From NCBI GenBank assembly GCA_029945625.1, contig JAQSCW010000031.1, forward strand, positions 1-64,000: a stretch of 64,000 nt of DNA, read 5' to 3'. Position 1 is the stretch's first letter. Every line of letters starts with the position of its first letter. Origin of the DNA: a bacterium. GTDB lineage: Bacteria; Bacteroidota; Bacteroidia; B-17B0; Aurantibacillaceae. Positions 1 through 64,000 of this stretch are shown piece by piece. The position numbers were made by a program, and so were the translations under genes. The notes under the pieces were generated by a model that did no database searches, was not told where the DNA came from, and saw nothing but the letters and a program-made list of their open reading frames with translations.

Positions 1-52
1 GTGAGGGGTCAGTTTAGAGTGAAATGTAGGGGTCTGTTTGAGTGAAATTTCC
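1..52. mobile_element. Terminal repeats of an IS21-like insertion sequence (partial)
   Basis: Two near-identical direct repeats of about 21 nt lie at 4-25 and 28-48, both built as AGGGGTC-(A/T)GTTT-GAGTGAAAT with one extra base in the first. Tandem short repeats of this GGGGTC...TTT...GAA type are characteristic of the ends of IS21-family elements in Bacteroidota (recalled, not searched). Just inside the element a TGA stop (43-45) closes the reading frame that, from base 46 on, encodes good subtilase sequence. The junction therefore looks like an insertion into the peptidase gene, or a contig break at such an insertion. The transposase itself lies outside the window. Confidence 0.55.
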
Positions 53-102
53 ATACTTATGGTGACGCAAAATACAAAGGCCACGAATTAATTGTTCGTT
101 TT

Positions 103-2358
103 TTGCCGACTGTATTAGATTCTGCAACAATAGATAACCAGAATGGAAGCAGTATAACAACTTTTGGTGACCTTCAAGATTTTATGACACCCGCTGCATA
201 TGCCACTGTGACCAATGCACTGGAAGGCGTTTGTCGGGATTGTCATATAAAAGCTGTGAAAATATTTCCTGGACATTTGACAACTTTTACTAGCACCACT
301 TCTCGCTTAGGCGAAACGATAGCAGTTCCAGATTTTTGGACAGCTTTACTTTTGGTTTTTCCCAATAATGCTTCGATTCCTCAGGTGTGTGGCATATTTA
401 ATAATTTACCGTCCGTTGCGGCATATGCCCACCCTAATTTGATGGCCGAATTATATTCTGTGCCAAACGATTCACTTTTTCAACAGCAGCGGTCTATTTG
501 TAACAATACATTATACCCAAATGCTCATGTAAATGCCGAAGAAGCATGGGATGTGCAGCCGAATGGAGGTAAGAGCTATATTAGAGGAGGTATATTTGAT
601 GTTGGAGTAGATTGGGAACATCATGAGTTTAATTACAACGGCTCGAATCCAAACACCAGCAAAATAATTGATGGTTACAGTTGGAGCGCACAAGCAAAAA
701 CAAAAACACTTCCGCACGGTGGCTGTTATGACAATCTCCATGCAACTGCTATTGCTGGAATAATTGGCGCACAAAGGAACAATGGAAGGGGTGTTGCAGG
801 TATCGCTGGTGGAAATGATTCAACTGGCTCAAAAGGAGTAAGTTTATATGACCTGACGCTTTGGGATCCAGGTGGAGGAGCTTGGCTTCTTAATTTAGCG
901 CCAATGAACTATTTATCCAACGCAATATTTTTCTCAACTCAAAATCCCTCCTCTACTAACAGTCAACACCAGAATTATACTTTTGGACTTAATTTTCAAA
1001 ATCACTCTTGGGGCTTAAGAACGCCACCAGCAGACACTGGTTTTTATGCCTTCCATAATCAGAGTATAAATATAATTACTGAAGTAATGCATAAAATTAA
1101 TCGCGTGGGTACAACAGCAATTGCAGCACGTGGAAATAATACAGGGACTACTACCTCGTTTCCTGCAAACGTTGACGACGACTGGGTAATTAATGTGACT
1201 GGTACCGGTATCGACGGTCAATTCGGTCACATTGCTCCTTGGCCTGGACAGAACAACAGCGAATCAACTTCCGCTTGGGGTGGAGATGTCGACATTGCAG
1301 CCCCTAATAGCGGTTCACTTATTACCACACTTTCTACACCTGGCGCAACCTTAAATGGTCAGGGATCAATGTATAATACATTTGGTGGCACCTCTGCATC
1401 TGCTCCTCATGTTTCGGGCGCGGTAGCATTAATGATGAGCCATATTAATGATAGCACTGCGGCATACAAGAACATGGCCCCCGAAGACTGCGAGGCAATT
1501 ATCCAATTGTCAGCTACTGATACCGATACTTCAGGTTGGGATCAACTTACTGGACATGGGAGACTTAATATTGGAAAGGCAATGAAGTTAATTCAAAAGC
1601 CTTGGCATACCTTATATCACTTTGGACAAAGCACGCAAAGCCAGTCTACAAATATGGTAACTAAAACTTTGTACAGCGCTTCTAACACAGTCACCTTAAC
1701 AGAAGCAGTTCAAAGACCTATTACTGGCCAATGGCTTCAAAAAGGGAAATATGTCGTAAAAACTTATGAAATAACAACGACTGTTAATCATAACATTTTT
1801 AACCTAGATACGATAATTGCTTTTTGGCCAAGGTCAAGTTCTTCAGTAACATGGCCACTTTTTAATAACGGTAAACTGACGCCAAGGGAGAAAACTAAAA
1901 TCACAGCACTAAATATGTCCTCTGCCACCTTAAAAGGTTATCTATATGAAGTTAAAGATAGCACCGGTACCAATTCGCTTGGATGGTGGCCCGTTGATAC
2001 CTCCTATGTTCCTGTAAATAACTTAATAGGATGGTGGGCGGAATACAGTGTTTTAACCAAGAATTTTGGAAATCCTGTTGGTCTCGAAGAAAAAGGCCAC
2101 GACAGTAAGGGAATAAGTATTTATCCAAATCCAACAAGCGGCAGTCAAACATTGATTGTTGAAACGGACAAGATTTGTGACTTAACTATTGACCTGTATG
2201 ATCTAATGGGAAGAAAAATAAAAACTGTTTATTCGGGCAAAACTAATGAGCGGGCAACCGCAGTGAGCCATAATGTTCAGGATTTACCTAATTCTTTGTA
2301 TATTTATACTATAACCATAGACGGTGCTACAAGTAGTTCAAAGTTTATTAAACAATAA
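103..2358 (+). CDS. Subtilisin-like S8 serine peptidase with T9SS C-terminal domain, 5'-truncated
   Basis: Secreted subtilase. The catalytic triad is visible as Asp166 (FDVG), His213 (NLHATAIAG) and Ser431 (GGTSASAPH), with oxyanion Asn345 (ARGNN). The last 80 or so residues (YPNPTSG near the start, KFIKQ at the end) form a type A T9SS sorting domain, so the mature enzyme should be exported through the outer membrane. The listed start is a TTG with no good ribosome site. The frame is open back to base 46, and residues encoded at 46-102 (GHELIVRFLP and upstream) look like real propeptide sequence, yet no signal peptide exists in the window. The N-terminus is therefore missing, apparently cut by the insertion-sequence end at 1-52. 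It is probably a broken gene. The next gene begins 3 nt after its stop. Confidence 0.85.
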   Translation: MPTVLDSATIDNQNGSSITTFGDLQDFMTPAAYATVTNALEGVCRDCHIKAVKIFPGHLTTFTSTTSRLGETIAVPDFWTALLLVFPNNASIPQVCGIFNNLPSVAAYAHPNLMAELYSVPNDSLFQQQRSICNNTLYPNAHVNAEEAWDVQPNGGKSYIRGGIFDVGVDWEHHEFNYNGSNPNTSKIIDGYSWSAQAKTKTLPHGGCYDNLHATAIAGIIGAQRNNGRGVAGIAGGNDSTGSKGVSLYDLTLWDPGGGAWLLNLAPMNYLSNAIFFSTQNPSSTNSQHQNYTFGLNFQNHSWGLRTPPADTGFYAFHNQSINIITEVMHKINRVGTTAIAARGNNTGTTTSFPANVDDDWVINVTGTGIDGQFGHIAPWPGQNNSESTSAWGGDVDIAAPNSGSLITTLSTPGATLNGQGSMYNTFGGTSASAPHVSGAVALMMSHINDSTAAYKNMAPEDCEAIIQLSATDTDTSGWDQLTGHGRLNIGKAMKLIQKPWHTLYHFGQSTQSQSTNMVTKTLYSASNTVTLTEAVQRPITGQWLQKGKYVVKTYEITTTVNHNIFNLDTIIAFWPRSSSSVTWPLFNNGKLTPREKTKITALNMSSATLKGYLYEVKDSTGTNSLGWWPVDTSYVPVNNLIGWWAEYSVLTKNFGNPVGLEEKGHDSKGISIYPNPTSGSQTLIVETDKICDLTIDLYDLMGRKIKTVYSGKTNERATAVSHNVQDLPNSLYIYTITIDGATSSSKFIKQ

Positions 2359-2361
2359 AAG

Positions 2362-3606
2362 ATGAAGAGAATACCCGTATTTTTAATGGCATTACTTGTG
2401 AACATTTGTTATTCACAAGTGACCGTTATTAATACGGGTAGTTCTGAAAGTTTATTTAAGATCTCGAGCATTGGAGAAAATTTTCTTATAAGTGGAAGTA
2501 AAAGTTTTTTGGGGAAATGTTATGGTGAGTGTGATTCGATATTCCCCCTCGTCGTACCAGCTTTTCCCAATTCAAATTATGTTTTTAGTGTTGCGCGACC
2601 GGACACGAATGTACTCTTTATGACGGCATCCTCTTCAGCCAACTTAAATCTTACTTTTTGGAAAAGTAGTGATGGTGGGTTTAACTGGACAAAAAAATTT
2701 GATACCGTTAACCCTTCCATGTATTTAGGTGTCACAATCTTTTTTGATACACTCAGTGGGATTTCGTTTTCAGATAATTATAAGAGTATAAAAACCTTTG
2801 ATGGTTTTAAAACATACAGTTTTGGTGCTTGGAGTTCGTGGAATTTAGGAGGTGCTGCGCAAATATGTGGAGATAGCACAATCCTAGTCTCAGAGTGGAC
2901 AGGGTTCTATGTTTCCAAAGATCGCGGCAACACTTGGGTGTATGGTCAAGGTGTAGGAACAAGTAACATCAATTTTGGATGCTTAAACAAGGATACTCTT
3001 TTTTCTTTGACGAGCGGTAATTCTTCATCGCATTTCTTGTTCTCTTTAGATGGAGGCAAGACATGGGTGTCGAAAGGTGTTAATGGGAATACGAGTTTTT
3101 CTAATGAAATTCCATTTGCAGTATTTCCAAAAAATAATAAAGAAATATATTTCCCTTCTCGAAATACTAGTACTGGTTTTGGGGTCATTTTAAAAACTAC
3201 TGATCTAGGACAAACTTGGACACGATATGTTACTCCATTCAAAAAAAACCTTTATGACATGAAATTTATTAATGATAGTACAGCTTTAGTTTGCGGCGAG
3301 GGCGGATTGCTCTTTAAATGGAATACTAAGACAGCCGTTTTTACTGGTCTACCTGAAAACAAAATGAATGAACTGGCAGTGAAAGTCTTTCCTAACCCGG
3401 TCAGTGATAAACTATTTATCTTTCTTGATGAACAATCGCTTTCTGTTAAAACTACAATTACCAACGTATTGGGTCAAACAGTGTATTCTGGAGTTTTGGC
3501 AGGAAAAGATGAAATCATCGACTTTGAGGGTTTAAAAGCGGGAATCTATTTTGTGAACCTCCAAAGCACAAAAGCCTTTAGAGTTATCAAGATTTTGAAG
3601 AAATAA
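2362..3606 (+). CDS. Secreted Asp-box (BNR/Ycf48-like) repeat protein with T9SS sorting domain, copy 1
   Basis: 414 aa. An N-terminal signal peptide ends at ICYSQ (about residue 19). The body contains repeated S/T-x-D-x-G-x-x-W Asp-box motifs (SSDGGFNW, SKDRGNTW, SLDGGKTW, TTDLGQTW), which normally sit on turns of a beta-propeller like those of sialidases and the Ycf48/sortilin group. The C-terminus carries a type A T9SS sorting domain (VFPNPVSDKL through IKILKK). No catalytic residues can be named, so the role is open: surface binding or a released propeller protein. It starts 3 nt after the subtilase gene and is followed 22 nt later by a close paralogue, which suggests one transcript. Confidence 0.8.
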   Translation: MKRIPVFLMALLVNICYSQVTVINTGSSESLFKISSIGENFLISGSKSFLGKCYGECDSIFPLVVPAFPNSNYVFSVARPDTNVLFMTASSSANLNLTFWKSSDGGFNWTKKFDTVNPSMYLGVTIFFDTLSGISFSDNYKSIKTFDGFKTYSFGAWSSWNLGGAAQICGDSTILVSEWTGFYVSKDRGNTWVYGQGVGTSNINFGCLNKDTLFSLTSGNSSSHFLFSLDGGKTWVSKGVNGNTSFSNEIPFAVFPKNNKEIYFPSRNTSTGFGVILKTTDLGQTWTRYVTPFKKNLYDMKFINDSTALVCGEGGLLFKWNTKTAVFTGLPENKMNELAVKVFPNPVSDKLFIFLDEQSLSVKTTITNVLGQTVYSGVLAGKDEIIDFEGLKAGIYFVNLQSTKAFRVIKILKK

Positions 3607-3628
3607 TCTATTAGACCCGAGTTGCAGA

Positions 3629-4891
3629 ATGAAAAATGCGCGGTACTTTTTTGCTCTTTTGATCGCGAATATTTCTTATTCGCAAATAACTGTTATTAAT
3701 ACGGGCACTTCTGAAAATTTAGTAAGTATTACTTCAATCGGGAAAAATTTCCTAGTGAGTGGATACCAAACCTTTTTAGGAAAATGTTACGGCGAGTGCA
3801 ATGCTATCTTCTCACTCGTAGTGCCACCTTTTCCAAATTCAACTTGGGTATTTGAAGTTGATCGCCCTGATACAAATGTGCTTTTTATGACGGCATGCTC
3901 TTCATCCAATTTAAATCTTACTTTTTGGAAAAGTGCAGATGGCGGTTATAACTGGTTCAAAAAATTTGACACCGTTAATCCGTCCATGTATCAAGGTGTC
4001 ACAATTTTTTTCGATACACTCACTGGTATTTCTTTTTCAGATAACTATAAGAGTATAAAAACTTTCGATGGCTTCAAAACATATTCTTTTGGTACGTGGA
4101 ACTCTTGGTTTTTAGGCGGCCATATTCAATTATGTGGAGACAGTACAATTCTTCTATCAGATTTGGGAGGGTATCTTATTTCAAAAGATCGTGGTAATAC
4201 TTGGCCTTTTGGTCAAGGGCTAGGCACGAATAATGCAATTAGTTTTGCCTGTTTGAACGAAGACACCCTCTTTTGTATCGCATCAGGTAACTTCCCCCCA
4301 TCATATCTTTTTAGCTCTTTTGACGGAGGGAAAAGTTGGAGTTTTAAAGGCATTAACGGTAATTCGCCCGGCGCGACTGCTGCTGAAGTAGTGCCAGTTA
4401 AATTATATGTAAAGAATAAAAACGAAATATTTATTACTGCTAGAAGTAGTCCCACAGGATTCGGAACTATTTTGAAGACAGCCGATCTTGGACAATCGTG
4501 GTCGGGATTTGTTACTCCTTTCAAAGAATATCTCAGTGATATGACATTTATTAATGACTCAATAGCATTAGTCTGCGGAAATAATGGGCTTCTGTTTAAA
4601 TGGAATACTAAGACTGCCGTTTTTACTGGCATTAGTGAAAATAAATCAAGCGAAATAAATGCACTCGTTTATCCGAACCCGGTTGAAAGCAAATTGTTTA
4701 TAAAATTTAATGATAATGAAGGACTTGTTAAAGCAACTTTAATGAATGTTTCTGGCCAGAACCTCCTAGAAGTCTCCTTTACAGGCAATAACGGAGAGTT
4801 GGATTTTGCAGGTATGCAAAGGGGAATTTATTTCGTAAGATTGGAAAGCGAAAAAGGTCTTCGGACTTTTAAAGTTGCAATTGGAAATTGA
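3629..4891 (+). CDS. Secreted Asp-box repeat protein with T9SS sorting domain, copy 2
   Basis: 420 aa, a tandem paralogue of the preceding gene. The two align end to end with long identical runs (for example PDTNVLFMTA and FSDNYKSIKTFDGFKTY). It has a signal peptide ending near ISYSQ, the same four Asp-box motifs (SADGGYNW, SKDRGNTW, SFDGGKSW, TADLGQSW) and a T9SS tail starting at VYPNPVESK. Divergence is concentrated around the propeller tips and the sorting domain, as expected after an older duplication. Function is unknown; the gene arrangement suggests co-expression with the truncated subtilase. Confidence 0.8.
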   Translation: MKNARYFFALLIANISYSQITVINTGTSENLVSITSIGKNFLVSGYQTFLGKCYGECNAIFSLVVPPFPNSTWVFEVDRPDTNVLFMTACSSSNLNLTFWKSADGGYNWFKKFDTVNPSMYQGVTIFFDTLTGISFSDNYKSIKTFDGFKTYSFGTWNSWFLGGHIQLCGDSTILLSDLGGYLISKDRGNTWPFGQGLGTNNAISFACLNEDTLFCIASGNFPPSYLFSSFDGGKSWSFKGINGNSPGATAAEVVPVKLYVKNKNEIFITARSSPTGFGTILKTADLGQSWSGFVTPFKEYLSDMTFINDSIALVCGNNGLLFKWNTKTAVFTGISENKSSEINALVYPNPVESKLFIKFNDNEGLVKATLMNVSGQNLLEVSFTGNNGELDFAGMQRGIYFVRLESEKGLRTFKVAIGN

Positions 4892-4964
4892 ATTATTGGT
4901 AGTCATAATCTTTTTAAGAACAAAAATTAATAACTAAAAATGAACCACTTTTTAATGTAAAATC

Positions 4965-5852
4965 ATGACAAAAATAAGTCGATTGGTGTTCTTCACAAAA
5001 AAGAACACGGGCAAAGCCAAATCGTCTGACCGCATTGACACGACCAGTATTTCGGTCGTTATTCCGGTAAAAGACAACCAAAAAGGAATTAATCAGTATC
5101 TTGAGTATTTCTTTAAAACCCAAATTCCTGAGCACTATCCAAAGGAAATTATAATCGTTGACAATGACTCAGTTATTCCTATTGAAGTTGAGCAGCGTTT
5201 TCGATCAAACAATTTGTTGATTAAAGTACTAGATTGTAAGAAACCTGGGCCAGGTGCTGCGAGAAATGCTGGGGTCAAGGCAGCAGAGGGAGATTGGATT
5301 CTTTTTAATGATAGTGATTGTTTGCCAACCTCAAGCACAGTATCTGGGTATCTTAAATCCGAAAACGGTTCAGTAGGCTATGCAGGTAATGTCAAGTCCT
5401 TTGGGAATGACAAACTATCTGCTTACTATGAAAGTCAGGAGATCCTTGTTCCGGCCAAAATATACAACAACAAAGGAGTTTTCACCCCGCAATATATTAT
5501 TACTGCAAACGCTTTAGTTTGGAAAAAAGCATTTGAAGATATAGGTGGCTTTAATGAAACAATGGATTTAGCGGGCGGTGAGGATATTGATTTAGGTCTG
5601 AGACTATCCGAAATTGGAGACCTTTCTTATTGTTTTGAGAGCATTGTATTACACGATTTTAGCGATGGCTGGGCTGGTTTCCGAAAGAGATTTATACGAT
5701 ATGGTCGCGGAAATCGCATAGTTGCACGTATTTGGGAAGCGGATTTGACGCCAAGACTTTTCCGAGCAAATAAAAAAACCTTATTTAATGTAGTCGCAGC
5801 AAAGCTTCAATTCCTCTTTTTAGCAATTGGATACTTTCAGGAAAGAAACTAA
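4965..5852 (+). CDS. Glycosyltransferase family 2 (GT-A fold)
   Basis: 295 aa, soluble, with no membrane segment. The nucleotide-sugar domain begins at SVVIPVKDN (about residues 30-38). It continues with IIIVDNDS (63-69), the GAARNAGVKAA helix (97-107) and the metal-binding DSD motif at 116-118 (FNDSDC). A GGED motif (Glu206-Asp207) is the usual catalytic base region of inverting GT2 enzymes, so the active site looks intact. The likely role is transfer of a sugar from an activated donor to a glycan or protein acceptor; the acceptor cannot be told from sequence. ATG at 4965 is the first plausible start. It may be transcribed with the secreted proteins upstream, though 73 nt separate them. Confidence 0.85.
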   Translation: MTKISRLVFFTKKNTGKAKSSDRIDTTSISVVIPVKDNQKGINQYLEYFFKTQIPEHYPKEIIIVDNDSVIPIEVEQRFRSNNLLIKVLDCKKPGPGAARNAGVKAAEGDWILFNDSDCLPTSSTVSGYLKSENGSVGYAGNVKSFGNDKLSAYYESQEILVPAKIYNNKGVFTPQYIITANALVWKKAFEDIGGFNETMDLAGGEDIDLGLRLSEIGDLSYCFESIVLHDFSDGWAGFRKRFIRYGRGNRIVARIWEADLTPRLFRANKKTLFNVVAAKLQFLFLAIGYFQERN

Positions 5853-5955
5853 CCACACACCATTGGTGGTAGTTGGTTTATCCTGTTTCCATAGGAAAAA
5901 AAAGGATGCGAATGCTGACACGCAGAATAGTAGGCTCAAATTAAATTTATTTACT

Positions 5956-6096
5956 ATGAGTAAAAAAAATGTGGCTAATCACCAAGCGGACATCAAGAAT
6001 CCAAACAAAGGTACTTCTGGAACGAACAAAACCTTCGATAAAAATCAAGGAAACAGAGGTAAACAACAAAATCCTAATGTAAAAAAGGGAAAGTGA
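5956..6096 (+). CDS. Tiny basic Asn/Lys/Gly-rich protein (46 aa)
   Basis: Start ATG at 5956. The product begins MSKKNVANHQADIKNPNKG and is very hydrophilic, strongly basic and rich in Asn, Lys, Gly and Gln, with no Cys, Trp, Tyr, Leu or Met after the start. It looks intrinsically disordered. I recall similar short MSKKN...HQAD...NKGT...NRGKQ proteins being common in Bacteroidota without an established role (from memory, not checked). A longer frame starting at 5827 overlaps the glycosyltransferase gene and adds sequence of a different character, so the short start is preferred. An 11-bp perfect hairpin follows 15 nt after the stop, supporting a discrete, probably abundant transcript. Confidence 0.7.
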   Translation: MSKKNVANHQADIKNPNKGTSGTNKTFDKNQGNRGKQQNPNVKKGK

Positions 6097-6111
6097 TTGG
6101 TGCAATGTGCT

Positions 6112-6138
6112 GAACGAGGTTCCTAATGAACCTCGTTC
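6112..6138 (+). terminator. Strong hairpin terminator after the 46-aa gene
   Basis: Perfect 11-bp inverted repeat GAACGAGGTTC / GAACCTCGTTC with a 5-nt loop (CTAAT), followed by TTGCTTTC. It lies 15 nt after the stop codon of the tiny basic protein. Confidence 0.75.
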
Positions 6139-6202
6139 TTGCTTTCAGGAACTGTATAGTCCGTTATAAAAGAGGTTTATGTCCTTTTTCACTAAAACTA
6201 TC

Positions 6203-6451
6203 CTATGCCGCAGCCACCTTTTTGAAAGCCACACGTTTGCGATTTTCGGCCTTTTCAGGGGTAATAAATGGCTCGGCTTCCACGTAATAAAGAAATTCAT
6301 TTATCGCTACCAAATCACGGCTTAAAACCTCGGCTAGCGTTTCGTTTTCGATGCGCTCAATTTTGTGTGGTGAAATGGCTTTTGTCAAACGGCTGGTTTC
6401 CAATTCATTCAGGGGTTTAAGGTTCGAACTGGGTAACGTTCTTTCCGCCAC
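6203..6451 (-). CDS. Small hypothetical protein (82 aa)
   Basis: I do not recognise this protein. It has a GTG start with no clear ribosome site, 12 nt beyond the terminator of the sigma-factor gene. The composition is mixed and soluble, predicted mostly helical, and it ends in a basic FKKVAAA tail. No transmembrane segment or signal peptide is seen. It could be a real small gene, or the 3' remnant of something larger. The position after a terminator argues against simple read-through from the sigma operon. Confidence 0.35.
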   Translation of the reverse strand: MAERTLPSSNLKPLNELETSRLTKAISPHKIERIENETLAEVLSRDLVAINEFLYYVEAEPFITPEKAENRKRVAFKKVAAA

Positions 6452-6462
6452 AAAAGCATAAA

Positions 6463-6497
6463 AAAAAACCCTTTCGGTAATTCCGGAAGGGTTTTTT
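6463..6497. terminator. Bidirectional hairpin terminator after the ECF sigma gene
   Basis: A 15-nt arm (AAAAAACCCTTTCGG) pairs with CCGGAAGGGTTTTTT across a 5-nt loop with a single mismatch. With A- and T-tracts at both ends it can stop transcription from either side. It closes the minus-strand sigma-factor operon, whose last gene ends at 6557. Confidence 0.75.
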
Positions 6498-6556
6498 CGC
6501 TTGGTGGCGGCGATTAATAGTGTACGGAAATTCCGACCCTAAAAGCGGTGAGACAA

Positions 6557-7831
6557 TCATGCTAAGGCCAGTATTTTATGATACAACACCTTTTGTTCTG
6601 CCCTTGATTTTGTTAACTGGATGGCGCTTTCAAAATGCGATCTGGCATCTGCTCTGTTGTTGAGCTTGGAATGAATGTCTCCCAACAAGGCGTGATACAA
6701 ATAATACGATTTAAGTGATTTTTTGTTTTCCAATAAATCTACCTCTTTCAGTGCGGCGGCAGGTCCTTTTACCTGCATGAAGGCAATGATGCGATTCAGT
6801 TCGGTTACCGGCGAAGGCGCAACTCGGCAGAGCCATTCATATAATTGTAAAACTCTCATCCAATTGGTCTTATCAAATGTTTCTGCGCTGCAATGCTCAA
6901 AAGCAATCGCTGCTTCCAAGTGATAAGAACTTATTTCATCTCCAAATGCCGCAATGTTCAAATAACGATTGCCTTCTGCAATGAGGGGGTGATTCCATTT
7001 CTTTCTATCCTGCTCCGGCAATAAAATAATCTCGCCTTCCACAGTAGTTCTGCTCTTGCTTCTCGCCGCATGAAAACACATCAACGCCGTTAATGCAAAT
7101 ACTTCAGGTACTTGCGTATATCTATTTTCTGCAAGTAGTTTACAGAGCATCATCGCTTCGTCCATCAGGTCTTCTCTAATAACCTCTTGAGAATGCGTCG
7201 AATTGTAACCTTCGTTAAACAAGAGATAGATCGCACGGAGTACCGAATTGGTTCTGTTTTTTAATTCCTCAACAGAGGGAATTTCCAATCGCACTTTTTC
7301 ATTCCTAAAAAACTCTTTTGCTCGGTACAGTCGCTTTGAAACGGTGTCTTCTGTTGTAAGAAAGGCTTTTGCAATTTCGGCGGTGCTAAATGCGCACAAT
7401 GTTTTTAAAATGAGGGTGATTTGACTTTCGCTCGAGATCCCGGGATGACAACAAGCAAACATCATCTTTAACTGATCGTCCTTGATCAGTTCATCTTTGA
7501 ACAATTCATCCATGGTTATAGACAAGGTGTATTCTGAAGTTAAAAGAGCCCGTGGTCCCTCCGAAAAATCAAAACGCACAGAATGTTTGTTTCTCCGGAT
7601 CACATCTATCGCTTTGTTTTTGGCTACCCTAAAAAGCCAGGCGGAGGGATTTTCAGGAATACCTTTCAGTTTCCACACCGCAATAGCGTCCATAAATGTT
7701 TGCTGAACGACGTCTTCAGCGGTTTCTAAATTTTCGACGCCAAAAATGTTGGTCAACACAGAAACCATCTTTCCCGATTCATGCCGGAAGAGATGTTCGG
7801 TAAGTTTATCAGTATCGTGCGAAAGAGTCAA
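6557..7831 (-). CDS. ECF42-type RNA polymerase sigma factor with C-terminal helical extension
   Basis: 424 aa, about twice the length of an ordinary ECF sigma factor. Sigma region 2 spans about residues 15-80 (DVVQQTFMDA, then NPSAWLFRVAKNKAIDVIRR). Region 4 spans about 118-170, with the helix-turn-helix around TAEIAKAFLTTEDTVSKRLYRAK. A long C-terminal extension carries YLLFNEGYN at 202-210, the hallmark of the ECF42 group (DUF6596/TPR-like). ECF42 factors have no anti-sigma partner; the extension is thought to control activity, and they sit next to DGPF proteins, exactly as here (DGPF gene 115 nt upstream). It probably directs transcription of this four-gene minus-strand cluster. The inducing signal is unknown. 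Confidence 0.9.
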   Translation of the reverse strand: MTLSHDTDKLTEHLFRHESGKMVSVLTNIFGVENLETAEDVVQQTFMDAIAVWKLKGIPENPSAWLFRVAKNKAIDVIRRNKHSVRFDFSEGPRALLTSEYTLSITMDELFKDELIKDDQLKMMFACCHPGISSESQITLILKTLCAFSTAEIAKAFLTTEDTVSKRLYRAKEFFRNEKVRLEIPSVEELKNRTNSVLRAIYLLFNEGYNSTHSQEVIREDLMDEAMMLCKLLAENRYTQVPEVFALTALMCFHAARSKSRTTVEGEIILLPEQDRKKWNHPLIAEGNRYLNIAAFGDEISSYHLEAAIAFEHCSAETFDKTNWMRVLQLYEWLCRVAPSPVTELNRIIAFMQVKGPAAALKEVDLLENKKSLKSYYLYHALLGDIHSKLNNRADARSHFESAIQLTKSRAEQKVLYHKILALA

Positions 7832-7946
7832 TGTTTAAGACATAAATACACTAGGTCGTCATTTTTAGTGATTTCCCCCACAAATAAAAGAAAAATTTGC
7901 TCAGAAATGATTCCGAGCAAATTCACTTATTACATTCATTCCCTAG

Positions 7947-8297
7947 TTAAGGGTGAACGGATTTTAGTTCACGTACCTCAATTTTACCATCGTCAAATTG
8001 AAGAATGGGACATCCTTTCGCGATTTCAATCGCCTCATCATAGGTATCCGCCTTACACATCAGGTATCCGCCTATGAATTCTTTGCCTTCCATAAAGGGC
8101 CCGTCGGTTACCACTTTTTTGTTTCCGGTAATTTGTTTTCCGGTAGTTTCCAAAGGTTGCGCGCCAATGAATTTTCCTTGTTCAGTTAATTTTCCCATCC
8201 ATTGCATCCACTGCTGCATGTGCTCCTGCCATTTTTCGGGAGATTGTTGAACGGTAGCACCATCACCACCTCTAAATAATAAAAGATATTCTTTCAT
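7947..8297 (-). CDS. YCII-related DGPF-domain protein
   Basis: 116 aa, soluble. It starts MKEYLLLFRG, typical of the family, and contains the DGPF motif at residues 65-68 within VTDGPFMEGKEFIGGY. YCII/DGPF proteins are small ferredoxin-fold proteins of unknown catalytic role that are consistently encoded beside ECF42 sigma factors and are their main regulon members. The VOC gene lies 12 nt upstream and the sigma gene downstream, all on the minus strand, consistent with one operon. Confidence 0.9.
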   Translation of the reverse strand: MKEYLLLFRGGDGATVQQSPEKWQEHMQQWMQWMGKLTEQGKFIGAQPLETTGKQITGNKKVVTDGPFMEGKEFIGGYLMCKADTYDEAIEIAKGCPILQFDDGKIEVRELKSVHP

Positions 8298-8309
8298 TTG
8301 AATCGTATT

Positions 8310-8690
8310 TTAATTATTTGAATGTAAAGCTACGGCATTACCCTCGCAATCTATAATTCCGGCCATAAAGCCAAAGCCACCAATGGCCGTTTTTGGCATC
8401 ATAATCTTACCTCCGGCTTTTTCCACGCGTGACAAAGCATCGGAAAGATCGGGATTTCCATTCAGATAAATTTTCGCACCATCTCCGCTCGGTTTATGCA
8501 TGGGACTTTGGCACAATCCGCCCGACGCTTTTCCACTGCCTTCTTCTGAAGGAAAAAATGCCATTTGCATGCCCATCATGTCGCTTTCTTCCATTTTAAT
8601 TTTAAATACAGTTTCATAAAAGTTCTTTGCACGTTTGATGTCTGAAACGGAGATCTCAAACCAGTTGAGTGAATTTTCTTTCGTTGTCAT
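8310..8690 (-). CDS. VOC-superfamily (glyoxalase/bleomycin-resistance-like) protein
   Basis: 126 aa, one VOC module pair. It begins NSLNWFEISVSDIKRAKNFYETVF, the standard first beta-alpha unit, and ends with CEGNAVALHSN, the last strand carrying a conserved metal-ligand region in many members. The middle includes GGKIMMPKTAIGGFGF. VOC proteins of this small type act as lyases, dioxygenases or binding proteins; the substrate cannot be assigned. It sits 12 nt before the DGPF gene, so it is probably part of the ECF42 regulon. Confidence 0.85.
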   Translation of the reverse strand: MTTKENSLNWFEISVSDIKRAKNFYETVFKIKMEESDMMGMQMAFFPSEEGSGKASGGLCQSPMHKPSGDGAKIYLNGNPDLSDALSRVEKAGGKIMMPKTAIGGFGFMAGIIDCEGNAVALHSNN

Positions 8691-8767
8691 GTTGTTTTAA
8701 TTTTAGTGTATAATTGATTGTTAGTTGTGTTGGTAGTCTTTGTGAAACTAATGAAAAGATAAATAAT

Positions 8768-9154
8768 TTAGATCACTGAACTTCTGAGTCTGAAAAAATA
8801 AGCACCGAACAGTACGGTGAAGACCGAATGGATCGCCACAGGGGGGATCAGCATGGGTGGATACATGACCCCATTTACAAACTGGGCAATGAGTTGAAAT
8901 ATATGGTAAAAGAGCAAAATAGTCACCACATTTTTAACCGTGTCCATGGGCGTAGATTTCCAAACCGCCGTAAAGCTGATGAAGGCCACTGCGAAAATGG
9001 CAAAAGAAAAGGCTCTGGCAATGGAGGACGAAAGTCCTTCCGCTCCCGGGAAAAAAGCCGCCGGAGCGAAAAACATGCCAAAGGCGATGATGGTCTCGGC
9101 CACTGTATTGAGCCAAAGTACCCATCTCATCGTGTCTGTTTTTGAATTTGTCAT
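8768..9154 (-). CDS. Four-helix integral membrane protein
   Basis: 128 aa with four hydrophobic segments (about residues 10-35, 42-65, 75-96 and 100-122). No family was recognised beyond a general resemblance to small DoxX/DUF-type membrane proteins. Start MTNSKTDTMRW. It is the first gene of the minus-strand cluster (membrane protein, VOC, DGPF, ECF42), 77 nt upstream of the VOC gene. Whether it belongs to the same transcript cannot be decided from sequence. No catalytic motifs are visible. Confidence 0.65.
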   Translation of the reverse strand: MTNSKTDTMRWVLWLNTVAETIIAFGMFFAPAAFFPGAEGLSSSIARAFSFAIFAVAFISFTAVWKSTPMDTVKNVVTILLFYHIFQLIAQFVNGVMYPPMLIPPVAIHSVFTVLFGAYFFRLRSSVI

Positions 9155-9355
9155 AATGATGTGTTTTAAGGATTAATATTCATTTATACCTTAATGACGA
9201 ACGAAAAAAGGAAATTTGGACACGATGTGAAAAAATAGTTGGCTGAGTTCAAATTTTAACATTTGGATGAAATGTTCGCAGAAAAGGAACCAAACAGTAT
9301 AAAAGAGCAGCCTGAATGAGCGGGGTCTATTTAAATGCAAGTCTACGGAGGGCTA
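9155..9355. other. Intergenic stretch upstream of the membrane-protein gene
   Basis: A+T-rich non-coding sequence, presumed to hold the minus-strand promoter of the ECF42 cluster. I see no convincing palindrome or reading frame. The stretch from 9481 to the kinase start at 9766 is likewise without recognisable features apart from short hydrophobic-coding noise. Confidence 0.4.
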
Positions 9356-9480
9356 TCTTAAATAGTCAAAAGTTGTTAATCCGATGACATAATTAGAGTA
9401 GGAATGCTTTGCAATCGCAACCCCCTCGATACTAGGACCCAGCATTCCTGCTTGAAAGCTTATGCTTTTATGAATGGATA
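9356..9480 (+). repeat. Structured repeat, copy A
   Basis: About 125 nt, homologous to 10976-11098 in the same orientation. The shared core runs from CTTAA(A)TAGTCAAAAGTT to (A)GAATGGATA. An 11-bp stem (9398-9408 with 9441-9451, one G-T pair) encloses a 32-nt loop; copy B keeps the stem position and the 32-nt loop with several changed pairs. It has no open frame shared between copies. It could be a structured RNA, a mobile-element remnant or a recombination site. It lies between the ECF42 cluster and the decayed kinase. Confidence 0.6.
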
Positions 9481-9765
9481 TTGCGATTTATAGTTCATTA
9501 ATGAACCTATAGGTAAGCATGAGAGGTCAATAGCAAATGAGGAAAGTTATTTGAACTGTTTTTAATGAGTGTCTTAACAAAACAAAATGTAGGGCTAAGA
9601 ATTATTATAATGAATACATTGATATATGTCATGCTTTTGGGCAATTTAGGCGAGTTAACAAGGGCTAAACATCGTACATTTGCAGCTTCATATGACATTC
9701 TGTTAACTCATATGAAGTACTAAAATGAAAAATTCACAAAAAAAACAGAAAACTAACACGGATTT

Positions 9766-10758
9766 ATGAATTATATTAAGGTCCTTTACCGTTCTATGAC
9801 CGCACTCTGGGTCTTAGTTACAGGTATCACAGTTCTTGCGTCTTATGAATACTCTAACCATAATTTTAATATTCATAGCCTTATTGGCATATTAATTGGC
9901 ACCCTGATTCTATCAGCGATTTTATGTCAAATTATTCTCCAACGTCTAAAAGCATCCAACGAATCAAAAATAGACCTCGGAAAAAGTTCGGAAGAAATAA
10001 CCAGTTATAAATACGCGCTTGACGAATCGGCCATTGTTGCAGTTACTGATAAAATGGGGTTTATTAGCTATGCCAATGATAATTTCTGCAAGATTTCTAA
10101 ATACAGCCGCAAAGAATTAATAGGGCAAAACCACAGGATCGTGAATTCCGGACATCATTCCGAAGCTATTTTTCGTAATTTGTGGGTGACCATTACTAAT
10201 GGTAGAATCTGGAAGGGTGAGCTTATGAACAAAGCTAAAGACGGAACGTTTTATTGGATGGACACAACGATTGTTCCCTTTCTGAACAACGAAGGTAAAC
10301 CCTATAAATACCTTTCTATCAGATTTGATATTTCAAAACGCAAGAAGGCGGAAAAATTGTTGGAACACACAATGTCAAATATTACTGCGATTCTTGATAA
10401 CTCTGGTTGCAATATATATTCGCTTGATACGGATCTCAAGTTTATTATCTTTAATCGAAGCCTACAAAATAGCATAAAGCAACTCTATGGCCTTGATATT
10501 AAACAGGAGGATAGTGTGCATGACTTATTCTTGAAAATGGACCCCGATGAAGCAAAAGGTTGGGAAGAAATTTATGCAAGAGCCTTTAAGGGAGAAACAG
10601 TGAAATTTGAAAGAGTAATCAAAATTGGCGACGTTGAGAGTTTCATTCGCTTTGAAATTTACCCCATTCGGGAAAATCATCGTGTAACCGGTCTCTCTTG
10701 TTTTGCTTATGATATCACTGACGAGAAAATAAAGGAAAAGAGACAGATGGTAATTTGA
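9766..10758 (+). pseudogene. PAS-domain sensor histidine kinase, truncated by frameshift
   Basis: 330 aa. Two N-terminal membrane helices (about 10-28 and 38-60) are followed by a PAS/PAC unit (about 85-190, with YANDNFCKISKYSRKELIGQN and the PAC motif IRFDISKRKKAE) and a second PAS (about 200-320, ending FAYDITDEKIKEK). The frame then stops at 10756. Immediately downstream, in the +1 frame, sequence at 10775-10897 reads NEDLRYF...VSHNMGGPIAQI, a HisKA phospho-acceptor box with two in-frame stops. The gene is therefore a membrane histidine kinase that lost its kinase core. The PAS part might still be translated, but it has no output domain. Confidence 0.75.
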
Positions 10759-10774
10759 CGTTGAACGTGTTCCG

Positions 10775-10971
10775 CGTAATGAAGATTTAAGATATTTTTC
10801 TTGCTAGGTATCACACAATATGGGAGGTCCCATAGCGCAGATCAGGAGTTTTATTAAGTTTCTCAAAGAAAAACAGGAAGCAATGTCGTTTATTCGATAA
10901 GAATGATGGTGAAGCAGAAAATTATACCGAAATCTAGTAAAAAAAATTAATTGAAGTTGTGAAAGCAACAG
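10775..10971 (+). pseudogene. Remnant of the HisKA domain of the PAS kinase
   Basis: In the frame of 10775 the sequence encodes NEDLRYFSC, a stop at 10805-10807, then 30 codons starting VSHNMGGPIAQI and ending at TAA 10898-10900. SHN-x-x-GPIA is the H-box pattern of Bacteroidota PAS kinases. Kinase-like sequence continues in another frame (ENYTEI, two stops, KKLIEVVKATG) to about 10971. No ATPase domain follows; the structured repeat copy B begins at once. Confidence 0.7.
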
Positions 10972-10975
10972 GAGT

Positions 10976-11098
10976 CTTAATAGTCAAAAGTTGGTAATCC
11001 GATAACATAGTCAGAGTAAGGATGTTACGCATTTGCAGTTTTACAGGAACTAGAAGCCGGTATCTCTGCTTGTAACCTAGGCCTTCCAGAATGGATAA
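10976..11098 (+). repeat. Structured repeat, copy B
   Basis: Second copy of the element at 9356-9480. The 11-position stem is 11016-11026 with 11059-11069. It includes G-T pairs and one mismatch and encloses again exactly 32 nt. Compared with copy A, several base pairs are changed on one or both sides while pairing is kept. It abuts the point where kinase homology ends, so insertion or recombination here may have destroyed the gene. The following 95 nt to 11193 hold nothing recognisable. Confidence 0.6.
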
Positions 11099-11193
11099 TA
11101 GGATAGGTCGTGTGTTGTTGGTTTATTATTTAGGTGGCAATAGAAATCTATTACCCTACGTCAATCTGAGTTCGGAAGAATCTATTTTATCCC

Positions 11194-12327
11194 CTAATCC
11201 GAAAAGATTTCTGAATCACTTACACATTTGCATTTTGGTGCCAGCCGTGGATTCATTACCACATCAAATGGTTTAAGGGCTTTTGATTCTTTATCGTATT
11301 TTAAAGTGAAACGTACTTCCGATTTTACGGCAAGTCCGTTTTTAACAGCGGCATTCCAATTACTCATGCCTTTTAGGGCAACTTCCACTTTTTGATTAAA
11401 GTCGGTATTAGTGCCGGTAACCATCACCTTTTTTATAGATCCGTCGAAATGTATTTGTAAACGCACATTCGCCACCCAGTTCTTTGCTTTACGCCTTTCT
11501 TTTTTGGTTAAAGACATGTTGTCCTTAAAAAATCCAAAAAAATCTTCATCCCCAAATCCATAGCAAGGCTGACGACAGGCCTTGGGGTCGCTCGACCGTC
11601 TCGGTTTGGCAGATGCCGTTTTTTTTCTGGGACTTTCCTTTACCACTTCAGGTGCAGCGGCTTCCGCTTCTTCCTGAACTTCTTTTGCAGGAGGGGCCGC
11701 AACTTCCTTGGTTGGTGCCACTTCATGCACTTCCTTGATTGGCGCTTCTTTGGTAATGACAGCGGTTGTTGCCACTGCCGCAATTTCTTTTTCCGGACTC
11801 TTTACCGGTTTGCTTGGCGTCGGAGTTTCCGGGACTTTCGCGGCAGCGGGAGGAGCCGAAGCGGCAACCACTTTTGGTTCTTCTGCCTTAGGAACTTCTC
11901 CGGTTACATAAACATAAAATCCTTGCTTTTGTTTAAAGAGCGCGCTATCTCCATTGTTATTGCATTGGCAGATGTTCTTATAGGTAGTGCTGTATTGAAA
12001 GTATTCGGGGTAGGTCCTCAAAAGATTTTCCCAGCGTTCTTGGTTGGCTTCTTCCCGTTCGGCGATAGCTGATGAATTTAATTCCGAAAATACAAGTACA
12101 ATCTCCGTTACCTCTGCCGCTATAATGGCGTCGGCCGTAGCTGTTTTGTTGAGGCCATTGCTTCCCCGCTTGGAGCGAAGGAAAACATAATTTTTTCCGG
12201 AAGGTCTGTAAGCTGTTGCTGAAGAATCGATTTCAAATTCTAATTCCTCAAACGAGGTTTGGCCGGCAAGTGGGGCACAAATTACAAACAGGAATAGAGC
12301 CAGAATCGATTTCATTGATCTTATCAT
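11194..12327 (-). CDS. Exported protein with Pro/Ala/Glu-rich linker and TonB-like C-terminal domain
   Basis: 377 aa. The signal peptide ends near APLAGQ (about residue 22). Residues 25-145 form an N-terminal domain of unknown type. About 150-245 is a low-complexity linker rich in Pro, Ala, Lys and Glu, like the periplasm-spanning linkers of TonB. The last 100 or so residues (KNWVANVRLQIHFDGSIKKV onward) resemble the beta-alpha-beta C-terminal domain of TonB. There is no N-terminal membrane anchor apart from the signal peptide, so it is probably a periplasmic or envelope protein rather than a classical TonB. It is isolated on the minus strand, divergent from ppk2. Confidence 0.6.
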   Translation of the reverse strand: MIRSMKSILALFLFVICAPLAGQTSFEELEFEIDSSATAYRPSGKNYVFLRSKRGSNGLNKTATADAIIAAEVTEIVLVFSELNSSAIAEREEANQERWENLLRTYPEYFQYSTTYKNICQCNNNGDSALFKQKQGFYVYVTGEVPKAEEPKVVAASAPPAAAKVPETPTPSKPVKSPEKEIAAVATTAVITKEAPIKEVHEVAPTKEVAAPPAKEVQEEAEAAAPEVVKESPRKKTASAKPRRSSDPKACRQPCYGFGDEDFFGFFKDNMSLTKKERRKAKNWVANVRLQIHFDGSIKKVMVTGTNTDFNQKVEVALKGMSNWNAAVKNGLAVKSEVRFTLKYDKESKALKPFDVVMNPRLAPKCKCVSDSEIFSD

Positions 12328-12404
12328 TTTTTGTTCCTGTAATATTAAAAAAAATAATCCTTAAAGATAAATTCAAATGAAAGTATCTTCACTAGGATAA
12401 GAAC

Positions 12405-12418
12405 ATGACTTTTGTCAT
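12405..12418. promoter_or_regulatory. CRP/FNR-like palindrome upstream of ppk2
   Basis: ATGAC-TTTT-GTCAT, a perfect inverted repeat 137 nt before the ppk2 start and 77 nt from the divergent start at 12327. It is the same ATGA-N6-TCAT form as sites upstream of the CoA-disulfide reductase and cytochrome genes. No well-placed TAnnTTTG box was found at the expected distance for ppk2; a weaker TCAATTTG begins 12437. Confidence 0.45.
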
Positions 12419-12555
12419 TTGGTGCTGAATTTCCCCTCAATTTGTTATTAAGACACGACCCGGCAGAAAGCAAAAGGGGTTTTACCGGTGGGAATATAAA
12501 AGGTTGGTTTATAAGTATTAAACGTACCTTTAGGATAAAGGAAAAAAAAGGAAAC

Positions 12556-13434
12556 ATGAACTGGAAAAAATGCAAGGTGACTCATAAGGGCAATTTTGAG
12601 CTGTCGAAGATCAAAACCGTGTGTGAGATAAAAGAACGTGAAAAGGTGAGTTTGAAGGAGCAACTGCAAACATATTTAGAAGAATTGGACAAGTTGCAAT
12701 ACCTCTTATTTGCCGAAGATCGCCAATCTTTATTAATCATTCTGCAGGGGATGGATAGTGCGGGGAAGGATGGTAGCATTAAACATATTATGCGGGGTTT
12801 AAATCCTCAGGGCGTTGAAGTACATAGTTTTAAGCACCCTTCAACTCTAGAACTCGAGCATGATTATTTGTGGCGGTATATACAAAAATTACCTGAACGA
12901 GGAGAAATCGCAATTTTTAATCGGTCGCATTACGAAAATGTACTCGTTACAAAAGTGCATCCTGAGATTTTATTATCCGAACGACTGCCGGGAATTGACA
13001 CCACAAAAAAAATAGACAAAGAATTTTGGAAAAGACGCTACAAACAAATAAACGATTTTGAAAAAAATACTATTCAAAACGGTACCCAAATTTTAAAATT
13101 TTATCTTCATCTCAGCAAAGAGGAACAGCGTAAACGATTTATCGAGCGACTCGAAAACAAGGAAAAACATTGGAAATTCTCCTCCAACGATATTACCGAG
13201 CGTGAATTTTGGAGCGAGTACCAATTGGCCTACCAGTCGGCAATAAAGAAAACAAGTACAAAAATTGCTCCTTGGTATGTGATTCCGGCCGACGACAAGC
13301 TGAGTGCTCACATCCTCATGAGCAGGGTCATTGTTGAAAAATTAAAGGAGATGAATCCTCGTTTTCCTGCCATCGACAAAAAAGAAGAGGAATTTATGAA
13401 ACATGCCAGGGCAAAACTGGCGAAGGAGAAATAA
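12556..13434 (+). CDS. ppk2: Polyphosphate kinase 2 family protein
   Basis: 292 aa from ATG 12556, preceded by a purine-rich stretch. A longer frame exists from 12412, but it covers the palindrome and the leader and adds unconserved sequence. PPK2 enzymes transfer phosphate between polyphosphate and nucleoside mono- or diphosphates. The P-loop GMDSAGKDG is at 65-73. The lid-region motif NRSHYENVL (122-130) and the helical C-terminus match the family, and the length fits a one-domain PPK2. Nucleotide preference (AMP, ADP or GDP) is not clear. The putative CRP/FNR site upstream links it with the neighbouring redox genes; polyphosphate-driven nucleotide synthesis under energy limitation is a plausible role (inference). 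Confidence 0.88.
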   Translation: MNWKKCKVTHKGNFELSKIKTVCEIKEREKVSLKEQLQTYLEELDKLQYLLFAEDRQSLLIILQGMDSAGKDGSIKHIMRGLNPQGVEVHSFKHPSTLELEHDYLWRYIQKLPERGEIAIFNRSHYENVLVTKVHPEILLSERLPGIDTTKKIDKEFWKRRYKQINDFEKNTIQNGTQILKFYLHLSKEEQRKRFIERLENKEKHWKFSSNDITEREFWSEYQLAYQSAIKKTSTKIAPWYVIPADDKLSAHILMSRVIVEKLKEMNPRFPAIDKKEEEFMKHARAKLAKEK

Positions 13435-13504
13435 TGCTAGCATAAGACTTTCTTAAAAAAGAAGTTCTTTCTAAATACTAGTCAAGGGGAAATCGTTGAA
13501 AATG

Positions 13505-13664
13505 TTTTGGGCGTGCCCCCTGAAGCGAAAAACTATCCAAAAAAATTCCTGGTTTTTCTGCTTCAGGGGTCAGGCTTTCGCCACTCGCTCTTTTTGCCAG
13601 TGTCAATTTTGGGGCAAAAAGGAGCTCAGACAATGGCTCAATCCTTCACGCGGCATCAGGCCTC
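13505..13664 (+). repeat. Two-stem interspersed repeat, copy 1
   Basis: Begins TTTTGGGCGTG. Stem 1 is CCCCTGAAGC (13517-13526) with GCTTCAGGGG (13560-13569); then comes a conserved junction TCAGGCTTTCGCCACTCGC. Stem 2 is TTTTTGCC (13591-13598) with GGCAAAAA (13613-13620), and the tail is CAATCCTTCACGCGGC. The same architecture appears at 24.65 kb and 55.78 kb. Open frames inside are by-products. Similar GGGCGTGCCCC elements are, from memory, common in Bacteroidota genomes. The rest of the 13435-13790 gap holds nothing else I can name. Confidence 0.75.
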
Positions 13665-13790
13665 CTTTCAAAATCAAAATCATATTTGGAAAACAAATTG
13701 AGTTCTTAATTGAGGTAATCAGAATTAAAATCCTTTTTTTATTCTATCTCCCCCGAAATAGGAATTGATCCATTAATTCTAGTTGGTGTT

Positions 13791-15479
13791 TCAGTGCTTT
13801 ATAAGAGGCTCTGGCTTTTTACTATGTTCCGCTTCGTGCGTACACGTTTCCCATAATTGATAACCACCCGAAAGATTCAACACCTTATCAAACCCGTTTT
13901 GGCTCAACATGCGCTGGGCCAAATAACCTCTTAAGCCGGCGAGACAATAGATAAAGATATTTTTGTTTTTGTCTAATTCGGCCATTCTTTCTCTGATGGA
14001 ATCAACCGGAATATTGATGGCACTATCAATGTGAGCGCTGTTGTATTCTTCTGCCGATCGCACATCCAATAGAATATCGTTTTCGGAGATGGTATTTAAC
14101 TGATTCCAATAAAAAACCTTTAGTCGTTTTTGAATAATATTTTCAGCAACAAAGCCCGCCATATTTACGGGGTCTTTGGCCGACGAGTAAGGGGGTGCAT
14201 ACGCGTGTTCAAATTCGGTGAGTTCAAAAACAGTGCTTTTCCGTTGAATAACTGAGGACAAGATGTCCAGCCGTTTATCTACGCCTTGGAAGCCCGCAAT
14301 TTGCGCACTCAGCAGTCGTCCATCTTCGGGTGAAAAGGCAATTTGAATACTCATTTGCTCAGCACCGGGGTAATACCCGGCATGCGAACCGCTATGAGTA
14401 GTGGACACCTGGTGGTTTATTCCTGCTTTCACAAGATGTTTTGAGGCGGTGCCTGCCGTGGCCACCGTCATATCAAAAACTTTTACAATTGCTGTATTTA
14501 TGGCGCCATGATAACTGTGCTTATTTCCCAAAACAATATTGTTTGCACAAATACGTCCTTGCTTATTGGCAGGACCGGCCAAGTAGGTATTCATCGATTG
14601 TTGGGTAATTGGATTGGTGAACTCGATGGCATCGCCCACTGCGTAAATGTGGGGTTCGGATGTTTGCATAAATTCATTCACCCAAATTCCCTTTGCAGTG
14701 CCCAATTTTAGTCCGGCCTTTATAGCCAGACGGGTATCGGGTTTCACGCCAATGGAAAGGATCACCAGATCAGCTTCTAAGTCATCTCCGCTCTCAAGAA
14801 CTACTTTTAATTTGGAACCAATTTTTTCAAACGCAGCAACCGCCGAATTAAGGAGCAGGTTTACACCTTTTGAACGAATATGCTTTTGAACAATGGCAGC
14901 TATGGGAAGATCGAGGGGAGCCAGAATCTGGTTTCCCATTTCAATAATACTCACGTCCATTCCCAAATCGTGTAGGTTTTCGGCCATCTCCAGTCCTATA
15001 AATCCGGCTCCAACCACTACTGCTTTTTTTACATTCTTTTTGCCTACGAAACTTTTTATGTAATCAGTATCAGCTACATTTCTAAGGGTAAAGATGCCTT
15101 CGCTGGAGATGCCCGGCAGCGGCGGACGAATGGGTTCGGCTCCCGGTGACAATACTAATTTATCATACGATTCCTGATATTCTTTGCCGGTGATTTGATT
15201 AAAGGCGGTAACGGTTTTTAAGGTGGGGTCAATGTTTGTTACTTCGGTAAGGGTGCGCACATCAATATTAAACCGCTGATTAAATAACGCGGCAGTGGCC
15301 ACAAAAAGTTTGTTGCGGTCCTTTATCACGTCACCAATATAATAGGGAAGTCCACAATTGGCATAAGAAATGTATTCTCCTTTTTCGAAGATCACAATTT
15401 CGGCATGTTCATCCAATCGTCTAAGACGTGCTGCCGTGCTCGCCCCTCCTGCAACTGCTCCAATAATTACGTATTTCAT
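13791..15479 (-). CDS. CoA-disulfide reductase-like FAD/NAD(P)H oxidoreductase fused to rhodanese
   Basis: 562 aa with three parts. The first is an FAD- and NAD-binding pyridine nucleotide-disulfide oxidoreductase domain (IGAVAGGASTAARLRR at the start, with the single active-site Cys42 in YANCGLPYYIG). The second is a dimerisation domain (about 330-450). The third is a C-terminal rhodanese domain with active Cys512 (YCLAGLRG). The CoADR-rhodanese fusion reduces CoA disulfide, CoA persulfide or polysulfide with NAD(P)H, so it links thiol redox balance to sulfane sulfur. Key residues are intact. A TATCTTTG -7 box and a CRP/FNR-like palindrome lie upstream (15554-15619). It probably belongs to a low-oxygen or redox-stress group with ppk2 and the SDR. 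Confidence 0.9.
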   Translation of the reverse strand: MKYVIIGAVAGGASTAARLRRLDEHAEIVIFEKGEYISYANCGLPYYIGDVIKDRNKLFVATAALFNQRFNIDVRTLTEVTNIDPTLKTVTAFNQITGKEYQESYDKLVLSPGAEPIRPPLPGISSEGIFTLRNVADTDYIKSFVGKKNVKKAVVVGAGFIGLEMAENLHDLGMDVSIIEMGNQILAPLDLPIAAIVQKHIRSKGVNLLLNSAVAAFEKIGSKLKVVLESGDDLEADLVILSIGVKPDTRLAIKAGLKLGTAKGIWVNEFMQTSEPHIYAVGDAIEFTNPITQQSMNTYLAGPANKQGRICANNIVLGNKHSYHGAINTAIVKVFDMTVATAGTASKHLVKAGINHQVSTTHSGSHAGYYPGAEQMSIQIAFSPEDGRLLSAQIAGFQGVDKRLDILSSVIQRKSTVFELTEFEHAYAPPYSSAKDPVNMAGFVAENIIQKRLKVFYWNQLNTISENDILLDVRSAEEYNSAHIDSAINIPVDSIRERMAELDKNKNIFIYCLAGLRGYLAQRMLSQNGFDKVLNLSGGYQLWETCTHEAEHSKKPEPLIKH

Positions 15480-15553
15480 TTTATTTTTATTTTAAGAAGA
15501 AAGATAGTTGCACTCAACGAACTAGTAGAGATGCCATTTGTTCTTTACGGGAT

Positions 15554-15619
15554 CAAAGATATTGATGTTTGAAATTAAACTTGGACACTTTTGTTACATT
15601 AATTAATGATTTTATTCAT
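15554..15619 (-). promoter_or_regulatory. Promoter box and CRP/FNR-like palindrome of the CoADR-rhodanese gene
   Basis: On the minus strand a -7 box TATCTTTG lies at 15561-15554. The palindrome ATGA-N6-TCAT lies at 15606-15619, centred 51.5 nt upstream of the box start, about -62 from the expected transcription start. That matches a class I activator position. Confidence 0.5.
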
Positions 15620-15716
15620 GTTTCATGTGCTGTACTTGAATAAAATGTTTGATCCTGAACAACGCGTTTCCCTTTGGGAAGGAAAGTCAACCGTCAAATC
15701 TTCCTCAAAAATTGGT

Positions 15717-16484
15717 TTAATAAGCACTCCAGCCACCATCTACCGTAACAACAGTTGCATTTACAAAACTTGAGTCGTCGCAAGCCAAAAAAAGTGCCAC
15801 TTTCGCAATTTCAGAGGGTTCGCCGGTTCTTGGATTTAAGGCCAATCCGGTCATTATGCGTTCATTGATCAAAGGGGTGATCTTACTAAAATCGATGGTA
15901 TCGCCAATATTGGTATTCACCGCACCCGGTGCAATGGCATTGCATCTGATGCCTGACTTGGCATACATATAGCCCGTATTTTTAGTTAAACCAATCACCG
16001 CATGTTTACTGGCTGTATAGGCGGCACCGGCGCGTGCACCGTTTAATCCGCCCAACGAGGAGGTATTCACAATTACACCGCTACCTTTCGCAAGAAAGAT
16101 CTTTAGTGCGCTTCGCATGGCTTTAAAGGGACCTTCCACATTTATCTTCATCACCTTCTCCCACATGGTATTGTCCAAATCGCCCACCGGCGCAAAATGA
16201 TCCATGATGCCCGCGTTATTGATAAGGATATCGAGGGTTCCATAGGTTGATACGGCCAAATCGATCATCTTTTCGATGTCCTCTTCTTTAGCCATGTTTG
16301 CTAAAAGGGTCGTTACTTCACCACCTTGCGCGTTAATTTCTGTTTTAAGTGCATCGAGCCTTTTTTGATCAATATCTGTGGCAATTAGTTTACTGCCTTC
16401 GGAGGCAAAAAGTAAGGCAATGGCCTTTCCCATTCCGGAGCCGGCCCCGGTAATGATTGAAACTTTTTTTTCTAATTTTTTCAT
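15717..16484 (-). CDS. Short-chain dehydrogenase/reductase (classical SDR)
   Basis: 255 aa, the usual length. The cofactor motif TGAGSGMG is at 12-19, NNAG at 89-92, the catalytic Ser in TSS (141-143), and Tyr156-x3-Lys160 in YTASK. Asp37 (IATDI) after the second strand suggests NAD(H) preference. The C-terminus is the usual VDGGWSAY. Substrate is unknown; close relatives are annotated as 3-oxoacyl-ACP reductase or glucose dehydrogenase-like. It is a single gene with its own probable promoter and CRP/FNR-like site (16598-16634), divergent from the cytochrome operon. Confidence 0.9.
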   Translation of the reverse strand: MKKLEKKVSIITGAGSGMGKAIALLFASEGSKLIATDIDQKRLDALKTEINAQGGEVTTLLANMAKEEDIEKMIDLAVSTYGTLDILINNAGIMDHFAPVGDLDNTMWEKVMKINVEGPFKAMRSALKIFLAKGSGVIVNTSSLGGLNGARAGAAYTASKHAVIGLTKNTGYMYAKSGIRCNAIAPGAVNTNIGDTIDFSKITPLINERIMTGLALNPRTGEPSEIAKVALFLACDDSSFVNATVVTVDGGWSAY

Positions 16485-16597
16485 GATTTCTAGTTGTATG
16501 ATGTTCGTTTTTTATAACTGTTTCTTCTGATGAATCACGGTGTGAATGCGGTTGATTCATACTCATCCGCATCCCCCATAGCGGAGAGAGCAAATGT

Positions 16598-16634
16598 CGC
16601 TACTTATAGATTGAATAGAAATGATGAAGATCAC
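16598..16634 (-). promoter_or_regulatory. Promoter box and CRP/FNR-like site of the SDR gene
   Basis: On the minus strand GACATTTG (one mismatch from TAnnTTTG) begins at 16598. The palindrome ATGAT-GAAG-ATCAC at 16621-16634 is centred 29.5 nt upstream of the box start, exactly the spacing found for the divergent cytochrome promoter. A longer inverted repeat ATGAATC...GATTCAT lies nearer the gene (about 16530-16560). Confidence 0.45.
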
Positions 16635-16712
16635 AAACTAAAGAGTAAAACCGCACTCAGAAAATAGATGTACCTTCATAAATATTGGGTTTTAATTTCC
16701 TATTCGCCCTAC

Positions 16713-16756
16713 ATGACCTACATCATAGCTTGGGCCGAATTAAACCGATAATTTTG
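16713..16756 (+). promoter_or_regulatory. Promoter and CRP/FNR-like site of the cytochrome operon
   Basis: The palindrome ATGAC-CTAC-ATCAT (16713-16726) is centred 29.5 nt before a perfect -7 box TAATTTTG (16749-16756), about -41 from the expected start. This is the class II activator position. A TTG at 16730 may be part of the -33 element. The cytochrome start is at 16826. Confidence 0.55.
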
Positions 16757-16825
16757 GATGAGTTGGTTGTAGGTGACTACAATTGGGTTAAAAAAAATTG
16801 AACAGGTATAAACGGTTATGAAACT

Positions 16826-17398
16826 ATGAAGAAACGCGTTTTGGTACGTCACCTCCTTCCTTTTATTTTATTGTTTTCTCTGATGATCTTCTTTGCAATT
16901 GTCGTCGACTACGTACTTCACTTGCTCAATTTATTATCAATTGGTCGTTATCTTGGGTATGTTGGCACAGCGATTATACTCATCTCATTTATTTATTCAT
17001 TGCGAAAAAGAAAACTTATTGAATCGGGTTCGCCCAAACAATTGCTTTTGTTGCACGAATATTTGGCCTGGATAGGCACCGTGGTTCTGTTGGTGCATGC
17101 GGGGATACATTTTAATGCCTTGCTGCCATGGCTGGCTACTTTTATGTTGCTCATTAGTGTGGCAAGCGGTCTGGTTGGCAAGTACCTCTTGAAAGAGGCA
17201 AATGAATTGCTGAAGTCCAACAAACAACATCTACTCAATAAAGGCATCAGCAGCGATGACGCCGATAAGAAGCTCTTTTTTGATTCAGTGGCCGTGGATG
17301 CCATGAAAAAATGGAGACTCGTTCATCTCCCAATTACGTTTTTGGTGGCCGGCCTTTCTTTTGTTCATATTCTTACTGTTTTATTATTTCAGAAATGA
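16826..17398 (+). CDS. Four-helix b-type cytochrome-like membrane protein
   Basis: 190 aa with four clear membrane helices (about 10-32, 38-57, 75-120 as a pair, and 165-188). His residues sit in or beside the helices: HEY and VHAGIH in the middle pair, and LVH and FVH in the last. This fits a di-heme cytochrome b fold such as b561/ferric-reductase-like proteins. Its stop overlaps the start of a 12-heme cytochrome c by 4 nt (ATGA), so translation is coupled. It is very probably the membrane quinone-side partner that passes electrons to that cytochrome. The specific family is not certain. Confidence 0.75.
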   Translation: MKKRVLVRHLLPFILLFSLMIFFAIVVDYVLHLLNLLSIGRYLGYVGTAIILISFIYSLRKRKLIESGSPKQLLLLHEYLAWIGTVVLLVHAGIHFNALLPWLATFMLLISVASGLVGKYLLKEANELLKSNKQHLLNKGISSDDADKKLFFDSVAVDAMKKWRLVHLPITFLVAGLSFVHILTVLLFQK

Positions 17399-18471
17399 AG
17401 AAACTACTACTGGCAGGCAGCCTTGGTCTTGTAATCTCTTTTATGGTTCTGTATCCGCGATGGATGCTCTCTCCGGGCGATCTTGTAAAAGGTCACCAGG
17501 ACTTAAATGACAAGTGTCTCAAGTGTCATCAACCCTTCAGAGGCATCAACAACGATAAATGTATTTTATGCCATAAGCTTTCTGAAATCGGAAAAGATAC
17601 TACAGGTGATCTCTTAAAAAAAGAGGGCCAAAAGCGAAAGATTTTATTTCATCAGGGACTTTCAGATCAATCATGCAGTTCCTGCCACACCGATCACAAA
17701 GGAGCCCTTCCTCAGGGTTCACAAGCGCGCTTTGATCACACATTTCTTTCAGGCGAGGTCATCAACACGTGCAGTACCTGTCACCAGAAGCCCGGTGATA
17801 AGATCCACGCGCAAATCAGCTCCACATGCAAGGGTTGTCACAACACTGAGGGCTGGAAAAATGCGGTTAAATTCGACCATGCTCAACTTGAAGGAGTAGA
17901 CCGAAATAACTGTACTTCTTGTCACCTTCAACCTAAAGACAAAATGCACCAACAATTTTCTCCCATTTGTTCATCGTGCCATAGCGTGCAGAGTTGGAAA
18001 TCAACCGGCACCTTTAATCATGACATGATTACGGGAGCAGATAAAACCAATTGCAGCGGATGTCACCAAAAACCAAACGATTCATTTCACGGCGCTATGC
18101 TGGAAAATTGTGATAAATGTCACACCATCAGCAAATGGAAACCGGCAACTTTTGAGCATTCGTCATTTTTTGTACTCGACGGAAACCATAACACGACATG
18201 CGGCACCTGTCATACCAATACCCGTGATTACAAGATGTATTCCTGCTACGGTTGCCACGAACATTCTGAAAGTAAGATCCGTTCGGAGCATAATGAGGAA
18301 GGAATCAGCAACTTTTCAAATTGTATTTCCTGTCACCGAAGTGGCAATGAGCATGACATGCGTGGCGGTAGCAGAGAGGGCAAAGAACTCGATCAAAAGG
18401 AGGTAAACTCTGTAAAAACATACATGAAGTCAATCAAAAAGCATGACGAAAAAGAAGGAGACGACGATTAA
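17395..18471 (+). CDS. Dodecaheme c-type cytochrome
   Basis: 358 aa from ATG 17395; an upstream start would lie inside the b-type gene. One N-terminal membrane anchor or signal helix (about 4-22) is followed by twelve CXXCH heme-attachment motifs: CLKCH, CILCH, CSSCH, CSTCH, CKGCH, CTSCH, CSSCH, CSGCH, CDKCH, CGTCH, CYGCH and CISCH. Spacing is regular, with repeated CHQKPxD/H segments and FDH/FNH residues that may be distal ligands, as in class III cytochrome c and NrfH/octaheme relatives. The C-terminal 50 residues are charged. No catalytic signature of a nitrite or sulfite reductase is seen, so it is probably a periplasmic electron conduit. Expression may be under the class II CRP/FNR-like site. 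Confidence 0.92.
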   Translation: MKKLLLAGSLGLVISFMVLYPRWMLSPGDLVKGHQDLNDKCLKCHQPFRGINNDKCILCHKLSEIGKDTTGDLLKKEGQKRKILFHQGLSDQSCSSCHTDHKGALPQGSQARFDHTFLSGEVINTCSTCHQKPGDKIHAQISSTCKGCHNTEGWKNAVKFDHAQLEGVDRNNCTSCHLQPKDKMHQQFSPICSSCHSVQSWKSTGTFNHDMITGADKTNCSGCHQKPNDSFHGAMLENCDKCHTISKWKPATFEHSSFFVLDGNHNTTCGTCHTNTRDYKMYSCYGCHEHSESKIRSEHNEEGISNFSNCISCHRSGNEHDMRGGSREGKELDQKEVNSVKTYMKSIKKHDEKEGDDD

Positions 18472-18507
18472 TTCGTGTTTGAAAATTAAAACAATAGTTT
18501 TGGCAGT

Positions 18508-19605
18508 ATGAAGAATAAAGCAATTCAAACTGAAATTGATGCCTGGTTTTTGTATCAGAAACTGGCCGAGCATGAAGATGATGAAACGCTCAAAAGTGTG
18601 TTCAGCCAAATGAGTGATATTGAAAGATCTCATGCCGAAGCTTTTGCAAAAAAAGAAAACCTAAATCTTGCCGCACTCATGTTGCCCTCTTGGCGGGCCA
18701 AAACACTTAATGCCATTGGTAAACTATTTGGGTATGATTATGTACTTGGGGCCTTGATGGATACTGAAAAAAGTATTTCCAATGCGGTGATTAGCGCGAA
18801 GAAGAAAAACGAGAAGGAGATTACGGGCAGCGACACGAGCCATGTAAAGATCCTGCAGTCGATCTTGGAAAAACAAACAAAAACAGCCGGTAAACATCTC
18901 TCTAAATTTGAAAGTCGGCACCGCTCTGTGGGGGGAAACGCGATAAGGGCCGCGGTGTTGGGAGGTAATGACGGGTTGGTTTCCAATTTTAGTCTGGTGA
19001 TGGGAATAGCAGGTGCAACGGCCGGGGGCACCGGCATTTTATTGGCGGGTCTTGCCGGATTATTGGCTGGCGCTTTATCGATGGCATTGGGAGAGTGGAT
19101 TTCTGTAAAAAGTTCACAGGAGTTGTACGAAAACCAAATGCAGATCGAGATGGAAGAATTGGAGGCCAATCCGGAGGGAGAAGCCAGAGAAGTGGCTCTT
19201 ATTTATATGGCCAAGGGAATTCCCGAAGAACAGGCGCGCACCATGGCAACAGAGATCATGAAGCATAAAGATCAGGCATATGAGTTATTGGTAAAAGAAG
19301 AGCTGGGTATTAACGCTGAAGAACTGAAGGGTTCGGCAGTAGAAGCGGCAGTGTATTCCTTCATTTTATTTTCCGTAGGAGCCCTAATTCCGGTTTTTCC
19401 GTTTATGTTTTTGGAGGGTACTAAGGCAATCGTTTTGAGCGTTGCGGCTAGCGCCATAGGTCTTTTTCTGATTGGAGGTGCCATTACTTTATTTACCGGA
19501 AAAAATGTTTGGTACTCGGGATTCAGGCAGGTGTTATTTGGATTATCGGCTGCGGCCATTACATTTGGGATCGGAAAATTGATTGGGGTTTCGGTAAGCG
19601 GTTAG
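18508..19605 (+). CDS. Ferritin-like/VIT1 fusion, MbfA-like iron (Mn) exporter
   Basis: 365 aa. Residues 1-140 are a rubrerythrin/ferritin-like four-helix domain with Glu and His residues for a di-iron site (AEHEDDE, SDIERSHAE). Residues 150-365 are a VIT1/CCC1 membrane domain (LGGNDGLVSNFSLVMGIAGA, then GALSMALGEWISVKSSQE, then three further helices). The architecture matches membrane-bound ferritin A, which exports Fe(II) under iron or peroxide stress. A TAGTTTTG box ends only 5 nt before the ATG, so a leaderless transcript is possible. It is 36 nt after the dodecaheme cytochrome, whose many hemes create an iron demand. Confidence 0.88.
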   Translation: MKNKAIQTEIDAWFLYQKLAEHEDDETLKSVFSQMSDIERSHAEAFAKKENLNLAALMLPSWRAKTLNAIGKLFGYDYVLGALMDTEKSISNAVISAKKKNEKEITGSDTSHVKILQSILEKQTKTAGKHLSKFESRHRSVGGNAIRAAVLGGNDGLVSNFSLVMGIAGATAGGTGILLAGLAGLLAGALSMALGEWISVKSSQELYENQMQIEMEELEANPEGEAREVALIYMAKGIPEEQARTMATEIMKHKDQAYELLVKEELGINAEELKGSAVEAAVYSFILFSVGALIPVFPFMFLEGTKAIVLSVAASAIGLFLIGGAITLFTGKNVWYSGFRQVLFGLSAAAITFGIGKLIGVSVSG

Positions 19606-19688
19606 ATCTCTGTTCATTGTAGATCGTTAGCAAAGAGGAAGATCACCAGAATCTTCAAATCTTTATAAAATATTTATATCCTTCCTTG

Positions 19689-19696
19689 TACCTTTG
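19689..19696 (+). promoter_or_regulatory. -7 box of the kdpD-like/kdpE-like/kup operon
   Basis: TACCTTTG matches TAnnTTTG. The AAAAGGA ribosome-site-like stretch and the TTG start at 19714 follow directly. Confidence 0.5.
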
Positions 19697-19713
19697 CTGC
19701 GTAAAAGGATCCC

Positions 19714-20793
19714 TTGAAAAATTTTCCGTTTAAAAAAGTAAGTCTCCGCAAGCAGTACCTCATCAGTATTTTATCTGTTTTAGTGGTAGCCTTTGCCAGT
19801 TATCTCTTAGCCGGATTTATCGGATATCAAGTAGTAGCCTTAATCCTGTTGGTAACGGTTTCACTTATCGCGATGTTTTATGATATAAAGCCGGTACTTA
19901 CTGCCGCTGTTATGAGCGCCCTCATTTGGAATTTCTTTTTTATTCCCCCTAAGTTTACCTTTTCTATCCATAGTACCGAAGACGCCTTGATGTTTCTCAT
20001 GTATTTTTTAGTGGCTATGGTAAATGCTGCGCTTACCACTCAAATTAGAGAAATAGAAAAAGTGGCCAATCAAAAGGAAGAAAAAGAAAACACGCTCAAG
20101 CTCTATAACACCGTTCTTAACTCGTTATCTCATGAATTAAAAACGCCGATTTCCACCATTATTGGTGCTGCCGACAATTTGCAGGCTCTGGCCGATAAAC
20201 TGTCGGAAGTAAATAAGCAGGAATTGATCTCTGAAATTTCAAAAGCTTCTCTTCAATTGAACCGGCAAGTGAGTAATCTATTGAATATGTCGCGTCTCGA
20301 ATCGGGTTTTATAAAACCAAAGAATGATTGGTTTGACGTGACTGAATTAATATATGCTGTTACGAGTGAATTGAACGATGCACTAAAAGGCATCCCCGTA
20401 CACATCGCTATCAAAGAAAATCTGCCCTTATTCAAATTGGATTACGGGTTGGTTTCGCAGGTAGTTCAGAACCTCGTTCACAATGCGGCCACTCACATTC
20501 CAAAATACGCCGTCATTACCATCCGCGCGATGTGCAAGGAAAATAAACTTATTTTGGTGGTGGAAGATACCGGTTTTGGGTTTCCAGAAGATGAAAAGGA
20601 AAAAGTATTTGAGAAATTCTACCGGTTAAAGAACTCAGGCACCGGTGGAACAGGCTTAGGCCTTTCAATTGTGAAGGGATTTGTTGAAGCCATGAATGGC
20701 ACCATCATTCTGGAAAATATGCCGCAAGGCGGAGCTGTTTTCACCGTCGAATTACCTGCGCAACTTTCCTATATTAATACTTCCGTGAAGTGA
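19714..20793 (+). CDS. KdpD-like sensor histidine kinase lacking the N-terminal KdpD and USP domains
   Basis: 359 aa from a TTG start with AAAAGGA just upstream; no ATG option gives the first helix. Residues 15-115 are the DUF4118 four-helix membrane domain of KdpD. The HisKA box SHELKTPIS carries the phospho-acceptor His140. The HATPase core shows an N-box (LVHNAATHIP), G1 (EDTGFGFP) and G2 (GTGLGLSIV). Full KdpD has about 900 aa with cytosolic ATP-binding and universal-stress domains, both absent here. The response regulator gene overlaps its stop by 1 nt and kup follows, so it probably senses potassium or envelope state and controls kup. No kdpFABC genes are in the window. Confidence 0.88.
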   Translation: MKNFPFKKVSLRKQYLISILSVLVVAFASYLLAGFIGYQVVALILLVTVSLIAMFYDIKPVLTAAVMSALIWNFFFIPPKFTFSIHSTEDALMFLMYFLVAMVNAALTTQIREIEKVANQKEEKENTLKLYNTVLNSLSHELKTPISTIIGAADNLQALADKLSEVNKQELISEISKASLQLNRQVSNLLNMSRLESGFIKPKNDWFDVTELIYAVTSELNDALKGIPVHIAIKENLPLFKLDYGLVSQVVQNLVHNAATHIPKYAVITIRAMCKENKLILVVEDTGFGFPEDEKEKVFEKFYRLKNSGTGGTGLGLSIVKGFVEAMNGTIILENMPQGGAVFTVELPAQLSYINTSVK

Positions 20794-21488
20794 TGAATTT
20801 GCCCGAAATATTAATAATTGATGACGAGTTGCAAATTCAAAAGCTGCTGAAGATCACCCTTCAAACAAGTGGTTATAATTCTAGCTTCGCACTTACCGCC
20901 AAAGAGGGCCTCAGACTGGCCAAAATAAATAATCCCGATCTTATTTTACTCGACTTGGGTTTGCCGGATGAAAGCGGACAAGAAGTGCTGAAGAAACTCA
21001 GAGAATGGTGTACCAAACCTATCCTCATTCTATCAGTGCAGAGTGGGGAAGAAGAGATTGTGAAGGCTTTAGATAATGGTGCAAATGACTATGTTATTAA
21101 ACCTTTCCGAAGTGGTGAACTTCTCGCCCGATTAAGGTCCTCTTTGCGCAGTTCTTTACCTCCCCACGTAGGCCCTGAACAGCTTGGCAACGCTTTGGAA
21201 ATTGATGCGGTGTACCGCACCGTGAAGAAAAATAATGAGTCTATAAAACTAACAGCAACTGAATTTGACCTTTTACTCACATTGGTGAAAAATGAAGGTA
21301 GGGTACTCACCCATCATTTTTTGCTGCGAGAGGTATGGGGACCCACGCATGTGGAGGAATCGCAGTATTTGCGGGTATATATTAACCAGCTAAGAAAAAA
21401 GATTGAAACCGAACCAAATCATCCACAATTTATAATTACAGAATCGGGTGTTGGGTATCGATTTTTATCACAGGAAAACGACAGCTAA
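20793..21488 (+). CDS. KdpE-like OmpR-family response regulator
   Basis: 231 aa from ATG 20793, which overlaps the kinase stop (TGATG); a GTG one codon earlier is the alternative. Receiver domain with Asp10-Asp11, phospho-acceptor Asp54 (LLDLGLPD), and the conserved Lys in VIKPF. The C-terminal winged helix (about 130-225) includes LTATEFDLLLTL and RVYINQLRKKIE, ending GVGYRFL, typical of OmpR/KdpE. Translationally coupled to the kinase. The 2-nt gap to kup makes kup the most likely co-transcribed target. Confidence 0.9.
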   Translation: MNLPEILIIDDELQIQKLLKITLQTSGYNSSFALTAKEGLRLAKINNPDLILLDLGLPDESGQEVLKKLREWCTKPILILSVQSGEEEIVKALDNGANDYVIKPFRSGELLARLRSSLRSSLPPHVGPEQLGNALEIDAVYRTVKKNNESIKLTATEFDLLLTLVKNEGRVLTHHFLLREVWGPTHVEESQYLRVYINQLRKKIETEPNHPQFIITESGVGYRFLSQENDS

Positions 21489-21490
21489 AA

Positions 21491-23443
21491 ATGAGTTCAC
21501 AACATCACAGCATTAATAAAGTTAGTGTTTCGGGGCTCCTGATCACTTTAGGAATTATTTATGGAGACATTGGTACTTCGCCATTGTATGTAATGACCGC
21601 CATCATAGGTCAGGGGCCAATTGTGGCCGATATCGTGAAAGGGGGGATTTCGGCCGTGTTTTGGACCTTAACGCTCCAAACCACTGTAAAATATGTGATT
21701 CTTACCTTAAAGGCCGATAACAATGGTGAAGGAGGAATATTTTCACTTTACACCTTGGTGAGAAAAAATAAATACAAATGGTTGTTAGTTCCGGCCATTA
21801 TTGGAGGAAGCGCACTTCTGGCAGATGGAATTATTACCCCACCAATTTCTGTGTCTTCGGCGGTAGAGGGTTTGCGTTTCTTCGACGAAAAACTCAACAC
21901 CGTGCCAATTGTTGTAGTTATTTTATTTGCCTTGTTTTTTATTCAGCAATTTGGAACCGGATTCATTGGAAAATTTTTTGGGCCACTAATGACCCTTTGG
22001 TTCTTAATGCTGGGAGTTTTAGGCGTGTATCAACTTTCAGCAAACTGGTCGGTAATGGAGGCTCTAAACCCTTATTATACCTATGAATTATTAAAGATTC
22101 ACCCATCGGGTATTTTTATTTTAGGGGCTGTTTTTCTATGTACAACAGGAGCCGAGGCCTTGTATTCAGATCTGGGTCATTGTGGTAAAAATAATATTCG
22201 CATTTCCTGGATCTTCGTAAAAACAATGTTGGTGCTCAATTATTTTGGACAAGGAGTTTGGCTCATCGCGCATGAAGGACATAAACTTTCAGAATTCAGA
22301 TCGAACAATCCATTTTATGCGATGATGCCCGAGAGTTTTATTCCTTATGGTATCGTTATTGCCACGATGGCTGCTGTAATTGCTTCGCAGGCATTAATCA
22401 GCGGGTCCTTCACCTTAATAAATGAAGCCATGCGGCTCAATCTGTGGCCAAAAGTAGGAGTCAAATATCCTACCGTGCTAAAAGGACAACTCTATATACC
22501 TTCTCTCAATTGGTTATTGCTGTTGGGTTGTATAGGTGTGGTACTTCATTTTCGGGAATCCGGAAACATGGAAAGTGCGTATGGTTTAGCCATTATCTTA
22601 TGTATGCTCATGACCACTACGCTCCTCAACTTTTACATGCACATGCAACGGTATAACCGATTTCTTATTTATTTCATCATCGCGGTTTACCTCATTATTG
22701 AGTTTTCATTTTTATGGGCAAATCTAAGTAAGTTCACGCACGGGGGTTGGATCACGCTGGTAATCGCATCTTTGCTGGTGTCGGTGATGACCATCTGGCA
22801 CCTGGCTAAAAAAATAAGAGACCGCTATGTGGATATGGTGAAGTTTAGTGATCACAAACAAATGCTCATTGATCTGCGAAATGATACTACACTTCCAAAA
22901 TACGCCACGCACCTGGTGTATATGACCGGAGCAAACAATCCTGAGGAAATTGAGGCAAAGATCATTTATTCCATCCTCCAAAAACGTCCTAAAAAAGCCG
23001 ATGTGTACTGGTTTGTACATGTTGATGTGGTAAATGAACCTTATCGTATGGATTACAAAGTAACACACATCATTGCAAATGATATTATTCGCATCGATTT
23101 CAAACTAGGTTTCCGTGTGGCTCCCCGAATTAACCTCATGTTTAGAAAAGTGGTTGAAGACATGGTAAAAAACAAAGAGGTAGATATTACGAGCCGCTAT
23201 GAGTCACTGAATAAGAACAATGTGATTGGCGACTTTAAATTTGTGGTGCTCGAAAAATTCTTATCCTACGACAACGATCTGCCCACTTTTGAGAAAGTAA
23301 TACTGAATATCTATTTCTTCATAAAACAATTCAGTTTAAGCGAAGCCAAGGCCTTTGGTCTCGATAGCAGTTCGGTGAAAATTGAAAAATTTCCTTTGGT
23401 CATCAGTCAAATAAAGGAACTCGATCTCAAAAGAAACATCTAA
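21491..23443 (+). CDS. kup: Kup-family low-affinity K+/H+ symporter
   Basis: 650 aa, the usual length. The N-terminal signature GIIYGDIGTSPLYV is followed by about 12 membrane helices to residue 430, and then a 200-aa cytosolic domain. It takes up potassium together with protons and needs no ATP. It is the third gene of an operon with a KdpD-like kinase and KdpE-like regulator (2 nt after the regulator). This is a combination in which Kup rather than the Kdp ATPase appears to be the regulated transporter. In other bacteria Kup proteins bind c-di-AMP; nothing in this sequence decides that. Confidence 0.95.
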   Translation: MSSQHHSINKVSVSGLLITLGIIYGDIGTSPLYVMTAIIGQGPIVADIVKGGISAVFWTLTLQTTVKYVILTLKADNNGEGGIFSLYTLVRKNKYKWLLVPAIIGGSALLADGIITPPISVSSAVEGLRFFDEKLNTVPIVVVILFALFFIQQFGTGFIGKFFGPLMTLWFLMLGVLGVYQLSANWSVMEALNPYYTYELLKIHPSGIFILGAVFLCTTGAEALYSDLGHCGKNNIRISWIFVKTMLVLNYFGQGVWLIAHEGHKLSEFRSNNPFYAMMPESFIPYGIVIATMAAVIASQALISGSFTLINEAMRLNLWPKVGVKYPTVLKGQLYIPSLNWLLLLGCIGVVLHFRESGNMESAYGLAIILCMLMTTTLLNFYMHMQRYNRFLIYFIIAVYLIIEFSFLWANLSKFTHGGWITLVIASLLVSVMTIWHLAKKIRDRYVDMVKFSDHKQMLIDLRNDTTLPKYATHLVYMTGANNPEEIEAKIIYSILQKRPKKADVYWFVHVDVVNEPYRMDYKVTHIIANDIIRIDFKLGFRVAPRINLMFRKVVEDMVKNKEVDITSRYESLNKNNVIGDFKFVVLEKFLSYDNDLPTFEKVILNIYFFIKQFSLSEAKAFGLDSSSVKIEKFPLVISQIKELDLKRNI

Positions 23444-23575
23444 GAAGTAACCACATAGCAAGGTTAATCGCATACGTTTTGTGCGGGGGTCAACTTTACA
23501 AATGCAAAGAAATTGTGTTTGTAATTCAGTATCCATAATCGTATTTTCACGCCTTTATAAAACAAACATCTCCAC

Positions 23576-24544
23576 ATGAAAAATCAATTATTACTTACAA
23601 CTGCCATTCTGATCACTTGTACCGGCGCATTTGCTCAGGTAACCGATGCCGAAAAAAACTTGAGAGCGATTGAGGTAGATACCGTTAACGGCTGGAAAAA
23701 AGGCGGCCTGATCACGTTTAACATTTCACAGGCATCCTTTTCTGACTGGGCCGGTGGAGGCCAAAACTCCATTAACTTCAGTGGCACCTTTAATGCTTTT
23801 GCGAACTATATTCATAACAAATCGCGGTGGGACAATATGCTAAACGTAGGCTATGGAATGCTGCGTCAAGGTACTCAAAACGGGTTTATTAAAACGGATG
23901 ATAAACTGGAGTTCAACACCAAATATGGTCGTGCCGCGGGTCATGGTTGGTATTATGCAGCGCTGGCCAATTTTAAATCGCAAATGGCGGCAGGGTATAA
24001 CTATCCGAACGACTCGGTGATCATTTCAAAATTTATGGCTCCGGGGTATTTGATTTTGGCTCTAGGAATGGATTATAAGCCGAATGAACATTTTTCGGCC
24101 TTCATTTCGCCCATTACCTCAAAAAATACATTTGTGCAAGATCAACGGTTGGCCGATGCCGGCGCCTTTGGTGTGCAGGCAGCTACTTACGATACTTCCG
24201 GGGTACTTATTAAACATGGACTCCAGCGCCGAACCGAATTTGGTGGATATGTGCGGATTATGTTTCGTCAGACATTCTTTGAAGATAAAAGCGTGACTTT
24301 ACTCACCAAGCTGGATCTGTTCTCAAATTATGCCCATAACCCTCAAAACATTGACGTGAACTGGGAAACACTCATTAGTCTGAAAGTAAACAAATTGATT
24401 ACAGCCTCTCTTGGTGTTACGATTGTGTACGATGATGACATCAAATTACCGGTTGATCGTAATGGTGATGGTGTAAAAGAAAGTACCGGTCCCCGTACCC
24501 AGTTGAAAGAAATCCTTGCTATTGGAATTGCATATAAATTCTAA
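23576..24544 (+). CDS. DUF3078 outer-membrane protein
   Basis: 322 aa. The signal peptide ends near GAFAQ (residue 21). The body is rich in aromatic alternating strands, starting with GWKKGGLITFNISQASFSDWAGGG, the DUF3078 hallmark, and ends in a terminal aromatic (AIAYKF), typical of outer-membrane barrels. Function is unknown for the family. It is separated from kup by 132 nt, with an 8-bp inverted repeat (TTACAAA / TTTGTAA) in between, so it is probably transcribed on its own. Confidence 0.8.
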   Translation: MKNQLLLTTAILITCTGAFAQVTDAEKNLRAIEVDTVNGWKKGGLITFNISQASFSDWAGGGQNSINFSGTFNAFANYIHNKSRWDNMLNVGYGMLRQGTQNGFIKTDDKLEFNTKYGRAAGHGWYYAALANFKSQMAAGYNYPNDSVIISKFMAPGYLILALGMDYKPNEHFSAFISPITSKNTFVQDQRLADAGAFGVQAATYDTSGVLIKHGLQRRTEFGGYVRIMFRQTFFEDKSVTLLTKLDLFSNYAHNPQNIDVNWETLISLKVNKLITASLGVTIVYDDDIKLPVDRNGDGVKESTGPRTQLKEILAIGIAYKF

Positions 24545-24645
24545 ATTTTGATGTTTTTGATGCTTTTTCCCCGTTTTTTCTCCTAATTTGAGAACAATTT
24601 GGCTTATTATCATTAAATAGTCGAACCTCAAAAAGTCTTTTTTTT

Positions 24646-24750
24646 CTTGGGCGCCCGAGCGGGCCACTTCGGGCTCCGCTTCGCTACGGTTTTTTCGGCC
24701 GAAAAGGCCGAAAAGAACTACCCCTGCGTGTCCCTGGCGCGAAATCGCCT
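24646..24750 (+). repeat. Two-stem interspersed repeat, copy 3 (G+C-rich variant)
   Basis: Begins CTTGGGCG. Stem 1 is short: GCCCGA (24653-24658) with TCGGGC (24669-24674). Junction CTCCGCTTCGCTACGG; stem 2 is TTTTCGGCC (24692-24700) with GGCCGAAAA (24706-24714) around loop GAAAA. The tail contains CCCTGGCGCGAAA. The order of elements matches the repeats at 13.5 and 55.8 kb. The remaining 24751-25076 stretch is A+T-rich with nothing recognisable until the prs promoter. Confidence 0.65.
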
Positions 24751-25076
24751 TTTGTAAAAATTTCAAATAGCTAGGATTTTTAATAATACACTTATAAATA
24801 TCTGCCAGCTTTAGTTCCCATCATTTAACTTTCCTGCATTCTAAGTCCTTAGTGTTTTCGTTAATGATTCAATATTGATAAGGCTTTTGGAGTTTTTGAG
24901 GGTCGACTAAATAGTAGATTTTCACGACAGTGCAGCTGGTTTTCTTCCCCCGGATGGGATGAATTCAAGTTTTAGGGAAGGAAGACAGATTTCCTGTTAG
25001 GGCGAATTCTCTCAAATTAAGGATCTAAAGCCGGTTTTTCACACCTTTGGTGCATTGTCCCGCCAATAAAAATCCC

Positions 25077-25084
25077 TATATTTG
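25077..25084 (+). promoter_or_regulatory. -7 box of prs
   Basis: TATATTTG matches TAnnTTTG, with a TTG at about 25055 as a candidate -33 element. The prs ATG is only 12 nt downstream, so the leader would be very short. Confidence 0.5.
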
Positions 25085-25096
25085 CACTCCTAAAAA

Positions 25097-26029
25097 ATGG
25101 AGTCGCAGGTAAAAATATTTTCAGGAATTGCCACAGAAGTGCTGGCAGAAAAGATCGCCTCTTCCTATGGTCAACACTTGGGAAAAGTGGAACATTATCG
25201 TTTTAGCGACGGTGAACTTCAAACTTCTTATGAAGAAAGCATCCGTGGACACAGCGTGTTTATTATTCAAAGCACCATGCCGCCTGCCGATAATTTAATG
25301 GAATTGTTATTATTAATTGATGCTGCCAAACGTGCCAGTGCCCGCCATATTATTGCCGTGTTGCCGTACTACGGGTATGCGCGACAAGATAGAAAAGACA
25401 AACCACGCGTAGCAATTGGTGCCAAACTGGTAGCCGATATGTTAGCAGTTGCGGGCGCTACGAGGGTAATGACCATGGACCTTCATGCCGACCAGATTCA
25501 GGGATTTTTTAACGTGCCGGTGGATCACATGTATGCTTCCACCATTTTTTTACCCTACATAAAATCGCTCGGACTTGATAATCTCACAATTGGTGCACCA
25601 GATATGGGGGGCAGTAAACGCGCCAACGGGTATGCCAAACATTTGAAGGCTGAAATGGTGATCTGCTACAAACAGAGAGCCAAAGCCAATGTGATTGAGA
25701 GCATGACCGCCATCGGAGAAATAGAAGGGCGTAACATCATTTTGGTAGATGATTTGGTTGATACAGGAGGAACTTTGTGTAAAGCTGCCGACATGATGAT
25801 GGAGCGGGGAGCATTAAGTGTAAGAGCTTTGTGTACGCATCCGGTGTTATCGGGTAAAGCATATGAGAACATTGAAAAATCGCATTTAACTGAAATGATT
25901 GTAACAGATACTATTCCTTTAACTCAGCAATGCTCTAAGATTAAAGTTCTTAGTGTTGCCGATTTGTTTGCGAAAGTGATCAACAGTGTTATTAAGCACG
26001 AATCCATCAGTAATAATTTTATCATGTAA
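25097..26029 (+). CDS. prs: Ribose-phosphate pyrophosphokinase
   Basis: 310 aa. Makes PRPP from ribose 5-phosphate and ATP for purine, pyrimidine, His, Trp and NAD synthesis. Family landmarks are VKIFSG at the N-terminus, the pyrophosphate/ATP region PYYGYARQDRK (about 95-105), DLHADQIQGFF (about 129-139) and the PRPP-binding motif VDDLVDTGGT near 217. It is followed 74 nt later by rplY, the usual prs-rplY (ctc) pairing. The start is the only Met that gives the standard N-terminus. Confidence 0.97.
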   Translation: MESQVKIFSGIATEVLAEKIASSYGQHLGKVEHYRFSDGELQTSYEESIRGHSVFIIQSTMPPADNLMELLLLIDAAKRASARHIIAVLPYYGYARQDRKDKPRVAIGAKLVADMLAVAGATRVMTMDLHADQIQGFFNVPVDHMYASTIFLPYIKSLGLDNLTIGAPDMGGSKRANGYAKHLKAEMVICYKQRAKANVIESMTAIGEIEGRNIILVDDLVDTGGTLCKAADMMMERGALSVRALCTHPVLSGKAYENIEKSHLTEMIVTDTIPLTQQCSKIKVLSVADLFAKVINSVIKHESISNNFIM

Positions 26030-26103
26030 CCCGCATCACATAAACTAACAGACAAGAAGGGCCGACGCGGGCGGAACTTAATTGTCGACAAAAAAAACAA
26101 AAA

Positions 26104-26763
26104 ATGAAAACAGTAACTTTGAGCGGTTCGCCAAGAGCGAGCGTAGGGAAAACAAACGCCACGGCTTTGAGAGCCAAAGGCTTGGTGCCATGTGTAATTT
26201 ACGGTGCAGGAGAACAAATCCACTTTAGTGCGGATATTCGTGACTTCAAAAACATCATTTTTACACCTGATACCAATTTAGTAAATGTGGAAGTAGAAGG
26301 TAAATCTTACAGAACAGTTCTGCAGGAAGCACAGTACCATAAGATCAACGATCGTTTGATCCATGCTGACTTTTTGATGGTAAGCGACGACAAGCCGGTA
26401 ACCGTGCAACTCCCTGTGAAAGCAGTTGGACAAGCTATTGGTGTGAAAGAGGGTGGAAAAATGACCATCAAAATGCGTAAGTTAAAAGTGAGAGGTTTAA
26501 TCGCAAAATTACCTGAAGCAATTGAACTGAATGTTGACAAATTAGCGATTGGAAAATCTATCTCAGCAGGTGACATCAGTGTGGATGGCATCACCATTTT
26601 GCATCCAAAAAATATTTCAGTGATTAGTGTTGATGTTACGCGTGCAGTTTCGGTTGAAGAAACTCCGGCTGCAGGTGCTGCGCCGGCTGCGGGTGCTGCC
26701 GCTGCTGCTGCTCCGGCTGCTGCTGGTCAGGCAAAACCGGCCGCTCCGGCTGCGAAAAAATAA
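26104..26763 (+). CDS. rplY: 50S ribosomal protein L25/Ctc
   Basis: 219 aa. Residues 1-95 are the 5S-rRNA-binding L25 domain (SGSPRASVGKTNATALRAKG). About 100-185 is the C-terminal beta domain of the long Ctc/TL5 form. The last 35 residues are an Ala/Pro-rich tail with GAA repeats, common in Bacteroidota L25. It stands downstream of prs and ends in a clear terminator 20 nt later. Confidence 0.96.
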   Translation: MKTVTLSGSPRASVGKTNATALRAKGLVPCVIYGAGEQIHFSADIRDFKNIIFTPDTNLVNVEVEGKSYRTVLQEAQYHKINDRLIHADFLMVSDDKPVTVQLPVKAVGQAIGVKEGGKMTIKMRKLKVRGLIAKLPEAIELNVDKLAIGKSISAGDISVDGITILHPKNISVISVDVTRAVSVEETPAAGAAPAAGAAAAAAPAAAGQAKPAAPAAKK

Positions 26764-26782
26764 CACCTAATCAATTCAGATT

Positions 26783-26813
26783 AAAAGCTTCGGAATTTTC
26801 CGGAGCTTTTTTT
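26783..26813 (+). terminator. Rho-independent terminator of prs-rplY
   Basis: AAAAGCTTCGGA pairs with TCCGGAGCTTTT (one G-T pair) across a 4-nt loop, followed by a T run. Confidence 0.85.
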
Positions 26814-26935
26814 ATGCCTTGTTTTCTGATGAGTACGGTAATAAACAAATCAATTGTACCACAGGCACCTCTTTCAATAAGAGAACCTTTCACGCGTTGC
26901 GGTGCGGCAACCTTTTGAACTAATAGGTGAACGTC

Positions 26936-27877
26936 TTAGAACTTGCTTCGCAAGCGATACGACTTACGTTGTTTTTTGAAGATATAACTCACCATGATCT
27001 CAAGCGACATGTAAGCATCTTTTTGTTTATCGCCCCTCACAGCAGGAGTTCCATCAGCGGCAGGCATGGTAGCTCCGGGAATATTGCCCAAACTTGGATC
27101 TGCCATCTGAGCCGATAGGGGACCATAATTAGCAGTTAAAGCTGCCGGATTATAATAACTTGAACCCACATCATCAATGTAGTCGCTAAATGTTTTTCGG
27201 TACGAAAACTCAAGTCCTACAGACCAAATCTTGTTCCAGGTAAATTTATAATAGCCTCCAATGGGAATACTAAAACCCACCCTCGAATATTGTTTGGGAC
27301 CACCCGGTAAACCCTGACCCTCTGTATGTAAGTTGTACAAAGTAACCCACGACCCGTCGGGAGCCTGCCCTTTTGGATTAAAATAAAAAACGCCCGCCCC
27401 TACAAAAGCAAACAAATTGTGCGTCACGGCCTTCATACGGCCATAGTTCTTCCTAATTCCATACCTATTTCCGCCTCTTTTGGTGCTTTGATAGCCCCCT
27501 TCAATACGGCCTGTTAATTCGTAGATATTTGATTTAAAATTGAGGTTTCTGTTTTCACGGTAGATATTTGTTGTTGCGGCATCGTCTCCTTTTACATTCA
27601 AATAACTGAATTTGGCGGCCACGTTCACGTATCTCTTAAGTTTGTACCGTCCTCCAAACCCAATAGCCACGCGCGATTGATTAAAATTTAGGTCTTTTGG
27701 CGTATAATGCGAAGCATCAGCAGGGCTTCCACCCAAATCGCCCAGAAAATTACTGGTGCCTGCCGTAAAGAAAAGTTCCCTTTTGTATTTTTTCCATTCG
27801 TTGGGGCGCATAAATACCTGTGAATAAGTAAAGTACCCATAAACACCAAAAAGAAAGAAAAAATATGCTTTTTTCAT
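26936..27877 (-). CDS. Outer-membrane beta-barrel protein (DUF6089-like)
   Basis: 313 aa. The signal peptide ends near YSQ (about residue 20). The body starts with KYKRELFFTAGTSNFLGDLGG, the pattern of DUF6089 barrel proteins seen in many Bacteroidota, and continues with alternating aromatic strands. The C-terminal 35 residues are basic (KKQRKSYRLRSKF). A Gly/Pro/Ala-rich loop near residues 245-275 may be surface exposed. Function is not known. It stands alone between prs-rplY (convergent) and the helicase gene. Confidence 0.7.
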   Translation of the reverse strand: MKKAYFFFLFGVYGYFTYSQVFMRPNEWKKYKRELFFTAGTSNFLGDLGGSPADASHYTPKDLNFNQSRVAIGFGGRYKLKRYVNVAAKFSYLNVKGDDAATTNIYRENRNLNFKSNIYELTGRIEGGYQSTKRGGNRYGIRKNYGRMKAVTHNLFAFVGAGVFYFNPKGQAPDGSWVTLYNLHTEGQGLPGGPKQYSRVGFSIPIGGYYKFTWNKIWSVGLEFSYRKTFSDYIDDVGSSYYNPAALTANYGPLSAQMADPSLGNIPGATMPAADGTPAVRGDKQKDAYMSLEIMVSYIFKKQRKSYRLRSKF

Positions 27878-27978
27878 TTATAGAAAATCCCGAACATCTA
27901 ACAAAAATAAGGGATTAAAGGTTTATAAAAAAATTATATGAAGTATTAATAAACAATAAAAGGTTAATAATTAAGGAT

Positions 27979-29403
27979 TTAAGCAAAGAATTTGGGATTG
28001 AAATTAATCAGATACACTTTCTCGCTCGCCCTGGTAAGCGCGGTGTACAGCCAGCGAATAAATCCTTCGTCCACATTTTCTTCTGTCAAATAACCTTGGT
28101 CGATAAATACCACAGGCCATTGACCGCCTTGCGATTTGTGACAGGTAATGGCATAACTGAACTTTACCTGTAAGGCATTGTAATAGGGACTCTTCCTTAG
28201 GTAATTCAAACGCATACCACGGATGGGCTCATCGGCAACATCTTCGAGAATGTTTTCATATAAGGATTTTTGCTCGGCCTGGGTGAGGGCAGGGCTATCT
28301 GTATTTAGAGAATCGGTGATCAATTTCAACTGCTGTTCCGGCAAATTAGGATAGTCAACAAACTTCACCACGCATTCACAGAAATTAAAATTATATAATT
28401 GTTCTCTGTTAATGATACGCGTGATTTCAAGCATATCGCCATTGGCAATAAAACCTGCTTCGGTACTGTTTTCGGCCAGCCAAAAGTAGTTGTTTTTAAC
28501 AACCATCAGTTTGTCGCCTGCACACAAATCCTCTTCCACCAGCTTAATGCGGTTACGATAACTTTGATTAAACAAATTGGCACGTTTGTTACTTCGCGTA
28601 ATGATGATCACATTGTCTTCGCCGTAGTTTGAAAGACAGGAATTCAGTGTGTCTTCCAGTTCGTCGCCCGGTAAGTTCACCACGTCGGCGGTGCACGTCA
28701 ATTTCGGAAATAGGAATTCATCTTTACCTATTGAATTTCTTAAGGAAGTGGCATTTAAAAGTATCCCGCTTTCCAATCGCTGGCGCGCTACCTCTTTTAA
28801 TTCAAAAAGACGGATGTTGAGGTGAAAGGCACTTTGCAGGTACTCGCGGTTAAGGGCCGGACTCTCAGTGCTTCCTACAGGAGGCAGTTGCGCGGTGTCG
28901 CCAATAAGAATAAGTTTGCAGTTTTCGCCGCTGTACACATATTCAAACAAGTTTTCGAGCAAACTGTTAAATAAACTTTCTCCACCCGAATCGGCACTAA
29001 TCATGGAGGCCTCGTCAACAATAAACAAGGTGTTTTTGTGCAGGTTATCACCCAGCGTAAATGTAACGCCCCCTTCGGCGTTGAGTTGTTTGCGAAAAAT
29101 CTTTCGGTGAATGGTTTGTGCGGGTCGCTGCGAGTAGGCACTCAGTACTTTTGCCGCTCTGCCCGTGGGAGCCAACAACACACTTCTCCATCTAATGCCC
29201 GGAAGTGCTTTGGTAAAGGCTGATATAAGATTGGTTTTGCCTGTTCCTGCGTAACCCCGCAAAATAAAAACACTTCGTTCATCACCGTTAAAGATAAATT
29301 CAGTGATCTTTTTTATGGCTTCCTGCTGATCGTTGTTGGGAACAAATGGCAGGTATTGTGGAATTATTTTTTCGAAATCCCTCGTCGCTTTGGTATCCGG
29401 CAT
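27979..29403 (-). CDS. RecD-like AAA helicase (UvrD_C_2 type)
   Basis: 474 aa from ATG 29403; a further 17 in-frame codons upstream are not typical of the family. Walker A GYAGTGKT at 50-57, Walker B VDEASMI (about 145-151), a GDTAQLPPVGS motif III, and a C-terminal TCHKSQGGQWPVVFID and YTALTRASEKVYLI that match SF1 motifs V-VI of RecD2/TraA-type helicases. Predicted 5'-to-3' single-stranded-DNA-dependent helicase in repair. It follows the carbonic anhydrase gene by 95 nt on the same strand but has no functional link to it. Confidence 0.9.
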   Translation of the reverse strand: MPDTKATRDFEKIIPQYLPFVPNNDQQEAIKKITEFIFNGDERSVFILRGYAGTGKTNLISAFTKALPGIRWRSVLLAPTGRAAKVLSAYSQRPAQTIHRKIFRKQLNAEGGVTFTLGDNLHKNTLFIVDEASMISADSGGESLFNSLLENLFEYVYSGENCKLILIGDTAQLPPVGSTESPALNREYLQSAFHLNIRLFELKEVARQRLESGILLNATSLRNSIGKDEFLFPKLTCTADVVNLPGDELEDTLNSCLSNYGEDNVIIITRSNKRANLFNQSYRNRIKLVEEDLCAGDKLMVVKNNYFWLAENSTEAGFIANGDMLEITRIINREQLYNFNFCECVVKFVDYPNLPEQQLKLITDSLNTDSPALTQAEQKSLYENILEDVADEPIRGMRLNYLRKSPYYNALQVKFSYAITCHKSQGGQWPVVFIDQGYLTEENVDEGFIRWLYTALTRASEKVYLINFNPKFFA

Positions 29404-29498
29404 CTTCGTCAAAAGTAAACACAAATTAGCCAATTCGTATGGGTTACACCACAATCATCTGTATTGGTTTTTTTTCTCGGAAGTTCGGGTACTGTCAA

Positions 29499-30143
29499 TT
29501 ACACAGCATACCTGTAGATCTGGTCGATATCTTCATGTCCGTCGTGTATAATGCTGAGGTCGGTAATCAAACCACTGTTGATACCATACACCCAGCCATG
29601 TAAATGAAGGGGACGTTTTTTCCATTCATCCTGCACCAGCGAGGTTTTGGCCAAATTGCGTACTTGTTCAATCACGTTCAATTCGGTGAGGCGGTCGGCG
29701 CGTTTATCGTCGTCGGCAATTTGCCTTAATTCTTTTTCGTGTTCATGATACACATCCTTAATACTGCGCAGCCAATTGTCAACAATACCAAAACGGTTGT
29801 TGCCCATGGCGGCCCTCACCCCTCCACAGCCATAATGCCCGCAAACGATTACGTGTTTTACCTCCAAATGAACAATAGCATATTCGAGCACACTCATGAG
29901 GTTCATATCGGTGTGCACTACCAAATTGGCAATGTTACGGTGCACAAACATTTCGCCGCTTTCGGTGCTGGTAACTTCATTGGCGGGCACACGACTATCG
30001 CTGCAACCAATCCACAAGTAATCGGGTCTTTGTCCGAGAGATAGTTTTTTGAAGTACTCGGGATCATCTATTTTTTTCGACATAGAAAAATGGCGGTTGC
30101 CATCGATCAGTCTTTTGTAGGATTTATCCATTTTATTTTCCAT
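29499..30143 (-). CDS. can: Beta-class carbonic anhydrase
   Basis: 214 aa. Converts CO2 and bicarbonate. The zinc ligands Cys47, His103 and Cys106 and the Asp49-Arg51 dyad are all present in CSDSRVP and HYGCGG. It is cytosolic, with no signal peptide. Only 3 nt separate it from the SulP transporter upstream, so imported bicarbonate and CA are co-produced. SulP-CA pairs are known from many bacteria. It is the last member of the minus-strand carbon island. Confidence 0.96.
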   Translation of the reverse strand: MENKMDKSYKRLIDGNRHFSMSKKIDDPEYFKKLSLGQRPDYLWIGCSDSRVPANEVTSTESGEMFVHRNIANLVVHTDMNLMSVLEYAIVHLEVKHVIVCGHYGCGGVRAAMGNNRFGIVDNWLRSIKDVYHEHEKELRQIADDDKRADRLTELNVIEQVRNLAKTSLVQDEWKKRPLHLHGWVYGINSGLITDLSIIHDGHEDIDQIYRYAV

Positions 30144-30146
30144 AGT

Positions 30147-31664
30147 TTAAAGATTATATTTTACAAACTGTATTTCAATGTTTCTTTCGGCTGATATTTC
30201 TACAAAATCGCGCAGCACTTCCTGCACATCTTTGTCGGTTGACTTATTAATGGAACCATCGATGATCATATGACTATTGTCTTTTACCTTGCTAAGATAG
30301 GAGATAACAAATCCTTTATTGAAGAAGGTGATGTGTTGTGGTAATTTCATCATGTAATTGCGTTTGCCTCCAATAATGTCTTCCACCACGTCGAAAGAGG
30401 ATCTCATACTGTTGCGAATAATAAAAATTACGGCAACCACCACTCCTGCACCCACTCCCTTCAGCAGATCGGTAAGGAGCATCACACTGATGGTTGCAAT
30501 AAAAGGAAGGAACTGATCCATCCCTTTGAGATAAAGTTCTTTAAACACCGAAACCTGCGTTAGTTTATAGCCTACTATTATTAATATAGCAGCAAGAGCA
30601 GAACTGGGTATCAACATGAGAAAGTGGGGAATAAAAAGCACTGAAAGTAGCAGAAGAATGGCATGAAAGCCGGCTGAAAGTTTTCCGGTAGCACCGGCAT
30701 CAATATTTGCTGAACTTCGCACGATCACTGCTGTAACGGGTAATCCGCCCAACAGGCCGGAGGCCATATTTCCAAGGCCCTGTGCAATCAATTCTCTGCT
30801 TGGATCCGTCACCTGTTTGTGTGGATCAATCTTGTCGGTGGCTTCTATACTTAACAGTGATTCGATGCTGGCCACTAATGCAATGGTGAGAGAAATGGTC
30901 CAGAATTTAATGTTTGCAAGGCCGCTAAAGTCAGGCTGTATGATGTTCTGTTTCAGATCTTCTATGTTTTTAATGAGTGGTAGTGCCACTAAGTGGTCAG
31001 GTTGCAGCGCCAGAAACTCGGAGTTTCTGAAGACATAATTCAGCAGAGCTCCGACTATAACGGCCAGCAATGCAGTAGGAATAAATGAAAAGAAGCGGTT
31101 GTTCCTATAGAAGGATTTTTGACCGAGAACGATTAGCAGTAAGGATACTGCGCCAATGATCACTGCACCGGGCGTAATGTACCGAAACATATAGTAGAGG
31201 TCAGAGATCGTATTATGTCCGTCGTTTTGCATAAAGTCAAAATCGCCATCTGGATCTCGGTCGTAGCCTACAAGATGGGGAATTTGTTTCATGATTAGGA
31301 TAATCCCTATTCCTGCTAGCATCCCTTTGATAACGGCCACGGGAATAAAATGTCCAATGGTTCCTGCTTTCACTATTCCCAGCAAAATTTGTATTGCTCC
31401 GGCAAAGAAAACGGCGGCAATAAAAAGTTCAAAAGTACCGAGCGCCGCTACCGAAGAAAGAACGATGGCTGTGAGGCCGGCCGCAGGTCCGCTCACGCTG
31501 AGCTTTGAACCACTTGCAAAGGTAACAACTAAGCCTCCAACGATGCCTGCAATAATTCCTGAAAATAGGGGCACATTGCAGGCTAGGGCAATTCCTAAAC
31601 AAAGGGGCAGGGCCACTAAATAGACAACAATGCCTGATTTTAAATTTGTAACGGTAGATTTCAT
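30147..31664 (-). CDS. SulP-family anion transporter 1 (probable bicarbonate)
   Basis: 505 aa. The N-terminal transport domain has about 12-14 helices (GIVVYLVALPLCLGIALACNVP..., SGPAAGLTAIVL). A short, divergent STAS-like region (last 75 residues) ends NIEIQFVKYNL. SulP proteins carry sulfate, bicarbonate, chloride or carboxylates. The 3-nt linkage to a carbonic anhydrase and the location next to dabAB point to bicarbonate/Na+ uptake like BicA (inference). It starts 68 nt after the small acidic protein gene at 31733-32107. Confidence 0.9.
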   Translation of the reverse strand: MKSTVTNLKSGIVVYLVALPLCLGIALACNVPLFSGIIAGIVGGLVVTFASGSKLSVSGPAAGLTAIVLSSVAALGTFELFIAAVFFAGAIQILLGIVKAGTIGHFIPVAVIKGMLAGIGIILIMKQIPHLVGYDRDPDGDFDFMQNDGHNTISDLYYMFRYITPGAVIIGAVSLLLIVLGQKSFYRNNRFFSFIPTALLAVIVGALLNYVFRNSEFLALQPDHLVALPLIKNIEDLKQNIIQPDFSGLANIKFWTISLTIALVASIESLLSIEATDKIDPHKQVTDPSRELIAQGLGNMASGLLGGLPVTAVIVRSSANIDAGATGKLSAGFHAILLLLSVLFIPHFLMLIPSSALAAILIIVGYKLTQVSVFKELYLKGMDQFLPFIATISVMLLTDLLKGVGAGVVVAVIFIIRNSMRSSFDVVEDIIGGKRNYMMKLPQHITFFNKGFVISYLSKVKDNSHMIIDGSINKSTDKDVQEVLRDFVEISAERNIEIQFVKYNL

Positions 31665-31732
31665 GGTAGAACTGATGTTATTTAAAAATACGAAGAGACT
31701 TCAAGTTATGAAGCCTTTGAAATTTTCAATAA

Positions 31733-32107
31733 TCAGAACTTGGGTGGGGGTGTATGTACAGGTTTTCGTTGAAAACGATACTCTATATTCTGGGTATAAA
31801 ATTTATGTTCTTGGTTATGAGTGGTCAGCCAATCGTAAGAAAACAAATCAAAATCAGACTCGGTCGGAGAGTTATCGTCTTCTGTGTCAGTCTCGTCTTC
31901 AGAAGCATCACAGGATTTCATTTTTTTAACGAGTTCGGTTTTTTGAACGAGAATTTCTTGTTTTTGCGCAGGAAAGTATTGGAATACGGTAAATAACATT
32001 CCTAACAGGAAGAACAAACTAAATATAAATCTCGCTTTTTTCAGGAATGGCTTCAAAACTAAATATAATTTAGGGATGAAGATCATAAAATTAACTAAAA
32101 TAGCCAA
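31733..32107 (-). CDS. Small single-helix protein with acidic patch, beside SulP 1
   Basis: Up to 124 aa from a TTG; a second TTG 17 codons later would give a cleaner N-terminus (MKPFLKK then a hydrophobic segment to about residue 46). After the helix come a basic/Gln segment, a strongly acidic stretch (CDASEDETDTEDDNS), an aromatic segment and a HTPPPKF tail. No family recognised. It sits between the RND pump gene (45 nt) and SulP 1. Two other small proteins of the same general build flank dabAB. It could be a transporter accessory protein or a regulatory leader peptide gene. Confidence 0.55.
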   Translation of the reverse strand: MAILVNFMIFIPKLYLVLKPFLKKARFIFSLFFLLGMLFTVFQYFPAQKQEILVQKTELVKKMKSCDASEDETDTEDDNSPTESDFDLFSYDWLTTHNQEHKFYTQNIEYRFQRKPVHTPPPKF

Positions 32108-32152
32108 ATGTATCTCTGTTGATAAAAGTAAGTACGCTTTCGCTTCTCAGTT

Positions 32153-35100
32153 CTAAATATCAACATGTTTATTACGTTGTGCCCAATAATAGAAAATTGG
32201 AAACACCATGAGTGTGAAAATAGTGGCAGTAACCAAACCGCCAATGATAACAACTGCGAGTGGTTTTTGCGATTCAGAACCAATGCCCGTTGATAAGGCG
32301 GCGGGCATTAATCCTATTGCTGCCATCAGTGCGGTCATCACAACCGGGCGGGTTCTCACCTTCACCGCTTCAAAGATGGAAGTTTCGAGGCTAAGTTTAT
32401 TACGCATATTGGCATGGAATTCGGAAATGAGGATGACTCCGTTTTGAATACAAATTCCAAATAAAGCAATGAATCCTACGCCACCTGATATGCCGAAATT
32501 AATACCGGTGAGGTGCAGTGCAAAAATGCCACCAATAAGTGCAAAAGGAACGTTGATAAGCACCAACAAGGCATCTTGAATGTTTCCAAACATGATGAAG
32601 AGCAATACAAAGATTAGTACCAAACTGATGGGAACTACTTGTGCCAGTCGCTTGGTGGCGCGCACCTGATTCTCGAACTCACCGGTCCATCCAATTTTGT
32701 AACCGTTGGGAAGTTTAATATGTTTCTCAACATTGGCTTGAGCTTCTGCAATGGTACTTCCCAAATCGCGTTCACGAATCGAGAATTTAACGCCAATAAA
32801 TCGTTTTGTATTATCGCGGTAAATAAAAGCCGGTCCGGTTATTTTTTTGAGAGTGGCAATCTCCTTCAATGGAATTAGTGCTCCTCTCACCGAACGCACC
32901 ATCAAATTCATCACATCGTCTTCGTCTTTTCTGTATTCTTTTGAATAGCGCACGCGGATGTCGAATTTTCGTTCGCCTTCGTATTTTTCGGTGGCCGTTT
33001 TTCCGCCAATAGCCATTTCAATGATACTTTGTGCGTCGGCTTTTCGAATGCCGTAGATCGCCATTTTTTCATCATCAAGGATGACACTTATTTCGGGTTG
33101 TCCAATATTTCGTAAGATGCCAACATCCTTAATGCCGGGCACATTCTTAATTTGCTCAATCACCTCATTTGCTATGTCGTCGAGTTTATCCAAGTCGTCG
33201 CCATAAATTTTTACTGCATTGCTGGCATTTATTCCCGCCACCGCTTCGGCCACATTGTCAATAATTGGTTGGGAGTAGTTGTAGATGATGCCCTGGTAAT
33301 TTTTAAGAACTTTATCCATCTCTTCCACCAGATCGTCGACCGAGATCTTTCGTTCCCAATCGTCTTTTGGTTTTAAATTCACCTGCATTTGTACATAGTA
33401 GAATCCGCTTGGGTCGGTACCATCATTACTTCGCCCGGTTTGTGATAAAACCCCGTTTACTTCCGGAAATTTTTCAAGTTCGGCACGCAACAATGCCACT
33501 GTTTTCACAGTTTCGGTGAGAGAGTTGCTCATGGGCAGCTTGGCTTCCACCCATAAAGCACCTTCGTTGAGTGGTGGTAAAAATTCAGTACCCAACCAGC
33601 GTGTTGAAAAGATAGAGAATACGAGGATGATCATTGAAATGACCAGACTCTTACGTTTATTTGCAAACGTAAATTTAAAGCCATTGGAAACGATCTTGTT
33701 GAAGAACTCCACAAACACATTGTGTTTTTCTTTTACGTTCTTCTTCAGTAAAATGGAAACTAATACCGGCACCAAGGTGAGCGTAAAGATGAGAGCCCCT
33801 AACAAGGCAAATCCCAGCGTGAAAGCGAGAGGCGAAAACATTTTTCCTTCTACTTTCTGAAATGCAAAGATGGGAAGCAGGGCCGAAATGATGATCAGTT
33901 TTGAAAAAAATACGGCCTTTCCAAGTCCTGACGCAGTGTTTTTTATAATTCCAAGTTTTGCCAGTTTATTAAATTGCTCCATGCCAATTTTTTTAGCCCG
34001 GTGGTCGAGCATCACAAAAAGGCCTTCTACCATGACGACGGCTCCGTCAATAATAATTCCAAAGTCGACCGCTCCCAGGGATAATAAATTGGCACTCATG
34101 CCTTTTAGTTTCAAGCATAGGAAAGCAAACAATAAAGCGAGCGGAATGATGATTGAAACAATTAATGTGGTACGCCAATCGGCCATAAAAATGAGAACGA
34201 TAAGTGTTACAAAAATGATCCCTTCAAATAAATTGTGCATCACTGTTTTTGTACAAAAATTCATCAGGTTATCGCGGTCGTAAAAAACTTCCATTTTCAC
34301 ATCTGAAGGAAGCACGGTGGTATTTATTTCAGTGATCTTGGCCTTTAAGCGGGCAAGTACCTCACTTGGATTTTCACCCTTTCGCATCACCACAATGCCT
34401 TCCACTACGTCGTCGTTGTCGCCCAAACCAACCTGACCAACACGTGGGGCACTAGATTCGGTAACCTGGGCCACATTTTTTACCAGAAGCGGATTGTCGT
34501 TGTATTCGTCAACAATTGTGTTTTCAATGTCTTGAATTGTATTGAGGAGGCCTAGTCCTCTGACAACATAGGCTTGTCCGTTTTTTTCGATGACATCGCC
34601 GCCCACATTTAAATTCGCTTTGCTTATGGCATCATATACCTGAGAAGGGGAGAGGTCGTACTTTTGAAGTTTAATAGGATCCACGGAGATCTCGTAGATC
34701 TTTTCCTGCCCGCCGAAAGCCACCACATCGGCGATGCCTGACACCGATCTAAGTTGGCGGTCAATAACCCAATTCTGAAGAGTGAGGAGGTCGCGGGTGT
34801 CCCTATTTTTTCCTCTGAGTACATAACGATATACTTCTCCCGTTGGGCCATAAGGCGGCTGCACATCCGGTTCTACATTTTCTGGCAGCATCACATTCCG
34901 TAATTGATTGTTCACCTGCTGTCGGGCGAAAAAATCTTCCACATTATCTTCAAAAATGATCTTGATCACCGAAAGTCCAAACATGGTGATGCTCCTCACA
35001 TTTGTTTTTTGTTGAACCGAATTCATTGCTATTTCGATGGGTGTGGTCACAAAACGTTCTACTTCTTCCGCGCTGCGGCCATTCCATTCCGTAACGATGA

Positions 35101-35251
35101 TGATCTGCGTGTTAGTAACGTCGGGAAATGCTTCAATGGGAATATTGATATAGCTGATCGCCCCTGCAATAACAAGAATCCCTACCCAAAAAAAAGTGAA
35201 TAACTTGTTTCTCAGTGAGAAAGTGATGATGTTCTTAATAAATTGATTCAT
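32153..35251 (-). CDS. HME-type RND heavy-metal efflux pump (CzcA/CusA family)
   Basis: 1032 aa, full length for the family, with 12 helices and two large periplasmic loops. The proton-relay signature DFGIIIDGAVVMVEG (Asp396, Asp402) in TM4 is the form found in Zn/Co/Cd/Ni exporters (CzcA/CnrA) more than in Cu/Ag exporters. It pumps metal ions from periplasm or cytosol through the adaptor and TolC-like channel encoded upstream. It ends 45 nt before the small acidic protein gene. The leader holds an 11-bp direct repeat (35267-35293). Its place inside a block of zinc-dependent CO2 enzymes suggests Zn as the substrate (inference). Confidence 0.92.
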   Translation of the reverse strand: MNQFIKNIITFSLRNKLFTFFWVGILVIAGAISYINIPIEAFPDVTNTQIIIVTEWNGRSAEEVERFVTTPIEIAMNSVQQKTNVRSITMFGLSVIKIIFEDNVEDFFARQQVNNQLRNVMLPENVEPDVQPPYGPTGEVYRYVLRGKNRDTRDLLTLQNWVIDRQLRSVSGIADVVAFGGQEKIYEISVDPIKLQKYDLSPSQVYDAISKANLNVGGDVIEKNGQAYVVRGLGLLNTIQDIENTIVDEYNDNPLLVKNVAQVTESSAPRVGQVGLGDNDDVVEGIVVMRKGENPSEVLARLKAKITEINTTVLPSDVKMEVFYDRDNLMNFCTKTVMHNLFEGIIFVTLIVLIFMADWRTTLIVSIIIPLALLFAFLCLKLKGMSANLLSLGAVDFGIIIDGAVVMVEGLFVMLDHRAKKIGMEQFNKLAKLGIIKNTASGLGKAVFFSKLIIISALLPIFAFQKVEGKMFSPLAFTLGFALLGALIFTLTLVPVLVSILLKKNVKEKHNVFVEFFNKIVSNGFKFTFANKRKSLVISMIILVFSIFSTRWLGTEFLPPLNEGALWVEAKLPMSNSLTETVKTVALLRAELEKFPEVNGVLSQTGRSNDGTDPSGFYYVQMQVNLKPKDDWERKISVDDLVEEMDKVLKNYQGIIYNYSQPIIDNVAEAVAGINASNAVKIYGDDLDKLDDIANEVIEQIKNVPGIKDVGILRNIGQPEISVILDDEKMAIYGIRKADAQSIIEMAIGGKTATEKYEGERKFDIRVRYSKEYRKDEDDVMNLMVRSVRGALIPLKEIATLKKITGPAFIYRDNTKRFIGVKFSIRERDLGSTIAEAQANVEKHIKLPNGYKIGWTGEFENQVRATKRLAQVVPISLVLIFVLLFIMFGNIQDALLVLINVPFALIGGIFALHLTGINFGISGGVGFIALFGICIQNGVILISEFHANMRNKLSLETSIFEAVKVRTRPVVMTALMAAIGLMPAALSTGIGSESQKPLAVVIIGGLVTATIFTLMVFPIFYYWAQRNKHVDI

Positions 35252-35266
35252 GGTTCATGTTTTTTT

Positions 35267-35293
35267 CCTGCCGGGATAGTTACCTGCCGGGAT
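35267..35293. repeat. Direct repeat CCTGCCGGGAT x2 in the RND pump leader
   Basis: Two identical 11-nt units at 35267-35277 and 35283-35293, 16 nt apart, in the 57-nt gap between the adaptor and pump genes. CCTGCCGGG also begins one arm of the inverted repeat upstream of SulP 2 (42449). Confidence 0.6.
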
Positions 35294-35308
35294 TTCATGC
35301 TTGTATTA

Positions 35309-36394
35309 CTAGTCGTTTAAGGCGTCGTAGATGAGAAGTCCGTTTTTCGAGATTACGTTTTCGTATTCTTTGATCCCGCTGCTGATATACGTGATATCGC
35401 CTAATCGACGGTAAACTTCCACATTCCGGGTTTCGATATGCGTTCGGTTCTTATACACCATCACCCAGTTCTTACTTTTATCGAAGATTACTGCGCTACT
35501 GGGAATTGAAACTAATTGTTTGTTTTCCGAAAATTTAAGATTAACAGTGGCATTCATTTCCGGTTTCAAGAGCAGGTCAGGATTGTGGATCTTGATCAGG
35601 ATCTTCATCGCTTTGGTTGTTGGGTCAATCACATTAAAGATTTTGTCCACCTTTCCCTTAAAGATCCTATCGGGATAACTCAGGGTTTGCACATCCGCTT
35701 CGTAATCGAGCGCAACTTTGGAAATATTCGATTCAGTAACATTTGCCAGCACCCACACCTCGTTAATCTGTGCAATTGAAAATACTTCTTCTGTTCTGTC
35801 GCTTCGTAATTCTTCGTTCTGGGTGATGTCCTTGTTGATGATGAAACCTGCAAGTGGTGCCGTGATGCTATATTCTGAGCCTTGCTTCAAATGATAAATG
35901 GCATAAACTTCGTTGATGCGCGTTAATTCCGAATTGGCTTTTTCAAGTTCTTTTTGTGTCGCCAAGACATCCTTTTCTGAATTTAATTTTCCGGCAAACA
36001 AGTCTTTGGCCACCTGTAAATTTTTTTCGGCCAAAGCTACATTCGATCGGGCATTTACAAGTTGACTCTGAAAGTCGGCCACCTCGCTGCTTCGCACCAC
36101 TGCAAGAAGTTGACCCTGATTCACATAATCGCCTAACTCAACATGAATTTCCGAAACGATGCCGCCTGTAATGGGGTACACATGCGCCATTTTATTGTTG
36201 TCGGCCGATACTTTACCAAATAACTTAAGTTCGTCCTTCACATCCTGCATACGCGCTTTGGTGAACTCACAGCGTTTGAGCATGGTGTCGGATAATTCAA
36301 ATACCTCCGAAACCTCGTCTTTTGGTGTCTGTTTGCAGGCACTTAGTGTCACTAAAACAACGCAACCTAATGCGAAAAAGGATCTTAAATTCAT
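35309..36394 (-). CDS. RND periplasmic adaptor (membrane fusion) lipoprotein
   Basis: 361 aa from ATG 36394; the upstream 13 codons do not form a signal. A lipobox TLSAC puts the lipidated cysteine at residue 20. The barrel-sandwich hybrid, alpha-hairpin coiled coil (SNVALAEKNLQVAKD... ELEKANSEL) and beta-barrel domains follow in the usual order of CusB/CzcB proteins. It bridges the RND pump and the TolC-like channel. The gene lies 13 nt after the TolC-like gene. Confidence 0.9.
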   Translation of the reverse strand: MNLRSFFALGCVVLVTLSACKQTPKDEVSEVFELSDTMLKRCEFTKARMQDVKDELKLFGKVSADNNKMAHVYPITGGIVSEIHVELGDYVNQGQLLAVVRSSEVADFQSQLVNARSNVALAEKNLQVAKDLFAGKLNSEKDVLATQKELEKANSELTRINEVYAIYHLKQGSEYSITAPLAGFIINKDITQNEELRSDRTEEVFSIAQINEVWVLANVTESNISKVALDYEADVQTLSYPDRIFKGKVDKIFNVIDPTTKAMKILIKIHNPDLLLKPEMNATVNLKFSENKQLVSIPSSAVIFDKSKNWVMVYKNRTHIETRNVEVYRRLGDITYISSGIKEYENVISKNGLLIYDALND

Positions 36395-36407
36395 TGTATT
36401 TTTATTT

Positions 36408-37661
36408 TTAATATATTTTGGTAGCAGTAACATAATTGATTTGAGCGGCTGAAATGGCTAATTGTTTTTTTATCCGTTCGTAATCGGCAAGCGATTCGTT
36501 ATAGGCCTCCACGTGGTCAACAAATTCAAGAATAGTGATGTTGCGTTGCTGGAAATTATTATTAACTCCTTTATTTACTTGGCTGAACTCTTCGTTAAAT
36601 AAGATCTTTATTTTGGAGTATTCGGTAATGCTGCGCTGCATGTTTACCCAGGCTTGCTGAATATCGAGTTCCACTTCCAGTTTCTTCTCCTGCACGTAAA
36701 GGTCCATCGCTTTTTTGTCGAATTCTGCCGCCCTAATATTGCCCCTGTTAGTATTAAATACAGGAACCGGAATGGCAAGGCCTGCATTTACCTGATTGTG
36801 AAAAGCTCCTCCGCGCTGATCGTAGCTTGAATTCACCGCAATATCGGGAATGGTTTGTTTTTTCTGCTGTTTCAAGATCAGCGCCGCCAGCAGTGCATTT
36901 TCATCGGCTATTTTCAAATCGGGTCTATTTGTGAGGGCTAAGGTCTGCAAGTCGTTCAACGGTTTTAAATCAAGGTAGTTGCCAAATATGGTTTCATTCA
37001 CCACAGGGTCAACATCTTGATTTACCTGTAACAGCATTTTAATTTGCTTTTGTTGATCACTAAAATCAGAAAGTAATTCCGATCGGTCGCCGCTTAACTT
37101 GATGTACACCGATTTTAGACGTACTATGTCTTTTAAGGGTAAATTTCCTTTTTCGGTTTGAACTTTGTAGGCATTAATAATTGTATCGAGAATTTGCAAT
37201 TGTTTATCGTAATTTGCTATTACCATTTTTTCACTGTTAATGCTGAAAAAACTAGAGTGTAATTGTACTTTCAAATTCCTAAGCAGTTCTGAAAATTCTG
37301 ATTCGGCAAGGATAGAATTTTGTTTCGCAATCTCTATTTCGGTTTTTCGCTTACCACCCAATAAGATGAGTTGCTGCACCTGAAATGATTTTTGACCGGA
37401 GGAGTCGATGTGGAAATATTTATCGTGTTGTGGATCGTACACATTGATATCGGCACTGAAAATCGGATTTGGGTATGCCTTCGCCTGAATAATAAGGGCC
37501 TGCTTTGCACTTATATTATATTGTCCGGCCAGCAGCATTAGATTATTCTTAAGAAAAAGTCCCTCGCATTCGTCCAAAGTGAGCGACCGCGTGCTCTGTG
37601 CCAAACCTATAAAAGAGAGGAGGCCGGTGAAAATCACTATGGGAAAAATCTTTCGTGTCAT
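36408..37661 (-). CDS. TolC-family outer-membrane channel of the metal efflux system
   Basis: 417 aa. The signal peptide ends near GLAQS. The two structural repeats of outer-membrane efflux proteins are visible: LTLDECEGLFLKNN near the N-terminus, and a second helical half from about 215 (LTNRPDLKIADENALLAAL). There is no lipobox. First gene of the channel-adaptor-pump set. It follows the OprB-like porin by 15 nt. Confidence 0.9.
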   Translation of the reverse strand: MTRKIFPIVIFTGLLSFIGLAQSTRSLTLDECEGLFLKNNLMLLAGQYNISAKQALIIQAKAYPNPIFSADINVYDPQHDKYFHIDSSGQKSFQVQQLILLGGKRKTEIEIAKQNSILAESEFSELLRNLKVQLHSSFFSINSEKMVIANYDKQLQILDTIINAYKVQTEKGNLPLKDIVRLKSVYIKLSGDRSELLSDFSDQQKQIKMLLQVNQDVDPVVNETIFGNYLDLKPLNDLQTLALTNRPDLKIADENALLAALILKQQKKQTIPDIAVNSSYDQRGGAFHNQVNAGLAIPVPVFNTNRGNIRAAEFDKKAMDLYVQEKKLEVELDIQQAWVNMQRSITEYSKIKILFNEEFSQVNKGVNNNFQQRNITILEFVDHVEAYNESLADYERIKKQLAISAAQINYVTATKIY

Positions 37662-37676
37662 GGTAGTGGTATTATC

Positions 37677-39026
37677 TCAAATATGAAAATGCATGCGTAT
37701 TGAATATACAGAAATTGGTCCGCGGTCTTTATTATAGCCGGGGTTCATAATGAATTGATACGCCACCGATGCGCCTATCCGGTCTGTCCATAAAGCCAGG
37801 TTATAAAATGCTTCAAAAAGATGCTCAGGGCCATAATTTAATTTGCCATCTCCTAACATAAAGCCAAGTCCTCCTGCGGCAAGATAATTGCGATGTTCGT
37901 TAGAGAGGCCCGACTGACAATAGGCAATTCCGATTACATCTTGTTTTCGATTCCACGAGCTGCCGTTTAATGAGGCACCAATACTAAGCGCACGGTCAAT
38001 TTCGGTGAAACACCAGGTCTCATTTTTTCCATCATTGTACGAGGCTCTGGCAAACAGACCCAGATGGCGGGTGATGGCTTGTTCAAAATTTAGTCCCGCA
38101 CCGTATTTACTTCTTCCGTATTGTCTGCTAGCCGTAATAGTGTATTCTTTCTTTTGTCCCGTGGGAGTGCTGCTATCAGGTACCACCACTATATTTTGAG
38201 CCGTATAACTTCCCATAAAAGCCGTGTTGTAATAAACCAATGCACTTATTTTTCCAATCAGTCCACGAAGCGCATAGTTGTATTTTAATTCCAGCACGCT
38301 GGCATTTGCCTTTGCCACATTCTTATCCATGGTATTGCCATTTGCCGTTTCAGGCATCATACTTAGCGCATAGCGCAGCTCTACTTTTTTACTGATGTAT
38401 TCCAGAATTATGCTGGGCGTATAACCTCTGGTATTGGCGGCATAATCCCATGCGCCATTGCTCATTAAACCCCAGCTGAAAAACTGCGTGCGAGGATTGT
38501 GCGAATAGGTATTGTCATCAAAGTAATCCGACACCGACACCTTTCCGATGGTAAAAGAAAGGTATTTTGTGGGGATGTATTGCTCAATTTTGTTATCGGT
38601 ATTGTCTTGCCATTCTCGCTCTTTCGTAAACGAGATCAACTGTCTAAAAAATCCCCGGGCCAGATAAATAGTAGGGTCGGGATTACCTACTCTAAAGGCT
38701 TCACCGTTTGTAAATGCGGCAATGCCGTAGGCGGAAGACAGACCGTGTCCTCCTGCAATTTCAGGGTTAATTACTACCTGTGCCTGAGGCCAAAGTTTTA
38801 CGCCGGCAAAAATAGAACTGGTGATGGTGGTTGCCCATTGATTTTCGGTTGTTTGACTGTGCAATCCCGTATAGGCTGCATGAAATTCAGGGCGGTATTG
38901 ACTCACCGTGGTTTCTTGAAAATGTAAGGTGTACCGTTCAACTTTTTTTTGAAGGGTGTCCTGCGCAAAGGAGGCACAATTTGAAGCAGTTACAATTGAA
39001 AACAGAAATGATTTCATTTGCATCAT
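37677..39026 (-). CDS. OprB-like carbohydrate-selective porin family protein
   Basis: 449 aa; the more likely start is the third Met, MKSFLFS (39017), whose signal peptide ends near CASFAQ. The sequence YTLHFQETTVSQYRPEFHAAYTGLHS and the later EQYIPTKYLSFTIGKVSVSDYFDDN resemble OprB porins, though many Bacteroidota members are found beside RND metal pumps and have no shown sugar role. It ends in an amphipathic strand with a terminal aromatic region (SIRMHFHI, His-rich). Probably an outer-membrane pore of the efflux or carbon island. Confidence 0.7.
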   Translation of the reverse strand: MMQMKSFLFSIVTASNCASFAQDTLQKKVERYTLHFQETTVSQYRPEFHAAYTGLHSQTTENQWATTITSSIFAGVKLWPQAQVVINPEIAGGHGLSSAYGIAAFTNGEAFRVGNPDPTIYLARGFFRQLISFTKEREWQDNTDNKIEQYIPTKYLSFTIGKVSVSDYFDDNTYSHNPRTQFFSWGLMSNGAWDYAANTRGYTPSIILEYISKKVELRYALSMMPETANGNTMDKNVAKANASVLELKYNYALRGLIGKISALVYYNTAFMGSYTAQNIVVVPDSSTPTGQKKEYTITASRQYGRSKYGAGLNFEQAITRHLGLFARASYNDGKNETWCFTEIDRALSIGASLNGSSWNRKQDVIGIAYCQSGLSNEHRNYLAAGGLGFMLGDGKLNYGPEHLFEAFYNLALWTDRIGASVAYQFIMNPGYNKDRGPISVYSIRMHFHI

Positions 39027-39141
39027 GATTTTTCTGTTTTACTCTTGCGAGACAAAAGAAAAGACGCAGGTAAAACAAAACACAAAGATAACGTGTTTCG
39101 TTCAACTTGAACAGGAATTACTTGCTGCATGTTGTACTTAC

Positions 39142-40563
39142 CTAAAAAAGTAGTTGATATTGAAGTGTCACACAACTTTTCCGGGGCCCCGCAACAATGT
39201 CAGATAAAGTATTTTTGGTGTAAGTTGGTCGGTTCTGGTAATCTAGAGATAGTTTTGACGAATGGCCCTTGATGAACCAGTTCATTCCCACATCAAACAG
39301 TAACATGGCCTTATTTTGCAGGGCCGTATAGTCGGCATATTGCCCGCTTACATATGGCATCAATTGACCATTTTTTTCTCCTAATACACTTTTTGGGAGA
39401 AGGAATCCACATTGAGCATATCCTACTTGCCCGGTGCCGAACATGGGAAATGCGTTTCCATAAGCAGCGCTTTGCACCATATTAGTGGCGGTTGAGCCGG
39501 TTCCGGGATTCATGGCACCGTTGTACCGCAGGTAATTGGTGCCGTAGTTCGTATTATAATATCCTGCAAAGGCGCTAATCATGGTGCCCTTTTCTTTGTC
39601 TAATGGCAGATCTAAAAATGTTTCCAAACTAAGGTGCAGCATGTTATTATAGGTGGTATCCTTGTATATACCCGCATTATCTTGCGTCAAGTTCCAGGTA
39701 GCAGCTTTTTGGTAGACACCTCCAATGGCCACGTTCCAAATTTTCTTGGTGCCCAGGTAGGTGCCTTGCATGTAGGGAGTTGTGTGATTTTCGTTTTCGA
39801 AGAAATTATAAGCCACATACCCCCCAAATTGGTTATTGATGCCCGGCCCGGTTCCGGGTTGCAGAGTTGCCACGTTTACAAAGGTGGCGTTTTTGCCGAT
39901 TGCTGCGGGAGCTGATCCGTTGGTGCTAATGGGAAAGGGATTGGAAAGGTAGGCGCGGTAATCAAATTTCCCCACTTGACCTCGTGCGTAAATAGCCAGG
40001 CGCCGGTCAAACTGATCGGTTTGGTCAACCGTGTACTGTAAAAATACGGGCACATCTAGGGTCATAATGGTGCCCACCGAGGGTTGTGAGAATCGCGACA
40101 GTCCGTTCAACACGGTTAATCCCCCTCCGATTTTTAATTCATTACCTTTTGAAACTTTGTATTCACACAGTGCATCGTGGAAAAACGCCGCAATTTTCCG
40201 ATTCCCTCCGGGAGTACTGCTATAGGCGGCGGTATTGTTGTAGTTGTTTTGGCCGAATTGAAAATACACAAACGTGCGGTCAGTGATCTGCCCAAACATC
40301 TGGATGCGCGTTCTTCTTAATCCGATATCAAAAGTACTTGGCGCACTTTTATTGAATAATGTGGTTCCGGGATCACTCTCGTTATACCGCACCCAGACCT
40401 GATTTAAAAAGGTGACCTGAAAGAAATGTGAACCGCTTGCATTGATGTTGAACTTCAACGCGCTTTTTTCAGGTGCAACTTTTTTTGTTGTGTCAATTTG
40501 TTGCGCCTCATTTATAAGCGGTGCTATCATACTTACTAACAGAAGGAATAGTGTCTTTTTCAT
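39142..40563 (-). CDS. Phosphate-selective porin O/P-like outer-membrane porin
   Basis: 473 aa. Signal peptide to about NEAQQ (residue 22). The body starts HFFQVTFLNQVWVRYNESDPG and has regular amphipathic strands (GLRRTRIQMFGQITDRTFVYFQFGQNN) like 16-strand OprP/O porins. It ends in a terminal Phe (QYQLLF), the BAM recognition signal. It lies downstream of SulP 2, with a long inverted repeat in its leader (40588-40663). Anion selectivity would fit bicarbonate entry, but this is not shown by sequence. Confidence 0.75.
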   Translation of the reverse strand: MKKTLFLLLVSMIAPLINEAQQIDTTKKVAPEKSALKFNINASGSHFFQVTFLNQVWVRYNESDPGTTLFNKSAPSTFDIGLRRTRIQMFGQITDRTFVYFQFGQNNYNNTAAYSSTPGGNRKIAAFFHDALCEYKVSKGNELKIGGGLTVLNGLSRFSQPSVGTIMTLDVPVFLQYTVDQTDQFDRRLAIYARGQVGKFDYRAYLSNPFPISTNGSAPAAIGKNATFVNVATLQPGTGPGINNQFGGYVAYNFFENENHTTPYMQGTYLGTKKIWNVAIGGVYQKAATWNLTQDNAGIYKDTTYNNMLHLSLETFLDLPLDKEKGTMISAFAGYYNTNYGTNYLRYNGAMNPGTGSTATNMVQSAAYGNAFPMFGTGQVGYAQCGFLLPKSVLGEKNGQLMPYVSGQYADYTALQNKAMLLFDVGMNWFIKGHSSKLSLDYQNRPTYTKNTLSDIVAGPRKSCVTLQYQLLF

Positions 40564-40587
40564 AAAATTAGTTTTAAGAATAAAAAT

Positions 40588-40663
40588 CTTGCCAGGGCCC
40601 CGGAAATCTAATATATTGGAAAACTATGAAATAAACCAAAAAGTAGCACCGGGGCCTGACAAG
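40588..40663. repeat. Long inverted repeat in the leader of the OprP-like porin gene
   Basis: Arm CTTGCCAGGGCCCCGG (40588-40603) pairs with CCGGGGCCTGACAAG (40649-40663), with one mismatch and one bulged base, across about 45 nt. It stands 25 nt upstream of the minus-strand porin start. Confidence 0.7.
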
Positions 40664-40767
40664 TTGCTTGAGCTCTCTTAACTTAGAGACTCAATGCGTT
40701 TAAATTTTAATTTGTGTGTTTGACTTGATTTAAAATACATACTATTTAATAGAAAGATTAACAGTAT

Positions 40768-42390
40768 TTAATTGCTTATGAGTTTATTAACGCGTGTAGA
40801 GGTTGGGTCAGCAGCTAATTGTCGGTGATTTTCAAAACCAATCACATTCACTTTCCCGCCATCATCAACATACGAATCAACCAAACCGTTAATGGTTACC
40901 AGACAAGTATGATCCACAATCTTTGCTTCCGACATATCAATGGTGACCTGCTGACCGGCAGGGATGTTGAGGAATTTCTTTTTGAATCCCAGGAGGTTTG
41001 AAAAAATTAGATCATCTTTCACCACCATCAGAAAATCGCCGTTCTCAATTCTCACTTCAACATTAGTTTTGAAGAGATTTTTGAGAGAAGCACCATTAAT
41101 TAAATTAATGACCATTTCTAAAAGAATTCCACTGCCAACGCCCATCAGTAAATCGGTAGAAATTGTAACTAGGATGGTTACTGTGAAAACAACCAATTGC
41201 TCTTTACCAATGTGAAGGGCATGACTGAATTGTCGTGGATGTGCAAGTCTGAAACCAACAAACACCAACATTGCAGCAAGCGCCACATTTGGGATCATCT
41301 CAATAAACGGAACCGCAACCAGAATGGCAAGCAACAGAAATAAGCCGTGAAAGAAATTGGCCCAACGGGTTCTTGCTCCATACCCAACGTTGGCGGAGCT
41401 ACGGGCCACCTCACTAATCATGGGTAGTCCACCCAAAATCCCACTTATGGTATTTCCAATTCCCACACCAATCAGATCTTTATTATAGTCCGTTTTGCGT
41501 TTGTAAGGATCCATGCCATCCACGGCTTTAGCTGTTAAGAGACTTTCAAGACTGCCAATCAATGAGTAAAGAATGACATATTGAATAAATATGCCTGTAT
41601 GTGCAGTAATTCCCGAAAAATCAACATTGACTAAGCCATTTTTAAAAGCTTCTGACAAACTACCGATCTTCACCAAAGCAAAGTTGGCAATTTGTCCGTC
41701 GGTTTTTATGTGAAGTGCAAACCCTAAAGGTATTGCTACGGCCAACACAACAAGGGGAGCTGGAATTTTTTTTACTTTGTCGTTTTTCACGAAATTCATC
41801 AACACCATAATTAATAGGCAGGCAATGCCTATTTCGGCGAGGTGTGCGTTTTCATGTACAATGCTGGAAGGGAGCATCGCAAGCAATTGAAGCGGCTCCT
41901 TACCTTTAAGTTCTGATGGATTAATTCCAAGAAGCAAATGCAATTGTTTGGCCATGATAATGATTCCGATGGCTGCCAACATACCATGGATGGCAGCGCT
42001 GGGAAAAAAATCAGCGAGTTTTCCAAGTTTAAAAACTCCGAAAAGCACCTGAATTAAACCTGCTACAACAACAACACCCAGGGCCAGATGCCATCCAATT
42101 TCGCCATCGCCAAATGCGGTTACAGAACCCGCTGCAATAACGATTAGACCTGCCGCAGGTCCTTTTATGGACAAACGTGATCCCATAAAAAAACTCACAA
42201 TCACTCCTCCCACAATGGCGGTGACCAAGCCAAAGATCATGGGGAAATTAGACGCTTTTGCAATGCCTAAACTTAAGGGCATCGCTAATAAAAATACCAA
42301 AAAGCCCGAAAGTGCATCTTTGGAGAAATTCTCTTTCAAACCCGCAAGACCATCGGCGGGAATATATTTTTTTGTTTTTTGATTTGACAT
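40768..42390 (-). CDS. SulP-family anion transporter 2 with STAS domain (probable bicarbonate)
   Basis: 540 aa. The transmembrane domain (about 20-420) has the same landmarks as SulP 1 (FLLAMPLSLGIAKASNFP, GPAAGLIVIAAGS, GGLPMISEVARSSANV). It is followed by a complete STAS domain (about 450-530, VTIDMSEAKIVDHTCLVTI). It lies 145 nt after a small protein gene that directly follows dabB, so all may be one transcript broken by the inverted repeat at 42449-42533. A second SulP next to dabAB suggests layered bicarbonate uptake. Confidence 0.9.
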   Translation of the reverse strand: MSNQKTKKYIPADGLAGLKENFSKDALSGFLVFLLAMPLSLGIAKASNFPMIFGLVTAIVGGVIVSFFMGSRLSIKGPAAGLIVIAAGSVTAFGDGEIGWHLALGVVVVAGLIQVLFGVFKLGKLADFFPSAAIHGMLAAIGIIIMAKQLHLLLGINPSELKGKEPLQLLAMLPSSIVHENAHLAEIGIACLLIMVLMNFVKNDKVKKIPAPLVVLAVAIPLGFALHIKTDGQIANFALVKIGSLSEAFKNGLVNVDFSGITAHTGIFIQYVILYSLIGSLESLLTAKAVDGMDPYKRKTDYNKDLIGVGIGNTISGILGGLPMISEVARSSANVGYGARTRWANFFHGLFLLLAILVAVPFIEMIPNVALAAMLVFVGFRLAHPRQFSHALHIGKEQLVVFTVTILVTISTDLLMGVGSGILLEMVINLINGASLKNLFKTNVEVRIENGDFLMVVKDDLIFSNLLGFKKKFLNIPAGQQVTIDMSEAKIVDHTCLVTINGLVDSYVDDGGKVNVIGFENHRQLAADPTSTRVNKLISN

Positions 42391-42448
42391 AATTGTTTTA
42401 CTATTTTTTGTGTTTGATGTGTGCTTTTAAAAATTCTAGGAATTGGTG

Positions 42449-42533
42449 CCTGCCGGGCATGCAAGTCCGATACGTGCGGTTCTTGAAACATTTTACAGTG
42501 TCAATTAGCGCGGTATAGCATGCCCGGGGCAGG
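42449..42533. repeat. Long inverted repeat in the leader of SulP 2
   Basis: Arm CCTGCCGGGCATGC (42449-42462) pairs with GCATGCCCGGGGCAGG (42518-42533) with a 2-nt bulge, across about 55 nt. A second pair AAGTCC / GGACTT lies next to the arms. It stands 59 nt before the minus-strand SulP start, and could be a terminator-like or leader structure after the dabAB transcript. Confidence 0.7.
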
Positions 42534-42535
42534 AC

Positions 42536-42925
42536 TTAAGACAGGTAGGTTTTCCAGGAATGGAGTAGAATGTAAAGTGGGATTTTCTTTACAAAATGAT
42601 AATAAGGAAGTGCGGTGAGTAGGGGTTCTTCATTCTCACTTAGGGTTGCACGAGCAGTCAGTAAAAGGTCATTCGAATATTCGTCGTTGTCCGAAACTTC
42701 CTCTTCCAGGAATTCAGAGTTGCTCGACTGCAAGTACTGCAGTCCTGAAACAGTAGAAGGATTATATTTCTTTTGAATACTTAGAGAAGTTTTCCCTTTA
42801 GTCTGCGTAAGTTTATAATACGAGAGGGTATTACTACCGGAAAACAGTATACTCAACGACAAAATCACAGAGAAAAAAATTCTCAAATTTGCAGAAGTCA
42901 AATATGTAAATGGGTTACCGCGCAA
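42536..42925 (-). CDS. Small single-helix protein with acidic patch, between dabB and SulP 2
   Basis: 129 aa from TTG at 42925, 2 nt after the dabB stop; a TTG 13 codons later (before RIFFSVILSLSILF) is an alternative start. One hydrophobic segment (about 14-32) is followed by a basic Gln/Lys region, an acidic patch (EFLEEEVSDNDEYSND) and a hydrophobic-aromatic C-terminus. No family recognised. It shares the layout with the small proteins at 31733 and 47393; the local match SS-x(3)-(I/F)-(S/L)EEV near the acidic patch with the latter is suggestive only. Confidence 0.5.
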   Translation of the reverse strand: MRGNPFTYLTSANLRIFFSVILSLSILFSGSNTLSYYKLTQTKGKTSLSIQKKYNPSTVSGLQYLQSSNSEFLEEEVSDNDEYSNDLLLTARATLSENEEPLLTALPYYHFVKKIPLYILLHSWKTYLS

Positions 42926-42927
42926 GA

Positions 42928-44802
42928 TTAAGATGATTTATAGGGAGTTTCGTGATATGTTTTTATATGTGGACCCAGAAAAATACGACCATAGAGGCGA
43001 ATCAATGACAAACCGTCGATGATAAAACCCAAGGAGGTGATGGCAGCCAGCACATATTGGTCTTCTTTAATATGGGTGTAGATAAGGTCTTCACCTATAA
43101 AAGTAGGAGTAATGGGGAAACCTGTGAGTCCTAAACAGGCTACTAGAAAAGTGAAAGCAATTCGAGGATGTTCGTACACGTGTCCGTGAAAATTTCCTAG
43201 ATCGGTGCTTTCTTCCAGCAATTTTATTTTTCGAAGTGCAAACATCCCAACGGTTCCTGCAAGGACTATGCCGCTGAGGTACATGAATACCTGATCGATT
43301 TTAAACTCTTCATTAAAAGATATCGCCAAAGCTACCCAGAAGTGATTCATGATAATAAGGATCCAGCTCATCAGCACATTTTTACGTTCGGTAAAGGATT
43401 TCAATACCATTGATAAACCGATTAGTGAAAATAAAGCAGGCAGATAATCTCGAATCTGGTCCGGAATATCCACGCGCGCATAAAGGCACCAAATTCCAAT
43501 GAGGTAAGAGGGGAGGAAGAACCAAAAAATTGTGTGGATGTTAAGAAAGTTAAGTTTTCGGCCGACACTCTTTAAAGGGTTCCATAAAAAACGTGCCATA
43601 AAAAGATCCAAATCCCATTCTCTTAAACTCCAAATATAAATGCTGTGTTCAATTCTTTTAGGCCAGGTATCTTCAAAAGTGAGTTCGCGAGGCTGGAAAT
43701 TATAAAATTGTTCCCGAATAAGGTAGCTGGCAACCGAAGGCGAAACCAGTAATTGGTATGTTCTTAAAAAAGCGTTACCGGCAAAGTGAATGAGAGCAAG
43801 TGTTTCAAAGCCCAGTCCCACTTCAATAAAAATTAATCCTATTTGGGCCACCGAAGAGTAGGCGATTTGACTTTTTACCGACGACTGAACACGGGCAATC
43901 AGTGAGGCCACAATGCTGGTTGCCAAACCAAGTAATACAATCACCACCCGCGCTGTGTATTGGTGTTCCCAGAATTCGCGGGTCCTTAATAAAAGAAATA
44001 CACCTATGTGCACCGACAGCGACCCGTAAAAAATGGCGCTGGAAGGCGTTGGTCCCTCCATAGCTCTTGGCAGCCAGGACGAAAATGGAAGTTGCGCCGA
44101 TTTTGCGGCAGCTGTTATAAGAATCATTAAGGCAATAAAAACGCCTACAGGACTGTGAACCTCCAGCTGGGTATTTACCAATTGATCGTTCTGCAATTGC
44201 ATAAAGCTGATGTTTTGATGCCATAAATGATGACTCATCCACATGGCCATTATCAAACCAATGTCGCCAATACGATATACTGTAAATACCTTCACTGCAT
44301 TTCTCACCGGTAAAAATCGTTCTCTGTAAAATGCAATTAGTAAAAAGGAACAAATGCCTAAAATTTCCCAACCAATAAATAGCGTTTCAATATTTCCCGA
44401 CAAAACGGTGATACAGTATCCAATGTAGAAGAAAAGGAGTGTGTTAAAAAAGCGCTTGTATCCCTTTTCACGGTGTAAATACACCCTGCTATAGATCGAA
44501 ACCAGAAATGTAAGAATTGATCCTACAAATAAATACATGGCTGTAATTTTGTCGAAACAAAAATCCAAATAGAATTCATAGCCCGCTGTTTTGTATATCA
44601 CAATATCTTTAAGGTCAATGGTAAGTCCTGAATTAGAGATCCATTGAAAGAAAAGTAACACAAACGTGAGAAAATGCAGAGCCACCGTGTAGGTCGACAC
44701 CGACGAGATGGCCGCTTCAAATCTTTCGGGAATACACAAACTCACCACGTATCCAAATACAGGAAGTAAGATCAAAATATGTAGAAGGAGTGTTGTGCTC
44801 AT
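42928..44802 (-). CDS. dabB: DabB, NuoL-like proton channel subunit of the DAB bicarbonate system
   Basis: 624 aa, about 14-16 membrane helices, homologous to complex I antiporter-like subunits. FIGWEILGICSFLLIAFY carries the conserved membrane Glu, and RIGDIGLIM and AAAKSAQLPFSSWLPRAMEGPTPSSA the proton-channel Lys and substrate-path motifs. In DAB complexes this subunit supplies the cation gradient (H+ or Na+) that drives the DabA hydration reaction. It starts 3 nt after dabA, and no other nuo genes are present, so it is not a respiratory subunit. Confidence 0.9.
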   Translation of the reverse strand: MSTTLLLHILILLPVFGYVVSLCIPERFEAAISSVSTYTVALHFLTFVLLFFQWISNSGLTIDLKDIVIYKTAGYEFYLDFCFDKITAMYLFVGSILTFLVSIYSRVYLHREKGYKRFFNTLLFFYIGYCITVLSGNIETLFIGWEILGICSFLLIAFYRERFLPVRNAVKVFTVYRIGDIGLIMAMWMSHHLWHQNISFMQLQNDQLVNTQLEVHSPVGVFIALMILITAAAKSAQLPFSSWLPRAMEGPTPSSAIFYGSLSVHIGVFLLLRTREFWEHQYTARVVIVLLGLATSIVASLIARVQSSVKSQIAYSSVAQIGLIFIEVGLGFETLALIHFAGNAFLRTYQLLVSPSVASYLIREQFYNFQPRELTFEDTWPKRIEHSIYIWSLREWDLDLFMARFLWNPLKSVGRKLNFLNIHTIFWFFLPSYLIGIWCLYARVDIPDQIRDYLPALFSLIGLSMVLKSFTERKNVLMSWILIIMNHFWVALAISFNEEFKIDQVFMYLSGIVLAGTVGMFALRKIKLLEESTDLGNFHGHVYEHPRIAFTFLVACLGLTGFPITPTFIGEDLIYTHIKEDQYVLAAITSLGFIIDGLSLIRLYGRIFLGPHIKTYHETPYKSS

Positions 44803-44805
44803 TGT

Positions 44806-47298
44806 TTAATCAAGAACAAAAACAGGAAGATTATCCCTGCGGGTAGTTAATAATTCTGACACATCCTGAATCCGGGAAAATTCTTTACTCAGTGGTTGGT
44901 AGAGAACAAATTCACCATCCCTGAATTCAAATAATTGTTTTGTTTCGGGATTTAAAGCTACCAGATGGATCCATTCATTAATATACCATTCATACACCGC
45001 ATCGGCAGATTTGATTGTTTTTAAAACTATTTCGGGGAAATGTTCAACCACAATGAGCAACCTTACGGGGTCATGCACCTCTGTCATTTGATTGGGTAAT
45101 CCGGGTCTGAGATCACCATCAAACCCGTTTGCCACACCAAAAAGACCCATCACATTATGTGGTAATTTGGTACCGGCCCCCAATTTCTCATTGTCAACTC
45201 TTGAGAAATAATACTCGAGGTTGATTCCGCCGCAAACCGGGCCAAGAGGTTTCATGATATTGGTAAGAATGGTTCCATCCGCGTCAATCCGGTAATCGTA
45301 TGAGTTTGCAAATGCCCTTCTGTCGAGAAACAAATTTTTGGTGAGCAACCTCCTGCCTACAATGCAAAGCGCATTAGTGGCGTGATTTAATTCGGGCCGC
45401 GGTTCAAACAAAGAGACAGACCGCGTGAGAATCTTTTTATGAATCTCGCGCGGCGATAACTTCAAATCAATTAATTCGAATCGCCTTGCCCGCTCTCGTG
45501 CATTTTGTTCAAGGGCCTGATTGATCGCTAGCACATTTTTTGTGTGGATGGCCAATTTTTCTTCCGAAAGTAGATTTTCGTCATAAAACACCATCTCGTC
45601 GCGCGTGGTATCATGTAATGCCCCAATAAACGTTGTTGAATCAGGAATTGCTAGCCCTTTAGAACTCAGTATTGCCCTTACTTCGGCATGATTGGCCATG
45701 TTGCAAACAACCCGTGCATTTACCGAACCGGCCCTACCGGAGCAGGCACCACAGTTGTATGCGGCATAATGTGGATTGTTTGCGCTGCTTGCGCCGTGAC
45801 CTATTACATAAACAAAAGGTGCAAAGTGCTCCACCAGTCCAATGCTCTTCAGTAATCCTTCCACACGTGTGGCCATCTCGTCCACCGTATAACCAATTTG
45901 CAGATCTTTGTCTTTGGCGTTTTTTTCATCGAAGTTGATGCTCAGTTTCGATACTTTGTCCATGTGGTTAAATGAAGAGGAGGTAGCCGGACTCATGGAA
46001 GGTTTAAAAATGCTGAGGAAAAGCCGAAACGCAGACCAAAAGCCGAGGGTAGGGGCCATGATCCAACCTTTAAATAAGGAATGCGTATGGTTGGTAAGAT
46101 GCACGTCCTTTTTGCGGTCCTCCGAAATATCAATTTCTTTGATTAAATATTTTGGAAATACCGGTGCAGGACATTGTTTAGTATAAGATTTGCCATGCTC
46201 CGGCTGAAAATAAAATTCCACACCAAAAAAGCCGGGTGTCCCGAATGTTTCACAGGCCGGGTCAACTTTTTCCATGTAATCACGAAATGAAAGTTCACGG
46301 TCATCGATACACAACATGGCTTGAAATGTTTTTACTGCGGGCGCCGGTGCGACTTCCGGTTTACTTGCGATGGCATACAGTACATCGTCGTAGTAACTCC
46401 ATTCATAAGCATCTTGCCATAACGATAGCACAGTGTCGTACTCACTTTGAGGCACCTCGGAAAAAATATCTTCGGGTCGCTCCTCCACTTTAAATCCTAA
46501 GGGCGACCATATTTCTCCGAACTTTTGATCAAGCGCGTCAATCTCCAGCAGCAACTCAAGAATAATAAGGTCCTTCAAACTTACCCGTTTGGTATCAAGT
46601 AGTGTTTCAGGAAAGTCTTCAATGGCCGATACCATGCCCGACCATCCTTGATGCGCAAATTGCTGATCGTACAAATACTGTTTGTATAGAGCAGGATCAC
46701 CTACTACTATTTTTAGAAGGTCGGAAATCTTGCAGCGACTTCTCAACAAATTTTTGGCTCTTTTGCTCTTAAAGAAGCTGGCATAGGAATTTTTTTCAAT
46801 TTCACGAATGGAATTTAAAAAGCCTTTGTGTAATACCGGGAAATTCCAAATCGAGATGCCTTGGTCGAGGTAACTGCAAATGATACGAAAGAGAGGAGGA
46901 TGCACAAGTACATCAAGGTCCATACCAAATTGCACTTCCCATTGCGATCGAAGCTTGCCCACCCGTGCCTCAGTGGTCATGTCATATTTTTTTGAAAGAA
47001 GTTTACTTTTCCATTCGTTCACATTTTCCTTCCCCATGCGTTCACGGAGCACGCGGGAAAGCACATCTTCTCTGATTCGGCCTGATACATAGAGGCGGCG
47101 AAATTCGTCCAAGGCCAGTGAGGTTTTATATCCAAATATTTTGGAGGAATTACGCAAGGCCGTAAAAAACTTCTGATGCTGAAAGGCATGTAGGGTATTA
47201 TGATGAATGAAGTCTTTTAAAGGCGACTGCGCCGGCAAATAATGCTTTAGTTCGTGAAGAACATCATGCTCATTAAAACCAGAATCCACTTTTTCCAT
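44806..47298 (-). CDS. dabA: DabA, DUF2309 carbonic-anhydrase-like subunit of the DAB inorganic-carbon transporter
   Basis: 830 aa, the length expected for UPF0753/DUF2309. The zinc-site residues reported for Halothiobacillus DabA (Cys351, Asp353, His524, Cys539) correspond to Cys330-x-Asp332 (LCIDDRE) and His501 with Cys516 (GHGASS ... NCGAC) with identical spacing (2 and 15 residues). The beta-CA-like active site is therefore intact. DabA is thought to hydrate CO2 to bicarbonate at the inner face, driven by DabB. It is the first large gene of the dabA-dabB-small protein-SulP 2 run. Confidence 0.93.
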   Translation of the reverse strand: MEKVDSGFNEHDVLHELKHYLPAQSPLKDFIHHNTLHAFQHQKFFTALRNSSKIFGYKTSLALDEFRRLYVSGRIREDVLSRVLRERMGKENVNEWKSKLLSKKYDMTTEARVGKLRSQWEVQFGMDLDVLVHPPLFRIICSYLDQGISIWNFPVLHKGFLNSIREIEKNSYASFFKSKRAKNLLRSRCKISDLLKIVVGDPALYKQYLYDQQFAHQGWSGMVSAIEDFPETLLDTKRVSLKDLIILELLLEIDALDQKFGEIWSPLGFKVEERPEDIFSEVPQSEYDTVLSLWQDAYEWSYYDDVLYAIASKPEVAPAPAVKTFQAMLCIDDRELSFRDYMEKVDPACETFGTPGFFGVEFYFQPEHGKSYTKQCPAPVFPKYLIKEIDISEDRKKDVHLTNHTHSLFKGWIMAPTLGFWSAFRLFLSIFKPSMSPATSSSFNHMDKVSKLSINFDEKNAKDKDLQIGYTVDEMATRVEGLLKSIGLVEHFAPFVYVIGHGASSANNPHYAAYNCGACSGRAGSVNARVVCNMANHAEVRAILSSKGLAIPDSTTFIGALHDTTRDEMVFYDENLLSEEKLAIHTKNVLAINQALEQNARERARRFELIDLKLSPREIHKKILTRSVSLFEPRPELNHATNALCIVGRRLLTKNLFLDRRAFANSYDYRIDADGTILTNIMKPLGPVCGGINLEYYFSRVDNEKLGAGTKLPHNVMGLFGVANGFDGDLRPGLPNQMTEVHDPVRLLIVVEHFPEIVLKTIKSADAVYEWYINEWIHLVALNPETKQLFEFRDGEFVLYQPLSKEFSRIQDVSELLTTRRDNLPVFVLD

Positions 47299-47392
47299 TT
47301 TATTAATTTATTTGTTTTTATTTGGTAAACAATTATCATCCACACGCCACGGTATACGCCGAGAATGTGTAAGCAAAAAGGCCTAATAAAAA

Positions 47393-47746
47393 TCAAATAC
47401 GGAAACTTCGCACAGAGAGAAAGATCGGAACGCGAAGAGTTTCGGTAGCGAATCTTTGAGCGATAAAGGGGGTGTGAAAGATGTGTAAAGTGAAACAAGA
47501 TACGGTGAAAGGTAAAATTACAGTGGCCAGTTCAAAATCATTTTCCAATTCGCTTTCCACCTCTTCAGAGATCTGCTGAACAGAACTGGCTCCCACTTGT
47601 TCGTGTTTTTGAAGTACTTGTGCATGCATTCCGCCCCCTGAGAGAAAAGAGGCCGATGCTTCAAATGCGAGCAAGGAAAACAGCATAAATGAACCCAAAA
47701 AAAGGACCAGATTAAATTTGCAGAGTGTATGTTGTTTCTTCTTCAC
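47393..47746 (-). CDS. Small exported protein with acidic patch, upstream of dabA
   Basis: 117 aa from GTG at 47746; a TTG three codons earlier falls inside a TATCTTTG -7-like box and is unlikely to be translated. A good signal peptide follows the start (KKKQH..., hydrophobic core, cleavage near EASAS, about residue 30). The mature part has a His/Gln region (MHAQVLQKHEQ), an acidic patch (ISEEVESELEND), and a hydrophobic C-terminus rich in Phe and Ile. No family recognised. It lies 94 nt before dabA and probably heads that transcript. Confidence 0.5.
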   Translation of the reverse strand: MKKKQHTLCKFNLVLFLGSFMLFSLLAFEASASFLSGGGMHAQVLQKHEQVGASSVQQISEEVESELENDFELATVILPFTVSCFTLHIFHTPFIAQRFATETLRVPIFLSVRSFRI

Positions 47747-47752
47747 CGGAAA

Positions 47753-47760
47753 CAAAGATA
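47753..47760 (-). promoter_or_regulatory. Candidate -7 box of the dab operon
   Basis: On the minus strand TATCTTTG (47760-47753) matches TAnnTTTG and ends 6 nt before the GTG start, so the transcript may be leaderless. No clear -33 element was seen. Confidence 0.4.
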
Positions 47761-47902
47761 TATCTAATTTCTCCTCTTACCCCTTTTTTTAATTATTTTA
47801 ACGAAGATATCAGTGGTAAGGGCATTGGATCATCGGGCAAATCTTGATTGAAATCAATATTCGTGTTTGTTGCTTTTGCTAAAAAGGCGGTCTGGTCCTT
47901 CA

Positions 47903-49273
47903 CTATGGCGTACGATCAGCATATTCTCTGCGCCCATCATCATAATAGGTTACAAGGCGCACAACACGTCCACTTTCATTCTTAAACAATTCTAGTGTAA
48001 ATGTATCATTGCCCTTTGGCCGAAGCATCGTGTTGCTCATCGGTATCAATGGAAACCTAGCTTTGCCTGTTTTTTGATAATACAATTTACCTTCCAAATA
48101 CGTGAGCGCAAACGCACCAAAATTACCAACATATTTTTTGAGTGTGGCTGTGTCAACTGCTATTGGATGATTTCTAGCCTGCATGAGGTCCATTTGCCAT
48201 TTTATTTTTCGGATGTCAACGGAGTCTTCGGCCGAGGAAAGGGCATTTTCGAAGATCTTCAATTCCGCTGCTTCCAGCGCATTTTCGGCAGTTACCGTAA
48301 TGTCGGGCACAATGCCTGTGCCTTCCCAATTTTTTTTGCTGATGGGGTCGATCGATCTGCCAAAGGGAATATCGGAAATGAAACCACTGCTGAGCGCTTT
48401 GTAACTCACCGTGTGGGCACCTCCACGTGTAACTTCACCCACTAATGTGGCACGTTTTAACGACTGTAATTGATACGCGAGTCCCTCCGCTGCTGAAAAT
48501 GTTTTGTAACTGGTGAGAATATAGATCGGAATAGTGGTAAGTGGCCCAAAACTCGAGTCGGGCACCGTCCAATAGGGCAGCGTGGCATTTTCACAACGAA
48601 TATAGATGTCGGCGACATGTGTACTCGTTCTAAAAAAATGACTCACTATGTGATTTACCATATCGGGCGATCCGCCCACCCCATACCTCAAGTCGATGAT
48701 CAGTGCCCGTGCGTTTGACACAAAAGCAAGCGCGGCATTGGCAGTGGCTTTGGAGTAGGCGTTGAGTCTTGAAAAGGAACTTATTTCAAGATAGCCGATG
48801 TTGCCATTCAAAATCTCGGCCTTCTTAAATCCAAAGTTCTTGCTTCGTTCTTCATTCAGTTTTTCAGCAACCATTTTGGGCACGTCTTCAATATTCCCCA
48901 GCACTTCGTTTGCCAACTGTGGATTATACTCTACGTGAAAATGTTCATCTTTTTGCACCGAAAGCACATCGGTAGTGAGCTTTCCGGCAAGAATATGGGG
49001 ATCACTGATCTTATTATAAGCGCCGTCTTTAAAACGTTTTCGAAGATAACTGCTCATTTTTAATGCTGCGTCTTTGATCACATAGTACTTATTAATTTGG
49101 TTGGCCAGACTGTCAACCAGGGTTTTTGTGGCGAGTGGACTTAAAGGGAAGGTAAAGGTGGTTACTTGCGCAAGTGTGCGACCGGAAATAAAGATCAGAA
49201 AAAGAGAGAAGCAGAATAAGCGTAAACCATTCTGTTTGCGGGAAAGGTAATCCGTTTGACGTTCCTTCAGCAT
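47903..49273 (-). CDS. S41-family peptidase (IRBP/tricorn-core-like)
   Basis: 456 aa, signal peptide to about GRTLAQ. The S41 core shows ALIIDLRYGVGGSPDMVNHI, then the nucleophile Ser260 in YKTFSAAEG and the oxyanion region LVGEVTRGGAH. The Lys of the C-terminal-processing-protease dyad is not obvious, which fits the interphotoreceptor-retinoid-binding-protein branch. A DUF3471-like C-terminal domain (KKYVGNFGAFALTYLEGKLYY) follows. Periplasmic or secreted peptidase of unknown substrate. It stands alone after the dab operon. Confidence 0.8.
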   Translation of the reverse strand: MLKERQTDYLSRKQNGLRLFCFSLFLIFISGRTLAQVTTFTFPLSPLATKTLVDSLANQINKYYVIKDAALKMSSYLRKRFKDGAYNKISDPHILAGKLTTDVLSVQKDEHFHVEYNPQLANEVLGNIEDVPKMVAEKLNEERSKNFGFKKAEILNGNIGYLEISSFSRLNAYSKATANAALAFVSNARALIIDLRYGVGGSPDMVNHIVSHFFRTSTHVADIYIRCENATLPYWTVPDSSFGPLTTIPIYILTSYKTFSAAEGLAYQLQSLKRATLVGEVTRGGAHTVSYKALSSGFISDIPFGRSIDPISKKNWEGTGIVPDITVTAENALEAAELKIFENALSSAEDSVDIRKIKWQMDLMQARNHPIAVDTATLKKYVGNFGAFALTYLEGKLYYQKTGKARFPLIPMSNTMLRPKGNDTFTLELFKNESGRVVRLVTYYDDGRREYADRTP

Positions 49274-49350
49274 ATACTTATTCTTCCTGTTTTTAGGCAG
49301 TTAAAGATAATAATTCTTCTTTTAGTTGCAAGCGTTTGAACGAACGAAAC

Positions 49351-50304
49351 TCAATTTGCCGGTGGTGTAATAAAATTGACAATTATTTTTACCAGTTCTT
49401 TGTTCAAAGGCAGATCAGGATCGCCGTAAATTTTTTTTTGCACCTCCTTGTCGAGTGATTCGCAATCTTTAAGCACGTGGTTCATATTGGTAATGAGTTT
49501 CAGTTGTGCCTTGGGCTGCCCTTTTGCCAAGGCCAAGGCATCCTTTTCTTTCACCTGAAGGTCGGTAGTGCCCTGCACGATGAGCACCGGGACCTTTATT
49601 TTTTTGATCTCTTTTTGGGGATCGTATTTCATCCAGGAGATCATGTACGGCTGAATACTCGGCCTGAAAAGGCTGTAGAAGATGGGAGGGACGTTTCCAA
49701 GCGTATCGCCTTTTTTTAATTTATCAAGCATCCCATACATTTGTTCCCTCACGTCGGGCGGTACATTTTGTAATTGCTCTTTTATCACTTCGTCAATGGG
49801 TCTGCCGGCGCCGGAAATAGAAATGTAGGCCTTCACCTTTTTATTATTTTCTGAAGCGATTAGGCCGAGTAAAGAACCTTCGCTGTGTCCCGCCACAATA
49901 ATCCGCGAAAAACGTTTGTCAGCATACAACAGATCGATCCATGCTTTTACATCGTTTGAAAAAGTTTCAAAACGCATCTCATATTCGTCTTTGTTCACAT
50001 CGCTGCTTTGACCAATACCTCTTTTGTCAAAACGTAAGGAAGCGATTCCATTTTTTCGAAGTTCTTCGGCCAAAAACTTCAGGGAATTGTTCTGCAGCTC
50101 TTCCTGATTTCCATTTCTGTCGGTGGGTCCCGAGCCCGCAATTATAAGTACAACAGGGGGATTGAGCACCAGTTCAGGTAAACATATTGTGCCTTCTAAA
50201 TTGCCTGTGGCGGTTCTTAATATGGTAGTTTCTTCCTGGGCCTGCACCTTGAAAGAGGGCAAAACCAGTGAAATAACTAGGGAAAGGGAAAGCAGTGATT
50301 TCAT
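49351..50304 (-). CDS. Alpha/beta hydrolase, exported
   Basis: 317 aa, signal peptide to about KVQAQ (residue 22). The oxyanion motif GSGPTDRNGN is followed by the nucleophile elbow GHSEGS (Ser141). Asp in VQGTTDLQV and His in NMNHVLKD complete the triad. This is the secreted dienelactone-hydrolase/acyl-peptidase-like group common in Bacteroidota. Substrate unknown; its neighbours give no firm clue. Confidence 0.87.
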   Translation of the reverse strand: MKSLLSLSLVISLVLPSFKVQAQEETTILRTATGNLEGTICLPELVLNPPVVLIIAGSGPTDRNGNQEELQNNSLKFLAEELRKNGIASLRFDKRGIGQSSDVNKDEYEMRFETFSNDVKAWIDLLYADKRFSRIIVAGHSEGSLLGLIASENNKKVKAYISISGAGRPIDEVIKEQLQNVPPDVREQMYGMLDKLKKGDTLGNVPPIFYSLFRPSIQPYMISWMKYDPQKEIKKIKVPVLIVQGTTDLQVKEKDALALAKGQPKAQLKLITNMNHVLKDCESLDKEVQKKIYGDPDLPLNKELVKIIVNFITPPAN

Positions 50305-50564
50305 ATAGAGTCTTGCATTAACATAATTTTGAATACAGGATTATTCGTGCTAATTCCTGTTTCATCAGTTGGGAATAAATAAGGAGAGATCGTTGCTCTT
50401 TCCTGCGATCAGGGGCCAACAGATGGCAGGAGCATACGAATAAGTAATAGTGTAATTGAGGAGTGGATTACTAGGGGTTCTTTTCATGTTTGGTTAAAAG
50501 GCGGACTAAAAGTAAAAAATTAAACCGGTTCCCCGGTAATGCGAGTTGAGGAATTCGTACAAAT
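50305..50564. other. Intergenic stretch between hydrolase and YceI genes
   Basis: Non-coding, A+T-rich. A short hairpin ACCGG...CCGGT lies near 50523-50537; otherwise nothing recognisable. It should contain the hydrolase promoter. Confidence 0.4.
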
Positions 50565-50596
50565 AAAAAAAGCCCCGGAGTAAACGGGACTTTTTT
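50565..50596 (-). terminator. Terminator of the YceI gene
   Basis: AAAAAAAGCCCCG pairs with CGGGACTTTTTT (one mismatch) over a 7-nt loop; the A/T tracts allow function on both strands. It follows the yceI-like stop by 19 nt. Confidence 0.75.
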
Positions 50597-50615
50597 ATGT
50601 TAAGAAATTTTCTTT

Positions 50616-51149
50616 TTAAGCAGCTTTGATCATTTGGATCTCGCAATTGATGCGAACTTCATCACTTACCATAACTCCTCCGGCCTCAAGGGCTGCATTC
50701 CAGTTCAATCCAAAATCTTTCCGGTTAATTTTGCCGCTCACCGTCATTCCTGCCTTGGTTTGTCCCCAGGGATCTTTTTGAATACCGCCAAGTTCGGCAG
50801 TTAAACTAATGTTTTTTGTGACGTCTCTAATGGTGAGGTCACCTTGTAATTCGTAATTGTCACCATCTGTTTTTTTGAAACTGCGGGTTTTGAAAATCAG
50901 ATCTGGATATTTTTCTGAATCAAAAAACTCTGCCGAACGAAGGTGGGTATCGCGCTGATCAGCGTTAGTGAATACCGACGCCGCTTTTGCCCTGAACACC
51001 GCTTCCGGTGAGGAAAAATCTTCGCCTTCCGAACTAGCGTCGAGGCTAAATTCTTTAAAACTACCACTCACGTTTGTGATCATCATGTGTTTTACTTTAA
51101 ACGTCACTTCACTGTGACTTAGGTCGAGATTCCATTTTGTTTTGCTCAT
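50616..51149 (-). CDS. YceI-family lipid-binding protein (cytoplasmic form)
   Basis: 177 aa. KWNLDLSHSEVTFKVKHMMITNVSGSFKEF and the repeated beta-strand pattern to RINCEIQM identify the YceI lipocalin-like barrel, which binds isoprenoid lipids. No signal peptide is present (MSKTKWNLD), unlike E. coli YceI, so this form is cytosolic. It lies 56 nt after the pirin gene on the same strand, and pirin, YceI and a Crp/Fnr regulator often cluster in Bacteroidota. Confidence 0.92.
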   Translation of the reverse strand: MSKTKWNLDLSHSEVTFKVKHMMITNVSGSFKEFSLDASSEGEDFSSPEAVFRAKAASVFTNADQRDTHLRSAEFFDSEKYPDLIFKTRSFKKTDGDNYELQGDLTIRDVTKNISLTAELGGIQKDPWGQTKAGMTVSGKINRKDFGLNWNAALEAGGVMVSDEVRINCEIQMIKAA

Positions 51150-51205
51150 TTTTTCTTTTTTTAAAAAGCCCCAGGCTTCCGTTATTTATTTTTTCTTTGT
51201 TTTAA

Positions 51206-52078
51206 CTATCCCAACATGGGTACATCCATCAAAAGCACTTCTGCTTGGTCTGTAAAATCGAAGGAAACGGCATCGGTGTTCCAAATCCCAAAGCCATCAC
51301 GCGCTGCCATTGGGTTTCCATTCACCGTCACTTCTCCACTCAATACAAAAATATAGAGACCATTTTCTTTTTTCTTGAGTGTATACTTCCCGGTTTGCCC
51401 TTTATCGAACTTGCCTAGATGGAACCAGGCATCCTGATGAATCCAGGCCCCGCTATCATTCGGGTCGGGTGACACAATCTGTTGAAATTTATTGTGTCGT
51501 TCTTCTGCTTTGAGCGTAATTTGATCATACCGTGGGGTAACATTTTTTTTGTTTGGAAATACCCAGATCTGCAGAAATTTCACCAGTTTATCTTTGTTCT
51601 TATTGTATTCACTGTGCGTGATTCCGCTCCCCGCACTCATTACTTGCACGTCGCCGTTCTTGATCACGGCCACCGTGCCCATGCTATCCTTGTGTTCTAG
51701 ATCTCCTTCCAGTGGAATTGAGATAATTTCCATGTTATCGTGCGGGTGCGTGCCGAAGCCCATACCGGCTTCTACCGTGTCGTCGTTCAACACCCGTAAC
51801 ACACCAAAGTGCATGCGATCAGGATGATAGTAGTTTGCGAAACTAAATGTATGGTAACTGTTTAACCAGCCGTGGTTCGCGTGTCCCCGGGTTTCTGCTT
51901 TGTGTAAGATCGAATTTGCCATGATGTTTGAATTGGTTGTCGGTAAGTGATTAAATCCGAGTGTGTGTAGGTGCCTGAGTTCGTCGTTATCATTTTTAAT
52001 CAAGGATGCCAAACTGTGAGAGGCTACGAAAAATCCGGTACTCATTAACCCTTTTTTAATAAAATCAGACCGTTGCAT
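51206..52078 (-). CDS. Pirin-family protein with N-terminal export-like extension
   Basis: 290 aa as listed; the core pirin (about 238 aa) would start at ATG 51922 with MANSILHKAETRGHANHGWL, the usual N-terminus. The 52-residue extension (MQRSDFIKKGLMSTGFF...) resembles the Tat-like start of exported Bacteroidota proteins but lacks twin arginines. The metal site is intact: His residues in GTHPHDNMEI and SGITHSEYN, with Glu residues. Pirins act as metal-dependent quercetinases or redox-sensing regulators. Which start is used is not decided by sequence. Confidence 0.88.
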   Translation of the reverse strand: MQRSDFIKKGLMSTGFFVASHSLASLIKNDNDELRHLHTLGFNHLPTTNSNIMANSILHKAETRGHANHGWLNSYHTFSFANYYHPDRMHFGVLRVLNDDTVEAGMGFGTHPHDNMEIISIPLEGDLEHKDSMGTVAVIKNGDVQVMSAGSGITHSEYNKNKDKLVKFLQIWVFPNKKNVTPRYDQITLKAEERHNKFQQIVSPDPNDSGAWIHQDAWFHLGKFDKGQTGKYTLKKKENGLYIFVLSGEVTVNGNPMAARDGFGIWNTDAVSFDFTDQAEVLLMDVPMLG

Positions 52079-52161
52079 CTTCCACTAATTATAGGTCAAA
52101 GATAGGGTGGGAAAAAAGGCGTAACCAATAATCTAGATTAAGAAATGATGAGTTCAACTTA

Positions 52162-52755
52162 CTATCGCTTCTTGCCGCTCCTAAGTAATTCTGATTTGAG
52201 TTTACTCAAAAATTCAGGTGTCACCCCAATGTAGGCGGCTATTTGTTTTTGAGGAAGTGTTTTCATGAGCATGGGATAGCGGCTACAAAATCCCTCGTAC
52301 CTTTCCTGTGCCGTTAAACCCATATAATCCATTAATCGTGCGTGATTGGCGGCAACCGAGTTTTCGGTGATAATACGAAAAAAGCGCTCAAACTTGGGGA
52401 TCTTCTTAAACAATTCTTCCTGTTCTTCACGTTTCATCACCAGCATCGTCGAATCTTCAAGCGCGTCGATGTTGAGTTTGCCGGGTTTTTTTGAGATCAT
52501 GCTGTAAATGTCGGCGATCCACCAACCGGGTGGGGCAAACTGCACTATATGTTCAAACCCGTTTCGATCTATAGAATACGAGCGTAAGCAACCCTTTGTC
52601 ACAAATGCGCTGAGGGTATTTACAGCGTTAGCGCGCAGTAAAATTTGTTTTTTTTTCAGACTCTTTTCGGTAAGCAACGAACAAAAATGAAGTTCCTCAT
52701 CTTTTGTAAGTTGAATATGTTTGGCGATTTCCTGAAGAATAAGTGAAGTTTCCAT
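52162..52755 (-). CDS. Crp/Fnr-family transcriptional regulator
   Basis: 197 aa from ATG 52755 (METSLILQEI); ATG 52761 and GTG 52791 are alternatives. The N-terminal cyclic-nucleotide-binding fold includes LRANAVNTLSAFVTKGCLRSYSID. The C-terminal winged-helix region has LPQKQIAAYIGVTPEFLSKLKSEL. No FNR-type cysteine cluster is present, so it does not hold an Fe-S cluster. The group is often encoded next to pirin or redox genes. It lies 84 nt upstream of the pirin gene and may regulate it. No evidence ties it to the palindromes at 12-17 kb. Confidence 0.88.
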   Translation of the reverse strand: METSLILQEIAKHIQLTKDEELHFCSLLTEKSLKKKQILLRANAVNTLSAFVTKGCLRSYSIDRNGFEHIVQFAPPGWWIADIYSMISKKPGKLNIDALEDSTMLVMKREEQEELFKKIPKFERFFRIITENSVAANHARLMDYMGLTAQERYEGFCSRYPMLMKTLPQKQIAAYIGVTPEFLSKLKSELLRSGKKR

Positions 52756-53027
52756 TTGCATTGAGAGAAGTGGCAAGCCGAACAAATCCACTTGTCAATT
52801 TCAAAGCTAAGAAATTTTATGGCACAAGCAGGTCTCTTTAAAGTTTTTCATCTCCGTTTGGAAGGTGTTTTTTTAGTAAATATTTTCCCCAAAATTAATT
52901 TCATGTTCCATTTATATTATTTTAACTGCTTTTCTGATGGCTTCATCTAAAACTTCAGATTTAGAACGCTTCTATCACTAAATTCGCAAAAAATAATCAC
53001 ACAGAAAGAAGCAACGCAAGGGGTCTT

Positions 53028-53432
53028 ATGATTGAAATTTTATTACTACTAGTTGTTGGAGTGGGCCTTATTTTTGGCCTTAGATGGGGCATCCGCAGTT
53101 ATAAAGGAGCTTCTGAGCGACAAGGATCGGGAATCACTAAAAAATATCTGGCGCTTACTCAATTATTGAAGGCAGGGGATAAGATTGAAGGGGAACGAAT
53201 CGGCGCGAAGTCGATTTCTTTTAAGATCCGCTCCCGTCTCGATACAAACAATTATGTACTCACCGAAGTAGATGGCAGATTAATCATCGTGTGGACTCTG
53301 GAAAGTTCAATGTATGGAAGAAGGGGTAAGGAGTGGTCGTTTCATGCAGATTACAATCAGGTAAAGATGTTTGAAGAAATAGAAAATGACCTTAAGCACT
53401 ACCAGTTGAGTCTTCCTCGGGAGGCAAAGTAA
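53028..53432 (+). CDS. Hypothetical protein with one N-terminal membrane helix
   Basis: 134 aa. Residues 3-20 (EILLLLVVGVGLIFGLRWG) form a membrane helix. The remaining 110 residues are a soluble domain with alternating charged strands (FKIRSRLDTNNYVLTEVDGRLIIVWTLES). No family recognised. The ATG at 53028 is the first in frame after a long A+T-rich leader. It converges on the next gene (stop codons 3 nt apart), so the two share no transcript. Confidence 0.6.
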   Translation: MIEILLLLVVGVGLIFGLRWGIRSYKGASERQGSGITKKYLALTQLLKAGDKIEGERIGAKSISFKIRSRLDTNNYVLTEVDGRLIIVWTLESSMYGRRGKEWSFHADYNQVKMFEEIENDLKHYQLSLPREAK

Positions 53433-53435
53433 TAG

Positions 53436-53981
53436 TTATTTGAACCGATACCGTACTTCCACCATATTCCCTTTTCCGCCAATCCCCCAACCGGCACGGG
53501 CTACCCATTTATGAGCATCGAATGAGGTTGCAATTCCCACCAGCAGAATCACCGCACCGCTTATTCCCAAGACCTGTTGAACACTCTGATTATCTTCAAG
53601 CAGAAACGAACTTGCCGTTAAGGCACCGCCAATAAGCGAGAGGCTCATGCCCGTGGTATATTGTGTGTGAAATCGCGTGAGGCAAGTTCTCATGTACACC
53701 AATTCGTCACTTACATTAACTGTGTCTATTACCTTTGCCGACATGCCGAGTTCAATTCGATGGGCAGGATCTTTCCTCACACCATTGCGGATATAAGATT
53801 TTACTTTGCTCAATTCCACAAATCTACCCAACTCTTCTTTGTCAAGGTAAAAAATGGCATTGCTATTTACTGCCGTGATGCGACAACTAATTTTTTGATC
53901 ATCCTTTTTAAAAATGGTATCAGGTTGTGACCATATTGGAAAAAAACGTAGGAAACAAAAAAGGAACGGAATCCATTTCAT
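53436..53981 (-). CDS. Exported hypothetical membrane-associated protein
   Basis: 181 aa from ATG 53981; 35 in-frame codons upstream are basic and unlikely. Signal peptide to about IWSQ. The mature region DTIFKKDDQKISCRITAVNSNAIFYLDKEEL is a pattern seen in small Bacteroidota envelope proteins (PDTI...G..I.G.I..V....I.Y). Two hydrophobic segments follow in the C-terminal half (MSLSLIGGALTASSFLL; GISGAVILLVGIATSF). Function unknown. Confidence 0.55.
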   Translation of the reverse strand: MKWIPFLFCFLRFFPIWSQPDTIFKKDDQKISCRITAVNSNAIFYLDKEELGRFVELSKVKSYIRNGVRKDPAHRIELGMSAKVIDTVNVSDELVYMRTCLTRFHTQYTTGMSLSLIGGALTASSFLLEDNQSVQQVLGISGAVILLVGIATSFDAHKWVARAGWGIGGKGNMVEVRYRFK

Positions 53982-54242
53982 GATTTTTTTTACCGAATGT
54001 AGAAATAATCCCGTCACCATCTTCGTGTGCTTTGTCGGAGTTGATTCGGCGAACCTAATTGGCAACGTTCTATGTTTTAACCGCACAACTAACAGTAGTT
54101 TATGGCAGCGCAGAGAATATTAATGTATTGATTATCAGGTTATTAACTTAACACCAAACGTTTCTAGGGAATTAATCTGAAAAATGAAAATTAGTCTTGG
54201 GGGTTATTGCCCCGTTCTTGGTCATATAGTAAAGCACCTGTT

Positions 54243-54911
54243 ATGAAAGAACAATTACTCCAATTATACCGTCAGCAACAGCCCTCGTTTAGAAATTTGG
54301 TATCGAGTTTTCCGAATGAAGATCTTGCAGGGCCGTTTTTAATGTCGCCGGGTAAACATTATCAAAAACAGAATTACCCTTTACTTTTGGTTGGGCAAGA
54401 AACGAAAGGTTGGTCGTATCATATCGATGAAATTGAAAAACAGATGCAAACCTACGAACGTTATAATGTAGGAAGTGAACTGGAAACGAATGCTTTTTGG
54501 AACATCAGTCGAAAAATTGAACACCTTCTTGGTAATGATCCATGTTCATGCGCATGGACCAATGTAAGCAGGTTTGACCTATACGGGGGGCGGGCACACG
54601 GAAAATATGAGAAAGCGATTGCCCACCTCGATCGTTTGATCTGCGAAGAAATAAAAATAGTTGCGCCTAAAGTATGTTTGTTTTTTACCGGGCCGGATTT
54701 TGACCGACGTTTAAAAAATATTTTCGAGGACATTGAATTTATTGAAATTCCGGGATGGAAGCCCAGCCAATTATGCCTCCTAAAGCATGCCGGACTGCCG
54801 GTTTATACGTTCCGATCGTACCATCCCAAATCACTGAAATTACACCGTTTGGAAGATGACTTTATGAAAACGATTTCTGATTTTATTCGCGTAGGAATAA
54901 CAATTAATTAA
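54243..54911 (+). CDS. Uracil-DNA-glycosylase-superfamily-like protein
   Basis: 222 aa from ATG 54243; 12 codons upstream are unconserved in type. A motif A-like segment PLLLVGQETKGW (residues 46-57), and a late HP-containing segment (SYHPKSL, about 197-203), are the arrangement of UDG-fold proteins (GQDPYH- and HPSP-like). The catalytic Asp/Asn after GQ is replaced by Glu53 (GQE), so activity is uncertain. A Cys-rich loop (DPCSCAW) and Trp/Tyr-rich segment follow. It may be a DNA-base-damage or nucleic-acid-binding protein. Confidence 0.5.
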   Translation: MKEQLLQLYRQQQPSFRNLVSSFPNEDLAGPFLMSPGKHYQKQNYPLLLVGQETKGWSYHIDEIEKQMQTYERYNVGSELETNAFWNISRKIEHLLGNDPCSCAWTNVSRFDLYGGRAHGKYEKAIAHLDRLICEEIKIVAPKVCLFFTGPDFDRRLKNIFEDIEFIEIPGWKPSQLCLLKHAGLPVYTFRSYHPKSLKLHRLEDDFMKTISDFIRVGITIN

Positions 54912-54997
54912 TGTACTGAACCTTTCGGGGCACTGTACAATGACTTATTTTGACACGGAGCAACGACGCAAACAAGAAATATTAAAAAATTGAAACC

Positions 54998-55435
54998 ATG
55001 AACACAACACTAAAGAATTTTGTAGTTTACGTAGTCATAGCAGGTAAAGACAAAAGTGATCACGTACATTTGAGAAATGCCATCTATCGGTACTTGCCCC
55101 AGGCAATTGTGGAGTCACTTTACGAACCACTTGAAACCCGTAATTTTTTTAAAAAGAACTCCCCCTCTCCACACCTGATCTTTCTGGGTCTCGACATGAT
55201 TAAAAGTGGCGGTAAAGATTTGTTGAACTTGTTTCGTGATTCGGAAACACTCACGCAGGTGCCCATGGTTATTTTAACCGAAAGTATGCAGCGATTTACA
55301 AGGAACGACCTCATACGATTTGGAGCCAACGACTTTTATTCAAAACCCTACCAGCCCGATGCTTTCGATAAAATTGTGGCAAATATTAGCACAAAATTGG
55401 GACTTTTGGTAGCACCCAAGGTAAACCGAGCTTAA
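54998..55435 (+). CDS. Degenerate response-regulator receiver domain (no phospho-acceptor)
   Basis: 145 aa, a single receiver fold: five alternating strands and helices, the conserved Thr94 in VILTES, and Lys116 in FYSKPYQP. The acidic pair near residue 12 is missing (YVVIAGKD), and the phospho-acceptor position is Gly64 (IFLGLD instead of IFLDLN). It is thus a pseudo-receiver unlikely to be phosphorylated. Asp66 is two positions later and could not replace it in the standard geometry. It stands alone, 86 nt after the UDG-like gene. Probably a protein-protein adaptor. Confidence 0.8.
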   Translation: MNTTLKNFVVYVVIAGKDKSDHVHLRNAIYRYLPQAIVESLYEPLETRNFFKKNSPSPHLIFLGLDMIKSGGKDLLNLFRDSETLTQVPMVILTESMQRFTRNDLIRFGANDFYSKPYQPDAFDKIVANISTKLGLLVAPKVNRA

Positions 55436-55512
55436 AATAGGTGGCAATACTCTGTTAGTTTTTTTATGGCGGAATAAGGCCTTAGTTCCCAACTCATTAG
55501 TAAACCCAAAAC

Positions 55513-55597
55513 ATGCTTTGAAAAAGCATCTGCCTGCAATGTAAGTGTTTGTAAGGGTTTAATTGCTATTAAAAGATTCGAAACCCTAACAAACACT
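55513..55597. repeat. Hairpin pair including a 17-bp inverted repeat
   Basis: ATGCTTT (55513) with AAAGCAT (to 55529) forms a 7-bp hairpin. Then AGTGTTTGTAAGGGTTT (55544-55560) pairs with AAACCCTAACAAACACT (55581-55597), one mismatch, over a 20-nt loop. No T tract follows, so it is not a classical terminator. It lies 109 nt after the pseudo-receiver gene in a 679-nt gap. The rest of 55436-56114 holds only the interspersed repeat copy 2. Confidence 0.65.
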
Positions 55598-55783
55598 AAA
55601 TCGGGATTATCCACACTAAGACAGTTAGTTCGCCGTAAAGAAGACTCCCACTGTCTAATTGCGGTTAAAAATTAAATCCTCAATTATTCATTGTATTGAG
55701 GTTGATCGTTTTTTGAACTTTCCAACAAGTGTTTATTTTTCTGCAATCAAAATCTTGGGTCAAGCGGAACAGTTCGGGAGAAA

Positions 55784-55912
55784 ATTTTTGGGCGTGCCCC
55801 CGCCTTTTTTTTTGTTCCGTTTGGCGGGGTCGCGCTTTCCGTTCCAAGTCCTCGCCACGCAAAGAGACAGGCGTGGCTGTGGGCTTTCCACTACAATCGC
55901 TCACGCAGCAAA
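55784..55912 (+). repeat. Two-stem interspersed repeat, copy 2
   Basis: Begins TTTTTTGGGCGTG-like at 55784. Stem 1 is CCCCGCC (55798-55804) with GGCGGGG (55823-55829). Junction TCGCGCTTTCCG; stem 2 is GCCACGC (55854-55860) with GCGTGGC (55871-55877). The tail CAATCGCTCACGCAGC matches copy 1 (CAATCCTTCACGCGGC). Both stems differ from copy 1 in sequence yet stay complementary. Confidence 0.75.
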
Positions 55913-56114
55913 CAATTAGTTTCCATCTATAAAAAAAATCCAAGAAACAAATTAGATGCATTTCCCCAACAATTCCGATTGATCCAAAATCATCAATAAA
56001 TTAGGAAAAGTGTCAGTGCAAATAAATATTAGAGACTTATCTATGTTTGACTAATTATAACAAACGCTGAATCTTAAAAAGGTTCAGACACTCAAAAATA
56101 GTTGAGATATAATA

Positions 56115-56591
56115 TTACTTGGCGGTTCCGGCAGAATTCACCGTGATGTTAAAGGTAATAACCTTCGTTACCTCCTGAGCATCCTGGTCATCGTGGTGCT
56201 TACCACATTTGCCACTATGGCCGCCACATTTGCCACCCTTATTAGATTGCTGATTTCCACAAGTGGAACTGCTTTCCTGTTTATGAGGAGCCTTTACATG
56301 GAGAATCACCTGATCGGTACCGCTGTAATTATCCTGTGGTGTATATTGATAGGAATTAGTTGTAGCTCCGGGCACAATGGCCACCTTGCTTTGCGCCGCG
56401 TGAGTTGCCTGAGAAGCAATCAACACATCGTTAGCTGATACTTTGCCGAGATCATACGTATACGATTTATTGGCATCCAAAACCACATTTACTGTTTCGT
56501 TGGTAGTTTGAACCGTATCCTTCTCTGCTTTCTTGCAGGACAAAAAAGCAGTAACACCTAAGATTGCTGTGAGGGCGATAAGTTTTTTCAT
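56115..56591 (-). CDS. Lipoprotein with Ig/cadherin-like domain and Cys/His/Gly-rich insert
   Basis: 158 aa. A lipobox (TAFLSC) puts the lipidated Cys at residue 19. An immunoglobulin/cadherin-like beta fold follows (TYDLGKVSANDVLIASQ; YTPQDNYSGTDQVILHV). Between the last strands sits an insert of about 30 residues with 4 Cys, 3 His and many Gly (CGNQQSNKGGKCGGHSG and the following KCGKHHDDQD), a likely metal-binding loop. The final strand is VITFNITVN. Single gene with its own promoter region; role may be metal sequestration at the envelope (inference). Confidence 0.7.
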   Translation of the reverse strand: MKKLIALTAILGVTAFLSCKKAEKDTVQTTNETVNVVLDANKSYTYDLGKVSANDVLIASQATHAAQSKVAIVPGATTNSYQYTPQDNYSGTDQVILHVKAPHKQESSSTCGNQQSNKGGKCGGHSGKCGKHHDDQDAQEVTKVITFNITVNSAGTAK

Positions 56592-56936
56592 GGTATGAAT
56601 CTTGTTTGCCTAAAGGTATCTAAAAATTAGTTCAACAAAACAGCACCTATATTTATTTAACATACCACGACCAGAATCCAATAATTGCGGTGAATAGATT
56701 CGGGGAAAGTTTAAAATTAGAATAAATACAGATTCTTTGGTTAATCGAAAGGAAATTGGGACAAGGTTACCCATCTTCCGGCTCCTAACTTAGCTTAAGT
56801 AACAGATTGTAATAAATTAAGCGAAAGAACGTTATGAAAGAAAATTCACTACATTTACATTCACCTAATTCAGGGCTATTTCGCATAGAACCTTGATTAA
56901 GATCGTTAATACTAAAAAATAGACCTGTCACAGAGC
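56592..56936. other. Divergent intergenic region
   Basis: 345 nt between the divergent lipoprotein and CHU_C genes. Near-consensus -7 boxes are TACCTTTA (minus strand, near 56615) and TACATTTA (plus strand, 56850-56857), each one base from TAnnTTTG. No further palindrome or frame was found. Confidence 0.4.
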
Positions 56937-59339
56937 ATGAGATCCGTTCGGATAGTTAACCTGGTTATATTTCTTCAACTTTTTTGTTTAGCGGCTTCTT
57001 CACAAAATCATAGTTTTACCTATACCTCACCAATTTGTTACGCGGGACTAAATCCGGCTCCAATAACTTCTACAAATTTTGCCACCGGAGGAACTTTTTT
57101 GTCATCACCCGGATTAAACCTTAATTCCGGCACAGGCGTAATTACTGTTTCCCTGTCAACACCCGGTACTTATACGGTGCAATACACCGGTTCAATTTGT
57201 CTTTGTTTTACCAATGCCCCTGTATTCGCCACGGTCACCATTCAACCGCCATTGCCTCCCATCAGCATTACCGGAAATTCCATTTGCACTTCTGCCGGCG
57301 TGAATCAATACACCTTGTTGGCATCTCCTTCAAGCGGTGTTTCGTATACCTGGAGTCCAGGAAACATAATAAGTAATACGTTATTTCTCCCGCTTTCGCA
57401 GTCAAATATCACCTACACACTAAAAGGGGCCGTAGGAGGTTGCTCAACGTCGGTCGTTGCCACAACGTATAGTGTAGGCACCATTCCTATTTTTGTTGTA
57501 GGCACCACGCTCACTTGTATGGGTTCTCCCGTTACCCTCACTGCCAGTGGCTCAACGAGCTATACCTGGAGTACAGGCGCTACCGGTAGTGTGATCACCC
57601 ATACGCCTTCCTTTACTACCACGTACACTGTAACGAGTCTCGATTTAAACAACTGTCTAAGTAGAGCGGTTCAGAATGTAACGGTCGTCCCCATTCCAAC
57701 TGTTGGCATTTTGGCAAGTCCAACACTTTGTTCGGGATATGCATATTCTATGACTGCCACAGGTGCCCAAACCTATACCTGGAGCACAGGAACAGTTTCG
57801 CTAGGCATCGCTGTAATTCCAACCTTACAAGTTACAACCTACAGTGTGGTTGGATCTGTGTTTGGTTGTACCAATTCGGCCTTGCATACTGTGAGTTTAG
57901 TGCCTTTGCCAACCGTATCTATTATTGGCACCAATACCATGTGTCAGGGATCCAGTTTTACACTCACGGCAATGGGTAGTATTCAATCACAGACCTGGAG
58001 CACCGGTTCCCAGAATTATACCTTGAGTCTTCCACTATTTTCTACCACTACTTTTTCGGTGCAGGGTAAAGATGGGAACGGATGCATTAATCAGGCCATT
58101 GCGACGGTTTCTGTAATAGCTAATCCAACACTTACCATATTGGGTGGCAGTACTCTTTGTGTTGGCGATTCACGCACCTATACCGCCGCCGTGGCCGGTG
58201 CGGTGACCAATTACAGTTGGAGCACAGGGGCAATCACCAGTACCATGAATGTTGCGCCTACAAAGGATACCACGATCACTTATATAGTTGTAGCCACTAA
58301 CAGCTTGGGTTGTTTCGATTCGGAGACATTGACGGTAAAATCATTTAAGTCACCAACTATTACGGTAACCAGCGATACCATTTGTTCGGGGAAATCGGCA
58401 ACACTTAGCGTAACCTCTTCGCCAAGCACGGCACTCACGTATACCTGGTATCCGGGCCCCGGTTCGGGAAGTGTAAATGTGGTTTCTCCCTTAACAACGT
58501 ATGTGTATACGGTGGTTGCGAAGTTGGGTCAATGTCCGGCAACCGACTTTAGCACGGTTACGGTGAATAAGACGATCTTTCCCAGCACCGGATTTTTTTA
58601 TAACAATCCCTACTGCAGTGGACCAAACCCGGCCTCCCCGGTAATGATCAGCGGATTTACACCGGGAGGGGTTTTCTCAAGTCTCGATACGCTAACAATT
58701 GATTCCCTGAGTGGCGTGGTGGATCTGGCGGACATAAATTCGGGCAATTATTTTGTGAAGTACACAGTGGCAGCGAAAGGATGTACCCTTGCCAATTCAG
58801 GATCTGCCAGTTTAATTGTAAATAAATCGGTGACCATTGTGATGGATTCTCACGTCGAAATTTTACCCGGTGAAACGGTCACCCTTACAAACAGTGGTGG
58901 CGCCAGTAATTATCATTGGAACCCCACTTATTACCTCAGTTGTTCGGCTTGTCAAAGTCCGGTTGCCAGTCCCGCACAAACCACCACCTATTGTGTTTCA
59001 TCTACGCAAGCCTGTGTAACCGGCGCCTGTATTGAAGTGGAAGTTCTTTGTGTAAATTATGGAGATCTTTCCGTGCCAAATGCCTTTACACCGAACGAAG
59101 ACAAAAGGAATGACAAGTTTTGTTTGAAAGGATGGGCAGAGTGCTGCAAATCCTTTAACATCGCTATTTTTGACCGATGGGGGACGAGTGTGTTTCAGTC
59201 GCAGGATCCAAATTTTTGCTGGGACGGGACGCATGGTGGGGAGTTACTTTCTTCGGGCGTTTACATGTATGTGATCACGGCCCAATTTAGTAAGGATCCG
59301 GAAATGAAGAAATCGGGAAACATAACAATCATCAGATAA
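56937..59339 (+). CDS. Secreted adhesin-like protein with gliding-motility C-terminal (CHU_C, T9SS type B) domain
   Basis: 800 aa. Signal peptide to about LAASSQ. The body is a series of Ig/PKD-like repeats, each with a YTWSTG-type strand and a C-x(n)-S motif (ANPTLTILGGSTLCVGDS, SPTITVTSDTICSGKSATL). The C-terminal 90 residues (VPNAFTPNEDKRNDKF..., FDRWGTSVFQ..., SSGVYMYVI) are the gliding-motility-associated CHU_C domain, a type B T9SS sorting signal. Large CHU_C proteins are typically exported and attached to the cell surface. A PorP/SprF gene follows with no gap, the standard pairing. Confidence 0.92.
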   Translation: MRSVRIVNLVIFLQLFCLAASSQNHSFTYTSPICYAGLNPAPITSTNFATGGTFLSSPGLNLNSGTGVITVSLSTPGTYTVQYTGSICLCFTNAPVFATVTIQPPLPPISITGNSICTSAGVNQYTLLASPSSGVSYTWSPGNIISNTLFLPLSQSNITYTLKGAVGGCSTSVVATTYSVGTIPIFVVGTTLTCMGSPVTLTASGSTSYTWSTGATGSVITHTPSFTTTYTVTSLDLNNCLSRAVQNVTVVPIPTVGILASPTLCSGYAYSMTATGAQTYTWSTGTVSLGIAVIPTLQVTTYSVVGSVFGCTNSALHTVSLVPLPTVSIIGTNTMCQGSSFTLTAMGSIQSQTWSTGSQNYTLSLPLFSTTTFSVQGKDGNGCINQAIATVSVIANPTLTILGGSTLCVGDSRTYTAAVAGAVTNYSWSTGAITSTMNVAPTKDTTITYIVVATNSLGCFDSETLTVKSFKSPTITVTSDTICSGKSATLSVTSSPSTALTYTWYPGPGSGSVNVVSPLTTYVYTVVAKLGQCPATDFSTVTVNKTIFPSTGFFYNNPYCSGPNPASPVMISGFTPGGVFSSLDTLTIDSLSGVVDLADINSGNYFVKYTVAAKGCTLANSGSASLIVNKSVTIVMDSHVEILPGETVTLTNSGGASNYHWNPTYYLSCSACQSPVASPAQTTTYCVSSTQACVTGACIEVEVLCVNYGDLSVPNAFTPNEDKRNDKFCLKGWAECCKSFNIAIFDRWGTSVFQSQDPNFCWDGTHGGELLSSGVYMYVITAQFSKDPEMKKSGNITIIR

Positions 59340-60407
59340 ATGCGGAAGAGAATTCTTTATATACTTTTTGGTGTGTCGGTATTTGTTTTTGTGAAGGCGC
59401 AAGACATTCACTTTTCGCAATTCAACGAGCATCCGGCCCTCATCAATCCGGCTCTCACGGCCACCAATGGCAAGTATAGGGCGTATTTAGGTTATAAGAA
59501 CCAATGGCGTACCGTTTCTACTCCCTATAAAACGTACGGGGCTTCTTTCGAATTTCAACCGGTTGACGGACCCTGGAAAAAATCGAAACGTAAATTGGCC
59601 AAGAATTACAGAGAACAAAATATTGGAAGGCTGGGAATGGGTCTTTCTGTTTACCGCGATAAAGCAGGTGATGGCGACATGGGTTTAACTCAGGTAAATT
59701 TATCGGTTGCCACTTTTGTACCAACCGGGCATTGGAGTTATTTGTCCTTCGGTATTCAGGGCAGTTCGGCAAGTAGAAGGTCCAACGCAGCCAATTTTAT
59801 TTATCCGAATCAGTATAATGGCTCGGGCTACGATGCCGGCATGAATTCGGGCGAAAACGTTACCGGAGACAAGTTTAAGTATGCCGATTTCTCAGCAGGT
59901 ATGCTTTGGTCCTACAGCTACGTAGAGAAAAACTTTGCCAACAGTAAGCAAATAAAGTTTAGGCTGGGAGGTTCGGCCTATCATCTTACCCAGCCCGACC
60001 TTCAAACAATTGGAAATAGGGCCGAGAAACTGCTGATGAAATACGTGGCCCATGGCGACATGGTATTTAGTTTGGGCAAATCACAAGTGGCATTGGCACC
60101 CTCATTTTTGGTGCAAGTACAAGGACCCTCCAGCGAGCTCATTGTGGGGTCGCTATTGAAGTATTATGTCACCAACGGAACCAAATTTACCGGAAAGGCA
60201 AAAAGTACCTGCTTAAATTTTGGGGTGTTTTACAGAACGGAAGACGCGGTGATCCTCAATTTCGCCATTTTGTATCAGGAACAATATTCCTTTGGTTTGA
60301 GTTATGACCTTAATATTTCGCCGCTTCGTGAGGCCAGCAGGGTGCGGGGTGGCTTAGAGTTTGCCTTGCGCATTACGCCTCAAGAGGATTACCTGTTCCG
60401 TAAATAA
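59340..60407 (+). CDS. PorP/SprF-family type IX secretion membrane protein
   Basis: 355 aa. Signal peptide to about VKAQ (residue 20), then the family hallmark DIHFSQFNEHPALINPALT and a barrel-like body ending GGLEFALRI. PorP/SprF proteins are outer-membrane partners needed for the export or surface attachment of CHU_C proteins. The start codon directly follows the stop of the CHU_C gene, so the two are a co-translated pair. Start chosen as the only Met that gives a full signal peptide. Confidence 0.93.
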   Translation: MRKRILYILFGVSVFVFVKAQDIHFSQFNEHPALINPALTATNGKYRAYLGYKNQWRTVSTPYKTYGASFEFQPVDGPWKKSKRKLAKNYREQNIGRLGMGLSVYRDKAGDGDMGLTQVNLSVATFVPTGHWSYLSFGIQGSSASRRSNAANFIYPNQYNGSGYDAGMNSGENVTGDKFKYADFSAGMLWSYSYVEKNFANSKQIKFRLGGSAYHLTQPDLQTIGNRAEKLLMKYVAHGDMVFSLGKSQVALAPSFLVQVQGPSSELIVGSLLKYYVTNGTKFTGKAKSTCLNFGVFYRTEDAVILNFAILYQEQYSFGLSYDLNISPLREASRVRGGLEFALRITPQEDYLFRK

Positions 60408-60539
60408 TGCACATCACTTTTGAGTTCTGTACTCATTTTTTAGAGTGACTTTTTTGAAAGTAAAGTGAAATTAAGCGAAAGAGTGATCAATTGTGAATAA
60501 AGCCATGCGGAATCTCATTTTTGGCATTGGTAAAAAAAT

Positions 60540-60547
60540 GTATCTTC
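60540..60547 (+). promoter_or_regulatory. Candidate -7 box of the coiled-coil lipoprotein gene
   Basis: TATCTTCG, one base from TAnnTTTG, with TTTTTGGC about 20 nt upstream as a possible -33 element. The gene starts at 60611. Confidence 0.4.
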
Positions 60548-60610
60548 GTCCACAATAAAACCAACCTTAGAGTTTAACGAAAAAAGTATTAACCAAAAAA
60601 AAACCAACGT

Positions 60611-61483
60611 ATGAAAAATTTCCTGATAGTAGTTGTTCTGACCACATTGTTTGCATGTGGCGGCGGCGGCGATAAACACACTCCCTTGGAAGACAGTTTG
60701 TCGAACGTAAATCAAAACATGAGTAATGAATTAAAAGACAAGGAGGTCCTCCTCAAAACCAAAGAGGAGTCCATCACCGAATTTTTGAATTCATTTAATG
60801 AGATTCAGGCGAACCTCAACGAAATAAAAGCAAAAGAGAAGATCCTTTCGGTGAATTCTGAAACCAAGGATATTAAAACAGCCAATAAACAGCAAATCCT
60901 TGCCGATCTGCAATCCGTGTATGATCTCTTGAACAAAAATCAGGCAAAAGTAGCCAGCCTCAATAAAAAACTAAAAGCCTCCAACTTAAAAATTGATGAG
61001 TTGAATTTGGCCATTACAAATTTAACCAATCAGTTAACCGAGAAAGAAGCGGAGATCACCGATTTGAAAACCAAACTCGAAAAATTGAATATGGATTTTG
61101 CCGATCTTAAAGTGAAATACGCAGAAGAGCAAGAATCCTCCAGTGCCAAAACCGAGCAATTAAATTCTGCTTATTACGTGATTGGCACAAAGAAAGATCT
61201 TGTTGACAAAGGAATCATCACCAGCAAAGGTGGCTTTATTGGTATGGGTAAAGTTGTGACCATGAGTGAATCAGTTGACGGAAAAAATTTCACCAAGGTG
61301 GATGTCACCACTACCAAAGAAATTGCGATTAATGGTAAAAAAGTAAAAGTGGTTTCAACTCATTCTGCCGATTCTTATAAGTTGGTTACAGATGCGAAGG
61401 GTCTCACAGAAAAAATCACCATTCTTAATCCTGAAAAATTTTGGGGGACTTCTAAGTACCTCATCATTACAGCGGAGAAGTAA
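60611..61483 (+). CDS. Coiled-coil lipoprotein
   Basis: 290 aa. The lipobox TLFAC sets the lipidated Cys at residue 16, followed by Gly-rich GGGGDK. Residues 35-185 form a long heptad coiled coil (NELKDKEVLLKTKEESITEF through LEKLNMDFADLKVKYAEEQ). The C-terminal 100 residues are a compact beta domain (YYVIGTKKDLVDKGIITSKGGFIG, FWGTSKYLIITA). This two-part layout occurs in many Bacteroidota envelope lipoproteins of unknown role. It ends at a good terminator. Confidence 0.75.
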   Translation: MKNFLIVVVLTTLFACGGGGDKHTPLEDSLSNVNQNMSNELKDKEVLLKTKEESITEFLNSFNEIQANLNEIKAKEKILSVNSETKDIKTANKQQILADLQSVYDLLNKNQAKVASLNKKLKASNLKIDELNLAITNLTNQLTEKEAEITDLKTKLEKLNMDFADLKVKYAEEQESSSAKTEQLNSAYYVIGTKKDLVDKGIITSKGGFIGMGKVVTMSESVDGKNFTKVDVTTTKEIAINGKKVKVVSTHSADSYKLVTDAKGLTEKITILNPEKFWGTSKYLIITAEK

Positions 61484-61508
61484 GAGATTTTAGTTAGATA
61501 AAATAATA

Positions 61509-61548
61509 AAAATCACCTCTGAGCAATTCGGGGGTGATTTTTTTTTTG
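61509..61548 (+). terminator. Rho-independent terminator of the lipoprotein gene
   Basis: AAAAATCACC pairs with GGTGATTTTT over a 15-nt loop, followed by a long T run. It lies 25 nt after the stop. Confidence 0.85.
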
Positions 61549-61722
61549 GAATTAAATTGCCCGAATGAATTTGTAAATGGAATATTTCGGCGGGGTAGGG
61601 AATTGGTATTACTCAGGCATGCCGCTTACCGCCGCACACGAAGATGAGCCACCCACAACCTTGTTCAAAAGCAGGCAGGGCTTTTGCCTTGCATTAACAA
61701 CAAGAAGATTCTTGAAAAAGAA

Positions 61723-64000
61723 TCATTCCGACTTCAAGAGTTTGATTTCTTTTTTTACTGCTCCGACGTGCAACTCAATGGTATATACTTCGTTTGGAAA
61801 TTCACTTAGATCAAGTTGAATTATTTTTGCTCTGGCAGAGCTACTTTTAACTAACCTCCCCATGTTGTCAACTACGCGAATTTCAGAAATTATGTTCTCA
61901 CATTCAACCGTGAATTTGCCGTTGCCTGGGTTTGGGAAAACTTTAATTTTTGGTTCTAAATTATTTTCTGAATAAAAACCCAAACATTTGGAGACCACCA
62001 CATTAACTGTTTTTAATGTAAAACATATACTATTGGTATTGGTTCCAATAACCGAATAAGCCGTTGTAAGGGTAGGCGAAAGAATAACGAGGGGTGTTGT
62101 TATTCCTGTATTCCAACTATACGTATCGGCTCCGGAGGCAGTAAGCGTTGCCGATTGTCCGCTGCAAACAGTAAAATTTCCCGAAACAGAAATCGTTGGA
62201 ACCGGCAGTGTATTTCCTACAAGAGTATGTGTAATCGCGCACTGGTTTGTATTGTCATAGATTGTTATCGTATATGCTCCCGAAGGTAAAGTACTCACCA
62301 CCGGTGTTGTATAATTACCAGGGGTCCATGTATAACTATAATTTCCCGAACCCCCAGCAACGTTTAGCAATACTGAGACGCTGGTGCAGGTAGGCGTAAT
62401 CGCCGAAGTGGCAGTAATCTGTAATGGGGCAGCCACATTCGTTGTGATAGTGCTTACACAATTGCCACTACTGTTTTTTAAAGATATAGTATACACACCG
62501 GGACTCAGATTATTTGCTACCGAACCACTTTGGGCCGAAGGCGACCATGTGTACGAAAATGGACCCGGGAAAGGTGAAACATTAACTGTGGCGCTGGTTA
62601 AGCTAATGCAACTAACAGTAGCCGCATTAATGCTTACCGTGGGATTTACTAAAATGATCGTCTGAACGATACTATCAGGCGCACAACTGCTGTATGTCAA
62701 CACCAGTTTAATAGTATAGCTTCCCATGGCGGAATAAGTGTGCACAGGGCTAATCAATGTGGAAGTATTGGCTGATCCCGATCCCGGGTCTCCAAAATTC
62801 CATGTCAATCCACTCACGTAATTTCCCGTAAAACAGCTAGTGATGCTTGGATTTGCATAGGCGGGTGGTGTAAAACTAGCAGTGCTACAGGATAGATCTT
62901 GAGTATATGACACCGGTGCCATCACTTTTATTTGGTTACTGCCGAAGTTGGGCAGGCCATAGAGCGAAGTTTTAGGGGCTATTGAAACGGCTTGTGCTGA
63001 ATAACCGCAAGCACTTCCCGGCAGGTTAGGAAAATTGATTCTTGCTAATTGTTGTTGACCGGTTTCCGCTACATAAATTCTCCCGTCTGGTGCAAGTTGT
63101 AGAGCCCTTGGCTGGGTTGGGCCCGCAGTACTTGTTGCTGCTATCGAATACTGGGAGGCGAGGATGCCTGGAACAGAACCGGCACAAAGATTCCATTGAT
63201 AGATTAAGAATTGATTTGAATGCGCTACGTAAAATTTGGTACCATCAGCAGAAAATTCACAGCCTGTGAAAACATACATATTGTTTAAAAGCGTTAAAGA
63301 ATTAGATACGATTCCTGTTGATGAATTAAAATCGTAAAGCTCAACTGAACAGGTTAACGAATTTGTGCTGCTAGATTGGCCTATGGTAATCCCAAGTTTA
63401 TTTCCCAAGGGTGAAATTTTCATCGAGTGGGCAGCCATCCATCCGGGACCTGTCTGAAAGGAACCAATCGGAGACAAAACCGGCACCGGATTAAGTCCTG
63501 AGGGAGAAAGCAGGTATGACCTGAAATTAGTTGAGTTCCAGTCATGGGAAACGATCCATACATCGGTACCATTACAGTGTTTCACACTGGCAATCCGCAA
63601 TGTGCTAGGATCATAAAGCAGTACATTTTTAGTTGTAACGGAACCCATTCCGGCGGCAAGACTCATATCTACTATTGAATAACGCAATCCATTTAATGGA
63701 CTGTTGGTTTGAGAAACCCCTGTTGTAAATATGTAATAAAGAATCCCTGATCCCGGTTTTCGTAAAATTAATATGCCCTGTGTAGCATCTGAACTCCCCA
63801 ACAATCCAGTACCATTTAGCATTACCTGGTGCTGGGCGTTCCACACGGTGTCTCCTTCTGAATAAAAGAGCAAATTACCATTTATATCGGCAATGGAAGC
63901 ACAATTGCCCCATGTTTTCATTGCCCCGTTGCTTAGGGCAGTTGGAGGATTGCTCATAAAATCCAGGCCGGCTTTATTCCCAAAATACCATTTAGAGCAA
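61723..64000 (-). CDS. T9SS-sorted secreted protein with PKD domains, N-terminus beyond the window
   Basis: At least 758 aa. The frame is open past the first Met (63957) to the window edge and reads CSKWYFGNKAGLDF just before it, the usual start of this family after a signal peptide. The true start therefore lies outside. The N-terminal half is beta-propeller-like (LLFYSEGDTVWN, FSADGTKFYVAHSNQ, LAPDGRIYVAETG). A PKD domain follows (LTWNFGDPGSG, HTYSAMGSYTIKL), then Ig-like repeats with YTWSP/YTWTP motifs. A type A T9SS sorting domain (VFPNPGNGKF ... IKLLKSE) closes the protein. It converges on the lipoprotein gene. Confidence 0.85.
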   Translation of the reverse strand, partial: CSKWYFGNKAGLDFMSNPPTALSNGAMKTWGNCASIADINGNLLFYSEGDTVWNAQHQVMLNGTGLLGSSDATQGILILRKPGSGILYYIFTTGVSQTNSPLNGLRYSIVDMSLAAGMGSVTTKNVLLYDPSTLRIASVKHCNGTDVWIVSHDWNSTNFRSYLLSPSGLNPVPVLSPIGSFQTGPGWMAAHSMKISPLGNKLGITIGQSSSTNSLTCSVELYDFNSSTGIVSNSLTLLNNMYVFTGCEFSADGTKFYVAHSNQFLIYQWNLCAGSVPGILASQYSIAATSTAGPTQPRALQLAPDGRIYVAETGQQQLARINFPNLPGSACGYSAQAVSIAPKTSLYGLPNFGSNQIKVMAPVSYTQDLSCSTASFTPPAYANPSITSCFTGNYVSGLTWNFGDPGSGSANTSTLISPVHTYSAMGSYTIKLVLTYSSCAPDSIVQTIILVNPTVSINAATVSCISLTSATVNVSPFPGPFSYTWSPSAQSGSVANNLSPGVYTISLKNSSGNCVSTITTNVAAPLQITATSAITPTCTSVSVLLNVAGGSGNYSYTWTPGNYTTPVVSTLPSGAYTITIYDNTNQCAITHTLVGNTLPVPTISVSGNFTVCSGQSATLTASGADTYSWNTGITTPLVILSPTLTTAYSVIGTNTNSICFTLKTVNVVVSKCLGFYSENNLEPKIKVFPNPGNGKFTVECENIISEIRVVDNMGRLVKSSSARAKIIQLDLSEFPNEVYTIELHVGAVKKEIKLLKSE

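Follow-up and report, generated by a model that had tools for sequence, protein, structure and literature searches.

What do three small genes do that each lie beside a gene for inorganic-carbon transport? The window, a 64,000-nt stretch of bacterial DNA, carries three such ORFs, designated leaders A, B and C, on the minus strand. An earlier note had described a single hydrophobic segment at the N-terminus and an acidic patch in the middle of these proteins; both were seen in all three, each of which has a distinctive C-terminus. Judging from sequence comparisons, we consider it likely that these ORFs encode leader peptides that act in cis as nascent-chain sensors, and that each controls the transport gene for inorganic carbon downstream of it.

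All three ORFs are present at the positions reported before (Table 1). Pfam domains bore out the proposed neighbours, DabA, DabB and two SulP transporters, and a beta-carbonic anhydrase (CA) gene was found as well. The proposal that all three ORFs start at non-ATG codons held for leaders B and C, which have no ATG before the hydrophobic segment, but not for leader A, which has an in-frame ATG at 32086 as an alternative start; its relatives also suggest a later start. Leader C can be extended to the first in-frame TTG (47393-47755, 120 aa), and its homologues occupy the same location. The spacers between leader and same-strand target measure 68 nt (A), 94 nt (C) and 145 nt (B). A CusCBA-type efflux operon directly precedes leader A, with a gap of 45 nt between CusA and the leader.

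Table 1. Leader ORFs, their elements and the adjacent genes in the window
Feature	Position	Strand	Description
Beta-carbonic anhydrase	29499..30143	-	PF00484
SulP 1 transporter	30147..31664	-	PF00916
Leader A	31733..32107	-	between cusA and SulP 1; 124 aa, TTG start
Polyproline tail of leader A	31736..31753	-	TPPPKF then stop, T1 type; from translation and census
Acidic patch of leader A, SEDETDTEDDNSPTESDFD	31847..31903	-	centre of the densest 13-residue stretch 53 residues from C-terminus
Second promoter-like match, leader A, TAGTTTTG	32054-32061	-	match to TANNTTTG
Promoter-like element, leader A, TACATTTG	32105..32112	-	match to TANNTTTG
SulP 2 transporter	40768..42390	-	PF00916
Leader B-SulP 2 spacer	42391..42535	-	145 nt; predicted strong GC-rich hairpin immediately 3' of leader stop
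Leader B	42536..42925	-	between dabB and SulP 2; 129 aa, TTG start
Acidic patch of leader B, EFLEEEVSDNDEY	42677..42715	-	centre 54 residues from C-terminus
dabB	42928..44802	-	proton-antiporter-like subunit, PF00361 (Proton_antipo_M)
dabA	44806..47298	-	inorganic carbon transporter subunit, PF10070
Leader C-dabA spacer	47299..47392	-	94 nt; predicted fold in which leader end can pair with dabA start region
Leader C	47393..47746	-	upstream of dabA; 117 aa from GTG 47746
C-terminal tail of leader C, VPIFLSVRSFRI	47396..47431	-	T2 type, by tail-matrix score
Acidic patch of leader C, SEEVESELENDFE	47531..47569	-	centre 52 residues from C-terminus
Promoter-like element, leader C, TATCTTTG	47753..47760	-	match to TANNTTTG; 6 nt before GTG start

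None of the three ORFs was assigned to a Pfam or NCBIfam family above cut-off, in agreement with the earlier failure to recognise one, and no solved structure matched below E 0.1. The profile-profile comparison suggested in the earlier note gave a divided answer: hhalign detected homology between the B-type and C-type profiles (probability 96.3, E 1.9e-9), whereas the A and C types aligned over only 13 columns, with no sequence homology detectable by this comparison. Homology of A with B/C was looked for in the sequences and not found. The A and C types nevertheless have architecture and geometry in common. A dN/dS of 0.04-0.22 was obtained for eight leader pairs, and little constraint was apparent outside the tail and the geometry. 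AlphaFold2 was confident for the N-terminal helix only (leaders C and A; 9 and 6 sequences); a second helix in leader C (71-89) had a pLDDT of about 50, and the last residues of leader A reached 70-84 with no secondary structure. With so few sequences, these models carry little weight. The three ORFs are members of a recurrent leader class of about 95-145 aa that has no family model.

The conserved neighbourhood with DAB and SulP genes, on which the earlier proposal depended, is strongly kept. The census sample comprised 90 SulP loci in rank order (165 genomes matched; a match at a contig start was left out), and a leader was scored as a small ORF with PP at most eight residues from its stop. 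Such a PP-tailed ORF lies directly upstream of SulP or CA-SulP at 53 of the 88 assessable Bacteroidia loci, in 26 of 36 families, and at 33 of the 59 loci retrieved after the rule had been set; the other 35 of the 88 have none, and no such ORF precedes any of 695 other genes taken as controls. An unanchored profile search matched 9 of 198 genomes (three of them already in the profile), and the best match in each was directly before SulP or CA-SulP; a tenth match, the weakest, fell inside another ORF. The A1 profile returned two matches in 296 genomes of the phylum, both of them profile members, and is too weak for use across the phylum. Among 45 named DabA loci, 32 of the 34 assessable carry a leader. 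The leader is placed ahead of whichever gene comes first, be it CA, SulP or DabA: in CA-SulP operons it precedes CA and not SulP, and none was found before the 12 SulP or DabA genes that directly follow another gene of the module.

The position of the acidic patch is a common feature of the class. Its distance to the C-terminus, about 57-60 residues, is constant even among unalignable sequences: measured from the acid centre it was 59.5 +/- 7.4 (n=53) and 56.0 +/- 4.5 (n=22), with shuffles at about 23, and 63.0 +/- 7.9 (n=12) and 56.5 +/- 6.6 (n=15) in a second, replicate set. In this replicate a single criterion picked out 18 of the 27 leaders but none of 38 small control ORFs with an N-terminal TM segment. 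Mean net acid per 13 residues was 5.3 and 6.3, and the weakest T1 leader had 2. Taken together, the census, null and geometry tests place the association of the small ORF with the transport genes far beyond chance.

Two kinds of C-terminal tail were found, both at the stop codon. The T1 tail, typical before SulP1, reads [TS]PP(P)[EKN]x, a proline run and then E/K/N plus 1-4 residues; the T2 tail, before DabA/SulP2, reads PIYLSVxxFRI. PP within the last 15 residues occurs in leader A and at 53 of the 88 SulP loci, and is absent from leaders B and C. With a matrix trained on the tails of HYC_CC_PP metal leaders, the tail of leader C scored 17.0, and the 99th percentile of 695 control proteins was 2.1. 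This tail type is present in 15 of 16 A1 leaders, in 3 of 6 A2 leaders and in leader C, and in neither the 53 T1 leaders nor leader B. The C-terminal end of leader B, PLYILLHSWKTYLS, extends past the usual tail position and scores as neither T1 nor T2, so the metal-leader tail is not common to all B and C leaders. The existence of two tail kinds, the lack of polyproline in B and C and the assignment of B to neither kind were counted against the leader model, as were the 35 SulP loci with no PP-tailed ORF.

The element TANNTTTG, which we take to be the Bacteroidota -7 promoter consensus, precedes 36 of the 53 leaders (8.5 in shuffles) and occurs in two of the 53 spacers, which across the class are 25-239 nt long (median 95). 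Pairing between leader end and transporter start gave z scores of -7.3 (T1), -3.3 (T2) and -2.4 (control) in a swap test; against dinucleotide shuffles, 11 of 53 leaders (Fisher p 5e-6) and 8 of 45 control gene pairs (p 0.02) reached p<=0.05. As the leaders were not clearly above the control pairs, an RNA switch by such pairing is not claimed. The transporter start codons were no less accessible than those of controls (0.52 vs 0.53).

The best reading of our analysis is that the leaders would act like CutF and SecM; the stalling, the signal and the direction of control are what we infer. Among the features of a SecM-type leader, an upstream ORF, a localisation signal (here by hydropathy) and, over 30 aa from that signal, a conserved C-terminus were found. 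The N-terminus would bring the ribosome to SecYEG, and the ribosome would pause at the tail, at or just ahead of the stop codon. Because about 30-35 residues of a nascent chain occupy the exit tunnel, the acidic patch would then be crossing the translocon. The rate of its withdrawal, by the membrane potential acting on the charges or by cation or proton binding, would set the dwell time of the ribosome, and the parked ribosome would alter spacer folding and thereby initiation at the transporter gene or continued transcription. The patch may thus sense membrane potential or cations, and the peptide made from the leader is probably expendable. A narrower version of this model is possible, though we regard it as doubtful: the leaders would form a family of membrane-potential gauges, in which the potential pulls on the patch in the SecYEG pore and the length of the stall reflects the driving force for transport by DAB, perhaps also by SulP, and adjusts synthesis, while a Cys/His version of the same chassis, about 15 residues further out, reports periplasmic metals. 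The acidic and Cys/His versions would then be exchangeable sensing segments on a common arrest tail. According to a review, basic and uncharged residues also gave release in a charge-pulling study, which counts against the leader model as a whole.

The earlier note had wavered between a new accessory or regulator family and the ordinary leader genes of operons; the evidence favours a regulatory leader over a subunit, because the ORF lies towards the 5' end of the presumed transcript, before the first gene, and because the C-type tail is common to the HYC_CC_PP metal leaders. A small accessory membrane protein, either a subunit or a trans-acting modulator of SulP/DAB with its acidic part in the periplasm, would suit the constant neighbourhood and the confidently predicted N-terminal helix, and small single-TM subunits are common. 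We nevertheless consider it unlikely in view of the low constraint beyond tail and geometry, the restriction of AlphaFold2 confidence to that helix, the position before CA instead of SulP, the 12 module-internal genes with no leader, and the tail held in common with metal leaders. A secreted small protein with no regulatory role, its tail serving as a sorting or degradation signal, would explain the signal-like N-terminal segment and the C-terminal location of the tail, but is hardly credible given the strict linkage to inorganic-carbon genes, a promoter-like element that stands before the ORF and not behind it, and two unrelated tails at equivalent positions.

Two further explanations keep a role for leader translation but dispense with export sensing or with a stall at the tail. 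In translation-coupled transcription attenuation, the tail would slow the ribosome and leader translation would govern Rho-dependent or intrinsic termination in the spacer. The spacers are more stable than their dinucleotide shuffles, the sole comparison made (mean z -1.74, n=53), and terminator-like hairpins occur in four of 53 (1.0 in shuffles). The same scan, however, left 49 of 53 spacers with no such site, and attenuation leaves the hydrophobic segment and the fixed distance of the patch unexplained; we regard it as improbable. MgtL-like leaders respond to Mg2+, and by analogy the acidic run could be an intrinsic ribosome destabiliser at which the ribosome aborts, with no stall at the tail. 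Although a D/E-rich patch is present in nearly all leaders, it lies on average about 55-60 residues into the chain and, in T1, is positioned from the C-terminus, and the tail is conserved right up to the stop codon, making this mechanism very improbable.

If nascent-chain sensing is correct, bicarbonate/CO2 transporters of Bacteroidota would be controlled by a type of sensor hitherto known from protein export and metals, but with a sensing segment that is acidic rather than metal-binding. The fixed placement of this segment yields a concrete prediction, namely that membrane potential or cations are sensed in the translocon. The common tail also connects leaders of the C type with the metal leaders of HYC_CC_PP, and annotation gains a rule for finding small genes that lack a family model. 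Among the literature matches listed (the best 8-15 of often hundreds), there was no report of leader peptides before SulP/DAB genes; HYC_CC_PP was not found in the literature search, and little was found in print on the regulation of inorganic-carbon uptake in Bacteroidota.

Among known systems, CutF and CutF-like proteins are nascent exported copper sensors, and the CutF study describes sensing and next-gene control as demonstrated for CutF (PMC9973294), which we infer for the window leaders. The likeness lies in a length below 150 aa (window ORFs, 117-129 aa), an N-terminal export signal (here a hydrophobic segment, by hydropathy), a sensing middle, putative in the window ORFs, and a same-strand target shortly downstream, for which the CutF-like criterion allows 1,000 nt, and for the A type also in a proline motif near the C-terminus (PMC9973294). 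The window ORFs differ in having an acidic patch in place of CxxxC, and SulP, CA or DAB as targets. SecM-style fusions carrying the proline tail of CutF yielded no stalled product, which counts against the leader model, and the authors of that study left open whether the tail stalls ribosomes; the main text of the paper does not mention SulP, sulfate, carbonic, bicarbonate or carbonate (PMC9973294). For the NSP/NAP-stop arrest peptides, arrest in vitro has been reported, with the stop codon being important. These have other tails, and their sec/yidC targets are not those of the window leaders, whose arrest is putative; what is shared is an upstream ORF with a localisation signal, a spacer of more than 30 aa and a C-terminus that is conserved up to or close to the stop.

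The HYC_CC_PP leaders (NF047658) differ in several respects: their HYC and CC motifs are missing from the window leaders, they have no acidic patch 45-65 residues from the end, and their PP lies 15-18 residues before the end and not at it. Cys plus His per five residues is at most 0.55 in T1 leaders vs 1.65 in HYC_CC_PP, and NF047658 matched neither leaders A, B and C (E up to 1) nor A1 members (E up to 0.1). They are likewise found in Bacteroidota, however, with a similar N-terminal segment (hhalign, 27 columns), a sensing motif whose spacing from the C-terminus is constant (70-77 for CC) and the same C-terminal tail as the C-type leaders.

The three small ORFs, here called leaders A, B and C, were found again in the window sequence with the positions and features that the earlier note had described. 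On the minus strand the cluster runs C, dabA, dabB, B, SulP2, porin, outer-membrane (OM)-like protein, tolC, cusB, cusA, A, SulP1 and beta-carbonic anhydrase (beta-CA); cusA was named by NCBIfam, and the porin, OM protein, tolC and cusB were labelled from sequence. The CusCBA-type heavy-metal efflux operon is thus inside the bicarbonate-transport cluster, and parts of it are found nearby in the relatives L022 and L025. The three leaders had been said to belong to no recognised family, and indeed none gave a match over the cut-off in Pfam or NCBIfam. Non-ATG starts had been proposed for all three; B and C have no ATG ahead of the hydrophobic segment, whereas A has one in frame. Members of A1 (a leader set including C) gave scattered weak matches only in NCBIfam (best E 0.011, one member), as did those of A3 (a profile of ten SulP1 leaders) in Pfam (best E 0.0041, one member), and no solved structure searched with the leaders fell below E 0.1.

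Positions of the leaders and neighbouring features in the window
Feature	Positions	Strand	Remark
Promoter-like element of leader C	47753-47760		ends 6 nt ahead of the GTG start
Leader C	47393-47746	minus	precedes dabA
Leader B	42536-42925	minus	between dabB and SulP2, 2 nt behind dabB
CusCBA-type operon, porin and another OM-like protein	32153-40563	minus	between SulP2 and leader A
Leader A	31733-32107	minus	precedes SulP1
In-frame ATG of leader A	32086	minus	

A DabA search of 60 related genomes matched 20, including the window's own, and the 19 further loci were taken. Reading the locus listing, with the window excluded, genes at a contig edge set aside and one split dabA counted once, we found a small ORF directly upstream of 30 of 42 SulP or DabA genes; the remaining 12 adjoin another module gene (-34 to 43 nt). 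The ORF therefore heads a module or sub-module and is not tied to one particular gene. The dabA gene appears to be split into two frames in L037, and in G026 (C38) it matched as two pieces inside one frame. In L176, two SulP1 genes flank dabAB, each preceded by a near-identical leader with a PP tail, which suggests that the leader duplicated along with its transporter. When GTDB genomes were searched for DabA, 45 loci were obtained, and each bears the title of a metagenome-assembled genome from a Bacteroidota group (Chitinophagaceae, Cyclobacteriaceae, Flavobacteriia, Sphingobacteriaceae and others). In 32 of these loci a leader precedes either the first transporter or CA of the module or a SulP2 that follows dabB (35 ORFs; one, in L165, cut by the locus edge); 11 of the other 13 are cut by a contig or locus edge, and two (L172, L191) lack one.

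A SulP1 search of 247 class genomes matched 165, and loci were taken in rank order. The search itself supplied 30 loci for the census, and a further 60 were fetched by coordinates; two lay at a contig edge, leaving 88, including the window SulP1. At 53 of the 88, SulP or CA-SulP is immediately preceded by a 75-180 aa ORF whose last 8 residues include PP (T1 leaders); these leaders come from 53 of the 82 genomes and represent 26 of the 36 families. The rule was derived from the first 30 loci (20/29) and then found at 33/59 of the other 60, four of these being already among the profile-search loci. Across 1.2 Mb from a genome of the same genus, none of 695 other genes has such an ORF upstream; PP occurs in the last 8 residues of 1/695 proteins there and of 3/181 ORFs of at least 150 aa within SulP loci. 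The conserved SulP or DAB neighbourhood that the earlier note had asked about is present both in this census and among the relatives. Some SulP frames (L033 and several class-genome matches) reach ~720-755 aa, an extension of ~200 residues.

The other 35 SulP loci have another small ORF (3) or none (32). By inspection, the nearest upstream gene is a regulator in nine of the 35, TetR-like in L064, L083, L105 and L136 and histidine-kinase-like in L075, L081, L098, L102 and L103 (five of the nine checked by Pfam), as if another regulator stood in for the leader at some of these loci. This count covers leaderless loci only; at least one leader-bearing locus (L138) also has a TetR-like neighbour.

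An unanchored search with the A3 profile matched 9 of 198 class genomes, three of them rows of that profile, and in every one the top match sits immediately upstream of SulP or CA-SulP. The weakest match, a tenth, was spurious, internal to a 561-aa ORF. The A1 profile, searched over 296 phylum genomes, matched two, both already profile members. A specificity scan covered the window and the 1.2 Mb from the same-genus genome (own dab cluster left out). Of its 261 small ORFs, 73 have a hydrophobic segment at the N-terminus, and three had both the tail and the downstream gene: leader A, leader C and one ORF resembling HYC_CC_PP, the Cys/His metal leaders of NCBIfam NF047658; leader B was not picked up by this rule.

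The T1 (A-type) tail has two (19), three (30) or four (4) prolines, preceded by T in 18/53 and S in 14/53, followed by E (28), K (10), N (7), D (4), Q (3) or C (1), and ending 2-5 residues after the run. Every proline codon and every stop codon is in use, so conservation is at the level of the amino acids and not of the DNA. For the eight closest leader pairs (seven T1, one T2), dN/dS was 0.04-0.22, with three pairs from one clade and three with dS above 1.5. In the C-type (T2) leaders, found before DabA or SulP2, the C-terminal motif resembles PIYLSVCNFRI or PIFLSIRVLRI. Tails were scored with a position matrix built from 17 HYC_CC_PP tails alone, and the 99th-percentile score of 695 control proteins (2.1) was exceeded by 15/16 A1 leaders (leader C, 17.0), 3/6 of A2 (the set including leader B), 10/15 further T2 leaders and 0/53 T1 leaders. 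Leader B scored -8.2, its end extending beyond the motif.

The element TANNTTTG, which we take to be the Bacteroidota -7 consensus, occurs in the 180 nt upstream of 36/53 T1 leaders (8.5 in shuffles, 5 on the opposite strand) and in 2/53 leader-transporter spacers (5.6 in shuffles), the regions searched totalling 9,540 and 5,275 bases, respectively. Judged from this distribution, leader and transporter probably have one transcript in common, starting at the leader. No such element lies ahead of leader B; that of leader C is so close to the GTG that the mRNA would be nearly leaderless. T1 spacers (25-239 nt, median 95) are more stably folded than their shuffles, the only comparison made (mean z -1.74). 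Pairing between leader end and transporter start, as in a possible RNA switch, was predicted in single cases (L090, L104/L120, L116, L126/L134 and window C to dabA), but class-wide it was not clearly higher (11/53 and 3/18) than in control gene pairs (8/45).

The position of the acidic patch was measured from the centre of the most acidic 13-residue window to the C-terminus, with the middle shuffled as null. The distance is 59.5 +/- 7.4 residues in T1 (n=53) and 56.0 +/- 4.5 in T2 (n=22, A1 and A2), against a shuffle spread of ~23 (minimum in 300, 17.7 and 14.8, respectively). The spacing between patch and hydrophobic segment is more variable in T1 (13.2), so there the patch is positioned from the C-terminal end; for T2 leaders the two spreads are alike (5.6 and 4.5). 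A further set of 27 leaders (35 minus 8 redundant or cut) gave 63.0 +/- 7.9 (n=12; shuffles mean 23.0, minimum 9.3) and 56.5 +/- 6.6 (n=15; shuffles mean 23.7, minimum 13.4), and 18/27 had a net acidity and patch distance within set limits, versus 0/38 control small N-TM ORFs. According to PMC7886326, a nascent chain reaches the translocon once ~40-50 residues separate it from the peptidyl transferase centre; during tail synthesis, a patch 50-65 residues from the C-terminus would therefore sit in or just past the channel. SecM arrest is released by the membrane potential pulling acidic residues (Ismail 2015, via the review PMC6028853), although the same review also describes release with basic and uncharged residues, and DAB2 catalysis requires membrane potential (PMC13144422). 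Patch geometry, charge pulling and DAB2 dependence suggest, but do not show, that the leaders gauge membrane potential.

The earlier note's finding is thus real, and broader than the sequence alone could reveal. Among the matches listed in the open literature (subscription papers and supplements apart), none describes a leader peptide for SulP, DAB or carbonic anhydrase. Arrest-peptide surveys, as far as their available text goes, concern sec/yidC genes (PMC10987492) and RAPP/RGPP leaders (PMC12992588), the latter without SulP or "carbonic". Of 41 related genomes, 33 carry HYC_CC_PP genes, the window's own genome among them, and many of the genes viewed precede others that look metal-related from their sequence starts (HMA-domain-like, RND-efflux-like). 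By model score the window-type leaders are not members, and the hhalign alignment of HYC_CC_PP with A1 is confined to the N-terminal segment. In 17 HYC_CC_PP sequences (L143-L162), CC lies 70-77 and PP 15-18 residues from the C-terminus, a fixed layout suggesting that the translocon geometry is shared, but that the metal site already lies beyond the channel; unlike the window-type leaders, they have no acidic patch at 45-65 residues.

The closest worked-out system is CutF, an exported copper-sensor leader. In PMC9973294, CutF acts while still nascent and being exported, and its control of the next gene requires both the sensing motif and the proline tail; that tail gave no stalled product in SecM-style fusions, which counts against CutF as a stalling model, and the authors leave stalling open. 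Their CutF-like list is 40% Bacteroidota when normalised and 19% otherwise, with mostly metal-related neighbours, and the paper's main text mentions neither SulP nor carbonic anhydrase. CutF has a metal site that the window-type leaders lack. On present sequence evidence, the leaders are best filed as secreted nascent-chain leader peptides of a known kind, in which the acidic sensing segment and the inorganic-carbon transporter targets would be new; if the inference holds, they work like HYC_CC_PP and CutF.
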